Source: Limnephilus marmoratus (Eukaryota; Arthropoda; Insecta; Trichoptera; Limnephilidae). Taken from it: a stretch of DNA of 64,000 bases. The notes below the pieces were generated by a model. The model saw only the letters and a program-made list of their open reading frames with translations. It did not search any database and was not told the DNA's origin. The stretch spans positions 38,242,962 through 38,306,961 of the forward strand of contig OU862928.1 in assembly GCA_917880885.1 (NCBI GenBank), read 5' to 3'. Each line of letters starts with the position of its first letter. Positions within the stretch are counted from its first letter, which is position 1. Below, in pieces: positions 1 to 64,000 of the stretch. A program made the translations under genes and the position numbers.

Positions 1-719
1 AATGACCTACATTTTTCACCTGGGTGCAACTGAAATGGATGTTTGAATGGAGCAAGATCAGAAATTTGTTATGTTTAACATCATCGCAGCATGAAATGAA
101 CACTTGTTCAAGCAAGATCGACGGTAATAAAAATAAAAATTTAATTTTAAATTCTTTACATATTACAAACAAATAAGTTTAACACAGGAGTGCCCAACCC
201 AAATCGTTTGTTAACTAGGTGGACCACTGTAGGGGGGGGGGGGTGAACGGCAGATATTACCGTTAATGCGTTCTTTGCACTCACCCTACACTTATTTAAA
301 TCAGATCGATTGCATTCGATCTTCCGTAAAACGTGCGGAAAAAATATATAGGTTGGAATTGATTGCTTGGGGTTTTCAAGCAATAAATCAAAACCCCAAT
401 CGAGGGTCCGAGGTCTAATAACAAGAAAGTTCTAATTTTACAAAGTAGAAAATAAATGTGAATTTGCTAAAACGATTTTTTTCTTTTATTATATGAATAC
501 CAAAATCCCAAACTAAGAAAGCTGAAATTTCATTTTGGCCCGCAAAAAATCTTCAATTGGGCCACAGGTTGGGCAAGCCTGGTTTAATACATATAATAAT
601 TACAAAGTAAGATGTAAAGGTATAAGAATTGTACGCAGTAATGGAAATAAGGTCAAAGAGGGAGACTCTTTCAAAATCTACAGAATTTCCCTTTTGAATC
701 TCTCCTCATTCAAAACAAT
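1..719. other. no gene recognised; AT-rich
   Basis: No coding similarity or repeat structure is recognised here. The only notable feature is a run of G at about 230-242. Short open frames look like chance. Confidence 0.5.
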
Positions 720-895
720 ATTCTTTTCCACCGTCGTGATTTGAAACTCACTGAAACGAAAAATAGCGATGTCAAACACAGTAGGATTTAGCCTAGAATA
801 TTCGGTATCCTCTTTGTGCGGTGCTTCCTAGCCTCCCCACTCTTGTATACTTTAGTTTTCTGAAGGGTTCACTTCTAAAGCGTGTGAATTGCACA
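720..895 (+). repeat. dispersed repeat E, copy 1
   Basis: This stretch aligns by eye with 61,065-61,255 and, reversed, with 37,322-37,505. The shared core is CTCTTTGTGCGGTGCTTC followed by CCTCCCCACTCTTGT and a CACTTCTA..GCGTGTGAA end. In the 61-kb copy the left end, AAAACTTCTTTAGC, resembles the terminal repeat of the MITE at 16,034-16,347. It is therefore probably a non-autonomous DNA transposon. No coding capacity is seen. Confidence 0.6.
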
Positions 896-1039
896 CTCTT
901 TTTTTTAAATATTCTACTCGTTTCTTTACTTAAAATTCACTGTACACATATGTATGTATAACTAACTATATGGGACGTGCGGGATTGCACTATACTCCCC
1001 ACATCCTGGAATAAAACATTACTATTATTATCTTCAATC

Positions 1040-1550
1040 AAAACAGTATTAATAGGCTAGCATCTGCGTGGTTGAATTTCAGAACCCGACATCGATTGCA
1101 TGTCCGACATCACGCCTGACCCGTCGCACCAAGTAAACATCCGTGTACGTGGATTTTCAGACAAAGCTACCATTGTAGTTCGGTTTTTAATTCAAGAATT
1201 CGTCACAAGATGACGCAACTTTCGTCGGCAAGACGCAAAGGGAAGTTCCCTTTCAAGGTAGGTATAAGTTCTACGAATTTGTGAACCTGGAGTATCTCCC
1301 GGATTTCGAAAGATTGACGGTAATACTCAGTTGTATCAAGCGGCTACATATTACAAATGACGTCATCGTCCGTCCCGGTTGCTTTTTCGCTGTGACTTTC
1401 CATCACTGGTTGACACGTTGACAGTGGATACGAGGAACGGGCTAATTTTGGAACCAGTTCCTATTGGGTTTATGATCACCAACACTAATTCGGCGAAGCC
1501 GAGCCAAATGTCGCCCGCAAGGCCTATCAGTAAAAACCTGCTAGTTATTA
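1040..1550 (+). repeat. dispersed repeat G, copy 1
   Basis: This is similar over about 500 bp to 19,700-20,215, sharing CTGCGTGGTTGAATTTCAG, CTACGAATTTGTGAA, ATCAAGCGGCTA and AGGAACGGGCT in the same order. A third, short piece lies at 4,294-4,353. The copies are clearly diverged, so the family is old. No family is recognised. Confidence 0.6.
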
Positions 1551-2410
1551 TTATTAACACAGAATGGCCAATACACACCTAAATATGAACACGAAATAGT
1601 ATAAGTTCTAAATGCAAACGCGACAACAAGTTCCCCAGCGTGACTAACAGCAAGATCCAACATTTACTCAAGTGGCAATTCTGAAAAATGCCCAAGACCA
1701 AAATAAACAATTGGCATGTATTATCACCGTCTATTATCAGCTTCTGGTGTGTTGGTGCGTTCAAATACGAGATCATCGCTTTGGGGGCTCGACTCTTCTA
1801 TTTCAGTGGCAATATTGTTATTTATCTCATCACGTGTCGGGATGGGTGGAACCGCCGAGGTCCAGAGTGTAGAGTTTTAGAGGAACAGCAGACAGCAGGT
1901 GTCGACAGGATCGCAAGTGTGAATGGAGGAATGGACCGAGCGAGCTAATATTGGGTGAATGATTTTTAAATCAAATAATATGAGATTTCCTTGCATAATC
2001 TTAAATGCGTCATATTTGGTTGCTTAAGATAAGCGATATCAAAGACACCCACGTGTAAGATAGACTCAGAGACTGCCGAAGTAAATAAAATAATATTAGT
2101 ACAGTGAATAGACTAGTCTAGACGAGTATGTAAGAATTGGTGAGGCATTTATGCCAACCAAAAGGATAATTCAGTATTTTTTGCGATAGCGTAACGCGTG
2201 TTAAATCGACCGTATACGACAAATTTCGACCGTTTTCTTAAATGAGTCTGGCGGCGCGTTTGCCGCGTGATCCTCGTTAAGAGATGTCAGTCGCGGGAAA
2301 ATTTGCGAATCGAATATCATAACCATAACTAATAAATATTATACTTTTGAATGTAGCTATAACTTTCTGTTTATCCATTACAAATAAATGAAACAATATA
2401 TCTTTGTTAG
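1551..2410. other. unassigned interval
   Basis: No gene, RNA or repeat was recognised. Overlapping short ORFs on both strands share no recognisable domain. Confidence 0.4.
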
Positions 2411-2605
2411 AACCACTTATATATTTAATTAAATGAAGACAATATTGGCGAAACTCAATCGAAAATCTGGAAACAGAAAAAGATATTTGCACCTCTGGAA
2501 CTTGAACTTGATTCGGTCATTTTTAGCTGTATCATTCGATTAAGAACCATTAGCATTATCTTCATTTTCTTAACGCATATTTTATTGGCTGCTATCTTTA
2601 ATGCC
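2411..2605 (-). repeat. SINE-like repeat body, diverged
   Basis: The segment from ACTCAATCGAAAATCTGG to TATTTGCACCTCTGG matches 53,700-53,758. The adjacent part, TTAACGCATATTTTATTGGC, matches 54,820-54,850. At 53 kb the two halves are separated by other DNA and the first ends in a tRNA-like head. Here they are fused and the tRNA-like head is absent. Confidence 0.55.
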
Positions 2606-2637
2606 GACCGGTTTCGGAACGATAGTTCCTTCACCAG
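2605..2637 (-). ncRNA. hammerhead-like ribozyme motif (degenerate core)
   Basis: On the minus strand the order is CTGGTGA, then a stem II hairpin (GGAAC/GTTCC, loop TATC), then GAAA and CCGGTC. This follows the hammerhead core except for one A-to-G change in CTGANGA. No convincing stem I flank remains, so it is probably a dead copy related to the motif at 16,805. Confidence 0.4.
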
Positions 2638-2649
2638 AAAAAAATTCAA

Positions 2650-3420
2650 AAAAACGTCACTATCTCATACAATTCTTCAGGTAGGAAGGCAGGTAGAAGT
2701 TCAGGTAATATTAAAAAAAATTCAAATTAACACGAAGATTTCACACATTTGAAAAAAGAATTTTTACTAAAAAATTAAAACGGCCACCATATTGAAACTG
2801 GAACGGAACGTTCGGAATATCGGCATCAGCGCAGGATACGAAAAACGAAAAGAAAACGTAATTAGCAGCCCAATTAGGTAATGAGCCAATAATAATACAA
2901 ATTCGCAGGATCCGTGAGACAAACACATTATTGGCGTCGTGTTGGTGTCCTAATTAAATAAGATTTCGCCTTTCCTTGTTTTAAAATTAAAGCATTTATT
3001 TCTTAACAGATTTTCACAAAATTAAAATTAAATCGTTAAATCAAAATTCAAATTAAAGCAAATTATAATATAACATTTTTGTCAATTTTTAAACCATTCT
3101 AAAAAATAGTGGAAACTATCACGGAAATATGAAATGCTGTGAAGGGCAAAATGTTAATTGTTCAGGAGAGCGAAAAGAAAAATATATTATTTTTTCAAAA
3201 AATTATGACTCCTGTTTTTGTAGACCAATAATAATTGTGATTTTTTTATTATTTTTCGAAAAAAAAAACCTTTTAAAAAGCGTGTCGTAAGAGGCGCGTT
3301 TATTTTCCTAAAAATATTTCAACGACGCACATCGAAAAAGAAAGAAAAAAACGTAGAAAAAAGACATATTTAACTCATTTTTGGATTTATTGTCCTTTAC
3401 AGTACAAATTTCAAATTTAA
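2650..3420. other. unassigned AT-rich interval
   Basis: Only A/T-rich sequence and homopolymer runs are visible. No gene or clear repeat boundary was found. Confidence 0.4.
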
Positions 3421-4118
3421 TCTTCTTATATATAAAAATCTCGTGTCACGGTGTTTGTGGTCGCACTCATCCGAAACGGCTTGACCGATTTTTATGAATT
3501 CTTTTAATGTATATTTGGTAGGTATGAGAATAGGTTTTAAAGTATATTTCATACCGCTAGGTGATTAGGGTGTCCCGATCCAAAAAAAATTTTTTTTTTT
3601 TTAAATATTTTCTTTTATTTGGCATCAAAAAATACCTATAACTCAAAATTTTAACCCTCCTAACCCCACCCTACCATTTTAAATCGCGATTTTTATATTT
3701 TTGGATGAAAAATTTAACTGTCTTTCGTATTTCAAACAGAACGAAATTATTTATGTTGTTGAATGACAGATGGCGCTACGTCCGCCTCATCGAACTTTCA
3801 TCCACCCATGCGCAAGACATTCACGAGAAGCGTCGCGTCATTTTGATATTTCATTCAGCATCATGTTCTCTGACAAAAAATGTCTTACACTCAATTGTTC
3901 TTCGAAATTCATATTGATTTTATTTATTTCATTTTCCTACTTCAAATGGGTTTTTTTTTGTTTTTATCGGCGGTCTTCGTCTACAGCGCTTCATTCCTCT
4001 TTCTGTCACAGATCTCATCCCCACACACTTACAATACATTCGTTATTTTTTATTTAATAACCAAAATATTCACTAGAAATAATTTATATGGCAGAACAAT
4101 GTTTGTCGGGTCAGCTAG
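3421..4118 (+). mobile_element. non-autonomous Helitron, about 0.7 kb
   Basis: The left end begins TC after an A and runs into TTATATATAAAAATCTCG. The right end is GTTTGTCGGGTCAGCTAG followed by T. TC at the 5' end, CTAG at the 3' end and insertion between A and T with no target duplication are the Helitron hallmarks. These end sequences resemble Helitrons I recall from many insect genomes. The interior is A/T-rich and encodes no Rep/helicase, so the element depended on an autonomous relative. Confidence 0.8.
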
Positions 4119-4293
4119 TAATACATAATTTTATTTCAAATATCCGCGAACGATGTTAAACCACCCGCCTTCGTACGAGATTTTAAAAATACTTTTTCAA
4201 ATTAGATTATTTGAAATTAAGAGGATTCTTTTTTGTCCAGTACACTAGTAATTCTAATTCTAATATTCTTACCATTATGATTTCTAATTTTAG

Positions 4294-4353
4294 AATTCGT
4301 TAAGAGATGGAGCCACTTCCGTCGGTCAAAGGGACTTGCCCCAGACTAGCATC
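4294..4353 (+). repeat. dispersed repeat G, fragment
   Basis: GAATTCGTTAAGAGATG..ACTTCCGTCGG matches the middle of the copies at 1,195 and 19,858. The match stops where the Harbinger element begins, so the transposon appears to have cut into this older repeat. Confidence 0.45.
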
Positions 4354-4673
4354 AAGGTAAAACCACACTAGGCCCACGCAACGCCACGCCACGTGGGTAG
4401 ACGTCACCATTTCCATATCTAGACTGCTTACCATCCACACATTTTCTATGGAAACGGGTGCTTTAGAATCAGACTAGCTCCACGCAACGCAAACCGACGC
4501 CCCCTACGCGACGTTGATCTGCCACAACCAGATCGGCGTGGGCCATGTGGAAGGTGGAGGGGGTATGGTCACGCCTACTACGAGATGATTTTACATCTTT
4601 TTGGTGTTATCTGAGCATCAAACGTTGTTTCGCTATATCTATGGTTATTTTTTTGACAGACATTATTCAAAAA

Positions 4674-4802
4674 TGGATGACGAACAGTTTATTGAAGCTT
4701 TTAGACGGCACGAAGTTATTTATAAAATCAAATTACAGGATTATAGAGATTCTGCATACGCAGTGCAACTTAGGAAGAAATTTCAGCCATTCATGGCATG
4801 AT
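4674..4802 (+). pseudogene. MADF/Myb-like accessory protein, N-terminal fragment of Harbinger
   Basis: About 42 residues begin MDDEQFIEAFRRHEVIY and continue with LQDYRDSAYAVQLRKKF. This is the start of a MADF-type domain: an acidic start, a helix with I/F and H, then LY/IY, a K-rich turn and DYRD. In Harbinger elements a Myb/SANT or MADF protein helps bring the transposase to the nucleus and to DNA. The frame stops after FMA, well short of a complete domain. The next recognisable coding sequence is the transposase on the opposite strand, so the break fits the internal deletion of the element. Confidence 0.6.
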
Positions 4803-4830
4803 TTTCAATATTATACCCCTATAATGAATG

Positions 4831-5070
4831 TCAATCAAACTTTAGACACACTGCCAGTCTTTCTCTGATCCCAATTGACTTTCGAAGACGTGTGTTTTCT
4901 TTTTTTATGTCATATTCAATTATGCTGTGAAGCTCTTCAAATACCACTTTACTCATACGGAAGTACATGAAGAATCGTCCGTCATCAGATTCTAGTTCCT
5001 TTACTAAAGTATGGAACTCTCCAAACATTTGTCTTTGTTTGTTAATGTTGTGGATCGAAATACTTCTCAC
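4831..5070 (-). pseudogene. Harbinger transposase (HARBI1-like), N-terminal fragment
   Basis: About 79 residues are open. The segment FGEFHTLVKELESDDGRFF, then YFRMSKVVFEELHSII and IGIRERLAVCLKF, is the conserved N-terminal region of PIF/Harbinger transposases: an acidic helix, the YFRMS..FEEL helix and the RERLAV.L.F block before the catalytic DDE domain. The DDE domain is absent because the reading runs straight into the end of the MADF fragment. It is non-functional and converges with the MADF fragment. Homology to the family is convincing; a more exact subfamily cannot be given. Confidence 0.75.
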
Positions 5071-5451
5071 TTTTTTCTTTTTACGAGAATATTGATTTAA
5101 ATTTCTTTTTTATTCAACTTTTCCACACTTTTCCCATCTAGAAAGTGCATTTTTATTAAAATCGTCAATATTTGGCGGGATCTGCATTTCACCCTAATAA
5201 TCGTAGCAAATCATCTTCAAATTCACTTTCAAGATATTATGGCAAAGCTGTCATCTGCTTAGAAGAGAATCACATAAACATAACCTAAGAAATAAATGTC
5301 AAATGTGTCAAATCAAACGCGCCTGCGGACAACCAGAGACCCCTTGTCACGTGGTCACAGCGACGCGTACGTACGTCGGCCAGTGTGAACGGAACAGGAA
5401 CGTTGCGTGGCGTTGCGTCTGCTCAGTATGATCCTTGCTTCAATAAGCACA

Positions 5452-5565
5452 CATTTCACCACTAAAAATTACACATCTACCGGATCTGCCCTGATGATGG
5501 ACACTGCAACGAAGTCCGAAACGTTGGCTAAAGGCATAACACCCCAAAAACAAATAACGAAGAAA
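5452..5565 (+). mobile_element. Penelope-like terminal repeat fragment
   Basis: This matches 58,480-58,590 and 22,800-22,880: GGACACTGCAACGA..TCCGAAACGTTGGCTAAAG, then ATAACACCCCAAAAACAAAT. Here a short internal piece (the GAAGGAGG..CACGG segment of the other copies) is missing. It contains a hammerhead-like core. The Penelope assignment is an inference from that motif and from the bona fide Penelope element at 43 kb. Confidence 0.5.
5491..5529 (+). ncRNA. hammerhead-like ribozyme motif
   Basis: CTGATGA is followed by a hairpin (GGAC/GTCC) and GAAA, matching the catalytic core. After GAAA comes CGTTGGC, which can pair back to the upstream GCC as a short stem I. Stem III would be minimal. Activity is unproven. 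Confidence 0.5.
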
Positions 5566-5569
5566 GGAC

Positions 5570-6089
5570 ATGCACAGTTTTTCAACCTTCATGAACGAAA
5601 CGTCACTGGATTACACGAAGCGTTTGAATGGAGGAATACAAAATCAAAAGAACAATGACACAAGTGTACAAACACGACCACAAAAAAACGGATCAACTTG
5701 GGTCGTTTTTTGGGTTTAAAGTTTCAATGCAGCCGCATGGAAAGACAAATTTACACGTCTTCTAAGTATATTATTCATTGCATTCTCGCTTTCCTGCAAC
5801 GGAGACACCCAAAATAAAACAAAGACTCGAAGACAAAGCAACTGTTGGAAATTATTTGCGAATTCAAAGTCTTTCTAGGAAGATGCAGGTGCGACTCATC
5901 ACATTTATAATTAAAACACAAATAAAAATAAAGTAACATACATCCGTACTAGAGGTTTCCTATACGTTTTAATTAAAAAAATAATTTTTCAGCTTGATTT
6001 TTTTCAATTTGATTAAGCATTGTGGCCTCAAATCTAAATTTAAGTTTTGTATGAAAAGGCGCAGCCGTTTCTCTTAACCCGTTTAATTA
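5570..6089. other. unassigned interval
   Basis: No gene or clear repeat was recognised. TGTGGCCTCAAATC near 6,020 resembles, reversed, GATTTGAGGCCAAA near 29,890. Confidence 0.4.
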
Positions 6090-6325
6090 CAGGAGACCGA
6101 ATTTGTCCTATCTCGCGTAGGTCTCATATAAATCGTTGTATCTCCATCACTGTCATGGTGAGAAATATGGTCTAGTCTAAACGGTGTTAGAAAGAGAAGA
6201 CTTATAGCTTTATATTCAAATCTAGTATTTAACCATAGATTTTTTTTTTATTTTGCATCTCTATGAAATTAAAGTTTGCGATAGCAATTTGAGAAAAATG
6301 TATGAAATTTCAAGATTTTTTTAAT
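6090..6325 (+). repeat. dispersed repeat I, copy 1
   Basis: It matches 44,440-44,640 with shared CATGGTGAGA, AAACGGTGTTA and AATTTGAGAAAA blocks. The copies are diverged. No coding sequence is visible. Confidence 0.5.
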
Positions 6326-6628
6326 CATTATATTTTTATGAAACGACAAAAACGTTAGGTGATAATAACGTTTATAATGAATCTGCCCATTAAAGTGCGT
6401 GTTTTTTTCAGTAATTTTAGATTCCATTGAGAGCCATTTTTTTTAAATTTTTATTTATTTATTTATTTTATTTGTAGACGCCCAATTAGGGCTTTTACAT
6501 ATGATAAAATTAAAAATACATTTGTTATAATCAAAGAATTAAGAGATAACAATTAAATAAGTATCAAGTATAGATTTTTTAACTTAAAACAAAAGAGTAA
6601 ATTATAGGATACACATTCATATACATTT

Positions 6629-7495
6629 AAAGAAGTGATTTTCTTGCAGCTTAAAAGCAACAGAATATTTAAAACAAAAATTTTAACAAAACAAAAAAAC
6701 GTCTTCAAAAAATGCACTAAAAAGTAAAAAAATAATTTCGTATTCTTCTACAACTTTATAATCAACTTACCTTTTCTACTCATCAATATTTACGTACGAT
6801 TGTTATTTTTGGAGTCGGTGTCGGCGGGAGAGGAGCTGTCAAGTGAACACGCCGGGCCGGGTACCTTTGCTGACACCGACTCCAAAAATAACAATCGTAC
6901 CTACATATTAATGAGTAGAAAAGGTAAGTTGATTATAAAGTTGTAGAAGAATACGAAATTATTTTTTTACTTTTTAGTGCATTTTTTGAAGTCGTTTTTT
7001 TGTTTTGTTAAAATTTTTGTTTATTTTTTGATTTTTAGTGAATCTGAAGTACATTAACTAATTCGATTAAGATTCGGCCGAGTATCGTAAATTTGTTCTT
7101 TAGAATTGGAGAGTTCCGTTACTTTGTCATGGATCCCATAAACAGAACCTAACCAAACTCTCATCAAACTACCCTTGAAGTACATCCTTTCCAATAAAAA
7201 AAGAATCATCGAAATCGGTTGGCGTGATATTGAGCTATTCGTCCATTTGTCGCGCACATACTTGATGCAAATTTAAGACTTATATGATTTTCTCATGGAT
7301 GCCATTGTCAGAACTGGACCAAATTAAAATGGGACCACACGGGAAGCACCAGCTTTCAAATAAAAAAAGAATCATCAATATCGGTTCACCCAGTCGAAAG
7401 TTCTGATGTAACAAACATAAAAAAAAAAAAAAATATATATATATATAGTCGAATTGAGAACCTCCTCCTTTTCGAAGTCGTTTAAAAATAAAGCA
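6629..7495. mobile_element. foldback element, copy 1 (arms of about 145 bp plus right flank)
   Basis: Arms of roughly 145 bp (6,677-6,822 and 6,872-7,020) are inverted copies of each other, ending at the centre in GGAGTCGGTGTC and GACACCGACTCC. A GC-rich spacer of 49 bp lies between. To the right a further 470 bp (to CCTCCTCCTTTTCGAAGTCG) is shared as a direct repeat with 10,320-10,740. No transposase is encoded. I recall near-identical right ends as very abundant in lepidopteran genomes. Confidence 0.75.
7425..7446. repeat. A-run and (TA)n microsatellite
   Basis: A run of A is followed by about eight TA units. The second foldback copy lacks this expansion, so it arose after the copies separated. 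Confidence 0.8.
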
Positions 7496-7547
7496 TACAC
7501 ATTCATATACATTCGACACATATTGAAAATTTATAAACATTTCAAAT

Positions 7548-8046
7548 TTATCTAGATAGACATACAGATTTAATGACAATGTTTTTATAGGTTGATAGAC
7601 TTTCAGCACCGTTGGAATTCATGTAATATTTATTCCCTCTACTGTGCAGTCGGTTCATTACTGAGTTTATTTCTGAATTGGTACCTGAATTGTTACAATG
7701 GTAAGGTACAATCTGACGAACCGTTCTACTAGGCACATGAAAATTAATCAGCCTAAGGAGTTCAGGGGAGTCAAACATGTTATTAACAATTTTATACAGA
7801 AAAAATAGATCAGTACATATTCTTCTTTCTTTTAATGTAGCGATGTCCATAATTTTCAACAGTGACATGTAGCTAATATTTTCAATAGGAATTCCTAATC
7901 TATAATTTATATTTCGTAAAAATTTATGTTGGATTCGTTCGATGGATTTTTCACGAATATTGTAAAATGGATTCCAAATGGTTGAGTTGAATTCTAAATG
8001 ACTTCTGACAATGGATGAATATAATATTTTTAAAGTTTTTAAATTT
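7548..8046 (-). pseudogene. LINE reverse transcriptase, C-terminal end (Jockey/CR1-like)
   Basis: The open frame extends upstream of the first ATG (7,868) to at least 8,046. It reads LYSSIVRSHLEFNSTIWNP, then IERIQHKFLRNINYRLGIP, then LKERRICTDLFFLYKIVNN and LLRLINFHVPSRTVRQIVP. This is the region downstream of the RT active site in Jockey/CR1/I-type LINEs, conserved as LY.S.VRS.LEY.S..W.P with a Q.KFLR block. About 165 codons are open with no stop, so the copy is not very old. The polymerase motifs lie upstream and are missing (5' truncation). Confidence 0.75.
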
Positions 8047-8098
8047 TGACGTTCGTATTAAAATTTTTAACATTCAACAACTATATTTTTATTTCTAA

Positions 8099-8512
8099 CT
8101 AGCTGGGGTATCCGGATTCGCTTAGGGAGTTGACGAGAGATAGAACTGACGTTTGAACCCAAGACAGATCTTGCTTTATATACCCCTAACCATTATTCTG
8201 TAATGTCCCACAATGATCTGGGATGTTCACGAACTTTCCAGACTATTCCCGAACATTCCAGAACGTTCCGGGATGTTCTGGAATGTTGTGGAATGCTCTC
8301 GAACGTTCTGGACTGTTCTAGATATTTCTATAGAGGGAAACTTGCAGCCCTTATAACTTCAAAAGCACGCCCTTCAGGTAAAAACGGGAACCTTCTTCAT
8401 GGATAGGGGATAGAGGGCTACCACACCACACAACTCCTTTGATCATCCCGGGACTCATTTCTGTTTTTTAGCGGCACGCAATCTTGTACTCTTCAATCTT
8501 TTTACATATTGA
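8099..8512 (-). mobile_element. HSE-rich Helitron-like repeat, copy 1
   Basis: On the minus strand it starts TC after an A and ends CTAG before a T. Internal blocks such as CAGGTAAAAACGGGAACC, GATAGAGGGCTACCACAC and GGGACTC are shared with the copies at 28.1, 29.1 and 60 kb. At 8,246-8,268 five triplets alternate TTC, GAA, TTC, GAA, TTC with exactly two bases between each, and 8,276-8,283 adds TTC/GAA. That is the heat shock factor binding pattern. There is no coding capacity. Confidence 0.7.
8246..8283. promoter_or_regulatory. heat-shock-element array
   Basis: Five contiguous alternating TTC/GAA triplets at 5-bp periodicity (8,246-8,268) are followed by a further pair at 8,276-8,283. Three contiguous units are the usual minimum for HSF trimer binding. 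Whether HSF binds here is untested. Confidence 0.6.
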
Positions 8513-9227
8513 TAACGACATTTGTAAACGTAATTCACCATTTTTGTAGTGTAGAAAAATTCCACTTTTTCAAAAATTGCCGATTTTATTGAAAAGTGGA
8601 AATCTTTTGACCTTCTTAAAAAAACCCCGATTTCTGAGGGGTTAAGGTTCCCCGACCCCTGCGTTAGTGCGTAAGTTGTACGACACCGTGTCAAAATACC
8701 GAACAAAGCTATCGTTACAGTATTTAGAGTGATTTGGACCAAATTGTTTGACAGGCTGGACAGTGGACTGAATCCGGGTTGCAACATTTCTATTGGTAAA
8801 ATACACAAGAGGTACATAAAGCAAGCATAGGCCCGGCAAAAGGTCAACGTGGTAGGCCTGATTTTAGTCACGTAGGCAAAAAAATAAAAGGTTCTTATCA
8901 AAGGGCTCGAACGAGAATAGAACTATCTAGAAGGGACAGAAGCGAATCAGAAGAACTCAAACAGTTATAAAAAATATCATTAATAATGAGTTTCAATGAA
9001 AAATATAACGTTTTTATTGAAACTAATAATAAACTTTATTATACTTTTTTTTATTTACGTTATCGTTGGTTTAGAACAAATATATTGGACCAAACGTCCG
9101 TACTATAGGAAGCTCTAAGTTATTCTGGAGCTGGGTACCCGAACACTGCGAGGGCCCAGCGGTCTACCGTATACCGTCGCTTATTATTTCCGTAGCCGTT
9201 TGTGCATTAGACACGAACGACGACAGA
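8513..9227. other. unassigned interval with a 148-codon minus-strand frame
   Basis: The frame at 8,455-8,901 (minus) has no recognisable domain. It is rich in F, Y, L and K and overlaps the Helitron-like end, so I treat it as chance. Nothing else is recognised. Confidence 0.4.
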
Positions 9228-10065
9228 TGACCCTCTTTTAAGGTACTCCTTAACTGACATCTGTTGAGACACCTAAAAACTACATAAAACTATCTATGCT
9301 AACAATGTTAACTAACATCAGAAGGATGTTGAAACTACTTGCATAATCATATTTGTCCCAAAATTCAACGATAAGCTGGCACCAGTGGGTGGGCCTATTC
9401 ACGACTCCTCGAGATAAAAATAGAAAAAAAAAACTCAATTTAAAAAAAAAAATTAACATGCAACAATTTTTCAAATATTTCAAATTTTTTTTAAATATTT
9501 TGTTTGTGGCTAGTTTTCCTAGAGTAATATACCATTTTAAATCTTGCGTAGATGCGTAAACTTAAAAAAAAACTTGCCATAGTAATGTCCATACTTTTTT
9601 TTACACCACGATGAGTGAAAGTGGACTGAAAATAAAAATCTTTCATAATTTTTAGAAAAACAATAATTTTGATTGATTTTTGTGTAAAAACTACAGGCAT
9701 TCATGGATTTTAAGGCTTGTGGCGCTTCTTAGGTTGCCGATACAAAAAAAAAACAGAAATATTTGATAAATTGTGGTCATGGTAGTTAAAAATATCTTAA
9801 GAGGTGTCAATTTTCAAAAGATTTAAAAAATTTTTGTACATTCAAAAAAATTGAGAAATATTTTTTTTTCTATTTTTTTCTCGAGGAGTCATGAGCAGGC
9901 CCACCCACTGGTGCCCGCTTATCGTTGAATTTTGGGACAAATATGATTATGCATGTAGTTTCAACATCCTTCTGATGTTAGTTAACATTGTTAGCATAGA
10001 TAGTTTTATGTAGTTTTTAGGTGTCTCAACAGATGTCAGTTAAGGAGTACCTTAAAAGAGGGTCA
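9228..10065. mobile_element. foldback element with arms of about 185 bp
   Basis: The left arm (9,228-9,415) and right arm (9,880-10,065) are inverted copies. Both contain AGGTACTCCTTAACTGACAT, CATCAGAAGGATGTTGAAAC and CACCAGTGGGTGGGCC in mirrored order and end at a CTCGAG. The roughly 460-bp interior is A/T-rich with no transposase. It abuts the second copy of the other foldback family. Confidence 0.75.
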
Positions 10066-10750
10066 TTTATTTTTTATTTTTGGAGTCGGTGTCAACCAAG
10101 GTACCCGCGGCCCGGCGTGTTCACTTGACAGCTCCTCTCCCGCCGACACCGACTCCAAAAATAACAATCGTACCTACATATTGATGAGTAGAAAAGGTAA
10201 GTTGATTATAAAGTTGTAGAAGAAGACGAAATTATTTTTTTCCTTTTTAGTGCATTTTTTGAAGTCGTTTTTTTGTTTTGTTAAAATTTTTGTTTATTTT
10301 TTGATTTTTAGAGAATCTGAAGTACACTAACTAATTCGATTAAGATTCGGCCGAGTATCGTAAATTTGTTCTTCAGAATTGGAGAGTTCCGTTACTTTGT
10401 CATGGATCCCATAATCAGAACCTAACCAAACTCTCATCAAATTACCCTTGAAGTACATCCTTTCCAATAAAAAAAGAATCATCGAAATCGGTTGGCGTGA
10501 TATTGAGTTATTCGTCCATTTGTCGCGCACATACTTGATGCAAATTTAAGACTTATATGATTTTCTCATGGATGCCATTGTCAGAACTGGACCAAATTAA
10601 AATGGGACCACACGGGAAGCACCAGCTTTCAAATAAAAAAAGAATCATCAATATCGGTTCACCCAGTCGAAAGTTCTGAGGTAACAAACATAAAAAAAAT
10701 ACTGTCGAATTGAGAACCTCCTCCTTTTCGAAGTCGTTTAAAAATAGTTT
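10066..10750. mobile_element. foldback element, copy 2 (left arm truncated, spacer inverted)
   Basis: The right-hand 600 bp is almost identical to 6,872-7,490. The left arm is reduced to about 25 bp (TATTTTTGGAGTCGGTGTC). The GC-rich central spacer (10,094-10,143) is the reverse complement of the spacer in copy 1. Confidence 0.75.
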
Positions 10751-10775
10751 TTTTTTTTTTTTTACAGTGAATACC

Positions 10776-10990
10776 GCACAAGAATCTCAACTGCTCGGGA
10801 GCCAGTGAGACTATGGCATCCCCAATTAGGGTATGTTGTGAGGCTGAAGGTAGTGGGAAGGGGAAGGAGGTGGGGACGAGGAAGGTTGGGAAGTACCTGG
10901 CTATTCAGATCTGGTCACCAAACACGGCTAACGCCATTTCAAGCAACGTTTTAATTCTGAATGGTGGTCTTACACCAGGGCGATACTGAT
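10776..10990 (+). repeat. dispersed repeat D, copy 1
   Basis: It matches 51,650-51,865 with shared GAGGAAGGTTGGGAAGTACC, TATTCAGA.CTGGTCACC, AACACGGCTAA and TTCTGAATGGTGG blocks. The family is unidentified. This copy directly abuts a SINE. Confidence 0.6.
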
Positions 10991-11086
10991 AGTATCTTCC
11001 ACTCTGGAACATGCCGCAAATATACTATATATTATTTTAAATGAATTAATTGTGAAATAACACAAATTAATCAAATAAAATTTATT

Positions 11087-11162
11087 TGCGCATGCCGGGT
11101 TCGAACCCGCGACCTCCGGATTGTGAGTCAAGAGTCTTACCCACTGGACTACGGAGGTCGTC
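11087..11162 (-). repeat. tRNA-derived SINE head
   Basis: On the minus strand a tRNA-like order is present: GACCTCCGTAGTCCAGTGGG (A-box region), a loop CTCACAA (anticodon position CAC), then GGGTTCGAACCC (T arm with a perfect B box). The acceptor ends do not pair and the anticodon stem has a mismatch, so it is not a working tRNA. An AT-rich tail follows. It is most likely a SINE. Confidence 0.7.
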
Positions 11163-11700
11163 GAATACATCTAATGCTAATTCTACATGGATGACTTTAG
11201 AGAACTAGTAGGTATAACAATTCATATACTTACGAGCAATATTATATTGTTAGTTATAATGATTGTTTATCATTATCTATTGTCCTCAGTCCTGTGCCAA
11301 AACAGCACTGTTATTGTTCATTTTGTTCTCTTGGCATTGCTTTGTACATACTGCATATTGCTTGTTTCATATTATTTTATCAATGTTTTGTAAAGGAAAA
11401 ATATAGGATAAAAAAGGCAACAAAAATTGGATAAAATTTCGTCCGATACGTCCCTTTATATCCTTATAAGATGTCAAAAGAAATAAGACACAAAACGTTG
11501 AAATGATGTATTTGTATTTATCACAAAATTGACGCTATTATTCAAATTTAACATAATCACCAGAAACACGATAACCACAAAAATAGTAGGTAATTATAAC
11601 TTTGGGATAAAACAATCATTCTTACACTTTTTGACATTGAGCGCTTTTATTATTTCCGTGACGATTCATCGTTACGGTACCGTGACGGCATACAAAAGGC
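11163..11700. other. unassigned interval
   Basis: AT-rich. A hydrophobic 68-codon frame at 11,187-11,393 has no recognisable family and is probably chance. Confidence 0.4.
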
Positions 11701-12165
11701 AATAAACATATAATATATAATACATTAACAATGATATACAAACTTAAAAATAATATCCCAAGTTATCTGCAGAGTAATATATTATGTGTTTCATGAAAAT
11801 GTTCACAATTATCCTACGAGAAGACGCGGAGACTTTAGGCTTCCCAAAACTAAACTTTCGTGCACACAAAATATCGCGTTTTATAAAGGGCAAAAACTTT
11901 ATAACAGCCTGCCGAATGCCGTAAAGGAAGCTTAGCACTTTTCGTAGGATATGTGCATTATACAGGGTGTTAAGGGACGTACTTGACTTACTTTAACCAG
12001 TGATTCCTGACATTATTTGGAGTAAAAAATGTAAATGTAAACGTGCACACAAAATAGCGCGTTTTATAAAGGGCAAAAACTTTATAACAGCCTGCCGAAT
12101 GCCGTAAAGGAAGCCTCAAGACTTAGCATTTTTCGTAGGATATGTGCATTTATACGTAAAGAATG
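11701..12165 (+). pseudogene. LINE C-terminal end, partly duplicated
   Basis: The plus-strand translation around 11,800-11,935 reads NYPTRRRGDFRLPKTKL, then FYKGQKLYNSLPNAVKEA. This is the familiar last block of Jockey/I-type LINE proteins (TR..DFRLP..., YNSLP..IK). The part from CACACAAAAT through CCGTAAAGGAAG is repeated at 12,048-12,112. The two copies are separated by about 75 bp that begin TACAGGGTGT, the end sequence of a mariner-type MITE. Confidence 0.6.
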
Positions 12166-12179
12166 TTTTTTTATTTGTA

Positions 12180-13984
12180 ACAATCTTACCAATATTATTT
12201 TAGTCAGAGTTATCTGTTTTCCTTAAAATGTATTTTTGTGTAGTAATTTTTTTCCCTCTTAAAATGTATTTGTAAAAATGTAACTGTATATATAAATTGT
12301 ATTTGTATATATTTTCTTACTAGAGGTATGAAAATTTTTTGCGAACATCTAAATAAATATTCAAAAACAAAACAAAAAATACGTTCCTCGTCGCTATAAT
12401 GCTGCAGCTCTTTCAAAAGATGAGATACACAATGTACGTAGATATGTTGACTCCGAAGGAAAAAAAGTCATCATTTACTTGCCATCTTTCTCACACACCG
12501 CACCGTGACGTCTTCGTAGACCCTACAATACTATAGGTCTCGCAAGTTAAGTTGACTTCATCACAGTACTCACACAGATGCAAAACTTTCATACAGCGGG
12601 TTTCGTTTTAGGCTTTTAACAAAAAAAGCAATTAATAATTATTTCACAATTGAGAATTCGAATCCAAAGCGTGTTTTAATCGGTAACATAAAACTAATGT
12701 TGTTTTACAACATTTTTATAGAAATACTGAAGATTTAGGAAGAAAAATAAGTTTATTAACTAAATGTGATATTCAGGATTGAAATCAAATGGGTATTCAT
12801 AGCTAACAACAAGGTTTAAAAAAATATTGTGTTATTTAAAAAGATTAATTTATTATAATATTCATACTTATGTAGATAATATTTTATAAAGTAAATAATC
12901 TACAAGCCGCCACATGCCGCTACACGTTTAATAGGCATAGATTTTGAAAAGTAAACGACTGTTAAACTTAATTACCAAAAGAAACATCGGTTTCGGTCGG
13001 GAGAGTTAGAAAAATATGCATTAAAATTGGGTTTTCAAAGTTAAAAATTTCCCATATAAAATCTCCATTGCCGCCATTTTTTTGTACGGATTTGACATTT
13101 GTAAAGTTTCTTTTAAAACTCAATACGCATGAATTACTTGGTTTACCTAAACCTAATTTTGAAACTAATGTTGAAATGAAGTGTGGTTTCCAAAATCTGT
13201 GCTTAAAAATTTGGCTGCTTATGGATAATTTATTTTTTATAATTATGTGTTAGCAATCATCAGCAACAGTAATTATTTAATTATGTACCAGTCATCATCA
13301 GCAACTATCTATACGTATATTATCTAAAATATAACAGATTACTAACACAAAGCTACAAAAGATTAAATGTTGAATAGGTACTAGTCTGTAATACTCCAGT
13401 TGCCTTAGACGTCAAATCATACAAGTCATTTATGCTTAAAAGTTGACCACCGTTTTTTTTCATTATGAATAAGTAAAATAATTAAACATACGGAATAAAA
13501 TTTCATGATTTGGTCCATTCAGTGATTTGCCACGTTCCGTTTCGTAACAGGACTCCATGATATCGTAATAAATATTAAACTTGCACACTTTACAAACACT
13601 ATTTATTATTTCAAATTTATAAATTTGTCATTATTTGTCACTTGCGAAATGTAAGTGCACGTATGTTTAAATCAAATTACGAACCGAATGAATAGGACAT
13701 CCTGTAAGTACAGCCTTAAAAGGTTGTCGTTAAACTTGCCTCTCTTCTAACTAGTTACAATAAGCGGGCGTAAGCAAGACAGAGAGCCTTATCGGATTTG
13801 TGGGCGTCGCTTTACGTTCACACAGATAGACCAATACTAAGCATTTTTATTGCTTCCAACTTAAAGTGTTTTACCTATACTAGCCGTGACGATAATATTG
13901 AAAGTATGGAATATACTTACGAGGATAATATTGAAGTGTGAGTGAATTCCAAAAATTCAAAACGTCAATGATGCTTTTATTCAA
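12180..13984. other. unassigned AT-rich interval
   Basis: No gene recognised. CGCTATAATGCTGCAGCTC at 12,391-12,409 also occurs, reversed, near 14,225, so part of this belongs to the same MITE-like family. Confidence 0.4.
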
Positions 13985-14250
13985 ACATATAAATGCTGCA
14001 GCTCTTTCTTGCACGCTAAATAACAATAGTCAAAAATGAGACAAGTGGTGAACGTATGTCTGCACCCCCCCCCGCAAAAGGAAACATACAATGATTATCG
14101 TACATCTCCCTCACACGCATAAAGAAAATAAAACGTAATTCCCGTCGCAAAAAAGTAGTACTTAGGAGGAAACAGTCACACGTATTTTGTGTGTCTCGTC
14201 ATCATTTAATATGTAAGAAAGAGCTGCAGCATTATAGCGATAAGGAACGC
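13985..14250. mobile_element. MITE-like inverted repeat
   Basis: ATGCTGCAGCTCTTTCTT near the left end and AAGAAAGAGCTGCAGCAT near the right are inverted copies about 230 bp apart. A related single end lies at 12,391. Target duplication not determined. Confidence 0.45.
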
Positions 14251-14823
14251 AAGTTTATCACCTTTTTTCGTAGTCACGGTAATTATAAAAGCGCACATTG
14301 GGTAACTCCGTGACTCTAATTTTCCAAGTCGTAATTTGGAAATTTTCAGGTGCTTTATGATAAAGTAGCACGAAGATGTTTTGGCATTATTTATTTAATA
14401 CTAATTTGAGACAAGGAAACCACGTCAATGGCGAAAATTTGAGTTCATTATACTTGTGAATGATAATATGGCGTGTCAAATAATTGTTAAATACATTGTT
14501 TAGCAGCTAAAAGCCGATATTCTACTAAAAGGTACATTTAAATCTAAAATTACTGAGTCACAAATCTTTATCGTTATTATATTCTTGTTGTTTTATTTAG
14601 CTTCGAACCCTCGCGACTCTTTACAAAAAAGGTGCATTTTACGTGCCATGTATTCAATGCAAGAAAATGAGAATGTCCATCGTCCTGTTGATTAGCCAGA
14701 CATCTCTGAAAATCTAAATTTGAGTATACTGTTATATCTAATTATGAGCATGCTGTTATATGTAAAAGTGTACCCTCTATCTGGTACAGTTTATTACTCA
14801 TAAACACCAACAGATCAATTATA
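14251..14823. other. unassigned interval
   Basis: No gene, RNA or repeat recognised. Confidence 0.4.
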
Positions 14824-14840
14824 ATGCAAAAAAACTTGCA

Positions 14841-15185
14841 GTGCAGCGCGCGGTATTTGGTCCGACGCCCGGATCACCACCTCACGATCACGATCTCACC
14901 ACCCGGGCAAGAAGACACCCCATTGGCCGAGCTACCCCCACCCCTCCGTCATCGGCCGGCACAACCCCGCCCCAAAGGTTATACAACACCGTGCAGGCCT
15001 ATATGGAGCCAGAGTATCCAGTCTCACCTCCCCAGTACCAAGTCGAGAGAGAGCTCTGGGTCCTCCTCGGAAATCTCTGTCCTACTTGTCGGGAAAACCT
15101 TAACCCAACTAAGAGACCACAAGTCCTCTGTGGAGGTTATTACGCTAAGTGTTTAGCGAGAACGTTAACATTGTTTAAATTCTAA
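14841..15185 (+). CDS. unidentified GC-rich ORF with a CxxC pair
   Basis: The stretch 14,840-15,160 is far more GC-rich than its surroundings and is open in two overlapping frames (14,824-15,156 and 14,841-15,185). The second, 114 codons, has a Pro/Thr-rich first half and then LCPTCRENLNPTKRPQVLCG followed by GYYAKC. That gives two Cys pairs that could bind zinc. The 3' side has AATAAA-type hexamers (15,251). I do not recognise the family. It could be an exon, a processed copy or part of a retroelement. The unusual composition is the main argument that it is not chance. Confidence 0.3.
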   Translation: MQRAVFGPTPGSPPHDHDLTTRARRHPIGRATPTPPSSAGTTPPQRLYNTVQAYMEPEYPVSPPQYQVERELWVLLGNLCPTCRENLNPTKRPQVLCGGYYAKCLARTLTLFKF

Positions 15186-15189
15186 GTGA

Positions 15190-15545
15190 TTTTATTTTGT
15201 GCTACAACTTCCTGTACTCTGTTTTTTACTATAAGCTGTGAACCCTGTAAATAAACTGACCAACGCTGAAAGACTATTTTCTTATAAATACCCTGCCTCA
15301 GCAGTTAATTGAAGAATTTTTTATTGTTTTCTGGGTCACCAATAAGTAGGGTATTTCAAAATGTCATACTGATGTACCGGACCGTTATGCCTCCCGGTGT
15401 AATTGTATAGGATATTTAATATCTATAACACAAACGTGTAATTTTGATTAATGGTGTACATTCGAATTGCATTCCTCATTATCTGACAACTTACTATTTG
15501 GAGATATCTGACTAATCAACTGAACGATTGCGTATAATTTGGTAG
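15190..15545. other. unassigned interval
   Basis: Possible 3' flank of the GC-rich ORF. No other feature recognised. Confidence 0.35.
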
Positions 15546-16008
15546 TCGGGTACGTGTACTGTCGCCCCGGTAACCATTTATTTTATAACCAACACCCATG
15601 CCATAGGTCGCCCCAAGTGGTTTGCTACGTTTGATGATTTAGCAGGGAGGTCCGGGTTCAAGCTGTGAGGTTTGTCTAGATCTTGGCGGCGGATGCGTTT
15701 GTCCACCAACTGCTTGGCGGGCCGGATCGAGACTGGTTGAGGGAGGCCTTTTGAACTCTCCAGCCGGACTCTCGCGACCCATCGCCTTATACTGCAGTGG
15801 GAGTGTGGGGGGGATGGATTCATTCCTCCAACACTCCTGGACACACTGACCACCAGATTCCTGCCCAGCCCTCATACCCTTTTCCTATCTAAAACTTTTT
15901 CTCCTTCCTTCTACTAAAAAGACCCTCCACACAGCATCTCTCTAGCATAGGCCCTCAGGGATGCTTTATTCCTTGTGGCCTTCTGTGTGGAGCTAATGTA
16001 AAAAAAAA
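15546..16008 (+). mobile_element. SINE-C, long form
   Basis: The layout is shared with copies at 36.9, 51.2, 56.3 and 61.3 kb. It has a head with AACACC.ATGCCATAGGTC and a CCGGGTTCAAGC B-box-like block, a middle with GGATCGAGACTGGTTGAG, and a C/T-rich stretch. It ends ACCCTCCACACAGCATC, a hairpin, then TGTGTGGAGCTAATGT and an A-run. The A-tail and tRNA-like head mark it as a retroposed SINE. Confidence 0.7.
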
Positions 16009-16033
16009 CGAGTGTGTTTTAGGCCACACAACT

Positions 16034-16347
16034 GAAGTAAAACTTCTTTAGCTCCAACTATATGATAGAAGAAAATGTGCGCGCGCACTGCTCTCTCTTG
16101 CTCCTACAGTGTCATACAGACAATAGGCCTGCACTGTGTAAAGTAACGTATGAGAGAAAGAAAGAAAGAAAATGTGTAATGCGTAACGTAACGTATGAGA
16201 GAAAGAGAGAAAGAAAATGTGTGCTCGCACCTCTCTCTCTTGCCCCTACAGTAATATACGAAGCGTTCGCCTCGCTTTTCGTAACGCTTTCGTCACGCAT
16301 TCGCCAGCTTATTCCCCAAGTCAAGCGTGCGTAAAGAAGTTTTACTT
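16034..16347. mobile_element. MITE with 16-bp perfect terminal inverted repeats
   Basis: The ends are AAGTAAAACTTCTTTA (16,035-16,050) and TAAAGAAGTTTTACTT (16,332-16,347). The interior contains direct repeats of ACGTATGAGAGAAAG (16,146 and 16,192) and an approximate repeat of AAAATGTGYGCNCGCAC. Similar ends occur in repeat E. No transposase. Target duplication not visible because the right flank is an A-run. Confidence 0.7.
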
Positions 16348-16651
16348 AAAAAAAAAAATAGAATAAACGACGAACTAAAACGATCGTCCATAAATTCATT
16401 GACTAAAAAACACCCGCGTCTAATAGAGATGCATTACTTGGCCAATCTAAATATTTAGGAGAAAAGAACGATGAAATTCCACATTTCGGCCATTTGTAAA
16501 CAACGGTATCAAAAGATCAGGTATATCTTAATTGCAAAGACCTGCTGTTTTTCTCAAACAAGACAATCTCTAGCTATTATCGTCATAATAGACGGACGTG
16601 TTCATAAACTGCGAGAGAAAATAATTAACGAGGTTGTAATACAGAGATTTG
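16348..16651. other. unassigned interval
   Basis: No feature recognised. Confidence 0.35.
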
Positions 16652-16659
16652 GCTATGCG

Positions 16660-17493
16660 TAGGGTTGCCATCCGTCCGGGTTTCCCCGGATTTGTCCTAG
16701 TTTAGAGGGCGTCCGGGGAGCGTCCGGGCGGGGTTTCATTTGATGTCCGGGTTTAAAAAAAAATTTAAAGTATTATAATTTAAAGTCAAACGTACACGTT
16801 TGCCCTGAGGAAGGAACGATCGTTCTGAAACCGGTCGGCTTTAAACAAATATAAAAGTGGTTCAAACAAAGTAACATTGTTTCATTTATCTTTAATTAAA
16901 ATTAAATTCAATTTCCAAGAATACAGCTGCATTGATTTTTACAAATTCCTTTTCAAAAGGGAAGATATTCTAAAAGCTATCGGAAAGAGTGATAAATACA
17001 AAAAAAAAACTGAAAAGTAAAAAAGGCGAGAGGCTGAGGAAAAAGCTTTAATAGCTAGATAATCAAATAATGTACTTTTGAGCGCAATAATTTCTTTTCA
17101 TTTTTGTAGTTAAAGTTATGATTGTTTTTATTACGTAAAAGAAATTTACAATATGGCTGTTGATTAAAACTTTAAAGTGATATAAACGAGTATAATTTTT
17201 GGTTATTTTATGATTAAAAAAAATTAATAATGTAACATACATTACAGTAAGTCTAAACTTTAAAAATGTTCAGTTTTGTTGCTTTTAAGATTTAAGAAGA
17301 GTGAATTTAGTTCATATTATGTTAAGAGATAAATGAAAATAAATAAAAAGGTAATTTATGACATTTTCAATTGTTTTTTATTACACTGACTATTTTTAAA
17401 AAAACCTGTTGACATGTCCGGGTTCTGGGCTCTAAAATCCGGGGTTTTCACGCGTCTTGTCCTGGTTGCCAAATTTAAGATATGGCAACCCTA
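16660..17493. mobile_element. non-autonomous hAT element with 8-bp target duplication
   Basis: Left end TAGGGTTGCCATCC, right end ATATGGCAACCCTA. The flanking GCTATGCG is repeated exactly at 16,652-16,659 and 17,494-17,501. An 8-bp duplication and TAGGGTTGCCA-type ends are characteristic of the hAT superfamily. Both subterminal regions are rich in TCCGGG. No transposase is present. A segment with a hammerhead-like motif (16,803-16,836) lies inside. Confidence 0.85.
16803..16839 (+). ncRNA. hammerhead-like ribozyme motif
   Basis: CTGAGGA, stem II (GAACG/CGTTC), GAAA, then CCGGTC and GGC. Stem III (AC/GT around CG) would be minimal, the cleavage triplet would be GTC, and stem I could form between the upstream GCC and downstream GGC. 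It matches the ordered hammerhead core. Confidence 0.55.
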
Positions 17494-17501
17494 GCTATGC
17501 G

Positions 17502-19489
17502 AGACGCAAAACAGAAATTAAACTGCGCAGTTTTGTAGTGTAACATTTTGGGCGAACCGAACATTAAATGCTTGAAGCTGCTTTGGAAATTGTTGAACTA
17601 ATTCTGTGGTCAATTTATGGAGGCAACCTGGAGCACAGTGAAATTGATAACTTGGTGAGGACATAACCGCGTTTATCGGGGGTTTGCACGAGGGTCACAT
17701 TTTAATTTATTTCGGCCAATTCGTAATTGAATTATCATTTTTATTTCCATGCCTCACAAGGGATGCGAGCTATATATATTTTAGATCAATAAAAACAGTA
17801 CGTTGCCATAATTTTTTTAACGTAAAGTGCCTTTAAAAAATTGTAATACGTTGTACAACTAAAGTTAGCGGTGAAAACCAGATTTTATTTTTCTAGACGA
17901 TGAATTAATAACTTCGGGAAATATTCATTTAGAAACATCTTAAATATTAGTAAAACCTTCTGCATAATTAATTAAAATGAACGCGGCGGAAAGGTCGAAT
18001 CTCTAGGCCTACTAGGGTGAATTCGACCGTCCGTCCGTCCAATACGCCGTGCCGCGGGCGCATATTTGTTTACACGCTTTCTTCACCTACGTCGTTAAGA
18101 TTCCCACATTATTTTTCTTCTTCTTCTTTTCTTTGATACGGTAAATTCGACAGTAGGTACGTCCAATACACGGATCGCGAGTCGCAATTTGTTTACACGG
18201 ATTCTTTACTTAAGTCGTTAAGATTCTGAATATATTTTATGGTATAGTGTCGTTTATCAATATCGGATCGAAAGGCGTAACTTTCGAAGATTTTATATCA
18301 ATGTCCCGAGCACGGTTTCACTATTAACAACCGAACCGATATTGACTTGGAATAAATAAGAAATCGATAAGAGCTGGCAACACTAAAGGTGTTTTCTATG
18401 AATTACCATTCTGAAATGTCAGACGCCCATCAATTACGTAAAAATATTATTAAATTGGCAATGTAGAATTGAAATATAACCTAAATATGCATTGGCAGTC
18501 CGCATTTACTTTTTGACACTAAATTAGTTAATGAGGTCTTTATTCACAACTTGTTATGTGAACCATTTTCGGTTCTCTAAGCCCGAACCTATGAAGCGTC
18601 ATTGGCCAGAACGGATTCAATTCAGCGTGTGTCCGACCTCTTTCAATTGTAAGAGCTTCGTTAGTTCAACTTCGTTCATTAAGAAGCCAGTAATTTTGCA
18701 CGAAGAAGTAAATTTAAAAAAATGTGTATATTGATAGTAAGCCAAAACTTATCTGATACTATGGTGTCCGCGCTAAAATTTATCAATTGATAACAGATTT
18801 AGTCAATATCGTATTGATATAGGATTTTATCGATCATCCGTGCTACATTTTGTCAAATAAAAGTAGAAAACATTCGAGGGCGCCACTGTAGTTCAAATGG
18901 CAATACTAAAAATAAAACCGTGGTGATGATCATTGCCCGGGCTTAAGATCACGTCTCTTTCTGAATATATTTAACTCATTCAGATCTAAAAGTAGTGTAA
19001 CTAAACTCACCATTAATGATTCTTCCTTTCCACCTTCTGTTAAATTCAAATTTATGTTAAATTAAACGAAAGCCCATCACTTTGTAAAACACAATTTAAT
19101 CAAATTAAGTAGATAACGACTTCGATTTAATTTTTTTTTCAAGACCAAAAAAATGTTTTTTTAATTGTGCGTACAGTGTTCTGTATTTTCGGTGACATTG
19201 AACTTTAAAATAATATTTGACAGGTAAATTGGTGTTTCCAGCCTACAAATTTTGTAGTTCCATTTTTTTACATTTTCTACTCTTATTTGACAGACTACTC
19301 CTGGTACTTTCGTTATAACGATGTAAGAATTTTTTAAGGGTGATGATTGATGATGAAAATAAATATCTGCGGTATAAAACGAGATAGAATAACAGTATTG
19401 AACTAAAATAGCTGCGGTTGAGATAATATTGCAAATAATATATTTAGCGACATATTGCGATAAAACCGTTCGAGCATTAACAACGCAAT
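17502..19489. other. unassigned interval, about 2 kb
   Basis: No coding similarity found. Around 18,000-18,190 two related blocks occur (GTGAATTCGACCGTCCGTCC and GTAAATTCGACAGTAGGTAC, each followed by a GTTTACACG..TTC segment). This suggests an old internal duplication. Confidence 0.4.
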
Positions 19490-19492
19490 CAC

Positions 19493-19825
19493 TTGTCATT
19501 ATTACAAAGTCACGAGGAATCTCGTATTGGCAATAAAATTATCGTTAAACAGGGTAGTAACTTTGCTCCTGGAGGTGTTACTTTGACCCACCCCGAAAAA
19601 CATTTCCGCGTTATGTTAACGTGGGGCTATGATAAAGATGACACGCGGAATCTGAGACCGCAAATACAAACAAAAGAACATGAGCGTTTGCGACGAATGA
19701 GGCGCAATTGTCTATCGAACAGTATTAATACCGTAGCGTCTGCGTGGTTGAATTTCAGAACCCAACTACGAGTGCATCTCGGACGCCACGCCATACGTGC
19801 CGCGCCACAAATAACATTTCGTTAA
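19493..19825 (+). pseudogene. unidentified 110-codon ORF at the edge of repeat G
   Basis: The frame reads GSNFAPGGVTLTHPEKHFRV, then MLTWGYDKDDTRN and RLRRMRRNCLSNSINTVASA. I do not recognise the family. The downstream third is shared with the repeat copy at 1,070, so the ORF is probably part of a degraded mobile element, but its class is unknown. Confidence 0.3.
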
Positions 19826-20215
19826 TTTCACACAAAGCTACTGTTATATTACGGTTCAAGAATTCGACACAAGATGTCGCTACTTCCGTCAGCAGGTCAA
19901 ACGGAGACGTCTTCCCCCTAGGTATAACTGCTACGAATTTGTGAATATGTAGCATCTCTCCGGATATTGACGGTAATACATGTTGAATCAAGCGGCTATA
20001 TATTATTACATATGAAGTCATTGCTCTGTCTCGGTTACTTTGTCCCGGTGACTAGCTACAGTTGATCCAAGGAACGGGCTGTTTTGGGAATCAGTTCGTA
20101 TACGATCTATAAAATGGTCACAAGTCACCAACACTAACTGGGCGAAGATGAACCAAAAGCCGCCCGCAGGGCCTAGCAGTATAAACCTGCGGAGAGAGTT
20201 TTTAACAGATAGTTG
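19700..20215 (+). repeat. dispersed repeat G, copy 2
   Basis: Matches 1,040-1,550 block by block; see that entry. This copy has the longer left flank, including the unidentified ORF. Confidence 0.6.
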
Positions 20216-20225
20216 TTTATAGTTA

Positions 20226-20958
20226 GCGCATAATCGGTAAAATAAGTTCGCTGCGGTCTCACAGATCGCGCGCGACCATGAAAGGTTAAAGGGGTGTTCA
20301 GACATCTAATATAACCGCTAGCAGGTATCTGTTGAACCGCGAGCGCTTATGTTTCGGGCTGTTCACACGGCGCAGATAAAATATTTCTTCCTATGGTAGG
20401 AGAGGGGGTCAGTTGAATTAGTGAGCGGCCACGGAGTGCGCATTTTTTGTACTGAATCTATGAACTTGACATCTGTCACCCACCGGTCTTGGCAGCTCCG
20501 TTGAGTGGGGGGCGCTTAACTATTGGCATATCGCCTCAGGAGCGGTTACGGCGTAAGATGTGCATTGTCTATGGTTGATGTGCGCATAAAGCGCTCAGGT
20601 GTGAACGGTCTGAAGGGATTGTATGGAGAGCGATATGTGGCGTGCTATGATCTTTTATATTTATATGCTCGATGTGAACGAGCTCCAAGGAAAAATGTGA
20701 GTAAAAAAAGTTACGTTGGACCAAAATAACCCTGGTTTACAATACATAATTTGAAAACTGTCAAGGTTTAATGCTTATCCGCTATATAATGAATAAAATA
20801 ATAGAAAATGCTGCGATTGTAGCGGATTTCCGATTATCCGAACATTCCAATCATATTGTTATCGCCTGCCAGATATTAAATTTGTTTTACTGTTTTCCGC
20901 TGAGCGACCGGAAAATTAATTCGTTATTATTTGTAAACGCTTCACATCCGACAATACA
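20226..20958. other. unassigned interval
   Basis: Contains GCTGTTCACACGGCGC (20,361) and AGGTGTGAACGGTCTG (20,597), reminiscent of Harbinger subterminal sequence, but no paired ends could be established. Confidence 0.35.
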
Positions 20959-21000
20959 CTAAAGGTAAGGACACACTGGGCCCACGTACGTAATGTACTC
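20959..21000 (+). repeat. Harbinger-like terminal sequence
   Basis: AAGGTAAGGACACACTGGGC matches the left end of the Harbinger element at 4,354. Only this end is seen. Confidence 0.4.
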
Positions 21001-21905
21001 AACGCATTAAGGCTCCAACGAAAATAATTTTCACCAGGGCCTATGTCATCTTTGGGGATGCTGTGTGTAGGCAGGTGAGAAAATTAATGTAAAGTAATGT
21101 ACTCAATAATGTATGAAAAGTAATGTACTCAACGCATTAAGGCCCCAACGAAAATAATTTTCACCAGGGCCTATGTCATCTTTGGGGATGCTGTGTGTAG
21201 GCAGGTCAGAAAATTCTTGGAAGAAAAAGGTATGAGGGGTCTGGGGCCATCATCAAATCCTAGACACCGCCAAATCCTAGACAAACCTCACTAACGGCCG
21301 TTGTTCCCAACTTTTCGATCGATCAATTGAGTCTACCATCAGCTAAGCGATTTGTAAGTATTTTGTTTGTGAATTCTCGTTGTTCCCAAATATTTTATCA
21401 TTGATTATCTTAAGTGACCCCGCCCACTTTGGCCCCGCCCAAAATGGCATCAAAATAAAAACTTTTGATGTTTAATCAATATTAAAGAGTTAAATATTGT
21501 ATTTATTATTAACACACATAATTTCTTTTAAATACTGTTATCCATAAACATTTTTAAACAAATGCATAAAATATATTAAAAATAGTGTCAGCGCGTCGGC
21601 ACCACGTGTCGTTAGCGCCACTCTGTTGATACTTTTTATAACTTTGCTTTGTTCAGTCGAACTTAATCTAAGTGTCCGGCTTCCTTAGATTAAGCGATTC
21701 TTTAGCGATGCTTGTGTGTTGGAAAGAGCGTAGTTGTGCATTTGAGCAGTGTTGAGCCTTGGTTTCGGCTTAGCAGTTGACCAGCAGGATTGGGAACAGC
21801 GGCCGTAAGTCACCAAACGTAGCGAACCACTTGGGGTGACCTATTGCAGAGATGTTGGTTGGCTCACAAACGATTCTCGGGGCGGCGGAACGCTCCCGCC
21901 TCTCA
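21001..21905 (-). mobile_element. SINE-C, diverged, with tandem duplication and a nested MITE
   Basis: The minus-strand SINE-C hairpin (GGGCCTATGTCATCTTTGGG) and flank occur twice with a 130-bp period (21,001 and 21,131). The head (ACGTAGCGAACCACTTGGGG) follows at 21,817 after a 511-bp MITE. The end GGGGCGGCGG..GCTCCCGCCTC completes the SINE. Confidence 0.6.
21295..21805. mobile_element. MITE with TAA target duplication, inside SINE-C
   Basis: Ends CGGCCGTTGTTCCCAA (left) and, read inward from the right, CGGCCGCTGTTCCCAA. TAA lies on each side (21,292-21,294 and 21,806-21,808). A 3-bp TAA duplication fits PIF/Harbinger. The TAA belongs to the SINE sequence CTAAGTCACC, so the MITE is the younger insertion. 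Inside, CCCGCCCACTTTGGCCCCGC is unusually GC-rich. No transposase. Confidence 0.75.
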
Positions 21906-22368
21906 AATTGTTTAGGACTGTAGGGTTATTAATTAATTTAAAACATTTAGTTAATTTTAGAAACTATGGCTTAGTAGTTTTTAGAAACCCGCCCTGAATC
22001 ACACATACACAAAAAGCGGGAAAACTGAAAAACACAATAAATTTTAAAATGCATAAATCAACAATGGAAGAAAATAATATAGGTACAGCCATAAACAAGC
22101 GCAAAATTAATGGCGTTTTGTGTAAATAGCAGTGATGTTAAATATTGTACCTATGCAACACCATGTTTATTTAACAGACTGAGTTTTACAGATCATCCAC
22201 AAATAAAAACTCACATACATAATATATAATACAAAGAAGACACATAACAGATGAATAAGGAAACAAATAAAAGACACACGAAGTAAAATAACAGAAGACA
22301 ATATGAACAGGCAAATACAAAGATATTTCGAAATAAAAACAGTGTACATAAAATAGTGGTAGAATTTA
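21906..22368. other. unassigned interval
   Basis: AT-rich, no feature recognised. Confidence 0.4.
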
Positions 22369-22379
22369 TTGATCCGAAC

Positions 22380-22680
22380 AAGTCTTATAGGGGGGCAATT
22401 TAAATTTGTGTCACAGTTTGTGTCTCATAGACTCTTCCAGTCCATTCTATTTTTTGTACGATCAGGAGTACCACAAGGCTCTAATTTAGGCCCACTCCTT
22501 TTTTCCAAAATTATTAATGACATTTCAGCAGCAATTCTACGTTCCTCTCTTTGCTGATGACCTAAAACTATTCTCAGAAATTCTAACATTAAAACACCAA
22601 GAATGTTAATAGATATGACTGGGATAAGCCAAATAGTTCTTGGAAACCGGCACTTGATTGGTTCACCAAAACTAAACAAC
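22380..22680 (+). pseudogene. LINE reverse transcriptase fragment with motif B and FADD box
   Basis: The frame reads FFVRSGVPQGSNLGPLLF then KIINDISA, the conserved SG.PQGS.LGPLLF..(I/Y)IND block. One frameshift later comes YVPLFADDLKLFSEI, which carries the catalytic FADD. This order is diagnostic of Jockey/CR1-type LINE reverse transcriptases. The frameshift and a stop mark it as dead. Confidence 0.8.
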
Positions 22681-22799
22681 GATCACAATATAAATTTAAC
22701 TAATTTTATTATACTGAAATACCGGCCATACGCGGACTTATACGCGCGACACGATATTATCACGATCACATCTACATACATATTACATATATATATGCT

Positions 22800-22915
22800 T
22801 CACCGCAATCTACACTTCTGCCCTGACGATGGACACTGTAAAGTTGCATCCGAAACGTTGGCTAAAGAAGGAGGTAGCGCAACACGGCATGATACGCCAA
22901 ATATAATAAATAAAT
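22800..22915 (+). mobile_element. Penelope-like terminal repeat fragment
   Basis: Shares GGACACTGTAAAG, CGAAACGTTGGCTAAAGAAG and GGTAGCGCAACACGGCAT with 58,490-58,570. Contains a diverged hammerhead-like core. Confidence 0.5.
22823..22862 (+). ncRNA. hammerhead-like motif, diverged
   Basis: CTGACGA and GAAA are kept, but stem II (GGAC versus GCATCC) is weakened relative to the 58-kb copies. Probably inactive. Confidence 0.35.
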
Positions 22916-23133
22916 TGTGATAATACTTTGAGCCGTGAAAATCCCATATCGAACATTTATCAGATTTCATCTTGGCAAATCAAGTTACTTCCCGTGATTT
23001 ATCATGGGTAGAACAACAGAACTGTAATACAAAAATATATTTCACTGTTGTATTACATAATACAATAAACGAAGAAGATTGTATGAAGAAATATTGCTCT
23101 AATCTTGACCCAAATCTTACTGATATCTATCTA

Positions 23134-23528
23134 TACAGGGTGTCCGGGGGTAAAGTGCATTAACTTCGGGAGGTAATTCTACACGATGGTAGGAGTAAAA
23201 AAGATTAACAACTTTTTTCGAAATTCCAACATTTTTTTTCCCATACAAAAAGATGTACCTACTAAAAATCCTTAGTGTGAGGTACGATCTTACTTGTCGG
23301 GAGCCTGCCGGGCACGATCGTGGTAACAATAAATGGTAGTGATTGGCCCGCATCGCAACAGCGGAAAATAATAGAGCTGGCCGCGCACGCCGGTCAAATT
23401 ATATGTTTTTACCACAAAACTACCCCTAAAAGTTGGAATTTCGAAAAAAGTTATTTATCTTTTTTACTTACACTATCATGTAGAATCTCCTCCCGAAGTT
23501 AATGCACTTTACCCCCGGACACCCTGTA
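23134..23528. mobile_element. MITE with TIRs of about 100 bp, TACAGGGTGTCCGG ends, copy 1
   Basis: The two ends are long inverted repeats (TACAGGGTGTCCGGGGGTAA on each) reaching to the ATTCCAAC segment. TA flanks both sides (23,132 and 23,529). CAGGGTGT ends with a TA target fit Tc1/mariner-type MITEs. Nearly identical to 62,337-62,733. No coding capacity. Confidence 0.8.
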
Positions 23529-23530
23529 TA

Positions 23531-23931
23531 TTATATTTCTTTTATATCCTGTACGATGCGTTGTTTTCTCAGAACCTTCATTCATTGATGTTTTATCGTA
23601 TGATTTATAAAAATATATATACAACTTCTTTTGGGTTTACCAATTTCTTGCTTTATTTATGAATACCAATCAGATAATTTTTTAAATATTTATTTTGAAT
23701 TATTAAATTTGAAAGCGTATTTCATCACCGTTCAAAAATTTCAGATGCGCTCAGAATATTCCATTTAATTGGGTTTTATCGCAAAGCGGAAATATTTTGA
23801 CCTTCCAAAATACGCCCGAGGCAGATTTATGAATACCAATCAGATTACTGTGAACTTTCACTCAAATTAATCACAATAATAATAAATTATTTTCCTTATT
23901 TCAACAGCTAACATTAAAATGGCGAGACTAA
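23531..23931. other. unassigned interval
   Basis: GAATACCAATCAGAT occurs at 23,661 and again at 23,831, a small local duplication. Nothing else recognised. Confidence 0.4.
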
Positions 23932-24190
23932 AAAGTTGGAAATACTGTCAAAAAAGACAATATATGTGAAGCGCGTTGAAACAAAGACGGCAAATTTCAA
24001 CTATTTTCATTTTGAGTATTACGTTGAAAATGCTTTTTTTGTTCTTTTGCCGTACTATGAAAGTTGGGAATACTGTCAAAAAAGACAATATATGCAAGGC
24101 GTGTTGAAACAATGACAGCCATTTTCAAATATTTTCATTTCGAGTAATAGGTAGAAAATGTTTTTTTAGTTCTTTTGCCGTACTATGAAC
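23932..24190 (+). repeat. tandem duplication, unit of about 127 bp
   Basis: Two adjacent units begin with GTTGG.AATACTGTCAAAA and end with TTCTTTTGCCGTACTATGAA. They differ at scattered positions. Confidence 0.75.
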
Positions 24191-24339
24191 AAAAAAGCAT
24201 AATTTTTGTTATTAATTGTTTTCATTAGTTACACTCTGTGTATATTTTATTGCGGTTAAATGGTAAATTATTTACTTCTTCGAACTTTGCAAAATAACTT
24301 TGTGGTATCATTTTTCATATAATGAATAAAAATATTATA

Positions 24340-24440
24340 GTAACATATCCTGATGAAGACAACATTGTTGTCGAAACATGTTGATTTGGTTTAAAAATAG
24401 TGGTTTAAACAAAGTGATTTTTTATTCATTATATGGTAAA
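24340..24440 (+). mobile_element. Penelope-like terminal repeat fragment
   Basis: The segment after the hammerhead motif (TTTAAAAATAGTGGTTTAAA, then CAAAGTG) resembles that downstream of the 16.8-kb motif (AAAAGTGGTTCAAACAAAGT). A PENELOPE-type assignment is inferred from the ribozyme. Confidence 0.45.
24344..24388 (+). ncRNA. hammerhead-like ribozyme motif, near complete
   Basis: CTGATGA, a perfect 6-bp stem II (GACAAC, loop ATT, GTTGTC), GAAA, then CATGTT. Stem III would be AC/GT. Stem I can pair upstream CATATC with downstream GATTTG with one mismatch. All elements are in the right order. Confidence 0.6.
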
Positions 24441-25254
24441 TTATTTAATTATCTTCAATTAATAGAAGGATACTGCCGCTTTTGTTCTGCCTCTCTGATT
24501 GGTCCAAAGGGATACTACCGTTTTTGTTCCGTACTCTGCGATACCCAAATGGAGATTTCCGTTTTTGATGCAGAATTAAATAAATTTATTTAAAAATACA
24601 TGGGATACTGTCAATTATGCTCCGAACCCTTTGCAGCTGTCGATAGTATTTTTGATTCCCTATCCATCGCCATTTCTAGCTCACTTTAGACCAATGGTGG
24701 AGATTGCTGTATTGGTTTCAACCCGCCTCATATAAATATAATAAATAAAAAAAGTATACAATATGCAACAGGTTCATGACAATGATGAGAGAGACACGTG
24801 ATGAGCCTAATGGTCGTGCACGGATCTCATGATAACAGATGATGATGATAATAAACGCCTGATGATAGATATAACAAGTATGATCGTCGCACCCACACAG
24901 GTGTGCACTCTTCATACTTTATACCACTGAACAGAAAATCAAAAGAAGAAGTGTTATTTATACCGATTTGAAAGAAAACTGAAGACGCTAATTTACGCCT
25001 AATTTCAATAATTACGCCTAATTACGCTAATTTCGCCTCCCAAGCTTCAGTCAAGCCAATGAAAATGATAATTTTTGGTAAGCTATCAGGAAACGAATTT
25101 ACGCCAGTTCTACAGTTGAGATTATTTTTAAAATGCATCTGGGTTTTTGCCGAAATTGCGGTGCGGTCTTCACATACAGAAAGATGTCACCTTTTAGGTC
25201 TACATCGTATATATATATACGATAACAGACAGATAACGGTAATACATATTAAGA
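24441..25254. other. unassigned interval
   Basis: Around 24,468-24,570 a GATACTNCCGNTTTTGTTC motif is repeated about every 55 bp (three diverged units). No gene recognised. Confidence 0.4.
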
Positions 25255-25320
25255 ATAAGAGTGGCCCTAGTAAGGATCCTTGAGGAATTCCATTAATAGT
25301 CAAATGAAAGAATGTTAAAA
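25255..25320 (-). pseudogene. LINE reverse transcriptase shard (motif B)
   Basis: Minus-strand translation gives INGIPQGSLLGPLL, the conserved PQGS..GPLL box of non-LTR reverse transcriptases. Flanking sequence is not recognisable. Confidence 0.6.
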
Positions 25321-25344
25321 TTTGAAAATGCCTGATCAATTTCA

Positions 25345-25440
25345 CCAGAAGTAAGTTAAAATTTAGCTTACTTTGTTAGACAGACACGGCAACAAAAACC
25401 TTCTATCGGTTTTATCTCCTCAGTGCTACGTATATTCACA
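25345..25440 (+). repeat. RTE-associated tail repeat
   Basis: TTTCACCAGAAGTAAG, TTTAGCTTACTT and CTATCGGTTT..TCTC match 53,393-53,480, where they follow an RTE coding remnant. Confidence 0.55.
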
Positions 25441-25629
25441 ATATACAGACAATAAAAACAAGCTTGGAGTTTTTTTTTTATCTCAAGTGTTAGATTTTTT
25501 TTTCCGTTTGAGACTTTTATTATTCCTGATAGCCGCGTGATCTGATATGATGATAGCGGTAAATTAACTAAATGTAATAAAGACAGGACGGAATGGAAAA
25601 AACAATGAAATAAGACGCAATTATTGCAG

Positions 25630-26150
25630 CATCAAGCAGTCCATAATAGAGTGTACAGATCAACACTTAAATGTGGCCAGTGAGACTAACTGGCAGAGGA
25701 AGGATGAAGTCCTGAACTCAGTACGATAAAACAATTTATGACAAAATGTGGCGATACGGAAACAAGGCAGATGGTTTGGAAGTATATAGCGGGTGAACGG
25801 AGAAAGAAACTCCAGGAGAAGTCGGGGAAGTCCTGACGCCCGGAAAGGCATGATCATGTATACAATACTCAAGTCGAGTTGAGAAAAGGAAGCAAGGCAG
25901 ATGATGAAAACGACCTGAATCCTGTAGATCTCTAATCTCTGCATGATAAAACCATTTATAACAAAATGTGGAGACACGGGAAGAAAGCAAGGCATAGATG
26001 GTTTGAAAGAATTAAAAGTATAGAGCTTTGCATCAAGTATTTGGAAGTAAGACATGTTCAAGTGAATAAAATACTTATGTAAAGAGTCAGAATAACAAAA
26101 AGAGTAAGTGCGAGACGACGAAGAAAAAGATTTTATCATTTTCATTTCTG
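25630..26150 (+). pseudogene. degraded RTE-like retrotransposon remnant
   Basis: AACTGGCAGAGGAAGGATGA is identical to a segment of the RTE remnant at 53,060. GAGAAGTCGGGGAAGTCCTGACGCCCGGAAAGGCA (given here as positions 25,817-25,851) corresponds to the GRPRK region. A CAAAATGTGGNGANACGG block occurs twice (25,743 and 25,971). No frame remains open. Confidence 0.5.
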
Positions 26151-26404
26151 TATGTTTACTAATTTATTAATATAAATACATACCGTTTCAAAAATGATTA
26201 CTTAACATGTGATGGATGCGTTACGCAAATTTTAATTTTATTACCAAAAAAAACTACAGCTGACACTTCGCCCGAATTGTAATTTCCAATCCAATTATAA
26301 TAAGTATTTCTGATATCGTAATATCCGTAATCTACGTAATCAATGGCGTGCATCTATTTTGATTGATTGCAGATATTAATAAATAAATCAATTAAAAAAA
26401 ATAC

Positions 26405-26590
26405 AAAAACATTAGTAAGTCACAATATATTATTATCTATTTTGATCGATTGGGGACTACACGACAAAAAATTTACACAACGTATTGCGAAAAACATAAA
26501 CATTAGTAAGTCACAATACATTATTATCTATTTTGATCGATTGGGGACCATACAAAAAAAAAATTACACAACGTATTGCGATGTTTGAGG
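26405..26590 (+). repeat. tandem duplication, 90-bp unit
   Basis: CATTAGTAAGTCACAATA and TTTTGATCGATTGGGGAC recur exactly 90 bp apart, with CACAACGTATTGCGA closing each unit. High identity suggests a recent duplication. Confidence 0.8.
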
Positions 26591-26984
26591 AAACGTACAT
26601 AATAATATTTGTTATTTATTCCATTCTTTATCCTCCAAAACAAAATTTACAAAACAAGATTAACCGGAAAAACATTGTTCTGGATTGACGCACAAGATCG
26701 TTGTTGACGATCGAATCGGACCGTTTTGCTAAAAGTACAAAAATGGCGTCTATCAATATTTAGCTCCAAGCAGTTAATTTTACAACAATTATTAAATAAT
26801 AATTAATCAATATCAAGTTGAAAAGTAAATAGTCAAGGTAGGATTTTATTATCCTAAAGATCTTATTATCTTTGGTTTCCATTGAAAGCGATCACTGTAT
26901 GGTCTGATTATCTTCAGAAAAAATAGAAGCATGTGTGAGAAAATACTTTTAATATTTAGTAGTTAATAAATAGTAGTTAATAAA
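26591..26984. other. unassigned interval
   Basis: AT-rich, no feature recognised. Confidence 0.35.
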
Positions 26985-27065
26985 TAATAGTTAAAAAGAA
27001 GCAGGGCCAAAAGGGCTCCTTGGGGTACGCCGAACTTTACATCAATAGGTATTAGAAGATTCAAA
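26985..27065 (-). pseudogene. LINE reverse transcriptase shard (motif B)
   Basis: Minus-strand translation gives IDVKFGVPQGALLALLLF, an eroded GVPQGS.LGPLLF box. Nothing more of the protein is recognisable. Confidence 0.55.
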
Positions 27066-27134
27066 ATTATTTATTTTGGCTCTTTGTTTTCTACCACTTA
27101 AGAGTGAAAAAAAATGATAACAAAGGTTATGCTT

Positions 27135-27215
27135 GCTTCATTCATGTTCTTACATCATCCCAAACACTCTTATTTGATTCACTTGATCGCGCCATGTCTT
27201 GTTCGGGCTCAGGAG
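27135..27215 (-). pseudogene. RTE tail shard
   Basis: The minus-strand ACAAGACATGGCGCGATCAA followed by GTGAATCA matches the GRPRKTWHDQVN-coding part at 40,310-40,345. Only this part of the protein remains. Confidence 0.45.
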
Positions 27216-27369
27216 ACTCAATGATAAATAAAAAAAATAGTTGAAGCCATTTTTGAAGAGCACTGTCGTTACTGAAGGAACTTACTCGATGATGGTTGCA
27301 TAGAGAGCAGAAAATGTTTAATGTTATGAAGGTAAAAAAAGGTTTCCCAACCCTTGACAAAACCCCGGT

Positions 27370-28141
27370 ATACATTTAAAACACGTGACGCAATTTGACT
27401 TACAGCAATAATAAACGTTTAAAAGTTACAACAACAACAAAAAAGCGTGATGTTCAAAAATCACGTGAAATGTCAGCGTAACAACTCAAACAAAAGGCAA
27501 AAAATAAATATTTAATTTGCGAATTGCGATAAAGACGATTTCTTTAGACAATCAGGAAAAAACTGGAAAACTACCTTGATTATGTAATAACATTATTTGC
27601 GAGACATGTATATGGCTATAATCCAAAACATCTCGAATAAAAGACAGATGCGTGAACCACAGTCACATCATGCTTCCACACATTATCTACATTGCATGCC
27701 AGTCAGTCTAATGTCTAATGTGACAGCAATTAAGAGCTCAAAAGACGGATAAGGTTTCTTTAATATTTAATGTCTGTAATCAATTTGAACGATTAAAAGT
27801 TATTGGCAGAGATTGCCGGATCATCATTATTAGAGGGCAGACATAATAAACAGTTAAATTTTCCACAGTTCGAGATGACAATCAGATAATCAGATGGGTC
27901 CACCGATGAGATAAGCCGAGAGAATTAGGTCGTCTCTCACAACGAAATTTCTTGTTTTTTGTATTTTTTGGGCATTCTATGTAACAATTTCTAGACATTT
28001 TGTTTTGAAGTGTTTTGATTTTATTATGCAAAACTAATACAATATTTTCATCTAATTAAAAAAATACTTAAAAATCGTTGCAGTTTTGGATGAGAAAGAT
28101 GGGAAATCCACAAACTAGATTTTGACGATTTTATTTAGGTA
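27370..28141. other. unassigned interval
   Basis: No gene, RNA or repeat recognised. Confidence 0.4.
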
Positions 28142-28613
28142 CTAAGCTGGGGTACCCAGCTTCGCTCAGGGAGTTGATATGAAATTAAACTGACGTTCGA
28201 ACTCACGAAATTTATTTACCAATGGGTAGCCTCACCCATACAAAAAAGACTTAGAATGGTCCACAATGTTCCAGAACATTGCACAACATTCGAGAGTGTT
28301 CTGGAATGTTCCACAAAGATGTTCCTGATTACCTATCCCGAACATTCCACAACATTCCAGAATGTTCTGAGATGTTCTGGAATGTTTTGGAATGCTCTCG
28401 AAAATTCTGGACTGTTCTAGAAATTTCTAGAAGGCAAAATTTCCAGCCCTTATATCTTCAAAAGCAGGCCATTCAGGTAAAAACGGGAACCACCTTCATG
28501 TATGAGGGATAGAGGGCTACCACACTAATAAATCCTTTGATAGTATCGGGACTCGTTTCTGAGTTTTATTGGGACGCACACTTTTGTACACTTTCTTTTA
28601 TAATATATATTGA
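28142..28613 (-). mobile_element. HSE-rich Helitron-like repeat, copy 2
   Basis: Same blocks as copy 1 (GATAGAGGGCTACCACAC, CAGGTAAAAACGGGAACC). On the minus strand the 5' end is TCAATATATATTATAAAAG. The 3' end is GCTTAG before T, one base off the CTAG of the other copies, preceded by a GCTGGG/CCCAGC hairpin. It carries the densest set of GAA/TTC triplets of the four copies. Confidence 0.65.
28265..28434. promoter_or_regulatory. heat-shock-element arrays
   Basis: Runs of correctly phased alternating triplets occur at 28,299-28,311 (three), 28,355-28,367 (three) and 28,415-28,432 (four: TTC, GAA, TTC, GAA). Isolated pairs lie between. This many phased units in 170 bp is not expected by chance. 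Confidence 0.6.
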
Positions 28614-29104
28614 ATATTGATTATTAGCCCGAGGTTAAGTTGTCCATTTCGCTCAGTGTTTGGTAGGGGAGAGCTAACAGCTACAGTTACAGTAAGAATC
28701 AATATTTAAGAAAAATATAATTTTCTTTAATTTAAAACAATGCCGAGTTTGAATCTTCATTGTGGCTGTATGTATCGTAGACTATCACTGGATATGCGCC
28801 ACAGTACCTACTAACAGTCGACTTGATATTTTATGATCTGTGGATAATTAAAACCATTATAGTAAAAATAAGCCATGATAAAGCAAATTGATAGGATTAA
28901 TTTGAATAATTAAAAGTAATTAGTAATTACTATCGTGCTTGTGATAAAAAATCGACATTACAATCAATAAGGTAATGTTTTGTTACTAGATACTTTTCTT
29001 TATGTAAATCTTGTGAGATTAACAAAACAAACCTCCTCTTTCCTTACAGAGAAACTCAATTGTGTGTTTTAATTGATTGTGTCGTCCAAAGCACAAAGAA
29101 AATA
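28614..29104. other. unassigned interval between two HSE-rich repeats
   Basis: AT-rich. It lies between copies 2 and 3, which face in opposite directions. No gene recognised. Confidence 0.4.
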
Positions 29105-29463
29105 TCATATTACATTTATATTATAAAAAAAAGTCTAAAAAAACGTGCGTCCCGCAAAAACTCACAAACGAGTCCCGGTACGACCAAGGGAGTTATATGG
29201 TGTGGTAGATCTCTATCCCCCCTCCAGGATGACGGTTCCTGTTTTTACCTAAAGGGCGTGCTTTTGAAGATTTAAGGGCTGGAAGTTTCGCCATCTTGAA
29301 ATTTCTAGAACAGTCTTCCGGAAAGTTCTAGAAGGTAGAGATAGAGCTCTAGAAAGTTCTGGAAAGAGTGGCGGAGTATGTCGTGGAATGTTCGAGAATA
29401 GGGCATCGGTAACGTCATTGTGGAACATTCCAGAATAATTTCCAATATTGTCCACCAAGCTAG
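29105..29463 (+). mobile_element. HSE-rich Helitron-like repeat, copy 3
   Basis: Begins TC after A (TCATATTACATTTATATTAT) and ends CTAG before T. Shares CGTGCGTCCCGCAAAAACTC, ACGAGTCCCGGTAC and GGGCGTGCTTTTGAAGAT with the other copies. No coding capacity. Confidence 0.7.
29298..29333. promoter_or_regulatory. heat-shock-element array
   Basis: GAA, TTC, GAA at 29,298-29,310, then TTC, GAA, TTC, GAA at 29,316-29,333, all with two-base spacers within each run. Confidence 0.55.
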
Positions 29464-30004
29464 TTTGGTATAAAAAATATCAATTATTCAAATTTCTCGG
29501 CGACCGTCAAATCTCACCGCAATGACCATGTAAATGTCCTAATAAACCTAAATGCCGCTGGTCGTCGATTTGATGAATACAATAGAAAAACGTTAGGAAG
29601 AAGTAAGAACGTATAAAACATATTATTAATATTGTTCATGGTGTGTGTTCCTCATAAAATATAACCCGACTACCACAAAGCTAAACCGCAAGCATTCTTC
29701 CTCAATGGTTTATTCGCACATTATTCCACTTCCGTTGATATTAACTATTCACAATATGCGATAAGAATATTTTCATAGCTATGGAAAAGGTGATATGCAC
29801 TGCCTATAGGTATTATTACTCTGATAGTTTTCACCGTTTATTTCAGAGATTTCTGAAGCGACCTTTTTCATACAAAACTTAATTTTGGATTTGAGGCCAA
29901 AATACCAAACCAAACTGAATAATATTTTTTTTTATAGTAGAAAGCAATCACTTTGTGGTTTGACATATTTAATAAAAATAAAACACTTATTATGTGTAAA
30001 AACA
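29464..30004. other. unassigned interval
   Basis: No feature recognised. Confidence 0.35.
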
Positions 30005-30017
30005 CGAGTTTTGATTA

Positions 30018-30072
30018 ATTTATTTACCGACCGTTTTCGCTTTGCTCAAGCATCATCAGGATACAAAATTAT
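30018..30072 (-). ncRNA. hammerhead-like ribozyme motif
   Basis: On the minus strand: CTGATGA, a GCTT/AAGC stem II, GAAA, then ACGGTC and GGTA. Upstream TATC can pair with GGTA as stem I, and GTC would be the cleavage triplet. Stem III is only one or two pairs. Confidence 0.5.
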
Positions 30073-30204
30073 ACGTTGATACGGTGACCGGACAACTTAA
30101 AATGAAATCAGCTCAACATCTTCTTTGAAAGTGAAGAAAAAATATATTTAAAAAAATGGTTAAATAGGTTACGTTAGGTTAGGTCAGACATAGACTTTGA
30201 AAGT

Positions 30205-30598
30205 AAATACCATTAACAGGTTAGAGGCTTCTGAAATATGGCTTCACCGGAGAATGCTCAAAGTCCCATGGACCGACATGATCACAGAAATTCTCAGGTG
30301 GGCTAGAGCAGATGGAGAACGGCTCACATTGGTAAAAGTCAGAAAAATTTCATATCTGGGTCACATACTTCGAGGGGAGAAATATCACTTGTTCCAATTA
30401 ATATTAAAAGGCACGATAGAGGGTCGCCGAGGGCCTGGTAGGGGACAAATGTCTTGGCTGCGAAATGTACGTGAATGGACCGGTATTAGAAGTGTGGAGG
30501 AGTTATTCCGGGCAGCGCAAGCTACATTTACCAATATTGAGTGCCCTATCAGATATTATCTACGTTATAGGCTGTTTTTAAATAAAAAAATTTCATAG
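30205..30598 (+). pseudogene. RTE-clade reverse transcriptase, C-terminal region
   Basis: About 130 open codons include INRLEASEIWLHRRMLKVPW, then KISYLGHILRG and EGRRGPGRGQMSWLRNVREW. This is the conserved C-terminal tract of RTE-type non-LTR retrotransposons: E.(F/I)W..RR.L..PWT, Y(L/F)GH..RG and GRRG.GR...SWL..(L/V)R.W. RTE proteins carry an AP endonuclease and reverse transcriptase upstream, absent here (5' truncation). The frame has no stop, so it is fairly young. Confidence 0.8.
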
Positions 30599-30599
30599 C

Positions 30600-31480
30600 T
30601 TTTAATGACTTTTCAAAGAAGTGTTGGGTTGACTTTATTCGGAGTTGGCATGGAACGCTTTTAAATAGCAAGGTGTGTTCAGTTGTTTGTATTGAGCATG
30701 CTTATTCAAGAGCCATACAATAAAAACAAGCACGCCATACACAAGCAAATACCTGTTTTGAGCATGCTCGCAAGCATGTGTGTCCGTAACTTAAAAATCT
30801 GTCGGATACCCCTTATCCCTTATTAACATTATAAAAAGAATACAACCTGAAAAGAAATAAATAGAAAACAAGCAAGGTGGTACTTACTGTATTGTTGAAT
30901 CATCTCCGTCATTGTTGAATTGGTTTGGATGAACTGGTCAAGAAGTCGAGAAGTTCCCCTTCAAAACAATCACTGAGGTTCTCTTATGAAGTATGAATGC
31001 AATTCGATAGGAATTTCTATCACAATATATTCAGTATAAACTTCGCAGACACTCGTGTGAAAGGTGTATGGCGGGAACACAAGGGTTTTGTTGTTTGAAT
31101 TGTCAGTGGCTATTTTGTAAAGTTATAAATCCCAACGTCCTATTATGCTTACACAAGAAATTCGACACTATGATTTCGAAAGTCACAACGTAAACCCAAT
31201 TACCAGTTCTTATACCACAATGTATAAAGTTCGATAATAATTCTTTGCTAATCTAACCAGTAGTGTCTTATTTGTGTTTTAGAATAGGCTATTTCGTTCT
31301 TCCAGCAAGGACTAATGGACAATTCCTTTCATATTCTGCTCCCCTGATATCCATTTAACGCTTCTCTAATAAGACTTGAATTCTCTTACACCCTTTTCTA
31401 AGTTCTGTTGTTGTTCGTTTCCGACCTACTGTGTCATTTCTGTCGTACGGTTTGTTGGTTTAACAACCGTCAGACTTCTT
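30600..31480. other. unassigned interval
   Basis: No gene recognised. TTGAGCATGCT occurs twice (30,691 and 30,756), within a diverged local repeat. Confidence 0.4.
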
Positions 31481-31765
31481 CCAACTACAGCCTGGTATCC
31501 AGACTTTTCTTGTATCCAGCTTGGTATCTGCCAGACTTCTCTTATCCCTTGGCTTCTCCTGTCTCAAGCTCGGTGTATATTGGCTTTTACTTTACTTCTT
31601 CTGCCTTTAGATTGGCTTATGTCATACCTGCTTGTAGCTTGGTGCAGCTTGACTTTTGCCAGACTGCCGTCTCTAGCTTGGTATCTGCCAGACTTCTTCT
31701 GTCGCTTGACAAGTGTAGCTTGACTTCTGCCAGACTTATCCTGTCTCCAGCTTGGTGTAGCTAGT
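31481..31765. repeat. degenerate minisatellite, AGCTTGGT/CTGCCAGACTT
   Basis: AGCTTGGTATCTGCCAGACT and related forms (AGCTTGACTTYTGCCAGACT, AGCTTGGTGYAGCT) recur at irregular spacing. They create open frames on both strands that I do not regard as genes. Confidence 0.6.
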
Positions 31766-31774
31766 GTTTGATCC

Positions 31775-32000
31775 TTTCTCCTGCACGCCGTGTGCCTCTC
31801 AGCAGCGACAGTGTGGCGGCGCACCCCTGTGTTAACTCGCCTCCCTGCACTCGAGGACCCTGAGCGGGGTGGACGATGGGAGACGAGAGACCCTCGTTCT
31901 CGCTGGCGACCTTTCGTGCGGCAGGCCGTGAAGCCTTCTGTCTCTCCCAATGCCCCTCATCTCTCGAATAGCCAGATCTGAAGAGACTCACCCGCGCGTC
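31775..32000. other. GC-rich block
   Basis: This stretch is markedly GC-rich in an AT-rich setting. Open frames exist on both strands but match nothing I know. A CpG-rich promoter, an exon or an unknown repeat are all possible. Confidence 0.3.
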
Positions 32001-32635
32001 ACAACCAATCAGCCAAAACAGCCAAACAACAGGGCAACCCCTCAACTCACTTCCACGTCACGTGTGTTATTAGTAATTACTGTATTTTTAGTTTGTTGTT
32101 CAATTAAAAGGTCTGTTATATTACACTATTTTCCAGTCTTCCAAATCAGCACTTTTTAAACACACTAAAAAGATTTGTTTATAATATAATTAGAATAGAA
32201 ATTGAACAGACTTAGTGACTTAGCAACATAAGAATTTATCATTTAAAGCATTCTTTTAAAATACACTTCAATTTTATCTCAAGGAGAATGTCAACATTAA
32301 GACGTCCCCCATTAAAAAAACACGGTTTATTTAGCAATATACTGAGATAACCCTGGATTTCTTAAAAACAATAGCAGTAAAACGGTTCGTAAACAAGACA
32401 ATCAATCAATATCCAATAACTATTTAACGTATTCATTTAATACAAGTATGCGGCAAGAACAATATTCTTGGATTCCATAAACGAAGTGCTGAGTTCAAGG
32501 TATTTATACGAACTGCGCCAATTTTTCTAAGAAGATGAGGTGTCAGAATTATTATCTCTATCACTGAAGAGATAACGAATAGAAGTGTATTATGGATGAT
32601 TTTTTCATGTGCTCGAAGCAAGCTCAACTGAATCG
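32001..32635. other. unassigned interval
   Basis: No feature recognised. Confidence 0.35.
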
Positions 32636-32843
32636 TCACTCACTTTTTGCAGTTTCTCAGTTTGAGCTTAAAGTGAGGGATATAAATCATAATCTAGCTC
32701 TGCCAGAGAGAACCAATTAGAGAAATACTGTCTTGAACGACCATAGATAGTTTTTCTCTGATTGGTTCTCTCTGACAAATCTAGATTATGATTTGGAGCC
32801 CTCATTTCAAGCTCTGATTCAAAAATTGCATAAAGTGAGTTAG
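32636..32843. mobile_element. small foldback MITE, about 208 bp
   Basis: Arms of about 90 bp are inverted copies: AATCATAATCTAG with AGAGAGAACCAAT on the left, ATTGGTTCTCTCTGA and CTAGATTATGATT on the right. The outer TCACTTTTTGCA pairs with TGCATAAAGTGA. Imperfect, so not young. Confidence 0.7.
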
Positions 32844-33063
32844 TTCACTATGGTTTAAGATGATCCAAATGTTCCTTACATATTTATTGGTTTTTAATTT
32901 ACCCTTTTCCTTCCCAGAACTTCCTCTCCTTGCTTCTAAAAAACTTCTAAAGATTCTACATAATGTTCAGTTCTTATTAATTAGTACAAACACAGTAAGT
33001 AAATACGATAAAAACAGAATGTCAATTTAAAAGTAAATACATTATTTATTATTAAATTTATTG

Positions 33064-33235
33064 AAATGAAACTACTATAGCACCGCTGTGATTTGGATTT
33101 CGGATGAAACGGAAATGACGATTACTGCACCTGCGACGCATCAACTGCGCTCATCGGCCGCTTTGATAATGATGTCACTTTTAAAGGCTCCTATTGGTTG
33201 AGATATGAAACGGAAAGTTTGAACGGAAACGGAAA
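33064..33235 (+). repeat. dispersed repeat E', intact copy
   Basis: Shares CACCGCTGTGATTTGGATTT, CGCATCAACTGCGCTCAT, TTTTAAAGGCTCCTATTGGT and GAGATATGAAACGGAAA with 38,577-38,676 plus 39,223-39,240. It shows the uninterrupted form of the site that received the LINE/SINE chimera at 38.7 kb. Confidence 0.65.
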
Positions 33236-33239
33236 ATAA

Positions 33240-33700
33240 ATAATAATATTTGGTTAATTTATATAGCGCCGTTTTTGTGAAAAATCACCTCAAGGGCGCT
33301 GTACAAATAAGTATTTAAAGGAATTAATATTACTGGTTTACAACTAGGATTTACAATTATAACTAGTGACTTACATCTAAGACTTATAGCTAGTGACTTA
33401 ATAACATACATATTTACAATTAGATTAAGACTAGCGCCAGAAGAAGTAAGAAGAAATAATAATATATAATATGTTTTGTAATGAGCGCACTTTGAAAACA
33501 AAAGTAAAATTTTATCATACTCTCAGATAGGTATTTTTATATAAGGGTATGAGAGCCCAAAAAGGTAAGTTTTTAATTTGGACCTAAATTCTGTTGGGCT
33601 TGTTATGCATCGTTTCGGATGGAGTTTATTCCAAGCCTTCGGCCCAGACACTCCGAAAACGCGATCTCCAAATTTAGTTTAGAGCTGGTGTTAGTTTAGT
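33240..33700. repeat. possible retroelement remnant
   Basis: TTTATATAGCGCCGTTTTTG and AAGGGCGCTGTACAA, then TTTATTCCAAGCC..CGAAAACGCGATCTCC, resemble a repeat type I recall from several animal genomes. I cannot name it. No protein is encoded. Confidence 0.3.
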
Positions 33701-34200
33701 TTAGATTTGGCTTAGAGGTGCCAATATCTTTTTCTCATTTTTCTATTTCCAGATTTTCTATTCAGTTTCGCTAATATTGTCTTCATTTGATTATTAAATT
33801 AATACAATTACCCACCAACGTATAAGGTCTAGACACATATAAGAATATACATGATGCGCCACGTGAAGGCCATGTCTATCATTTTCTGATATCAAAATCA
33901 TTATCAGACCCACCGTCGAAGTTATCTGACAAAATGCAGGTAGGCCTCTAATATCTACTAATTACAATACATTCGTCATTAAAGACCAATTAAAAAGTAG
34001 GGCTTATTCCAGCAAATAAAATTGTAAATCAAAACGTGAAATCAAGGATTATAATATTATTATAACGACTGTTGATAATATATCTTATGATAGCATCATG
34101 ATATCGCGCTATCTTTAACGTGAAAGATAATTTTAACGGTTTGGTTAACCCCTCAAGCCTCGACCATATTCTCAGTCAGTGTGTCAGAATATTTCGGCGT
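33701..34200. other. unassigned interval
   Basis: No feature recognised. Confidence 0.35.
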
Positions 34201-34201
34201 A

Positions 34202-34840
34202 TTTTTTTAATAGAGGCCAAACATGAGGCCCTGAGGAAAATAATTTCGATCAGGGCCTATGTCGGGCAATTTGGGAGGCGGGAATGGGTACCGCCGCCCC
34301 CGGAACCTTTATTGGATGACCAACACCTCTGCCATAGGTCACCAAGTGGTTCGCTACGTTTGGTGATTTAGCAGGGTTGCCTGGGTTCATGGTGTGAGGT
34401 TTGTCTAAGTCTTGGAGGTGGATGACCAGGACACACTAAACCCCAGATTCCTACCCACTCCTCAAACCCCTTTCCTTCCCAGAACTCCCCACTCCCTCCT
34501 TTCCTTAAAAAAAACCCTCCACACAGCATTCCCAAAGATGACAGAGGCCCTGAGGGAAATTATTTTCCTCAAGGCCTCCTGTGTGGAGCTCACGTAAAAA
34601 AAAAGTCATCTTTGGGGATGTTATGTGGAGGTTTGTTTTCAGGAAAGGAAGGAGATGAGAGTTCTGGGAAGGGAAAATATTTAAGGGGTGGGTAGGAATC
34701 TGGGGTTCAGTGTGTCCTGGTCATTCGCCTACTAGACCTAGACAAACCTCACCCCATGAACCCGGGCACCCTAGCTAAATCATCTAACGTAGCAAACCAC
34801 TTGGGGTGACCTATGGCAGAGGTGTCAGTTATCCAATAAA
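34202..34840 (-). mobile_element. SINE-C (minus), split by a second SINE-C
   Basis: The 3' tail part (GAGGCCCTGAGGAAAATAAT, 34,224-34,243) ends at GTC (34,263). The rest resumes at GTCATCTTTGGGGATG (34,605). The two parts join into the normal CTATGTCATCTTTGGGG order once the plus-strand SINE is removed. Confidence 0.7.
34264..34604 (+). mobile_element. SINE-C, short form, nested
   Basis: Full-length short form from GGGAGGCGGGAATGGGTACC to GTGTGGAGCTCACGT plus an A-run of nine. It lacks the GATCGGGAGACTGG middle of the long form. Inserted in the minus-strand SINE, with GTC on both sides. Confidence 0.75.
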
Positions 34841-34854
34841 GCATATTATTTATA

Positions 34855-35340
34855 TACTAGCAGACACGGCCACACGTTGCTGTGGCTAACGAAACACAAC
34901 GCCATTACCCAATCTTTATAAAATCCACACCACCCGCTTGCCAGCTGCCCGCTGCCTGAATTGAATATTTGAATTTATCGGCTTTTCTCTACTATAATAA
35001 GCATGTATTATACGTATAAACTAATTAACTCGCCACTAATTATACAATGCCTGCAATGCAACACTGGATATTTGAAAAGGGAAAATCAAATACCTACTTA
35101 CTCTAGGACAGAACTAATTCTTCCGTAGAACAACGCCAGCCATTTTAAATCGCACAAAAATATGTTTTCTTTGAATTTATCGGCTTTCCTCTAATATAAT
35201 TTACATGTATTATACATATAAACATTCCTCTTTAATCACTCTATCTATTGGTGAAAACCGTATGAAAATCCGTTGCGTAGTTTAAAAGATTAACGCGCAC
35301 ATCCATTTTGAGGGACTTCATTTTATACTATGTATGTATG
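34855..35340. repeat. dispersed retroelement-like remnant
   Basis: ACTAGCAGACACGGCCACAC at the start and GTGAAAACCGTATGAAAATC, then TTTTATACTATGTATG at the end, resemble an insect repeat type I recall but cannot name securely. GAATTTATCGGCTTTYCTCT occurs twice (34,972 and 35,168). Confidence 0.4.
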
Positions 35341-35343
35341 TAT

Positions 35344-35526
35344 GACAAAATGATGATGATGATGATGATGATAATGATGATGTAATGATGATGATGATAT
35401 GTAATGATAATGATGTAATGATGATGAAAATGATAATGATAATGATGATGATGTAATGATGATGATGATGATAATGATGATAATGATGATGTAATGATAA
35501 TGATGATGATGATGATGTAATGATAA
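35344..35526. repeat. TGA/TAATGA microsatellite
   Basis: About 180 bp of TGATGATGATGTAATGATAA-type units. It borders the R4-like element on its left. A 30-bp stretch of the same repeat follows the element at about 36,865-36,892. Confidence 0.9.
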
Positions 35527-36591
35527 TTACCTAGAAATTTAGGAGGTAGAGGTGTAGTCAAAATAACATCTTTGAAACACAATCAGGTAGAAATGCTTAG
35601 AAATTTTTTCCATAGGAAAGCTAATAGCTCAGAAATGCACAAAATAATTTGCAAGGCAGATAGAAATATTACACCTTTAAATTTATATGACGAGAATGCC
35701 AACATTCTTATAAATACTAACCAGGAATTATTAGATTCCTGGTCAAATAAAATTATTCACGCAAAACACTTCAATTATCTCAACCAAACGTATGTTGACA
35801 AACTTTCGTCAAACAAATGGTTGAGTATTGGAGAGTTGAGCGCAGAAATAGAAGGATTTATGCTTGCAATTCAAGATAGAGTCATTAATACTAAAAATTA
35901 TAGAAAGCATATAATCAAAGATATAAATCAAATTGATGATTTATGTAGAAAATGTTTGGCTTTTCCCGAAACTATAGAACATATTATATCGGGATGTTCT
36001 ATATTAGCGCCTTCCGAGTATACATTTAGGCACAATCAGGTTTTAAAAATAATTCACCAAAGTTTGGTAATTAAATATAACTTGATTGATTGCCGTAATG
36101 TAGTACCTTATTATGAATATGAACCAAATTCATTTATAGAAAATGAATTTTATAAAATATATTATGATAAAACTATACTAACAGACAGAACAATTAGTCA
36201 TAATAGACCTGATATAGTTTTACATGACAAAATTAAAAAAATAACTTATATCATTGATGTAGCTATTCCAAATTCCTGTAATATTCAAAAAACTGTTTCT
36301 GAAAAAATTAGAAAATACACAGATTTAGGAAATGAGATTAAAAGAATTTGGCATTCTCGGACTATAAAAATATTACCATTTGTTATTTCGGCCACTGGCA
36401 TAATACCTAGGAATCTGATTCAAAATTTAAGCATATTAGATTTGTCAAAGAATTTGTATATAAAAATGCAAAAAGCAGTAATTTTAAATACATGTAGGAT
36501 TACAAAAGATTTTTTAAATATTTATATTGAGGGATCAGTAGGATTTATAGGTTCAATTAGAAATGCCACAGAGCCGAACCCTCTGATATGA
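35527..36591 (+). CDS. R2/R4-type retrotransposon protein, C-terminal part (zinc knuckle and restriction-like endonuclease)
   Basis: The frame is open from 35,527, right at the microsatellite, not from the TTG at 35,572; it gives 354 residues. Residues 5-9 (LGGRG) are the block after the RT thumb. A CCHC zinc knuckle follows at C140, C143, H152, C157 (LCRKC..ETIEHIISGC). A restriction-like endonuclease has RPD at 227-229 and the acidic D244 (TYIIDVAIPN), then KIRKY at 260-264. In R2/R4/Dong elements this endonuclease nicks a specific target and the RT primes on the nick. The RT domain is lost to 5' truncation, so the protein is incomplete. Strong A-ending codon use matches the AT-rich surroundings. 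Clade placement beyond R2/R4-type needs a tree. Confidence 0.85.
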   Translation, partial: LPRNLGGRGVVKITSLKHNQVEMLRNFFHRKANSSEMHKIICKADRNITPLNLYDENANILINTNQELLDSWSNKIIHAKHFNYLNQTYVDKLSSNKWLSIGELSAEIEGFMLAIQDRVINTKNYRKHIIKDINQIDDLCRKCLAFPETIEHIISGCSILAPSEYTFRHNQVLKIIHQSLVIKYNLIDCRNVVPYYEYEPNSFIENEFYKIYYDKTILTDRTISHNRPDIVLHDKIKKITYIIDVAIPNSCNIQKTVSEKIRKYTDLGNEIKRIWHSRTIKILPFVISATGIIPRNLIQNLSILDLSKNLYIKMQKAVILNTCRITKDFLNIYIEGSVGFIGSIRNATEPNPLI

Positions 36592-36754
36592 AAATATCTG
36601 GAGTCGGTGAATTATATTCCCATTTGGTCTGTAGTAGGTTGACATGTTGTTCTTGTATTGTTTTGTATTTATAATACCTATATAGTGCAATTGCATAACG
36701 TGGATTCACTAGATGATCATTTGGGGAAGTGTATGAAAGGGTTTAGTTTTTCCT

Positions 36755-36756
<2 letters not shown>

Positions 36757-36821
<65 letters not shown>
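36757..36821. repeat. poly(T) tract of 65 bp
   Basis: An uninterrupted T-run followed by six G, in the 3' part of the R4-like element. It is not at the element end, so it is not an ordinary A-tail of this copy. Confidence 0.9.
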
Positions 36822-36822
<1 letters not shown>

Positions 36823-36960
36823 GGGGGAAAATTTAACCCGGACATTTAAATCTGGTGCGTAAAAATGATAATGATGATGATGTAATGATGATTTGCATTG
36901 AAATACAAATAAATGCATTATTTGTGAACGTATCCAAAAATATAGAACTGTTTTTGAAAT

Positions 36961-37319
36961 TTATTGGATAACCAACATCTCTTCCATAGATTACCCCAAG
37001 TGGTACGCCACGTTTGGTGACTTAGCAGGGGTGCCCTGGTTCATAGGGGGAGGTTTTGGCGGCGAATGCGCTGCATGGCGTTCCTTTGACTTCTCCATGC
37101 GTACTCTCTCGGTGCATCGCTTTGCACCCTAGTGGGAGGGTTAGATTCATACGCCCGTCACTCCTTGACACTCTGACCCCCAGCTTCCTACCCATTTCTC
37201 GTACCTTGTTCCTTCCCAAAACTTTCTCTCTTTCCTTTTCTTTTAAAACACCCTCCACATAGCATCCACATAGATTTTGTTTTCCTGAGGGCCTTCTGTG
37301 TAAAGCCAATGAAAAAAAA
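36961..37319 (+). mobile_element. SINE-C, long form
   Basis: From TTATTGGATAACCAACATCT to GTGTAAAGCCAATG plus A8. The head CCAAGTGGTACGCCACGTTT and the CGTCACTCCTTGACACTCTG segment match the other long copies. The internal GACTGGTTGAG part is reduced. Confidence 0.65.
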
Positions 37320-37321
37320 TA

Positions 37322-37505
37322 TAAGTCTGCAGTTCGTATGCGTTAGAGCTGAAACCTTTAGACTAGAGCAGACAAGAGTGGAGAGGCCATGAAGCAGGGA
37401 ACAAAGAGGAGACCGATAATACTATCTCATTCTCACGCAGGCTAAATCTTTCAGATGTATGTGTTTGTCTCTTTCTAGTATCGCTGTATTTCGTTTCATC
37501 GAGTA
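37322..37505 (-). repeat. dispersed repeat E, inverted copy
   Basis: Reverse complement of 61,065-61,255: AGACAAGAGTGGAGAGGC, AACAAAGAGGAGACCGATA and GTTTGTCTCTTTC match in order. It directly abuts SINE-C. Confidence 0.6.
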
Positions 37506-37546
37506 CCAAATTTAACTTTAAAAAAATCTCCTTCCGTTGAGATTCA

Positions 37547-37550
<4 letters not shown>

Positions 37551-37582
<32 letters not shown>
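37551..37582. repeat. poly(T) tract
   Basis: Uninterrupted T-run of about 32. Confidence 0.85.
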
Positions 37583-37584
<2 letters not shown>

Positions 37585-37599
37585 TTCATATATTTTTTA

Positions 37600-38511
37600 T
37601 TAGTAACAGATATTTGGGTTTTATTTGGCTACCACACTAGGCTAAGCCCGTGTTGTGGTAGTCGTACATTTAATATTTTAACATTTCAAAAAATATTAAG
37701 AAATACAATGTATCTCAATTGTGGTTGCTGTTGTGATAATTGTGAAAATCCACATTTCGTCGAAAGTTGTTCTTACGATCGTGCAGGGCGGTTACAATGA
37801 GAAAGATTAATTATTCTCCGTACCAGTTTTTTTAAAATTAGAACTCAATATCGATTTTATTTCATTCCAAATTGGCTTTAATTTATACCTACATCCAAAA
37901 CTGCTGAAAGGCGTGATGATAAAACTATTAAAATATTGTACTTTTTGTAATTATTTTTTGATTATAAGTATTTATCATTTTTCAATAATGTCTTAGTTAA
38001 TTAAGAATGTTAAAAAAATCTGAAATACATTAGTTTGTAAGTGCGCAAATAAATACACAAACGGACCAATTTTCGTCCAGAAACACATGTACGTTCATAT
38101 TTTTTAATGATTTTATTTGAACTAAAATTCAAATTCTAAAACATACGATATCCAGAAAATGTGATGATTTATTTTACTGCATGATTTGATTGTATGATTT
38201 GAAATGGGTGTGGCAAAATCTTTTTTGAAAATTTAACAAATCTTCCAACGACCTATGGTATAACCTTATTATACTAAAAATAAACATTTCAAAATTTAAA
38301 ACATGCGAATGCTAGATAAAAGAACAATCTTTCGAAATCCATTTATAATTTTTTATGGAAAAGAGGTCAATACGTCTAAAATATGATTTAAAAATGACAG
38401 ATTTCTGGTTTTCTCCCGGTTTCATCCTCCGTTGACAGTTTGTTGCCATGACAACGGGGAGCCTGAGACGTCCGATTGACTGGTGCAGCAAACTAAAATA
38501 CTCACTAGGTA
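37600..38511. other. unassigned interval
   Basis: A short frame at 37,537-37,800 contains Cys-rich text (NCGCCCDNCENPHFVESC). No complete domain is recognised, and it begins in the T-run. Confidence 0.35.
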
Positions 38512-38728
38512 GTTTATAACATAGGTTCTCAACCTTATTTTGCTCACCGCCCACTTTGAGAATATTTTTTGGAGTAAAACTTCTATAGCCCCGCTGTGAA
38601 TTGGATTTTCTGTGCACGCATCAACGGCGCTCATTGGCCGCTTCGATTATGACGTGACTTTTAAAGGCTCCTATTGGTTTTTTTTACATTAACTACACAC
38701 AGGAGGCCCTGAGGAAAATAATTCCCCT

Positions 38729-38782
38729 CAGGGCCTATGTCATCTTTGAAGATGACATAGGCCCTGAGGGGAATTGGTCTTG
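38729..38782. repeat. 26-bp palindrome in the LINE/SINE tail
   Basis: ATTCCCCTCAGGGCCTATGT.. is mirrored by ..ACATAGGCCCTGAGGGGAAT. The arms are perfect over about 26 bp with almost no spacer. Confidence 0.8.
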
Positions 38783-39204
38783 AAGAGACCCATGTTGTAG
38801 GAGGGAGGAAACACAGAGGCTGGCAAATAGTTCCACAGCCGAGCCGTTGAACTCAAGAACGAATCATAGAAACGACCCGTTCTCATGTGACTAATGTCAA
38901 CCGTGTACAAATGTTGGGCGCGTGTTTGGCGTGTTTCCCGACTAAGCAACGGTGCCGAGGGGATCAATGACGCTAGTTCCTCGGAGCATTTTCCATTGTA
39001 ATAACGGTAGAACAAGGACAGCAATCCCACCTGACGCCTATGCTCTAAAGATTGCAGTCCGTCTGTTAAAATGGGAGAATCTATCAAACACCGCCCGTTT
39101 CTGCACAGAGTCAAGGTTTTTTTTTGGTATTTTGAAGCTCCAGACCAGAGGTGGCTGCCAAATTCAACCGTGGGGCGCACTTGCGATTTGTACAGGGTTA
39201 TCAA
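38740..39204 (-). pseudogene. Jockey-like LINE reverse transcriptase, C-terminal end
   Basis: The 154-codon frame reads LYKSQVRPTVEFGSHLWSGA, then LEHRRQVGLLSLFYRYYNG, CSEELASLIPSA, and TARLWNYLPASVFPPSYNMG. These are conserved blocks of a LINE type I associate with Lepidoptera and other insects (LYK.QVRP..E(Y/F)..HLW.GA; RR.V..L..FYR.Y.G.CSEEL; LWN.LP..VFP..YNM..FK). The stop lies in the shared 3' hairpin. Polymerase motifs are upstream and missing. Confidence 0.85.
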
Positions 39205-39674
39205 TTATGTACTATTAAGGTAGAGATATGAAACGGAAATTACGCTTGAGATTGTTTTGGTAAAGTTTCGCTTCTACCGCGTGTAAACTACAATCGATTT
39301 TTTTTCTAGAGTCCCGCAAATTTTCCTTTTTGTTTAGCAAGTTAAAAAAGCAATTCTTTTGTATTTTAAGTACCTGGTTGCTACCTGCTTCCTTCTTGTA
39401 TTCATGATATAGTGTCAATTCTTAATAATAATAATACACGTAAGATTAATTACGTGATTAGCGTTTTTTTTTTCTTTTTCAGACCATATTTTTTTACCTG
39501 CCCATACCCTCACTGTGCCATCTCAACGCCTCCTAATTTTCTCTGGGTCTTCTACTGCCCCATGAAAGTCTCAAAAGTCATCCACGTTGAGAACCTACGG
39601 TTTATAACAACAAAAATGTATTTCTTTTAACTTAAGGCCTGATAGTAAACGCTCAAAAATAAGAAGGGGAGCTG

Positions 39675-39866
39675 TATGAATACGAAAGTTAGAGGGAGCG
39701 CTCTAAAATTAAAAAGGATAATATTTAGGCAAAAATTGTGAAAATGTAATAAAACCCGACTCATTTAAAATAGAACAAAAATCTCGTGGGAAGTGTCTTA
39801 AACAGAATTTAAAGAAACACTGATTTTTTTCATATACATATAGGTACAAATAACTTGTAAAATAAC
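39675..39866 (-). repeat. SINE-like repeat J
   Basis: AAAAATCTCGTGGGAAGTG, CATATACATATAGGTACA and TAACTTGTAAAATAACA match 52,915-53,012. AATTGTGAAAATGT..AATAAAACCCGACTC matches the last 40 bp of the window (63,965-64,000). The adjacent tRNA-like sequence (39,895-39,965) would be its head. Confidence 0.6.
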
Positions 39867-39894
39867 ATAAAAAAACGTGTTTATAATGTGAACT

Positions 39895-39965
39895 GTCGCA
39901 TCTAGGAATTGAACCCAGGGACTTAGCCTTGCCGGGGCTCTGCTCTAGCACTGAGCTAATGAGAC
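39895..39965 (-). tRNA. tRNA-like sequence, Ala-type (GGC position); probably SINE head or pseudogene
   Basis: 71 nt fold as a full cloverleaf: acceptor GTCTCAT/ATGCGAC (6 of 7 pairs), D arm GCTCAGTGCTAGAGC, anticodon arm GAGCC-CCGGCAA-GGCTA, variable loop of 5, T arm CTGGG-TTCAATT-CCTAG. The anticodon position reads GGC. Position 33 is C instead of T, an acceptor pair and an anticodon-stem pair are mismatched, and repeat J follows. I therefore think it is a SINE head, not a working tRNA-Ala. Confidence 0.55.
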
Positions 39966-40162
39966 TCTATATCTCTTGGTCATATTTAACTGTTTCATAC
40001 GAGTACTTCGATTCAGAACTATCAACATTCTTGATATAACTTAGAGACAGTAACAAATAAAATATTCATTAAGAAAATGAAAAATATTTAAGTATGCTGT
40101 GGGGGCCAACTGTCATGAAATCAATATTACAGTACCTACGTAAAAAATTAACTAACTAACCA

Positions 40163-40444
40163 TCACGCCGTTTCCCCGCAAGGGTATGCAGAGAGGACGG
40201 ACCGCCAAACAACTCGGTCTTGGCACACACTCTTTGCCTCACTCACATTCATACATCTTATCATACATTCTCTTCTATTATTCTGACTTTTGATATGGCC
40301 CGACTCAAGTATCTGATTAACTTGATCGTGCCATGTCTTCCTCGGGCGTCCCCGACTTCTTCTACCATTCACATTCGCGTCGTATATTCTTCTTAAAAAA
40401 TTAACCCGTAATAAAAACAAAGTTTTTTTTAAACTGTAATACAA
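40163..40444 (-). pseudogene. RTE-like retrotransposon, C-terminal tail
   Basis: The frame reads LRRIYDANVNGRRSRGRPRK, then TWHDQVNQILESG, RECMIRCMNVSEAKSVCQDR and VVWRSVLSAYP. The NGRRSRGRPRKTW..QV stretch followed by R..W..V is the usual end of RTE-type proteins. VNGRRSRGRPRK is also encoded at 53,297-53,332, so the two are the same family. The stop follows directly, as expected for a natural C terminus. 5' truncated. Confidence 0.75.
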
Positions 40445-40494
40445 CTATTTTCAATTTTCGGGCCAACTAGTAGCCTACTTCAGAGAATGCGTGA

Positions 40495-40722
40495 GTGCCA
40501 CAAAAAGTTGACAGAATGCATTGTCATCGACGAGTCTATCTGCCAAGTTTCAGTTTGATCGGATGTCGGAAAGTGGATTAGTTCCCACTTTTAAGATTTG
40601 TGCGTATGAGTGGCCACCAAGTTGACAGAATGCATTGTCATCGACAACGAGTCTATCTGCCGAGTTTCAGACCGATCGGATGTCGGGAAGTGGATTAATA
40701 TCCACTTCCAAGATTTGCAATC
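40495..40722 (+). repeat. tandem duplication, unit of about 120 bp
   Basis: AGTTGACAGAATGCATTGTC, GAGTCTATCTGCC and GATCGGATGTCGG..AAGTGGATTA recur once, with a few substitutions and a 3-bp insertion (ACAACGAG). Confidence 0.8.
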
Positions 40723-42246
40723 ATTCATCCGTTCACGAAAACAAAATCGAAATTCAGAAAGATGTATTTAAAAATAATCTTTAATTACAAAACGTAAATT
40801 AATAACCATTCAATCAAATTAATTATATTGGTTCTGGTCGATCACGAAACAGGTCCGTCCCACGTGCGGCGCACGTGCTGATCATTGGTACGATTGACGG
40901 ATTAAAGCGATTATTGATTTATTGCATTTTTAAGTAATACATTAAACATCGATTATTTCGCTTCATTGTTAATTAGCTGACTAATCTTATATCACCCACT
41001 CGTGTGAAATGATTGTAAACGATGCATGCACAAATAATGTGGTGGTGACATGATTGCAAAGCAAGGTAATCATGAGGCGATCAAGCCAGCGATCTTCATC
41101 AGCATGCCCATGTCCATTGGTTCCTCAGGCGCTAATAGGGATCCGCAAATTCTCACGAGTCACTTCTTGCGCCGTGACAAAATCAACCGAACTATTCTGT
41201 TCTAGATTGCCGAATAATTAACGGCTTTATAAAATCGCTCCCCACTTTCTTGTACGAATCATTGATACAAAATATTAAATTATGGTGCGGTTATAATCGG
41301 ATGTAAATTGTTCAATAAACTTGTAAGTACTGTATCAACTGCTTATTTATCACACATTAACACCTATCATACCATACCCCCATAATTTTATTTGTGAAGT
41401 TAAAATCTTACAGCCTTACTAATAAAAAAACGCTTATCCTTAATTTAATCCTATTTTGATTAATCTTTACGACGAATCGGCTTACAGTATGAACATGACA
41501 AAATATGCTACGGATAAATCGAAGCTTTTTCTAGTTTTCTATGTATTGGAATTACAATAAAATTATTATTTAAGTTACAAAAAATATAAGCGTAAACCAC
41601 AAAAGAAATGTTTTTTATGACTTAACTATGAAGTAATAAAGGAAACAATTTTTTTTTAAATACCCCTTTATGACTAAGACTATTTTTGAGGTTTTCCATG
41701 TTATAACTTTTTTTCGTTCTTATAAAATTATGCACAAAATAAATAAAAACCACTTTTTCGCTTACTAGCCTCGTGCAAAAAGATTCTCGATTTTAAAATT
41801 TTGCAGGCATGAGATTCGAAATATTTCTAGCGTTTATATTCCTCTGAACGAGTGGTCAACTGCATATTTGTTGCTTGCGCGGTGATCTGCGTTTTTACAT
41901 CTTTACTAATAACACTATCACGTATTTTATGATTTTTATGTTGGTCCCCTTGAATCTCACATAGATCTGCGCAGGCGCCGCGGCCATCTTGTTTTATAGA
42001 CTTCGCAGTAAAACAAAGTTTTATTAAATTCACGCAGAAAAGTCATTAAAAAATATAAAGTTCAGAAATAACCTAAAACCTATCGTTAACAAAACTAAAT
42101 CTTCAAAAAAACATTATTTTAAAGGACTAAAACTGAAAAAAAGTAACGCCAGCATTGGTAATTATGTTGAATTACACTAATATCACAGTGAATTGATCAT
42201 TTATACGAAAATTATCTTCAAAAACATAAAATTAACTGCAAGTACT
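40723..42246. other. unassigned interval, 1.5 kb
   Basis: No gene, RNA or repeat recognised. A short GC-rich patch at 41,968-41,984 (GCAGGCGCCGCGGCC) is the only compositional change. Confidence 0.4.
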
Positions 42247-42263
42247 TTTAACTTTTTTATTAA

Positions 42264-42466
42264 CTTTTCCTTCCCAGAACTCTCCTCTCCTTGCTTTCCT
42301 TAAAAAAAAAAAACCTCCACACAGCATCCTCAAAGATGACATAGGCGCTGAGGGAAATTATTAAATTATTTTCCTCAGGGCCTCCTGTGTGGAGCTCATG
42401 TAAAAAAAAAAAAAAAATAAAAAAAATAAATAATAATAAAAAATAAAAAAATAATAATAAAAAAAA
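42264..42466 (+). mobile_element. SINE-C, 5'-truncated, with long A-rich tail
   Basis: Starts at CTTTTCCTTCCCAGAACTCT, contains the CCTCCACACAGCATCC hairpin region and ends GTGGAGCTCATGT followed by A15 and about 50 bp of AAAT/AAT units. The hairpin has a small TTATTAAA duplication. Confidence 0.75.
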
Positions 42467-42467
42467 G

Positions 42468-42545
42468 TACCACTGAACATTGTCAGTCATTGTGACAATG
42501 TTCAGTTGTACTTGTCAGTCATTGTGACAATATTCAGTTGTACTC
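42468..42545. repeat. hairpin repeat, two units
   Basis: TGTCAGTCATTGTGACAAT recurs (42,480 and 42,509). GAACATTGTCA pairs with TGACAATGTTC in the first unit. Confidence 0.6.
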
Positions 42546-42591
42546 CGACCTGGCCCGCCACGTAGTAGGTCACCAATAGGACAGTATGACA

Positions 42592-42725
42592 ATAACCTCA
42601 CCCCATGAACCCGGGCACTCCTGCTAAGTCACCAAACGTAACGAACCACTTGTGGTATGGCAGGGGTGTTGGTTATCCGATAAATGGTGCCCGGGGCGGC
42701 GGTACCCGTATCCGCCTCCCAAATC
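42592..42725 (-). mobile_element. SINE-C head, minus strand
   Basis: AACCTCACCCCATGAACCCG, CACCAAACGTAACGAACCAC and GGGGCGGCGGTACCCG are the minus-strand head of SINE-C. The 3' half is missing. It faces the plus-strand copy at 42,264. Confidence 0.7.
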
Positions 42726-42985
42726 TTTCCTTATCAAAAATGATAGTTGTATCATCAAACAAACAACAGTAATTAATAGTGGAATTGAACCTGGAAAGGC
42801 TCGGCCGTGTCATTGTCTTCAGATTTTATAATCCGAGAGTATTATCAGATAAGAGATGTGAAAGCATGGTGCAATAACAGATTACAGGTAACCTTTAGCC
42901 ATTATATATTATATATACTAACAACTAACTCACGGTATGTTCCGGGTGATTAATATGGCCTTATGGATAGTGGATGAGCAGTAGT
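42726..42985. other. unassigned interval
   Basis: No feature recognised. Confidence 0.3.
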
Positions 42986-43273
42986 CGTTATTTCTTTTTT
43001 TATTTTTTTTTATTGATAAAATTCTTTTATTATTTATTTACAGTTTTTTTACATTTTTAAATTAAGTCCCGTTAAACTGATTGATATCAGTTTGTCAACG
43101 GGTTCTTTTGACATTTACTTTTTTTTTTAATTGAGACAGGTACATAAAATATACACATTATTACATTTTATATATACAAAAAAAAAAAAAAAAAATTATT
43201 TTGAAAAAAAAAATTGTTATGATTGAAATTAATAAATTACTTGGTTTTTACCACTTTTATTGTTTATAAAACC

Positions 43274-43314
43274 GACATGTTTCGTCAGCAAAGCTGACTT
43301 CTTCAGGGTTTTGA
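43274..43314 (-). ncRNA. hammerhead ribozyme motif, left arm
   Basis: Inverted copy of the motif at 43,864-43,908, with CTGAAGA, the same stem II and GAAACATGTC. Confidence 0.65.
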
Positions 43315-43398
43315 CAGAACTAATTTTAAATATATGCAAATAATAAACTTAAAAATTATATTGTAAATAATAAAGATAGAGATTCCAAAATGAAAAAA

Positions 43399-43733
43399 TC
43401 TGGAATTTATAAATTGAAATTTCTTATTGTAAATTTGATTGTGATTTCTTTTATATAGGTAAAACTTCGAGAAACTTTGAAATAAGGATTAAAGAGCATA
43501 TGAAAGCTTTAAATAATAATAGTTTCTCGGAGTTTGCCAACCATTTAATAGAAACTAGTCATACCTTTAATTTTAACAGTGGAATAGAATAAATTCATTG
43601 TAATGTCAATGGCATTCAGTTAGATAAATTAGAAATGTTAGAGATTAGAAAGAGTGTTAATGCAAATTTAAATAGTATTAATAATAAAAAATTGTTTTTA
43701 AATGACCCATTATTAAATCTATTCCCCTTTTAA
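43399..43733 (+). pseudogene. Penelope-like GIY-YIG endonuclease domain
   Basis: In the frame starting at 43,428 the translation is CKFDCDFFYIGKTSRNFEIR, then IKEHMKALNNNSFSEFANHL, with ETSHTFNF and LDKLEMLEIRKSVN. The YIG, the downstream R..EH and the SEFA.HL..T.H block define the endonuclease that follows the reverse transcriptase in Penelope-like elements. A piece in another frame (SGIYKLKF, 43,399) supplies the GIY half, so there is a frameshift near 43,425. One TAA interrupts GIE.IHC. The domain ends naturally at LLNLFPF. Reverse transcriptase is absent. Confidence 0.85.
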
Positions 43734-43863
43734 ATTTTTTTAAATTGTTCTATATTGCCCCTCGTCCCTTAAACATTATTTTATTTCTAATTTTATTATT
43801 GTTTATGTCGATTATTTTTCTCTATTACCTATATATATGTCTATATTTAAAATTAGTTCTGTC

Positions 43864-43908
43864 AAAACCCTGAAGAAGTCAGCTTTGCTGACGAAACATG
43901 TCGGTTTT
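43864..43908 (+). ncRNA. hammerhead ribozyme motif, complete
   Basis: All parts are present in order: stem I strand AAAACC, core CTGAAGA, stem II GTCAGC-TTT-GCTGAC, core GAAA, stem III AC-AT-GT, cleavage triplet GTC (predicted cut after 43,902), stem I strand GGTTTT. Minimal hammerheads with a very short stem III are known from Penelope-like elements. This is the best of about a dozen in the window. Confidence 0.75.
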
Positions 43909-43955
43909 ATAAACAATAAAAGTGGTAAAAACCAAGTAATTTATTAATTTCAATT

Positions 43956-44392
43956 CTTTCACTTAACCATTTTTTTAGTGTGCATTTCCTTCTGAAACTC
44001 AATTCACAGCTTTTTATTGCGTTGGGTAACATGTTGTAAATTATTGGAACAAGGTATTCTAGAGTTCTTTGAACGTATTTATTTAGGTATCTGGGAATTA
44101 TAAGTCCATCGTTTGCAGTTAGTCTTGTATTATGAACATGAACCACTAGTTTATTATATTCAGATTGAGAAGTATGCTGATTCGCAATTTTAAGCCACAA
44201 TATAGCACGAACAGATAATAAATTTACAGAGTTGTATAGTAACGATTTTGGTATACCATGTCTTTGTTCGTATTCAGTTTTTTTAAATAATAATTTTACC
44301 AAAGAATATTGTACGTTTTGCACTGAAAGAAGATTTGTTTTTGTTGAATGTCCCCGTGTGGTTATTCCACGTCTTATTAGGGATTCCGCCAA
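43956..44392 (-). pseudogene. LINE C-terminal region (Jockey-like)
   Basis: The frame reads LSVRAILWLKIANQHTSQSE, HVHNTRLTANDGLIIPRYL, NKYVQRTLEYLVPIIYNMLP and SFRRKCTLKKWLSER. The pattern TR...DGL.IP....Y.QRT..Y..P..YN.LP..IK...F...LK.WL is the terminal block of Jockey/CR1-like LINE proteins. The last codons come from the Penelope arm, which truncated it. The start is arbitrary. Confidence 0.7.
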
Positions 44393-44439
44393 TTCATTTA
44401 TATATTTTTTTTATTTGCATTTGAAACGGTCTTTCTGGC

Positions 44440-44640
44440 TAATTTGTCGCTTTTGGGAACAGATCAGTTCTCATAGATTACCGTCATGGTGAGACATATA
44501 ATCTAAACGGTGTTAAAAGAGAAAACACACTTTATATTCGAATCAAAAAATTAACAATAGAAAAATTAAATTGTGCATCCTCTATGAAACCAAAGTTTCC
44601 CTAGTAATTTGAGAAAATTTATGAAACTTCGTCGATTTTT
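44440..44640 (+). repeat. dispersed repeat I, copy 2
   Basis: Matches 6,090-6,325; see there. Confidence 0.5.
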
Positions 44641-44877
44641 TTTTAAATGAAAAAAAAAAAAATAATAATAACATGGAGGTTGGTTAGTATAATATGTGTA
44701 TGAACAAAGAATTCTATGTATGTAGTTCCTAACTAGACTCTGTACCCGGGAAGAATAAGGATGCAAGTCCAAAAAGGTAAATGTTCAGGAGAGCCAAAAA
44801 ACTTTTTTTCTGTAACTATGGTCTCATAACTTCTTCGGATATCCGTGCTGATAGATAACAAAAAAATTAATGATTAA

Positions 44878-45334
44878 GATGAAGTCATAGTAAATAATGC
44901 AAAATCATATGTTTTTGTTTTGAAAATTTGATCGCTTAGAAGTATTGTAGATGCTTCAATTAAATACTGCGTGTAGAACATACCTTGGCCCTTAAAAATA
45001 TCGGTCATTTTTTTACAAGTCTTTTAATAAGCCTATAAAAAAATAAAGTATAAGGTCTAAAAAACACACTTTGAAGTCCAAACTCTCCTATTTATAAATC
45101 CCTTTTCGGATATGGTTTTATTGTGTAATGTGGCAAATTCAGTTTATTTTATAATAATCGCAAAAAAAGTTGATCTTTACACCCAATCTTCCCAAAATAA
45201 AATAAAATATGCATTTTCGCGTTGATATTTTACAATACGGCCGCTAGTCGACGAATTCGGTTATTCAAAGTGACCCCTATGGCGTCCACCGAAGAACTAC
45301 TGTCAACGGCACAGTAGTGAACTAGTGGATCGCC
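44878..45334 (-). mobile_element. 457-bp TTAA-flanked element, copy 1
   Basis: It is almost identical to 59,366-59,822 in the opposite orientation and exactly the same length. TTAA flanks both copies on both sides (44,874-44,877 and 45,335-45,338 here). A TTAA target suggests a piggyBac-type non-autonomous element. However, the ends (GGCGATCCAC and GATGAAGTCA) are not inverted repeats, which is unusual for that class. Confidence 0.75.
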
Positions 45335-45338
45335 TTAA

Positions 45339-46784
45339 ATCAATTAATTAGTTTTGTTTTAAAAACGAGCAAATAAAACTAAATATTTTGTATGTAAAGC
45401 CTTTAAAAATATTGTTTAAAAAAAACGCTACAAAAAAACACGGACTTGAGTCCTTCTGCTTCAAAATGAAATGGAATGTTTTGGTATGACATGTGGTGTA
45501 TCATGAAATTTCTTCCAAACATTGATCCTTCTATAGTGTTTAGTTCTGAAACAGTTTGAAAGCTAAACCCATGTTCCCAAGTCCTTCATTGTTCATTTAT
45601 TCCTTTGTCTTCCTCCTTTCCTCAAAAGTCCCTACAAAAGGAAAAGAAGTAAGTACGTGGAACCCATCTACAAGATTAGCACCAAAATTTAAAATTACCT
45701 ATCTGTACGAGTTGAAAAATCGTCGCAATTGAAATGAACCCCAAAAGTGTCAGTAATTGTGACCAAGTTGTGCAGTTATGGAAGTGAGGTGCAGCCATCA
45801 CCAGGATCGGTCCGAAACAGCTGATGAATCCATCAAAAGGTAGGGACTTATCCTTTCGTTTGCCGTTTCCAGTGATTGAGTTAAAAACGCAGTCAATTGT
45901 CTTGTTATCGCAAAATTCAGATTTACAGTCCATATCTCTCTCGCGTCACGGCATTGGTCTTGACACATAGAAAGCGTAGTAATGTTAGAGGCAGAAGGAT
46001 GCAAATGGACTTGAGTCATAACAATCAAAATGCAACTAAATCATAAAGATGAAAATCCATGCACATCTTTTTGCTTTTAAGATAGTTGTTGCAGCAAAGG
46101 TAGATGCATCCGTATATTTTTTTTTAAATCCTATTTTTCTTCAAGATAGGACTTGTATCTTTCTGCCACTGATAAGCATGATAATTTACATGTCTGTATC
46201 AAAAACCCATTTCTTCAAATTTTGGACTTGCATCTGTATGGTCCTCGGATACAGAACTAAATTGGCAAATATGAAATAATTGTGATAATTTCACAGATTG
46301 CTAAAAGGTATCGTACAGGAAGCTCGCGGATCGGCAGACATTGTAGAAAACTGTTAATTTTATGCATAAACTTGCCAATTAAATAAGCGATTCACGATTT
46401 TTTTACCATTATCAAATTATTTGTGTTTAATTTTATGCCTCGCTTGACTGTCGTTGAATTCGTACACAAAATAATTGGGTAATTTTGATTTCGGAAAATT
46501 TCCCAATATGATCAATATTAATTGCCAGTTTTGCTGCTAAATGGCATTGAAAAATATATCTAATGGGCGTAATCGCAAACGTAAATCATTCTTTTGGGAT
46601 CTCGTATTGGAAATTCGTACGAGTAAATCAAAGATATGATCGAAATGGAATAACAGCGTAACCCGTTACAAGTTACGTCGTTCTTGCCAATCAATTATCA
46701 ATCGAACGAATTTAGAGCAGTAGTCAGGTACTAGTCTAGTGCTCATGTGTTCCTTTGGTTTAGATACGATGAAAGAACTATAAT
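45339..46784. other. unassigned interval, 1.4 kb
   Basis: Frames at 45,676-45,933 and 45,798-46,028 (minus) contain scattered Cys but no recognisable domain. Nothing else found. Confidence 0.4.
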
Positions 46785-47880
46785 ATAAACAAAGAACAAC
46801 TTGAACAACGAGATACAATGTCATACAAAGAACAACTTGTCATTCAAGTAACAACTCGTCAATACAAAGAACAACCTATCAAACAATGCACTACAAAGAA
46901 CAACTTGTCTCATACACAAAACAATTTGTCAAGCAAAGAACAACTTGTCATACAAGTAACAACTCATCATCATACAAAGAACAACATATCAAACAACGTA
47001 CTACAAATAACAAATTGCCATACATAGAGCGTCTTGTCAAATATAACTACAATGCTACAAAGAACATCTTGTCAGATACAACTAAAATGTCACAAAGAAC
47101 TACTTGTCATACATATAACAACTGGTCATACAAACAACATCTTGTCAGAAACAACCATAATGTTATAAATAACAACTTGTCGTACAAATAATAACATATC
47201 ATACAAACAACAACTTGTCGTACAAACAACATCTTGTCAGACACAACTAAAATGTTACAAAAAACAATTTGTGAAAAAAAGATCAACTTGTCATACAAAT
47301 TCCAACCTATCAAACAACGTACTGCAGAGAACACATTGCCATACAAAGAACATCTTTTCAGATACAACTATAATGTTACAAAGAACAGCTTATCATACAA
47401 ATAACAACTTGTCATACAAACAAAATCTTGTCAGACACAACTACAATGTTATAAAGAACAACCTGTCTTACAAATAACAACATATCATACAAATAGCAAT
47501 TTTCAGACAACGACCTACAATGTAATAAGATCAACTTGTCATACAAATAGCAATTTTAAGACAACGAAATACAATGTAATACGACCAACTAGTCATACAA
47601 ATAGCAATTTTCAGACAACGAAATACGATGTAACAAGATCAACTTGTCATACAAATAGCAATTGTCATACAACGAACTACAATGTAATAAGGTCAACTTG
47701 TCATATAAATAGCAATTTGAAGACAACGAAATACAATGTAATAAGATCAACTTGTACAAATAGTATTCTCAGACAACGAACTACAATGTAATAAGATCAA
47801 CTTATCGTACGAAGACAAATTGTTAGTCAAAGAACGACAATGTAATTCAAGGAACCACTTGTCATACAAAGAACTAACTA
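46785..47880. repeat. 1.1-kb minisatellite
   Basis: The basic unit is about 20 bp, ACAAAGAACAACTTGTCATA, with many variants. From about 47,490 on, a higher-order unit of about 55 bp takes over (AACTTGTCATACAAATAGCA, then AATTTT.AGACAACGAAATAC and AATGTAATAAGATC). Frames read through it on both strands and are not genes. Confidence 0.9.
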
Positions 47881-48102
47881 TAATGCCACACAATAAAATG
47901 AACGATTATTTTTAAAGCTGTTTGACATTAGACCTGTGCTGACCCACAGAGATAGGGAATTTATTTAATTAATCTTAACGTGAATTAATATTGCAAGTAC
48001 AAATGCGACTTTGATATCGCCGCTATTCTGCAAAAAAGCAGCCAAGCCAAAGGTACAACTTTTGAGATAATACTCGCATATACTTCTTCTCGAGTCAGTT
48101 CT

Positions 48103-48435
48103 TCATTGCTGAGGATCGTGACCCCTACTCCTATTTCCATGGTGGACAAGGCACTTCCACTCCTCGTGGTTCTGCACTGCGTGGAGAGCCAAGGACATCC
48201 TAGTACCAGACGTCAGGTCACTCCAGCGCATTAGTGACCTTCCTCTGCTTCTTCTGCCAAACACTTTGCCAGTGACTACAAGTTTCTCCAAGTTGGAGTC
48301 CTCAGCTTGGCGAGCAACGTGTCCAAAGTATCTTAAGATACGTTGTAAGCAGATAGTTGAAAGCCTATTGTGGATGCCTGTACACATTTGTGCATCTGGC
48401 TGTCCATGGAATCCTTGGCATTTTTCTCCAATTTA
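48103..48435 (-). pseudogene. RTE-like retrotransposon, C-terminal tail
   Basis: The frame reads NRLSTICLQRILRYFGHVAR, then NLEKLVVTGKVFGRRSRGR, LMRWSDLTSGT and ends GHDPQQ. This order (RL.T.CLQR.L.(Y/F)FGH.AR, NLEK..V.GK..G.R.RGRS..RW.D, HDPQ) is the C terminus of an RTE-type family I recall from Lepidoptera. Upstream, across a frameshift, MPRIPWTARCTNV belongs to the same protein. The natural stop is kept; the element is 5' truncated. Confidence 0.8.
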
Positions 48436-48593
48436 ATCAACACATTTCGAGGGCGACTATCAGTTTTCTTTCCGCCGTAAAGAAATATGAGGAAAATCAA
48501 TGTGCGAACATGAGTCTTGACATCAAAGAGATCTTGGTGGTCTTCGTTATGCCTCTGTCACTTCATATCTGTATCTATGTATATATCAATATA

Positions 48594-48850
48594 CGAGGGT
48601 AGGCTGAAAAGTAATCAATACATGCTTGGACAGCGCGAACAAAATGAACCCCAGAAGCGCGCAGGTGGAATCTGGAAGTGACATTTCCCTATATACGCAA
48701 GCGCAAGTTTGATGTCGTTGAATTCATGCAGTGTTTTTGGAGAAGCGTAAGTATGGAGACGTGTTCTAGTGCTATGTCAATGCGAATTAAACAGCGTGCT
48801 CTTATCGAATTTTAAACTAATGAAAAACTTTACACCTTGGGACATTAGTG
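48594..48850 (+). mobile_element. mariner-like element, 5' fragment
   Basis: It starts at a TA with CGAGGGTAGGCTGAAAAGTA, a mariner-type end. After an untranslated stretch, the transposase start MSMRIKQRALIEF, a TAA stop, then TNEK, is encoded at about 48,775-48,825. The rest of the transposase and the right end are missing. Confidence 0.6.
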
Positions 48851-49215
48851 GGTGCATTATCATTTTGCTTCATATTCGACAGTTCTATGATCTTAGAATC
48901 GTTCATATCACCGACTTCTCCAAGGTCATTTAAGTAGGTACCTACCTAAACATTATTGACGTACGTATTAGATATCTACGCATAATTGTTTGTGGGTAGC
49001 TATATCTGTGTGTGTTAGAAGTAAGAATTGAACAGTCAACATCTCGACAAGTGGTAACCGGGCGAGGTTTTGATGTAACAAACGTATTTGCGTATTTCCT
49101 CTGTGGATTTTGACACTAGTGCAAACATTTTTTTTATATAATATAGATTTTGACCAATAGCTTGTTGGTAAGTTTTGCTATTTTTGATAAGTTACTCTTT
49201 ATAGGAGTTAGTTAG
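48851..49215. other. unassigned interval
   Basis: No feature recognised. Confidence 0.35.
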
Positions 49216-49223
49216 GGACACTT

Positions 49224-49794
49224 CATAGACATTCCAATTTAATAGACGAGAACATGACTGTGATTCGTTAAAAAATCAATCTGACAGTATATAGGCATCT
49301 CGCATTATAATATCACCATTTAGTTCTTAAAAGTAAAATCTGCTTTTGAATGAATAGACCTTTTTACATGGGAGCGCGAATTGCTCGCCACGTTATTAAC
49401 ATATTTGCGAAGTCCAAATACGGCAAAGTAAATTCGCATCTTTTCACATACGAATATTTTGTTGCCATATTTAGTTAAGACACTTTTACAAATGTTTCAT
49501 AATTTACATACCCCTGTAACCAGCGACGAGCACACTGGAGAACCGCCCACATTCGTTATGATCGACATATTTTAGGCTGTAATGTATAGCACAAGCTAGC
49601 ATTTTTGCCGTGTTATTTCGTAAAATGTACGATGCGAGCTCGACGCTAGTCAGGACAAGAATGATGACGTCACAATTTTTAGATTCAGGCGAGGCTCTCG
49701 CAAGCCCAGCCGGTTCCAAAGAACCGGTATGGGGAGGGGGAAATAATACGCTTTTATCACTTAGGGCAGGTCTATACATATTAATATGTCCATG
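49224..49794. mobile_element. hAT-like non-autonomous element H, copy 1
   Basis: Same family as 55,115-55,855. Ends CATAGACATT and, at the right, ATATGTCCATG. Flanks GGACACTT and GGACACAT agree at 6 of 8 bases, an eroded 8-bp duplication. Shares ATCTCGCATTATAATATCAC and GGGGAGGGGGAAATAATACG with copy 2. No transposase. Confidence 0.7.
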
Positions 49795-49799
49795 GGACA

Positions 49800-50215
49800 C
49801 ATCAAAAATCGTTAAAATTGCCTGAATTGAACGCCATCAACAGACGTTCAGTATACAAACCGTTCCATGCCAATTCAGAATGAAGTCAACTCACCACCTC
49901 TTTGTAAAATCATTAAAAGCTATGAATAAAAAGAAAAATAGGCAATAACCTTACCGAACGTATCTTATTTAACCACTGATTAACCTATTTAAAACTTTTC
50001 AGATGTATTGTCGGTTGTACGAGCAATAATCCAGAAACCTTCGCGAGGGTGGAAAAAAGGTATTTTGAGAGTTTATACATACAAACATACATACATGCAA
50101 GCAAGCAAACACACATTCATTTTTATATATATAGATTTTGAAATACATTAAACAACTCTAAGGCCATGACCAGAAATCAACTTGAAAATCACGATATATT
50201 CGTCATCCAAAACGT
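49800..50215. other. unassigned, with a possible Helitron end
   Basis: TTTTTATATATATAGATTTT at 50,119-50,138 resembles a reversed Helitron 5' end. Before it lie CATAC and AAGCAAGC repeats. No partner end was found. Confidence 0.3.
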
Positions 50216-50645
50216 TTTTTTTCTATTTTTTATTTTTATTTATTTATTTCTATGCTCTTACATACAGTATAAATACAATGACATAGAGTTAATAGATGCA
50301 ATGACAATTACATAAGGTGGAAGTTTAGTAAAACAAAAAATATTCTTAATATGAAACAGTAGGTAGTAGAGTGAAATATGATCGGTAACTGTATGTAATT
50401 GGTTAAAATGAATGTGGTTATGGATTGAGAACACCTCACTGGGAGAACCCGTGCTGAGGTGTACGCATGTATTATTATGCCATCATAAGTGATAGCACAG
50501 TATCCCCCTTGAGACTCTCAAGCAGGACTCCGTGGTACCACCCATTGTGGCAGTAATGTACATATAGTAGGTGTGGGTAGCTGTGTTGAGATAGTCATCA
50601 TAATATTATACAGACACAATGTAGTAAGTTGAGGTATGTTGAGCA
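50216..50645 (-). repeat. possible LINE 3' untranslated region
   Basis: TTTATTTATTTATTTCTATG at 50,239 would be a reversed AAAT-type tail, as in the LINE at 6.45 kb. The adjoining 400 bp carries no open frame. Assignment by analogy only. Confidence 0.35.
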
Positions 50646-51230
50646 TCATAATATACTAAAGTCGCAAAGGATAATACATTATAGTAAAAAGAAAAAAAAA
50701 TAAAGAATATATTTTACAAAGTGTGATATAAGTGTTTTTATAAAGAATATACATGAAGTGAACTTAGAGAGCAGTTGAGACGAAAAGAGAAAAGAAAAAA
50801 ACAAAAGTAGATGATATTAGTGCCAATATTTTAAAAATAGCTATGCAATATTAATCTATTTTGTCGGTCTAGTGGTATAATTTAAATACCAATTTAATTT
50901 TTATGTTTGGTTTGGAGTAAATAGGTTTTGGAAAAATAGTGTTCCTTTAGTTTTTCTCTATCTTTATTTTAGCGAAATGCTCAATAGATTAATTTATCAC
51001 AATACCGATGTTGTTATTGTCACAGTCGACAAGTAAGCGATTTTCTTAGATTCGGTGCGGTCAGACCTTCCGATAACAAATGGAAAAAAAACCGCATCGA
51101 ATCTGATAAAAACTAACCCAGTTTTGTAGACCGTATCTATTTCGTATTGCATTATCAGAGACGGATCTGTCAACAGGTGATTTGAATAAAAAAAGGAAAA
51201 TTTTTACATTTATATGTTTAATTGACTAGC
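50646..51230. other. unassigned interval
   Basis: AT-rich. No feature recognised. Confidence 0.35.
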
Positions 51231-51240
51231 CATGTAATAA

Positions 51241-51655
51241 TTGACGGCGGATGCGTTTGCCCATCTGCTGCGTGGCGGGCCAGATCGGGAGACTGGTTGA
51301 GTAAGGTCTTTTGACCTTTCCAGTCGGACTCTTTCGTCCCATCGCCGTACACCGCAGTGGGAGAGATAAATTCATACGTCCGTCATTCCTGGACATACTG
51401 ACGGGCCGGATCGGGAGACTGGTTGAGTGAGGTCTTTTGACCTTTACAGTCGGACACTCTCGTCCCATCGCCGTGCACCGCAGTGGGAAAGATAAATTCG
51501 TACGTCCGTCATTTCTGGACACACTGACCCCCACATCATATCTTTTTACTTTTCAGTACTTCATCTCCTTCCTTTATCTAAAACGACCCTCCACACAGCA
51601 TCCCCAAAGATTACATAGGCCATGAGGATTTTTTTTCCTCATAGCTATTGCAAAA
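51241..51655 (+). mobile_element. SINE-C, long form, with internal tandem duplication
   Basis: The segment GATCGGGAGACTGGTTGAG to GACACACTGAC is present twice in tandem (about 51,275-51,402 and 51,409-51,534). The hairpin and A-tail end is eroded. 5' truncated at GACGGCGGATGCG. Confidence 0.7.
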
Positions 51656-51865
51656 AGAAGTTCCAACTGTCTGGAACCAGTGGGAATGTGACATCCCCAA
51701 ATGGAAGAGAGTAGGTAAGGAAAGATGAAATGAGTGGAGAGAGGGAGAGGAAGGTTGGGAAGTACCTCGCTATTCAGACCTGGTCACCGAACACGGCTAA
51801 AGTAATTTCGAGCAATGTTTCGATTCTGAATGGTGGGCTTTCACCAGGGCAATACTGAGATTATA
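51650..51865 (+). repeat. dispersed repeat D, copy 2
   Basis: Matches 10,776-10,990. Here it lies between two SINE-C copies. Confidence 0.6.
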
Positions 51866-51887
51866 CATACAATTTGTTAATAAACTA

Positions 51888-52212
51888 TTTTTTTTACATG
51901 AGGTCCACACAGGAGGCCCTGAGGAAAATAATTTCCCTCAGGGCCTATGTCATCTTTGGGGATGCTGTGTGGAGGGTTTTTTAAGGAAAGGAAGGAGAGG
52001 AGAGTTCTGGGAAGGAAAAGGGTTTAAGGGGTGGGTAGGAATCTGGGGTTCAGTGTGTCTTGGTCATCTGCCTCCAAGACCTAGACAAACCACACCCCAT
52101 GAACCCGGGCACCCCTAGTAAATCACCATCAATTGGGGTGACCTATGGCAGAGGTGTTGGTTATCCAATAAAGGTTCCCGGGGCGGCGGTACCCATTCCC
52201 GCCTCCCGAATT
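51888..52212 (-). mobile_element. SINE-C, short form, near consensus
   Basis: Complete on the minus strand: head GGGAGGCGGGAATGGGTACC, body AGGATTCCTACCC-type C-rich region, hairpin, GTGTGGACCTCATGT and A8. This is the cleanest short copy and a good reference for the family. Confidence 0.8.
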
Positions 52213-52904
52213 TGACATTAATTACCTCTTTAAGAAAAACATTTTTAAGAAAGAAAACATTTAATGAAATCCTAAATCCCAGCTGTTGTTTGTCAGGTTT
52301 GTAAAAAAAATATAAAATAGAACAGTTTGTAATAAAAGATAAAAAGTACTCACGATTTGTTACGAATGCTACATTTACTTAAATCGAGTTATTATTATTG
52401 TCCTCAGTGTGGAAAACACAAGGTTTTTTTTATCAGAACAAAAAAGGATTCAAAAGGTATCGTGGATTTTAAAACTGAACAAAAAAAACAGAATTAGTGA
52501 TGCAAATCTGCCCGCACTATAAAAAAGTAAACTGGTAACTTTATACAGGTAGGAGCACTGAACGTATTACACTCCCTAGAAATGTGATCTAAACTGTTTG
52601 GAAGAAAACTTATGCTGACAATAAAAAAAACCTTTTGAGTCCTAGGCCCCAGACAGAACGGTGATTGGTGATTATGAATCTGTTGTGTTAAGAGGAACGT
52701 TTGCGACCCATTTTTGTAATATCAAATTTCTAGTACGGATATGAGCTACTTTATTTATTTTTCCTTTAAATTATAACATATAGTATATCAAAGATTTCAA
52801 TGTTTCATGATTTTATAGGCAACTTTGACAATTATTCGTGAGTAAATGAAAAACATAAAAAAATAATAATCTTACTATATTATTTATTATAAAAGTGTAA
52901 AGAT
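52213..52904. other. unassigned interval
   Basis: No feature recognised. Confidence 0.35.
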
Positions 52905-53012
52905 ATATAAAATAAAAAATAGAGCAAAAATCTCGAGGCAAAGGTCTTAAATAGCATTTAAAGCTTTTTTTCATATATACATATATACAATATGTATAAC
53001 TTGTAAAATAAC
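52905..53012 (+). repeat. repeat J, copy next to the RTE remnant
   Basis: AGCAAAAATCTCGAGGCAA and ATAACTTGTAAAATAACAG match 39,775-39,866. It abuts the RTE coding sequence directly. Confidence 0.6.
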
Positions 53013-53372
53013 AGCAGTCCACAATGGAGTCCTGGTACCTACCCTGATGTATGGAAGTGTGGCATTGAACTGGCAGAGGAAGGATGAAAGCAGACTGCAT
53101 GCTGTTGAAATGAGATCCCTGAGGCGTGTATGTGGTAAAGCCATGTATGATCGTGTGAGAAATGTGGAGATCCGCAAAGAATGCAAGGCTGATGTAAGCG
53201 TAATGAGTAAGATTAAGAAAGGGACCCTCAGATGATTTGGGCATGTATAGCGAATGAATGAAGAAAATAGTGTAGGAAGAATATTTGTCGCAAATGTGAA
53301 TGGTAGAAGAAGTCGGGGACGCCCGAGGAAGGTAGGCACGATATTTAAAATCCTTTCTAGAAAGCATTTCGA
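53013..53372 (+). pseudogene. RTE-clade reverse transcriptase, C-terminal region
   Basis: The translation reads VLVPTLMYGSVALNWQRKDE, RLHAVEMRSLRRVCGKAMYD, RVRNVEIRKEC, then after a stop FGHV and, in another frame, FVANVNGRRSRGRPRKV. The order LMYGS..W...D...L...EMR.LRR..G....DR.RN..IR.EC, FGH..RM, GRRSRGRPRK is the RTE C-terminal tract. Stops and a frameshift kill it. It extends the protein represented by its tail alone at 40,163-40,444. Confidence 0.8.
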
Positions 53373-53392
53373 TATGTTAAAATGATTCTTCA

Positions 53393-53480
53393 ATTTCACC
53401 AGAAGTAAGGACTAATTTAGCTTACTTCCGACAAAAGGAAACGCCCATAAAATACACTACTATCGGTTTATCTCTTCAGT
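53393..53480 (+). repeat. RTE-associated tail repeat, copy 2
   Basis: Matches 25,345-25,440. Confidence 0.55.
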
Positions 53481-53685
53481 GGGGGAAGAATAGGTGAAAG
53501 AGAAGGAGGCAACACACAAGTAATAAATATTAATGCGATGGTTAAGTGTAAAGTTGAAATAACCGTTATAATATTGTCTGCGAGAGAATAATTATTTTAA
53601 CCCACTGTGGGTTACGAATAATCGCAGGCAGACATACAGAATAATCCATCATGTTCCTACAACATCCAAAAGAGGTATAATTTTT

Positions 53686-53822
53686 TAAAGTAAATGAAGA
53701 AACTCAATCGAAAATCTGGAGACAGAAAAATCAGAAAAAGATATTGGCACCTCTGGGACTCGAACCCAGGACCTTTCGCTTTCCAGGCGACAGTGGAGGT
53801 TATCCACCTCTTACCCGCCCTA
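53686..53822 (-). mobile_element. tRNA-derived SINE
   Basis: The minus-strand head has GGGCGGGTAAGAGGTGGA (A-box region), loop CTGGAAA (anticodon position GGA) and the T arm CTGGGTTCGAGTCCCAG with a perfect B box. The body AGAGGTGCCAATATCTTTTT to CGATTGAGTT matches 2,455-2,510. The long variable arm of tRNA-Ser is missing, so it is not a working tRNA. Confidence 0.75.
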
Positions 53823-54213
53823 GTATAAGTAACAGATGGTTACTCCTTCAAGGCTCTCGCAAGATTCAAACTTTTTTGTTAAACGAAGCTACATTTATTT
53901 ATTTTAAACGAATCTAGACTTCCAGTGCCCTTGCATATGTTGTCAGTAAGCAGTATGCAAGTGCTTAACAGGAAAAACAAAATGCAAAAAAAAATAGGTT
54001 AGTAAGACAAAGATAAATTAAACAGGGCAAAAGAAAAACTCATTCATGAGGCTCCATGAGGCGGCATTGCATCTGTAAAAACCTGCAAGCACCTGCATAA
54101 AATAGAGAACATAAGTAATACAATAAATCTCTAATCAATTGGCAAGTACCAACAAAAAATGTGAATGGCTTTCGGTCTGACCATAAACTACACTTAGCTT
54201 CCGTGTCCCTAAT
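53823..54213. other. unassigned interval
   Basis: No feature recognised. Confidence 0.35.
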
Positions 54214-54433
54214 GTCGGCCATACACGCTACGGTCTACCGGAGAGGTGTTGGAGTAGGAGCAGTTTTTGCGTGCAGAATCGAAAATCAATTCTTTTGGGT
54301 GACATCGTACGCTGCAATCGATGCCATCGCAAAGAGAACTGAAGACCGCTCCGGTATACCCACGTCCCCATACACGCTACCGGCAGACCTGCACAGGTAA
54401 CCTCTCCGGTAGACCGTAGCGTGTATGGCCGAC
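54214..54433. mobile_element. 220-bp MITE with perfect 34-bp TIRs
   Basis: GTCGGCCATACACGCTACGG followed by TCTACCGGAGAGGT at the left is repeated exactly, inverted, at 54,400-54,433. Perfect arms indicate recent activity. The interior carries another CCCATACACGCTACCGG. Superfamily and target duplication are unclear. Confidence 0.8.
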
Positions 54434-54750
54434 TTTAGCCAACCACTCAGTGAAGCCTCAAAGAAAGTTAACCGAATATTTGGGGTAAAATACGCGAAGA
54501 CCCGAAAAGAAAATTCAGAGTTGGATAGTCAGAGGCAGGACAAAGGACAGTCAAGGTCGTCTGATCAAGCCTCAAGCCTGCACATGTCATTGGGGGAGGC
54601 GCAGATAGATTTGAGAAGGATCTGCAAAATTAATAATGTAACTAACGATGAAGCAGGGACGAGGTCCAGCACACCCCCATATGGGGATAGGGAAATAAAA
54701 AAAAATTGGAGAAAAATTTCCGGGCGACAGCTGTGACCACTCAGCTGAGG
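54434..54750. other. unassigned interval
   Basis: An open frame (54,425-54,736, 103 codons) is rich in K, S and D but matches nothing and starts inside the MITE. Treated as chance. Confidence 0.35.
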
Positions 54751-54751
54751 T

Positions 54752-54860
54752 GTCTATATCCGATTCGGTCATTTTAACTGTATCATACTTCGACTAAGAA
54801 CTACCAACATTATCGACATTTTTCTTAACGCATATTTTATTGGCTGCTATCTTTATGTAT
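54752..54860. repeat. repeat matching 2,495-2,600
   Basis: GATTCGGTCATTTT.AACTG, GACTAAGAACTACCA and CATATTTTATTGGCTGC match. See 2,411-2,605. Confidence 0.55.
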
Positions 54861-55114
54861 GATTGCAAGATTCAAACTCTAACTAAATGCTATCTAGATA
54901 GTGTCTGAATAATTTTTTATCCATTTTATTTTTTAATATGCGACATCTATTGACTTTTCAGCAAGTCTAGGGTGAATTTTTATTTTTGACTTTTCGAGTA
55001 ATACTTCAAATTGTAATATTCGTTTCGATTTAGTTTCGAAAATATTGTCTTCATTTAATTAAATGTTACAATTTGAGGTTTTACTCATAGAGTTTAAAAA
55101 AAATAAAGAGATAT

Positions 55115-55855
55115 CATAGACATGTGAATATTACTAGACCAGAACATAAAGGTGAGGGGGAGAAACCAACTACAGCGGGGCGCAGAGCGGGAAGATGACT
55201 TTGGTGATATGTGATTCGTCAATAACTCAATATGACAGTATATGGGCATCTCGCATTATAATATCACCATTTAGTTCTTAAAAGTAAACTCTGCTTTTGA
55301 ATGAATAGACCTTTTTACATGGAAGCGCGTCTTGCTCACCGCGTAATAAATAAATTTGCGAATTCCAAATACGGTAAAGTAAAGTTCTCCTATTTTCATA
55401 GTTCAATATTTTGTTGCCGTATTTAGTTAAGACACTTTTACAAATGTTTCATAATTTACTTATCCCACTAAACAGCGACGAGCACACGCCATGTATCTCG
55501 AGTGATAATAGTGTGTGTTACAAAAACGACCATATTATGTGATCTGAATAAGCTTAAAATAAAGTAAAAAAATGCTTGCATATGGAATGTAATACGACAA
55601 TTGGGTTTATTCTCTTTTTCACTTCTATTTTTACACGTTTTCAAAACAAAAGCCACTATTTTTTGCCGTGTTATTTCGTAAAATACACCGATGAGTGCTC
55701 GACGCTGGCACGCTGAATAATGATGACGTCACATTTTTTATATTCATGCGAAGCCATACTCGATCCTAGCCGGTTCCAATGAAACCGATATGGGGAGGGG
55801 GAAATAATACGCTTTTATCGCTTAGGGCAGGTCTAGTAATATTCATATGTCTATG
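55115..55855. mobile_element. hAT-like non-autonomous element H, copy 2
   Basis: Ends CATAGACATGTGAATATTAC and, inward from the right, CATAGACATATGAATATTAC, about 26 bp with one mismatch. AGAGATAT is repeated exactly at 55,107-55,114 and 55,856-55,863. The 8-bp duplication indicates hAT. The interior has no transposase. It is 170 bp longer than copy 1, partly through TGTATCTCGAGTGATAATAG and the sequence after it. Confidence 0.85.
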
Positions 55856-55863
55856 AGAGATAT

Positions 55864-56340
55864 AAATTCTTTGTCTAAATACCGCACCAGAGTTAATAAT
55901 GTTCGGAGCGAGTGGAACTACGGTAGCTATTATCGGTGATCTTTAACATTTAAAAATGTTTGAATAATTAAAATATTAATTTTATTGTTTGCAAGTAATG
56001 AATACGAATCCGGAACAAAACGTTAGCCAAGATGTTCATTATAAGACACTTGGAGATATAAATTACACATTAAAATGTGTATATCTGGAGACTAGCAGTT
56101 CTGTGAATATTTTACTTCGAGTAATGTTAAATTCTCCGACTTGACAGCTTGACTTGACAGCTCTCAGCAGTCCCAACGCTCTTGCGCTCTGGCGGAATAA
56201 AAGGGTACTATCAAACACGGCTACCACCTTGACAGGAATACACAAACAAATTTGCAGACAGATGAAATGCAAAGTGAAAGATTCAGAACACGGCCAAAAA
56301 TATATTTATATTACGGTAGCAGAGTTGTCCAGATTTGAGG
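55864..56340. other. unassigned interval
   Basis: No feature recognised. Confidence 0.35.
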
Positions 56341-56344
56341 ATTG

Positions 56345-56590
56345 TCCGGATCTTGACGGCGGATGCCTATGCCCACCAACTCCATGACAGGTCGGATCGG
56401 GATAGCCCTTTTGACCTCTTCAGTCTTCAGAAAGACTCTCTCGGAACATCGTCTTGCACCGCAGTGGGAGGGATAGTTTCATACGTCCGTCACTCCTTGA
56501 CACACTGACCCTAAGATTCCTACCCACCCTTCATACATTTTTCCTTCCCAGAACACAAAAAGACAATGTGTGGAGCCAATATTTTTTTTG
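56345..56590 (+). mobile_element. SINE-C, long form, truncated and decayed
   Basis: GATCTTGACGGCGGATGCC, CGGATCGGGATAGCCCTTTT, GCACCGCAGTGGGAGGGAT and CGTCACTCCTTGACACACTG match the long copies. Head and hairpin are missing. Confidence 0.6.
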
Positions 56591-56599
56591 GGATTTGCA

Positions 56600-57828
56600 A
56601 CTTCGATAGGCCACTTGCATGGATTTCATAACGACTTGGAAAAAATCATGTGGATAGATCTTTTTACTAAGATTAAGAAAATGGTAGAAAAATTGTTTAG
56701 AAATATACAATTTTTTTATTTTTAAATAAATAAATCCATTATTTGGGGTCGTGACGTCACTACACGAAAATGTCCCGTCTCCGAAAATGTTCCTTTTATT
56801 TTTTTAAAATTCCACACTGATTTATTTTTTTATATGGCATCACTTTGATTTCAGGCGAATTTTTGAATTCGTTCACTAGATTTATTGTTTGTTCTCTGCG
56901 AACTTATCATTTGGTTTCACTTTTTGACAGATGCTCTGAAGAGAACCCCGTACTTTTAATGATCTACGGGGTTCTCTTCAGAACGTGCAGATGATGTCGG
57001 TACGTGTTTTAGAGGTATAATGATTATGGTGCTGATTTTAACAAAATTAAATTTTATAATATTCTTATTATTATTATAATTTACAAGTTTAAGTATATTA
57101 CATTGAATTTAGTAATATAGACACTGTTCATTATAATGATTTATGATCAATAAGATGGATCAAGGAAAAATAATATTTATGAGATGTAATATTTTTGGTA
57201 TGCCTCGTTATTCTCCTGTGCCATTCGTGTGGAAAACGTTATTTTTTTTAAATGATTTTCGGCTATGTAATTATCGTTTTTTCACACCTATAAAATTATG
57301 TCCCGTCTTTCCGGTTTATAAAAAATGGTCTGATTTTTCGGATTGAAATTTTCAAAAAATCCCCAGGGTTTCAAAAATACGATTAAAAAAAAAATAAAAA
57401 TGCAGAACGTCTAAGAATATTTGCCTAAACCGGAAAAAAAATTAAAAAAAATTGATGCAAGTGGCCTATTGAACCTTAAATTGTGTAATAATTTTACAAG
57501 AATTTGGTCTTTAATATGGAGGGTCGGCACGGCTAAATGATTCATGTGACTCGCGTGACGTGCTTTGCCAATTTGGGAGTGATCTCACGCACGCAATGCC
57601 AATTGAATCCGCGTGCTGTATAAACTACACATCGTTGTACCAATCCGCACTTAGAAAAAGAACTGGCCATTATCATTCCATGGGGTCGAATGGACAGCCA
57701 TCGTTGGAATGGAATACGATAGATTTAGAGACTGGACAGTATAAGCGCTACACAATCCCAGAATCGCCCTACAAAAGACAACCAACCGGAATAGAAACGC
57801 ATAGCCAATGTTGATACTACACAGTACC
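56600..57828. other. unassigned interval with one hairpin
   Basis: At 56,937-56,983, CTGAAGAGAACCCCGTA and TACGGGGTTCTCTTCAG are perfect inverted copies around a 12-bp loop. No gene recognised. Frames at 57,143 and 57,560 show no known domain. Confidence 0.4.
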
Positions 57829-57831
57829 TTA

Positions 57832-57991
57832 GGGAACGTACCCATACTACGTGACACTTTTGGGGGGGGGGGTCTTCAAAAGGTCACGCTCCATACAAAT
57901 GAGCGGCGGGTTCCTTAGGATTTTGGTCACCGGGGGGGGGGGGGGGGTTAAAAATTGCAAAAAGTTGGTCACGTAGTTTGGGTACGTTCCC
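57832..57991. mobile_element. 160-bp MITE with TTA target duplication
   Basis: GGGAACGTACCCATACTACG at the left and, inward, GGGAACGTACCCAAACTACG at the right. TTA flanks both sides (57,829-57,831 and 57,992-57,994). A 3-bp TTA and GGG ends fit PIF/Harbinger. The interior contains two long G-runs. Confidence 0.8.
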
Positions 57992-58049
57992 TTACCTTAA
58001 ACTATGTCAATACATATATAATTAATCTACCTAGCTCCTAAAATCTTTC

Positions 58050-58082
58050 GCCTGATGAAGCTTAAAACCGGTACTTGGCCGC
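58050..58082 (+). ncRNA. hammerhead-like motif, degenerate
   Basis: CTGATGA is followed by AGCTTAAAACCGGTA. The GAAA core has become AAAA and stem II is reduced. Probably inactive. Confidence 0.3.
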
Positions 58083-58428
58083 TCGTGCACCGGTGGGATC
58101 TAATTTTTTCAAAATCTAAAATTTTTGTATGCGATTTTGATCCTTATGTATAAAGAAATTGTATCAAGAACAAGGTCAGAATCGCTTGCGCCAATAGTAC
58201 TCCTGATACCACCAAAAGTTTCATTCACCTGGTAACACCAGAATATTTTAAAATTAATTATCTGTGGAATAAGAAAGTCACATTTTACCGCGAATTCAAC
58301 TGTCAAATTCAGTCGATGGTCGGTCACAAAAACTTCAATAAACCTGTCAATTCATCAAATAAACACAAGTAATATTTTCGTTATTTGTTTTTGGGGTGTT
58401 ATGCCGTGTTGCGCTACCTCCTTCTTTA

Positions 58429-58470
58429 GCCAACGTTTCGGACATCGTTGCAGTGTCCATCATCAGGGCA
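58429..58470 (-). ncRNA. hammerhead-like ribozyme motif
   Basis: Minus strand: CTGATGA (58,466-58,460), stem II GGAC/GTCC, GAAA (58,439-58,436), CGTTGGC. Confidence 0.5.
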
Positions 58471-58496
58471 GAATTACACATCTACCGGATCTGCCC

Positions 58497-58540
58497 TGCC
58501 CTGATGATGGACACTGCAACGATGTCCGAAACGTTGGCTA
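58497..58540 (+). ncRNA. hammerhead-like ribozyme motif
   Basis: CTGATGA (58,501-58,507), stem II GGAC/GTCC, GAAA (58,528-58,531), CGTTGGC. Inverted partner of the preceding motif. Confidence 0.5.
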
Positions 58541-58700
58541 AAGAAGGAGGTAGCGCAACACGGCATAACACCCCAAAAACAAATAACGAAAATATTACTT
58601 ACTGAAAATATACATCGACTGAATTTGACAGTTGAATTCGCGGTAAAATGTGACTTTCTTATTCCACACATAACACCCCAAAAACAAATAACGAAAATGC

Positions 58701-59361
58701 TTTTGGCCGTGAAAATCTTAAAACTTACAAGTAATATTGTTTTTTATCGATAGTTTATTGTTCAAATAATGTGTTTCGGTAAATAAAATAAACGATAGCT
58801 TAACCCTTCGAATAATAAGAAAATAATTTTCTGGCAAATTTTGCCTATAAAGGTTTGCGCGCAAAATTCCCGGTTCTTCCCATGCATTTTAAATGTTCCT
58901 ATTTATTGTTTTTTTTAACGCTTTTGCAAAATTAAATGCATACCTGCGAATATTCGAATTAAAGTAATTAAAATAGAATAAGCTTAAAATTTAAAATACA
59001 GACTCCTTTTCTAAATAAAATTTTTTAATAAAACTGTCACCTCACTTTTTATCACTTTCATACAATTTTATTTTAAAATTAAATGTGTGATACGTCACAA
59101 ATTGGTGAAAAATTAAACCGTCACTTTTGATCGGGTTTGTAAAATATCTGAACAACCTAGCTCATATAATTCTGAAGAGACAATGAGAAGCATTATTTAA
59201 TTCCGTTTCTAACATAAAAGAAATCACAAATATTCGCATGACAGAAAGAGAGATATCTAACTTTTAATAATGCACTGTCGCTCTGGGACAATCTGGGTCT
59301 CCTGTTATTATAACGGCATATGATGTTTTGGGACAACTTGGGTCTCCTGTGATTAGACGGG
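58701..59361. other. unassigned interval
   Basis: GGGACAAYYTGGGTCTCCTG occurs twice (59,286 and 59,331), a small tandem repeat. Otherwise nothing recognised. Confidence 0.4.
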
Positions 59362-59365
59362 TTAA

Positions 59366-59822
59366 GGCGATCCACTAGTTCACTACTGTGCCGTGGACAG
59401 TAGTTCTTCGGTGGACGCCATAGGGGTCACTTTGAATAACCGAATTCGTCGACTAGCGGCCGTATTGTAAAATATCAACGCGAAAATGCATATTTTATTT
59501 TATTTTGGGAAGATTGGGTGTAAATATCAACTTTTTTTGCGATTATTATAAAATAAACTGAATTTGCCACATTACACAATAAAACCATATCCGAAAAGGG
59601 ATTTATAAATAGGAGAGTTTGGACTTGAAAGTGTGTTTTTAGACCTTATACTTTATTTTTTTATAGGCTTATTAAAAAACTTATAAAAAAAATGACCGAT
59701 ATTTTTAAGGGCCAAGGTATGTTCTACACGCAGTATTTAATTGAAGCATCTACAATACTTCTAAGCGATCAAATTTTCAAAACAAAAACATATGATTTTG
59801 CATTATTTACTATGACTTCATC
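59366..59822 (+). mobile_element. 457-bp TTAA-flanked element, copy 2
   Basis: See 44,878-45,334. TTAA lies at 59,362-59,365 and 59,823-59,826. Only a handful of substitutions separate the copies by eye. Confidence 0.75.
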
Positions 59823-59971
59823 TTAACACAAATCGACAAAATATCACTTCAAAGTATGCTTTCCCGGATTTCGTAAGAAATGCTTCCTGGTTAGCAACAG
59901 GTAACATTAAAACCGAAACTCAACTGCATAAGTACCTACAGCACTCAAATAACACTAATAATCAAATAACT

Positions 59972-60119
59972 TTCTAGAACAGTACAGAACATTCGAGAGA
60001 ATTTCACAACATTCCAGAACATCCAGAAACATTCGGGGATGTTGTGGAACATCCCCGAACATCCCATATTATTGTGAAATATTCCAGAACACTCTCGAAT
60101 GTCGTGGAATGTTCTGGAA
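59972..60119. promoter_or_regulatory. heat-shock-element array
   Basis: Phased pairs occur at 59,972, 59,987, 60,012 and 60,082, and a triplet GAA, TTC, GAA at 60,107-60,119. More diffuse than in copies 1-3. Confidence 0.5.
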
Positions 60120-60215
60120 CATTGTGGAACATATGGGTGGGGCTACTCATTGGTAGGGGTATACAAAGTAAGATCTGTCGTGGGTTCGAACGTCAGTTCA
60201 ATACATCAACTCCCT

Positions 60216-60641
60216 GTCGATGATGTCGTTTCTCACCCGGCATGCCGCTTAAAGTCTCGAAAACCCTTCTGGACGGAAGGAGAAAGACTCCTTCGAACAC
60301 CTCTCACCCCAGAAGATAGGTGGAAGCTTGAGTGGCAATCAGCCAACGTCAAAAACGCCGATCTCGTGCAAGACCCCACTGAGAGACAGCCTGGGTTCTC
60401 ATTGCCTAGCAAACTCTGGACTGCCATCAATAGGATAAGGTGCTCCCATAGCCGTTGTGCTCACATGATGCATAGATGGGGCCTTAAAGAGTCGGCGACG
60501 TGTGAATGCGGTGCGGTGCAGACCACCGAACATGTGGTCAACGAATGCCCGCTCCATTCATTCCCCGGCGGGATTTATGAGGTCCACAGGGCAACGCCTG
60601 AGGCCCTAGACTGGCTCGCAGACCTAGATGTCCCCCTCTGA
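60216..60641 (+). pseudogene. retrotransposon protein C-terminal end with Cys/His motif
   Basis: The frame is open from the insertion point: SRKPFWTEGERLLRTPLTPE, PGFSLPSKLWTAINRIRC, HMMHRWGLKESATCECGAVQ, TTEHVVNECPLHSFPGG, ending LADLDVPL. W..(L/I)NR(I/F)R......C...(M/L)..WG...S..C.CG..QT..H(V/I)...CPL..F.GG is the conserved end of a non-LTR family widespread in arthropods. C-x-C with H and C may bind zinc. The natural stop is present; everything upstream is lost by 5' truncation. The first codons upstream of 60,216 belong to the Helitron-like repeat. Confidence 0.85.
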
Positions 60642-60666
60642 CCCCCCACCATACGAAAGAAGAAGA
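60216..60666 (+). mobile_element. 5'-truncated non-LTR retrotransposon with 11-bp target duplication
   Basis: ATCAACTCCCT is repeated exactly on both sides (60,205-60,215 and 60,667-60,677). The uninterrupted site is visible in the copies at 8.1 and 28.1 kb. The 3' untranslated region is only 25 bp and ends in a GAA-rich tail, both typical of RTE-like elements. Confidence 0.85.
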
Positions 60667-60702
60667 ATCAACTCCCTAAGCGAAACCGGATACCCCAGCT
60701 AG

Positions 60703-61060
60703 TTATTATAATATTTGATTATTTTAAAAATTGAAAATGATCAACCTAGAATCAAGAATACAGACTATCCCGTAATTTTTCACGGGTACATAATAATGGG
60801 GTGTCTCGTAGTTTTGGTGCGGCCAATAATCCAGTATGTGGCGCATGTGTCGCCGGGCCTCGTCCCGCTAATTGGTAAATTGGCTTAGATTGTATCAGTC
60901 CTACCAAGTAGGTACCGAGAGACCTTCCAAGTGTCTTGGTCGCCTTCATTGTTCCAGCGAACGAACGTCATACCTTGTCACACAAAGTCGCCGGTCGCTA
61001 TGGGCGTGTGATTAGACCAGAGAATCCCAACCTCTTATACATATTTATTGAAGTGAAAAC
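60703..61060. other. unassigned interval
   Basis: No feature recognised. Confidence 0.35.
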
Positions 61061-61064
61061 TTCT

Positions 61065-61255
61065 TTAGCACTGTTGTGATTGACTTGAAACTCGATGAAG
61101 CGTAAAATAGGGACACTAAAACGAGACAAACACATAGGTACATCTGTAGGAGAAGATAGACTAATCGGTCTCCTCTTTGTGCGGTGCTTCGTAGCCTCCC
61201 CACTCTTGTCTACTTTTGTTTTCTGAACGTTTCACTTCTACCGCGTGTGAACTGT
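61065..61255 (+). repeat. dispersed repeat E, copy 3
   Basis: The most complete of the three: starts GTGAAAACTTCTTTAGCACT, ends CTTCTACCGCGTGTGAACTG. Confidence 0.65.
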
Positions 61256-61257
61256 GT

Positions 61258-61735
61258 AGCTGATGAGCAGACGCATCCGCCGCAAGACCCGGACAAACCC
61301 CACCCCATGAACCCGGGCACCCCGCCTATGTCACCAAACGTAGCGAACCATTTAGGATGACGACCTATGGCAGAGGTATTGGTTATCCAATAAATCATAG
61401 GTTCTCAACGTGGGCGATAACCCCCCCCCCCCCCTGGGTGCGTTTCAGACCTTCAGGGGGCGTTAGAAGACCAAGAGAAAATTGGGGGGCGTTTCAGACT
61501 CCCAGGGTGGCGGTGGGAGACTCAGAGAAACCCATCCCATATATCCCATTACGCCCACTCCGTTGTGGTAAATATACAATCGTGACGACAATTGCTGTTT
61601 CAGATTTTCACTATCACGAGTTGAGGGGCGCTAGAAAAAAAAATTCTCAAAGTGGGCGGTGGGCAAAAAAAGATTGAGAATCTATGCAATAAATGGTTCC
61701 CGGGGCGGCGGTACCCATACCCGCCTCCCAAATTG
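61258..61735 (-). mobile_element. SINE-C, long form, split by a hAT element
   Basis: CCCCACCCCATGAACCCGGG, CACCAAACGTAGCGAACCAT and GGTTATCCAATAAAT precede the insertion. GGTTCCCGGGGCGGCGGTAC and CCCGCCTCCCAAATT follow it. Confidence 0.75.
61396..61686. mobile_element. 291-bp hAT element inside SINE-C, 8-bp target duplication
   Basis: Ends CATAGGTTCTCAACGTGG and, inward, CATAGATTCTCAATC. CAATAAAT is repeated exactly at 61,388-61,395 and 61,687-61,694. CAATAAA is also the uninterrupted SINE-C sequence at 52,160 and 34,834. Contains GGGGGCGTTAGAAGACC and a run of C. Same family as the outer element at 38,520-39,599. Confidence 0.9.
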
Positions 61736-61739
61736 TAAA

Positions 61740-62334
61740 TCCTTTCTGGAACACATAATATATTTCATTGTCCTGTCTTAGGCCTAGGAGTTAAATGGTC
61801 AAATAGTGTAAACTCGTCACGTAAATTTTCTTTAAAATAAATTGCTTTACATCCCACTTTTTGGGTTTTTTCTGCAGCAATCGCAGCATAACAATATCAA
61901 GCAAAATTCATAAACACCTACGCTACATTTTGAATTAAATCACTACTTTATTAGGGTGTCGAACCCGGAACAGCGTAAACAGATTGCGAGCGCTCCGCTC
62001 TGCTTCTAGGAAGTCTCGGGGAAATCCAATGTAATTCTTGATAAATAACAATAACTTAAGAAATCGGTTGACTCATACCCACGGTATAAAGCAGGTAGAT
62101 AATAAATACCTGGAAAACCTGCAGATTTTTGTCATTTGATCAGCTGGCAGTAAGACCGTTTTGATCAGTTTTTTAACAAAAATTTAGAAATTCGACAGTC
62201 TAAAACGACTTAGCAATAAATATAATTATTATAATTGATTAAAATCCTTGTAGACCACCCCTCTCCCCCTCCTCAATATGTTGTGTATATAAACCGTAGA
62301 CTAATATTTTAAGTGAAATGTCACAAAACTGCGC
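61740..62334. other. unassigned interval
   Basis: No feature recognised. Confidence 0.35.
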
Positions 62335-62336
62335 TA

Positions 62337-62733
62337 TACAGGGTGTCCAGGGGTAAAGTGCATTAACTTCGGGAGGTGATTCTACATGATGGTAGGAGTA
62401 AAAAAGATTAACAACTTTTTCCGAAATTCCAACATTTTTTTCCCCATACAAAAAGAAGTACTTACTAAAAATCCTTAGTGTGAGGTACGATGTTACTTGC
62501 TGAGAGCCTGCCGGCACGATTGTGGCAATAATACTTGGTCGTGTTTGGCCCGTATCGTAACAGCGGGAAATAATAATGCCGCACGCACACGCCGGTCTAA
62601 TTTTTTTTCTTTTTACCACAAAACTACCCCTAAAAGTTGGAATTTCGAAAAAAAGTTATTTATCTTTTTTACTTATAATATCGTGTAGAATCGCCTCCCG
62701 AAGTTAATGCACTTTACCCCCGGACACCCTGTA
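62337..62733. mobile_element. MITE with TACAGGGTGTCCGG-type ends, copy 2
   Basis: Nearly identical to 23,134-23,528. TA flanks at 62,335 and 62,734. The left end has GTCCAGGGG where copy 1 has GTCCGGGGG. Confidence 0.8.
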
Positions 62734-62768
62734 TAAATATAATGTTATTATTATTACTAAGAATTATT

Positions 62769-63330
62769 TGGGTAAATGTTTCCCTATCGAGTCCACGCTC
62801 AAAACACACTTTAAAAAATTAAAACAAATTGTACTAGGTAGATTACAGTTAGTAATAAGTAATTCAGTAACCGGAATTGAAAAATATTGCATTTTAATGA
62901 TTATTTTATTATCTTTAAAAACGCGAAATGTCATTTCTCAAGGAACGCCATGTTGTTAATTACGACGGCAAACGTCTCGCGTGATTTTTCGTGTTTATGA
63001 AACCGAACAAAATAATGATTCATAAATCATAAAAATCTATGCATTATTTATCATTTCCGAAGATTGCAATTCGTACTTATTATTGTCTAACTGACAGAAA
63101 GTGATTTTTTCTTTTAAAAATGCGTATTTCATCGTCGTAATTAACATGGCGGTCCTTGAAAAATTACATTTCGCATTTTTTAAATTAAAAAAAAATTAAA
63201 ACGCAATATTTTTCAATTTCGGTCACTGAATTACTTATTACTAACCATTATCTACCTAGTACAATTGGTTTTAATTTTTTTAAAGTGTGTTTTGAGCGTG
63301 GACTCGATAGGGAAATATTTACCATTTTTT
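62769..63330. repeat. inverted repeat with arms of about 200 bp
   Basis: Left arm (62,769-62,970) and right arm (63,130-63,328) mirror each other: CCCTATCGAGTCCACGCTCA, AAACACACTTTAAAAAATTA, GTTAGTAATAAGTAATTCAG and CGCCATGTTGTTAATTACGA. The hammerhead-like motif at 63,339 follows the right arm, so a Penelope-type origin is possible. Confidence 0.75.
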
Positions 63331-63378
63331 GTACCAGTCTGAAGATGGCTCTAACGAGCTGAAACCGGTTACGGTAAA
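63330..63378 (+). ncRNA. hammerhead-like ribozyme motif
   Basis: CTGAAGA (63,339-63,345), stem II GCTC/GAGC with loop TAAC, GAAA, CCGGTT. TACC upstream can pair with GGTA downstream. A stem III of AC/GT around CG is possible. Confidence 0.5.
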
Positions 63379-63420
63379 ATAATATTAAACGGAATAAAGT
63401 TATATATTCGTTTTATTATA

Positions 63421-63900
63421 ATATATTATAATGGAATTCCACCATGAATTATCACACTAAAAAAAAGAAATATTAGTAGGACTAGTAGGATATACTATAT
63501 TAACCAGTTGAAACCGCTGCTTTGTGAATTCCTCGAAAAATGAATGAAGTTAGATGGTAAACACTGCATAAATTAACAATGTTATTTGCTTACAATAGCC
63601 AAAAGGTAAAAAATACTAAGAATGACGCAAAAGCACTGCAAATTACTCAGCGGGTGTGTTTATTTACAGCGCCATACAAAATGCCGGCCGGCATTCCGCA
63701 TTTCAGAATTCTTACAACAAATTTAAGAATTATGATAAATATGCTTAAGACTATGCAATATATTAATGGTAAGGTACTGTTTTTATTAATCTAAAATATA
63801 AATAACTCGCATTGCTTGTGTGGCATGGAAATATTTTTTTTTATTAGGATTGTGTACCGCCTTAAGGCTCTGCAACCGGGCCCGAAAAGAAGAAGACGTA
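63421..63900. other. unassigned interval
   Basis: No gene recognised. Confidence 0.35.
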
Positions 63901-63904
63901 GAGA

Positions 63905-64000
63905 TGCGAAATTACGAATGTTAGAGGAGAGCACTAACATTTGCAGCGACAAAATCGATGCGAAAATTGCGAAAATGTTTAATAAAACACGACTCGTTTA
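63905..64000. repeat. repeat J, running off the window
   Basis: GATGCGAAATTACGAATGTT and AAAATGTTTAATAAAACACG match 39,678-39,765. The window ends inside it. Confidence 0.5.

Follow-up and report, generated by a model that had tools for sequence, protein, structure and literature searches.

A short Helitron-like family with phased heat-shock-element arrays and core-promoter-like motifs near its 3' end

Four related copies and their ends

The window analysed here is a 64-kb stretch of DNA, probably from an arthropod. It contains four mutually related, non-coding copies of a short element (c1 to c4), all bearing arrays of GAA/TTC triplets and together taking up 2.3% of the sequence.

c1, 8099..8512, minus strand: most complete copy, from A|TCAATA (8512) to CTAG|T (8099)
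c1 core-promoter-like segment, 8144..8183, minus strand: STATAWAAR match from 8183; TCAGTT at 8149-8144 (A at 8147)
c1 phased array, 8221..8330: 11 ten-bp units, with a five-unit perfect run at 8246-8268
c2, 28142..28620, minus strand: left end A|TC at 28620, right end TTAG|T at 28142
c2 arrays in two registers, 28254..28434: 28254-28313 (7/7 triplets) and 28340-28434 (14/14)
c3, 29105..29463, plus strand: left end A|TC at 29105; no 3' block; uncertain right end AGCTAG|T at 29463
c4, 59970..60702, plus strand: left block lost; array, TATA-like motif, initiator-like motif and 3' end CTAG|T at 60702
c4 core-promoter-like segment, 60160..60198, plus strand: TATACAAAG at 60160-60168; TCAGTT at 60193-60198 (A at 60195)
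Later insertion inside c4, 60205..60677, plus strand: 11-bp direct repeats ATCAACTCCCT at 60205-60215 and 60667-60677

The initial annotation had proposed four related copies at these places, and BLAST within the window bears this out with identities of 68-81% over 187-350 nt (c1-c2, 79% over 323 nt; c2-c3, 75% over 350 nt; c1-c3, 81% over 187 nt; c2-c4, 68% over 281 nt). With a mutual divergence of roughly 20-30%, the present copies are probably relics. The array can be aligned across copies and is therefore ancestral to the family. The insertion in c4, which has no Pfam match, is presumably the 3' part of a non-LTR retrotransposon.

The evidence supports termini of Helitron-like type and an insertion site between A and T. 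In all three copies having a left end (c1, c2 at 28620, c3) the 5' TC is preceded by A, and the right end is CTAG|T in three of four (c1, c4 and c3, the last uncertain because the 3' block is missing and the match is limited to AGCTAG|T). The Helitron-type termini claimed earlier, A|TC and CTAG|T, thus stand in part: c2 ends in TTAG|T, which does not conform to CTRR, and position 28613, previously chosen as its left end, gives the best alignment with c1 but has T before TC, whereas the candidate at 28620 has A. By eye, TTA lies on either side of c1, and c2 and c3 show no such match at their junctions. The canonical Helitron 3' palindrome (16-20 nt, about 11 bp before the end) is absent from c1 and c4, whose 3' ends have no folding advantage over shuffled sequence (z 1.3 and 0.8); c3 lacks the region where it would sit, and c2 has a hairpin with an 8-bp stem abutting the terminus (z -2.7).

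Comparison with the published description of Hel-2 non-autonomous insect Helitrons, in its available part, shows a common 5' TC, 3' CTAG and flanking A/T, as well as a similar conserved part of about 250 bp and, in some Hel-2 elements, internal tandem arrays (PMC4344730). Unlike c1 and c4, which are without a 3' hairpin, Hel-2 carries a predicted one, along with a 5' subterminal inverted repeat. Unique ends flanking a central tandem array are shared with the Helentron-derived DINE-1/HINE and Cg_HINE elements, as far as the accessible sections describe them (PMC4067079, PMC7492417). Helentrons are characterised there by preferred insertion within TT and by subterminal inverted repeats of 12-15 bp; the ends here are A|T instead, and no such repeats are present in c1 or c2, where no exact inverted match linking the first 130 nt with the last 90 nt exceeds 7 nt.

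No locus in a viral contig collection matched the exact patterns made from block B, the 3' end and the promoter block, and none in a genome contig collection matched those from the first two; this says little about occurrence outside the window, because the scans were exact and both collections are poor in animal DNA. A Pfam search of 10 of the 79 window ORFs (at least 85 codons) detected no Rep and no helicase, its one sub-threshold match being to an unrelated repeat. For one window ORF, the named proteins among the best 120 of 176 matches come mostly from moths and butterflies; two beetles and one mite are also represented, and none of the named proteins exceeds 52% identity. A second ORF has 16 matches, the single named one from a ladybird beetle (56%), and a third has two. 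Taken together, these matches point to an arthropod source.

The arrays and their conservation

GAA and TTC triplets alternating in a 5-bp register form the geometry recognised by trimers of heat shock factor (HSF), and this heat-shock-element (HSE) consensus is strongly present in the family. All 11 runs of at least three alternating units in the window fall within the copies, as do all 15 perfect three-unit windows (overlaps counted; four in c1, four in c2, six in c3 and one in c4). With up to one mismatch allowed, 58 of 74 three-unit windows lie in copies, corresponding to 38.6 per kb inside versus 0.26 outside. Each copy therefore contains at least one HSE, defined as at least three alternating nGAAn units at a 5-bp step. 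The runs first noticed by the initial annotation exist as described (five units at 8246-8268, four at 28415-28432 and four at 29316-29333), and comparison with shuffled sequence reveals an excess of phased triplets in all four copies. In c4 the runs do not go beyond three units. When each copy was set against 2000 dinucleotide shuffles, the phased pairs numbered 9, 11, 12 and 6 in c1 to c4 (shuffle means 0.41, 0.49, 0.40 and 0.51), values that none of the 2000 shuffles matched; the longest run was equalled by no shuffle for c1 and c2, by 0.05% for c3 and by 1.15% for c4.

In c1, a single 10-bp register persists over as much as 130 bp and is shared by 16 of the 17 triplets between 8196 and 8345. 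Of the 22 triplets in c2, one lies between the two arrays and belongs to neither register (7 + 14). In c4, 16 of 20 are in register, and c3 has five short HSE islands differing in register. At the same time, the array is a degenerate minisatellite whose near-palindromic 10-bp unit occurs in two orientations. Seven-unit runs of the GAA/TTC pattern occur as well in nine IMG/VR contigs, one of them (L006) with a phage terminase match, so the phased pattern alone does not imply HSF.

Selection on the triplets beyond that on the spacers was not found in c1, c2 and c4, either within arrays or between copies. In the 37 array units compared, 191 of the 222 letters in triplets match, and CA or TG fills 51 of 74 spacer slots, where equal decay would give 54.9 (p 0.29); these units leave out nine of c3 and the segments 8196-8220, 28314-28339, 59997-60036 and 60067-60086, which lie outside the chosen registers. 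Between c1, c2 and c4, the pairwise sums give identity at 151 of 173 positions in triplets and at 94 of 110 in spacers, in comparisons that share copies, are hence non-independent, and omit columns whose class differs between the two copies (99 of 129 identical). The two pairs involving c3 do show a triplet excess (p 0.027 and 0.003); for c3, however, the perfect runs had themselves been used to define the register. As the triplets are not clearly better kept than the spacers, no sign was found that HSF binding has maintained the HSE consensus. An origin of the CA/TG spacers by CpG decay is not favoured (CpG observed/expected 1.04 in the window, 0.74 in the copies).

Core-promoter-like segments and the origin of the array

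STATAWAAR and the initiator are core-promoter consensus motifs. In c1, the segment containing both lies just downstream of the array and reads towards the 3' terminus. A TATA box adjoins the array in c1 and, with one mismatch to STATAWAAR (TATACAAAG), in c4, and is absent from c2 and c3; the initiator-like TCAGTT is found in three copies (c1, c4 and, without TATA, c2, with its A at 28191). The TATA-to-initiator spacing of 33-35 nt is slightly long, and the leaders of c1 (49 nt) and c2 (50 nt) contain no ATG. On both strands of the window, two pairs of STATAWAAR and TCAKTY occur 20-40 nt apart, one of them in c1. The pairing is not very rare, since the looser TATAWAA (87 sites) and TCAKTY (184 sites) form three pairs at 24-38 nt. 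The array, TATA box and initiator together resemble a heat-shock promoter that points outward through the 3' end. The latter two motifs, which the initial annotation did not mention, lend some support to a promoter reading.

We consider it about an even bet (probability roughly 0.5) that this short, non-coding, Helitron-like family of a probable arthropod genome descends from an element with a heat-shock-type promoter close to its 3' end. After stress, HSF trimers would bind the array and start transcription that runs out of the element. To judge from their perfect runs of three to five units, the copies probably still bind HSF in vitro, and mobile copies bearing such arrays could scatter putative heat-responsive sites over the genome.

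A substantial possibility, if short of an even chance, is that the array is an ordinary minisatellite in the centre of a non-autonomous Helitron or Helentron, produced by slippage or unequal exchange, in which case the HSE match would be accidental and without regulatory role. Central or internal tandem repeats are known in such elements, according to the parts of the descriptions available (PMC4067079, PMC7492417, PMC4344730). TRF reports periods of 20 in c1, 10 and 20 in c2 and 10 in c4, with none in c3. The predominance of CA and TG in the spacers and the want of a clear excess of triplet conservation point the same way, as does the composition of the 60 pyrimidine-purine spacers, in which CG (3) and TA (6) are scarce compared with the 13.3 and 16.3 expected for independent letters; this scarcity fits two orientations of one unit. 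Such an origin leaves unexplained, however, why both orientations are mixed within short stretches and why a TATA box and initiator stand at the edge of the array.

Two further functions for the array have much lower probability. Binding of another factor, either TEAD/Scalloped (ACATTCC[A/T]) or one of NF-kB type (GGRRNNYYCC), is very unlikely, even though ACATTCC lies within the array units themselves and occurs 10 times in the copies and six times in the rest of the window (6.66 versus 0.10 per kb), GGRRNNYYCC occurs three times inside and seven outside, and the CA/TG spacers, needed by TEAD and not by HSF, are kept about as well as the triplets. Perfect HSE windows outnumber ACATTCC and are confined to the copies, the alternating 5-bp register is that of HSF trimers, and the first two bases of the unit, superfluous for TEAD, are equally well kept (32/37 and 33/37 units). 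Retention of the array as DNA or RNA hairpins (cruciforms) serving transposition is less credible still. The arrays do fold into hairpins; yet when triplets were fixed and spacers permuted (500 permutations), equal folding was reached in 32% (c1), 71% (c2a) and 69% (c4c), and permutation of whole units gave folds as good in 34% (c1), 63% (c2a), 8.8% (c2b) and 80% (c4c). Selection for hairpins is thus unsupported by the permutations except marginally in c2b, which folds slightly better than its permuted spacers (3.8%).

Relation to heat-responsive elements elsewhere

The precedent invoked by the initial annotation, Helitrons spreading HSEs in Caenorhabditis, is described in the literature: HelitronY1_CE and others, mostly non-autonomous, carry dense HSE clusters (Garrigues et al. 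2019, PMC6927752), and HSF-1 and Pol II occupancy is reported to rise there after heat shock (PMC6927752). The family described here has Helitron-like character and dense HSE clusters in common with them, but differs in its probable arthropod host, phased 10-bp array and adjoining TATA/initiator motifs.

In the available portion of the same study, a scan of UCSC genomes with annotated Helitrons recovered HSE enrichment in Caenorhabditis only (PMC6927752). The search pattern is given as NGAANNTCCNNGGAN in the results text and as NGAANNTTCNNGAAN in the methods; the former matches none of the four copies here, and the latter, with its reverse complement, matches all four. A misprinted pattern was rejected as the cause of that negative outcome, because the methods give the correct form. 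Among the matches listed in a literature search covering titles and abstract openings, no HSE-bearing Helitron outside Caenorhabditis was found. The Cryptococcus elements TCN3 and TCN12 are similar in being mobile and in having putative HSF sites adjoining a promoter; as far as the accessible part of their description goes, they are LTR retrotransposons rather than Helitron-like elements, with one or two putative HSEs in their LTRs instead of a phased array (PMC12810828).

The HSE-rich family would be a case unrelated to that of Caenorhabditis. A stronger proposal, that a probable arthropod Helitron-like lineage independently gained an outward heat-shock promoter and scatters portable heat-inducible promoters, is rather doubtful; it would require a complete promoter at the 3' end, made up of the phased HSE array, TATA box, initiator and ATG-free leader. 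If it is true, such scattered promoters could enlarge the heat-shock response by new transcripts. Helitron rewiring of this response has been shown in Caenorhabditis, according to the sections available (PMC6927752), and another such case, unrelated and equipped with a core promoter, would suggest that rolling-circle elements have repeatedly adopted heat-shock coupling as a strategy.

Copies and ends of the family

The four related copies reported in the initial annotation are present in the window, and sequence comparison bears out their kinship. They are non-coding and are called c1-c4 here.

8099-8512, minus strand: c1, both ends present
28142-28620, minus strand: c2, both ends present
29105-29463, plus strand: c3, 3' block missing
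ending at 60702, plus strand: c4, left block missing

In addition, c4 carries a later insertion flanked by 11-bp direct repeats (60205-60215 and 60667-60677). The left end A|TC (bar, element boundary) was found in 3/3 copies that keep it; in c2 an alternative candidate, with T before it, lies seven bases inward. The proposed right end CTAG|T holds for c1, c4 and, less certainly, c3 (all AGCTAG|T) but fails for c2 (GCTTAG|T); with only four copies, neither a consensus for the ends nor an age for the family can be derived. The A|TC and CTAG|T ends agree with those of canonical Helitrons (PMC4067079), but the palindrome ~11 bp from the 3' end is missing, and we therefore call the family Helitron-like. 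A 3' hairpin abuts the element end in c2 and is absent from c1 and c4. Insect Hel-2 Helitrons (PMC4344730) share a 5' TC, a 3' CTAG and internal tandem arrays with the copies. Neither of the Helentron features sought, insertion within TT and subterminal repeats of 12-15 bp, was seen in them.

On the minus strand, CACTGAGCGAAATGGACAACTTAACCTCGGGCTAA|T (28620-28690) adjoins the c2 left end and resembles the c2 3' end (CTGAGCGAAGCTGGG...TTAG|T); another Helitron-like element, in head-to-tail arrangement with c2, may have inserted here and left its 3' end. Elsewhere, near-identical inverted copies (99-100%) ~14 kb apart (45060-45338 / 59362-59640; 44874-45014 / 59686-59826) suggest a recent mobile element or duplication, and at 46792-47870 ACAACTTGTCATACAA-type units are nested in a complex tandem array whose periods include 19, 35, 54, 73 and 108.

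The phased GAA/TTC array

Phased GAA/TTC triplets in the copies exceed chance. All 11 of the window's alternating runs of at least three triplets at a 5-bp step fall in the copies, as do 15/15 perfect three-unit heat-shock element (HSE) windows (overlaps counted) and 58/74 with at most one mismatch (38.6 per kb inside vs 0.26 outside). The excess over shuffled sequence held for every copy: the phased-pair count was equalled in 0/2000 dinucleotide shuffles, and the longest run in none for c1 and c2, 0.05% for c3 and 1.15% for c4. One 10-bp register holds 16/17 triplets in c1 and 16/20 in c4; in c2, 7 and then 14 of 22 occupy successive registers, with one in neither, and the 16 triplets of c3 fall into five short islands that differ from one another in register.

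Dividing the arrays of c1, c2 and c4 along their registers gives 37 units of the form GAA-YR-TTC-YR. Spacers are TG (29) or CA (22) in 51/74 slots, and among 60 pyrimidine-purine spacers CG (3 vs 13.3) and TA (6 vs 16.3) are rarer than expected if both letters are independent; the array therefore resembles a single 10-bp unit that occurs both ways round, as GAACATTCCA and as GAATGTTCTG. Since imperfect units are common to several copies in the alignments, the common ancestor already had the array, imperfect by then.

Triplet letters match the consensus at 191/222 positions, and at that decay rate 54.9 CA/TG spacers are expected (51 observed, p 0.29). Identities summed over c1-c2, c1-c4 and c2-c4 are 151/173 for triplets, 94/110 for spacers and 332/399 for flanks, mixed columns (99/129) being kept out. 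Triplets are better kept than spacers in pairs with c3 (40/44 vs 13/20, p 0.027; 42/43 vs 14/20, p 0.003), an excess biased because the c3 register was set from its own perfect runs. The unit decay test and inter-copy identities thus give no clear sign that the triplets were maintained by heat shock factor (HSF) binding once the copies had dispersed.

The promoter-like block and rival readings

On the 3'-terminus side of the array, c1 contains GTATATAAAG, with the A of TCAGTT 35 nt past its first T, slightly above the usual ~30; c4 has TATACAAAG and TCAGTT at equal spacing, and c2 retains TCAGTT with no TATA found within 60 nt upstream. The TATA and initiator consensus sequences used come from Drosophila work. 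STATAWAAR followed 20-40 nt on by TCAKTY occurs twice in the window (both strands), once in c1, and the looser TATAWAA plus TCAKTY at 24-38 nt gives three pairs, c1 included. The initiator A lies 49 nt (c1) and 50 nt (c2) from the element end, and both leaders lack ATG; that of c4 is broken by the insertion. A transcript from the candidate initiator would exit the element.

A plain minisatellite would account for everything except this TATA/initiator block, which it leaves unexplained. That the pattern can arise without HSF follows from L006, a contig with a seven-unit run and the only one domain-scanned, which encodes a protein with Terminase_3 (a phage terminase domain) and LAGLIDADG_3 matches. 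Such runs occur in nine IMG/VR contigs, five distinct sequences by their visible flanks. In L001 (609-641), L006 (2697-2729) and L008 (5877-5909) the seven-unit run is followed by TTAAC repeats, and the GC-rich L004 (4004-4041), L003 (497-534) and L009 (1103-1140) carry eight-unit arrays. The array could also be read as TEAD/Scalloped sites, given that ACATTCC, which we take to be a site of that type, is enriched (10 in copies vs 6 outside in the window). Retention through selection for hairpins finds no support: when spacers were permuted around fixed triplets, equal folding was reached in 32% (c1), 71% and 3.8% (c2 segments c2a and c2b) and 69% (c4 segment c4c) of 500 permutations.

A possible heat-inducible element

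Anatomy, HSE consensus and core-promoter-like motifs are all present in the family. The initial annotation noted that Helitrons spread HSEs in Caenorhabditis, and Garrigues et al. (2019, PMC6927752) agree: they reported that the Helitron HSEs are heat-induced and bound by HSF-1 and that, of the UCSC genomes covered by their scan, Caenorhabditis alone showed HSE enrichment in Helitrons. HSEs in the LTRs of other mobile elements are already published (PMC12810828), and no HSE-bearing Helitron beyond Caenorhabditis appeared among the matches listed in open-licence literature.

On the most likely reading, HSF trimers activated by stress would occupy the array and drive transcription out of the element across its 3' end. 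The putative c1 transcript would head for a 169-codon stop-to-stop ORF on the same strand (7551-8057; a single Pfam match, below cut-off), whose translation, read by eye, resembles the terminal part of a retroelement reverse transcriptase; thus no host gene is implicated there. In the source element, an HSF-driven start may have served the element's own transcription or, alternatively, may have opened the DNA for rolling-circle copying. For the host, the copies would seed heat-inducible starts.
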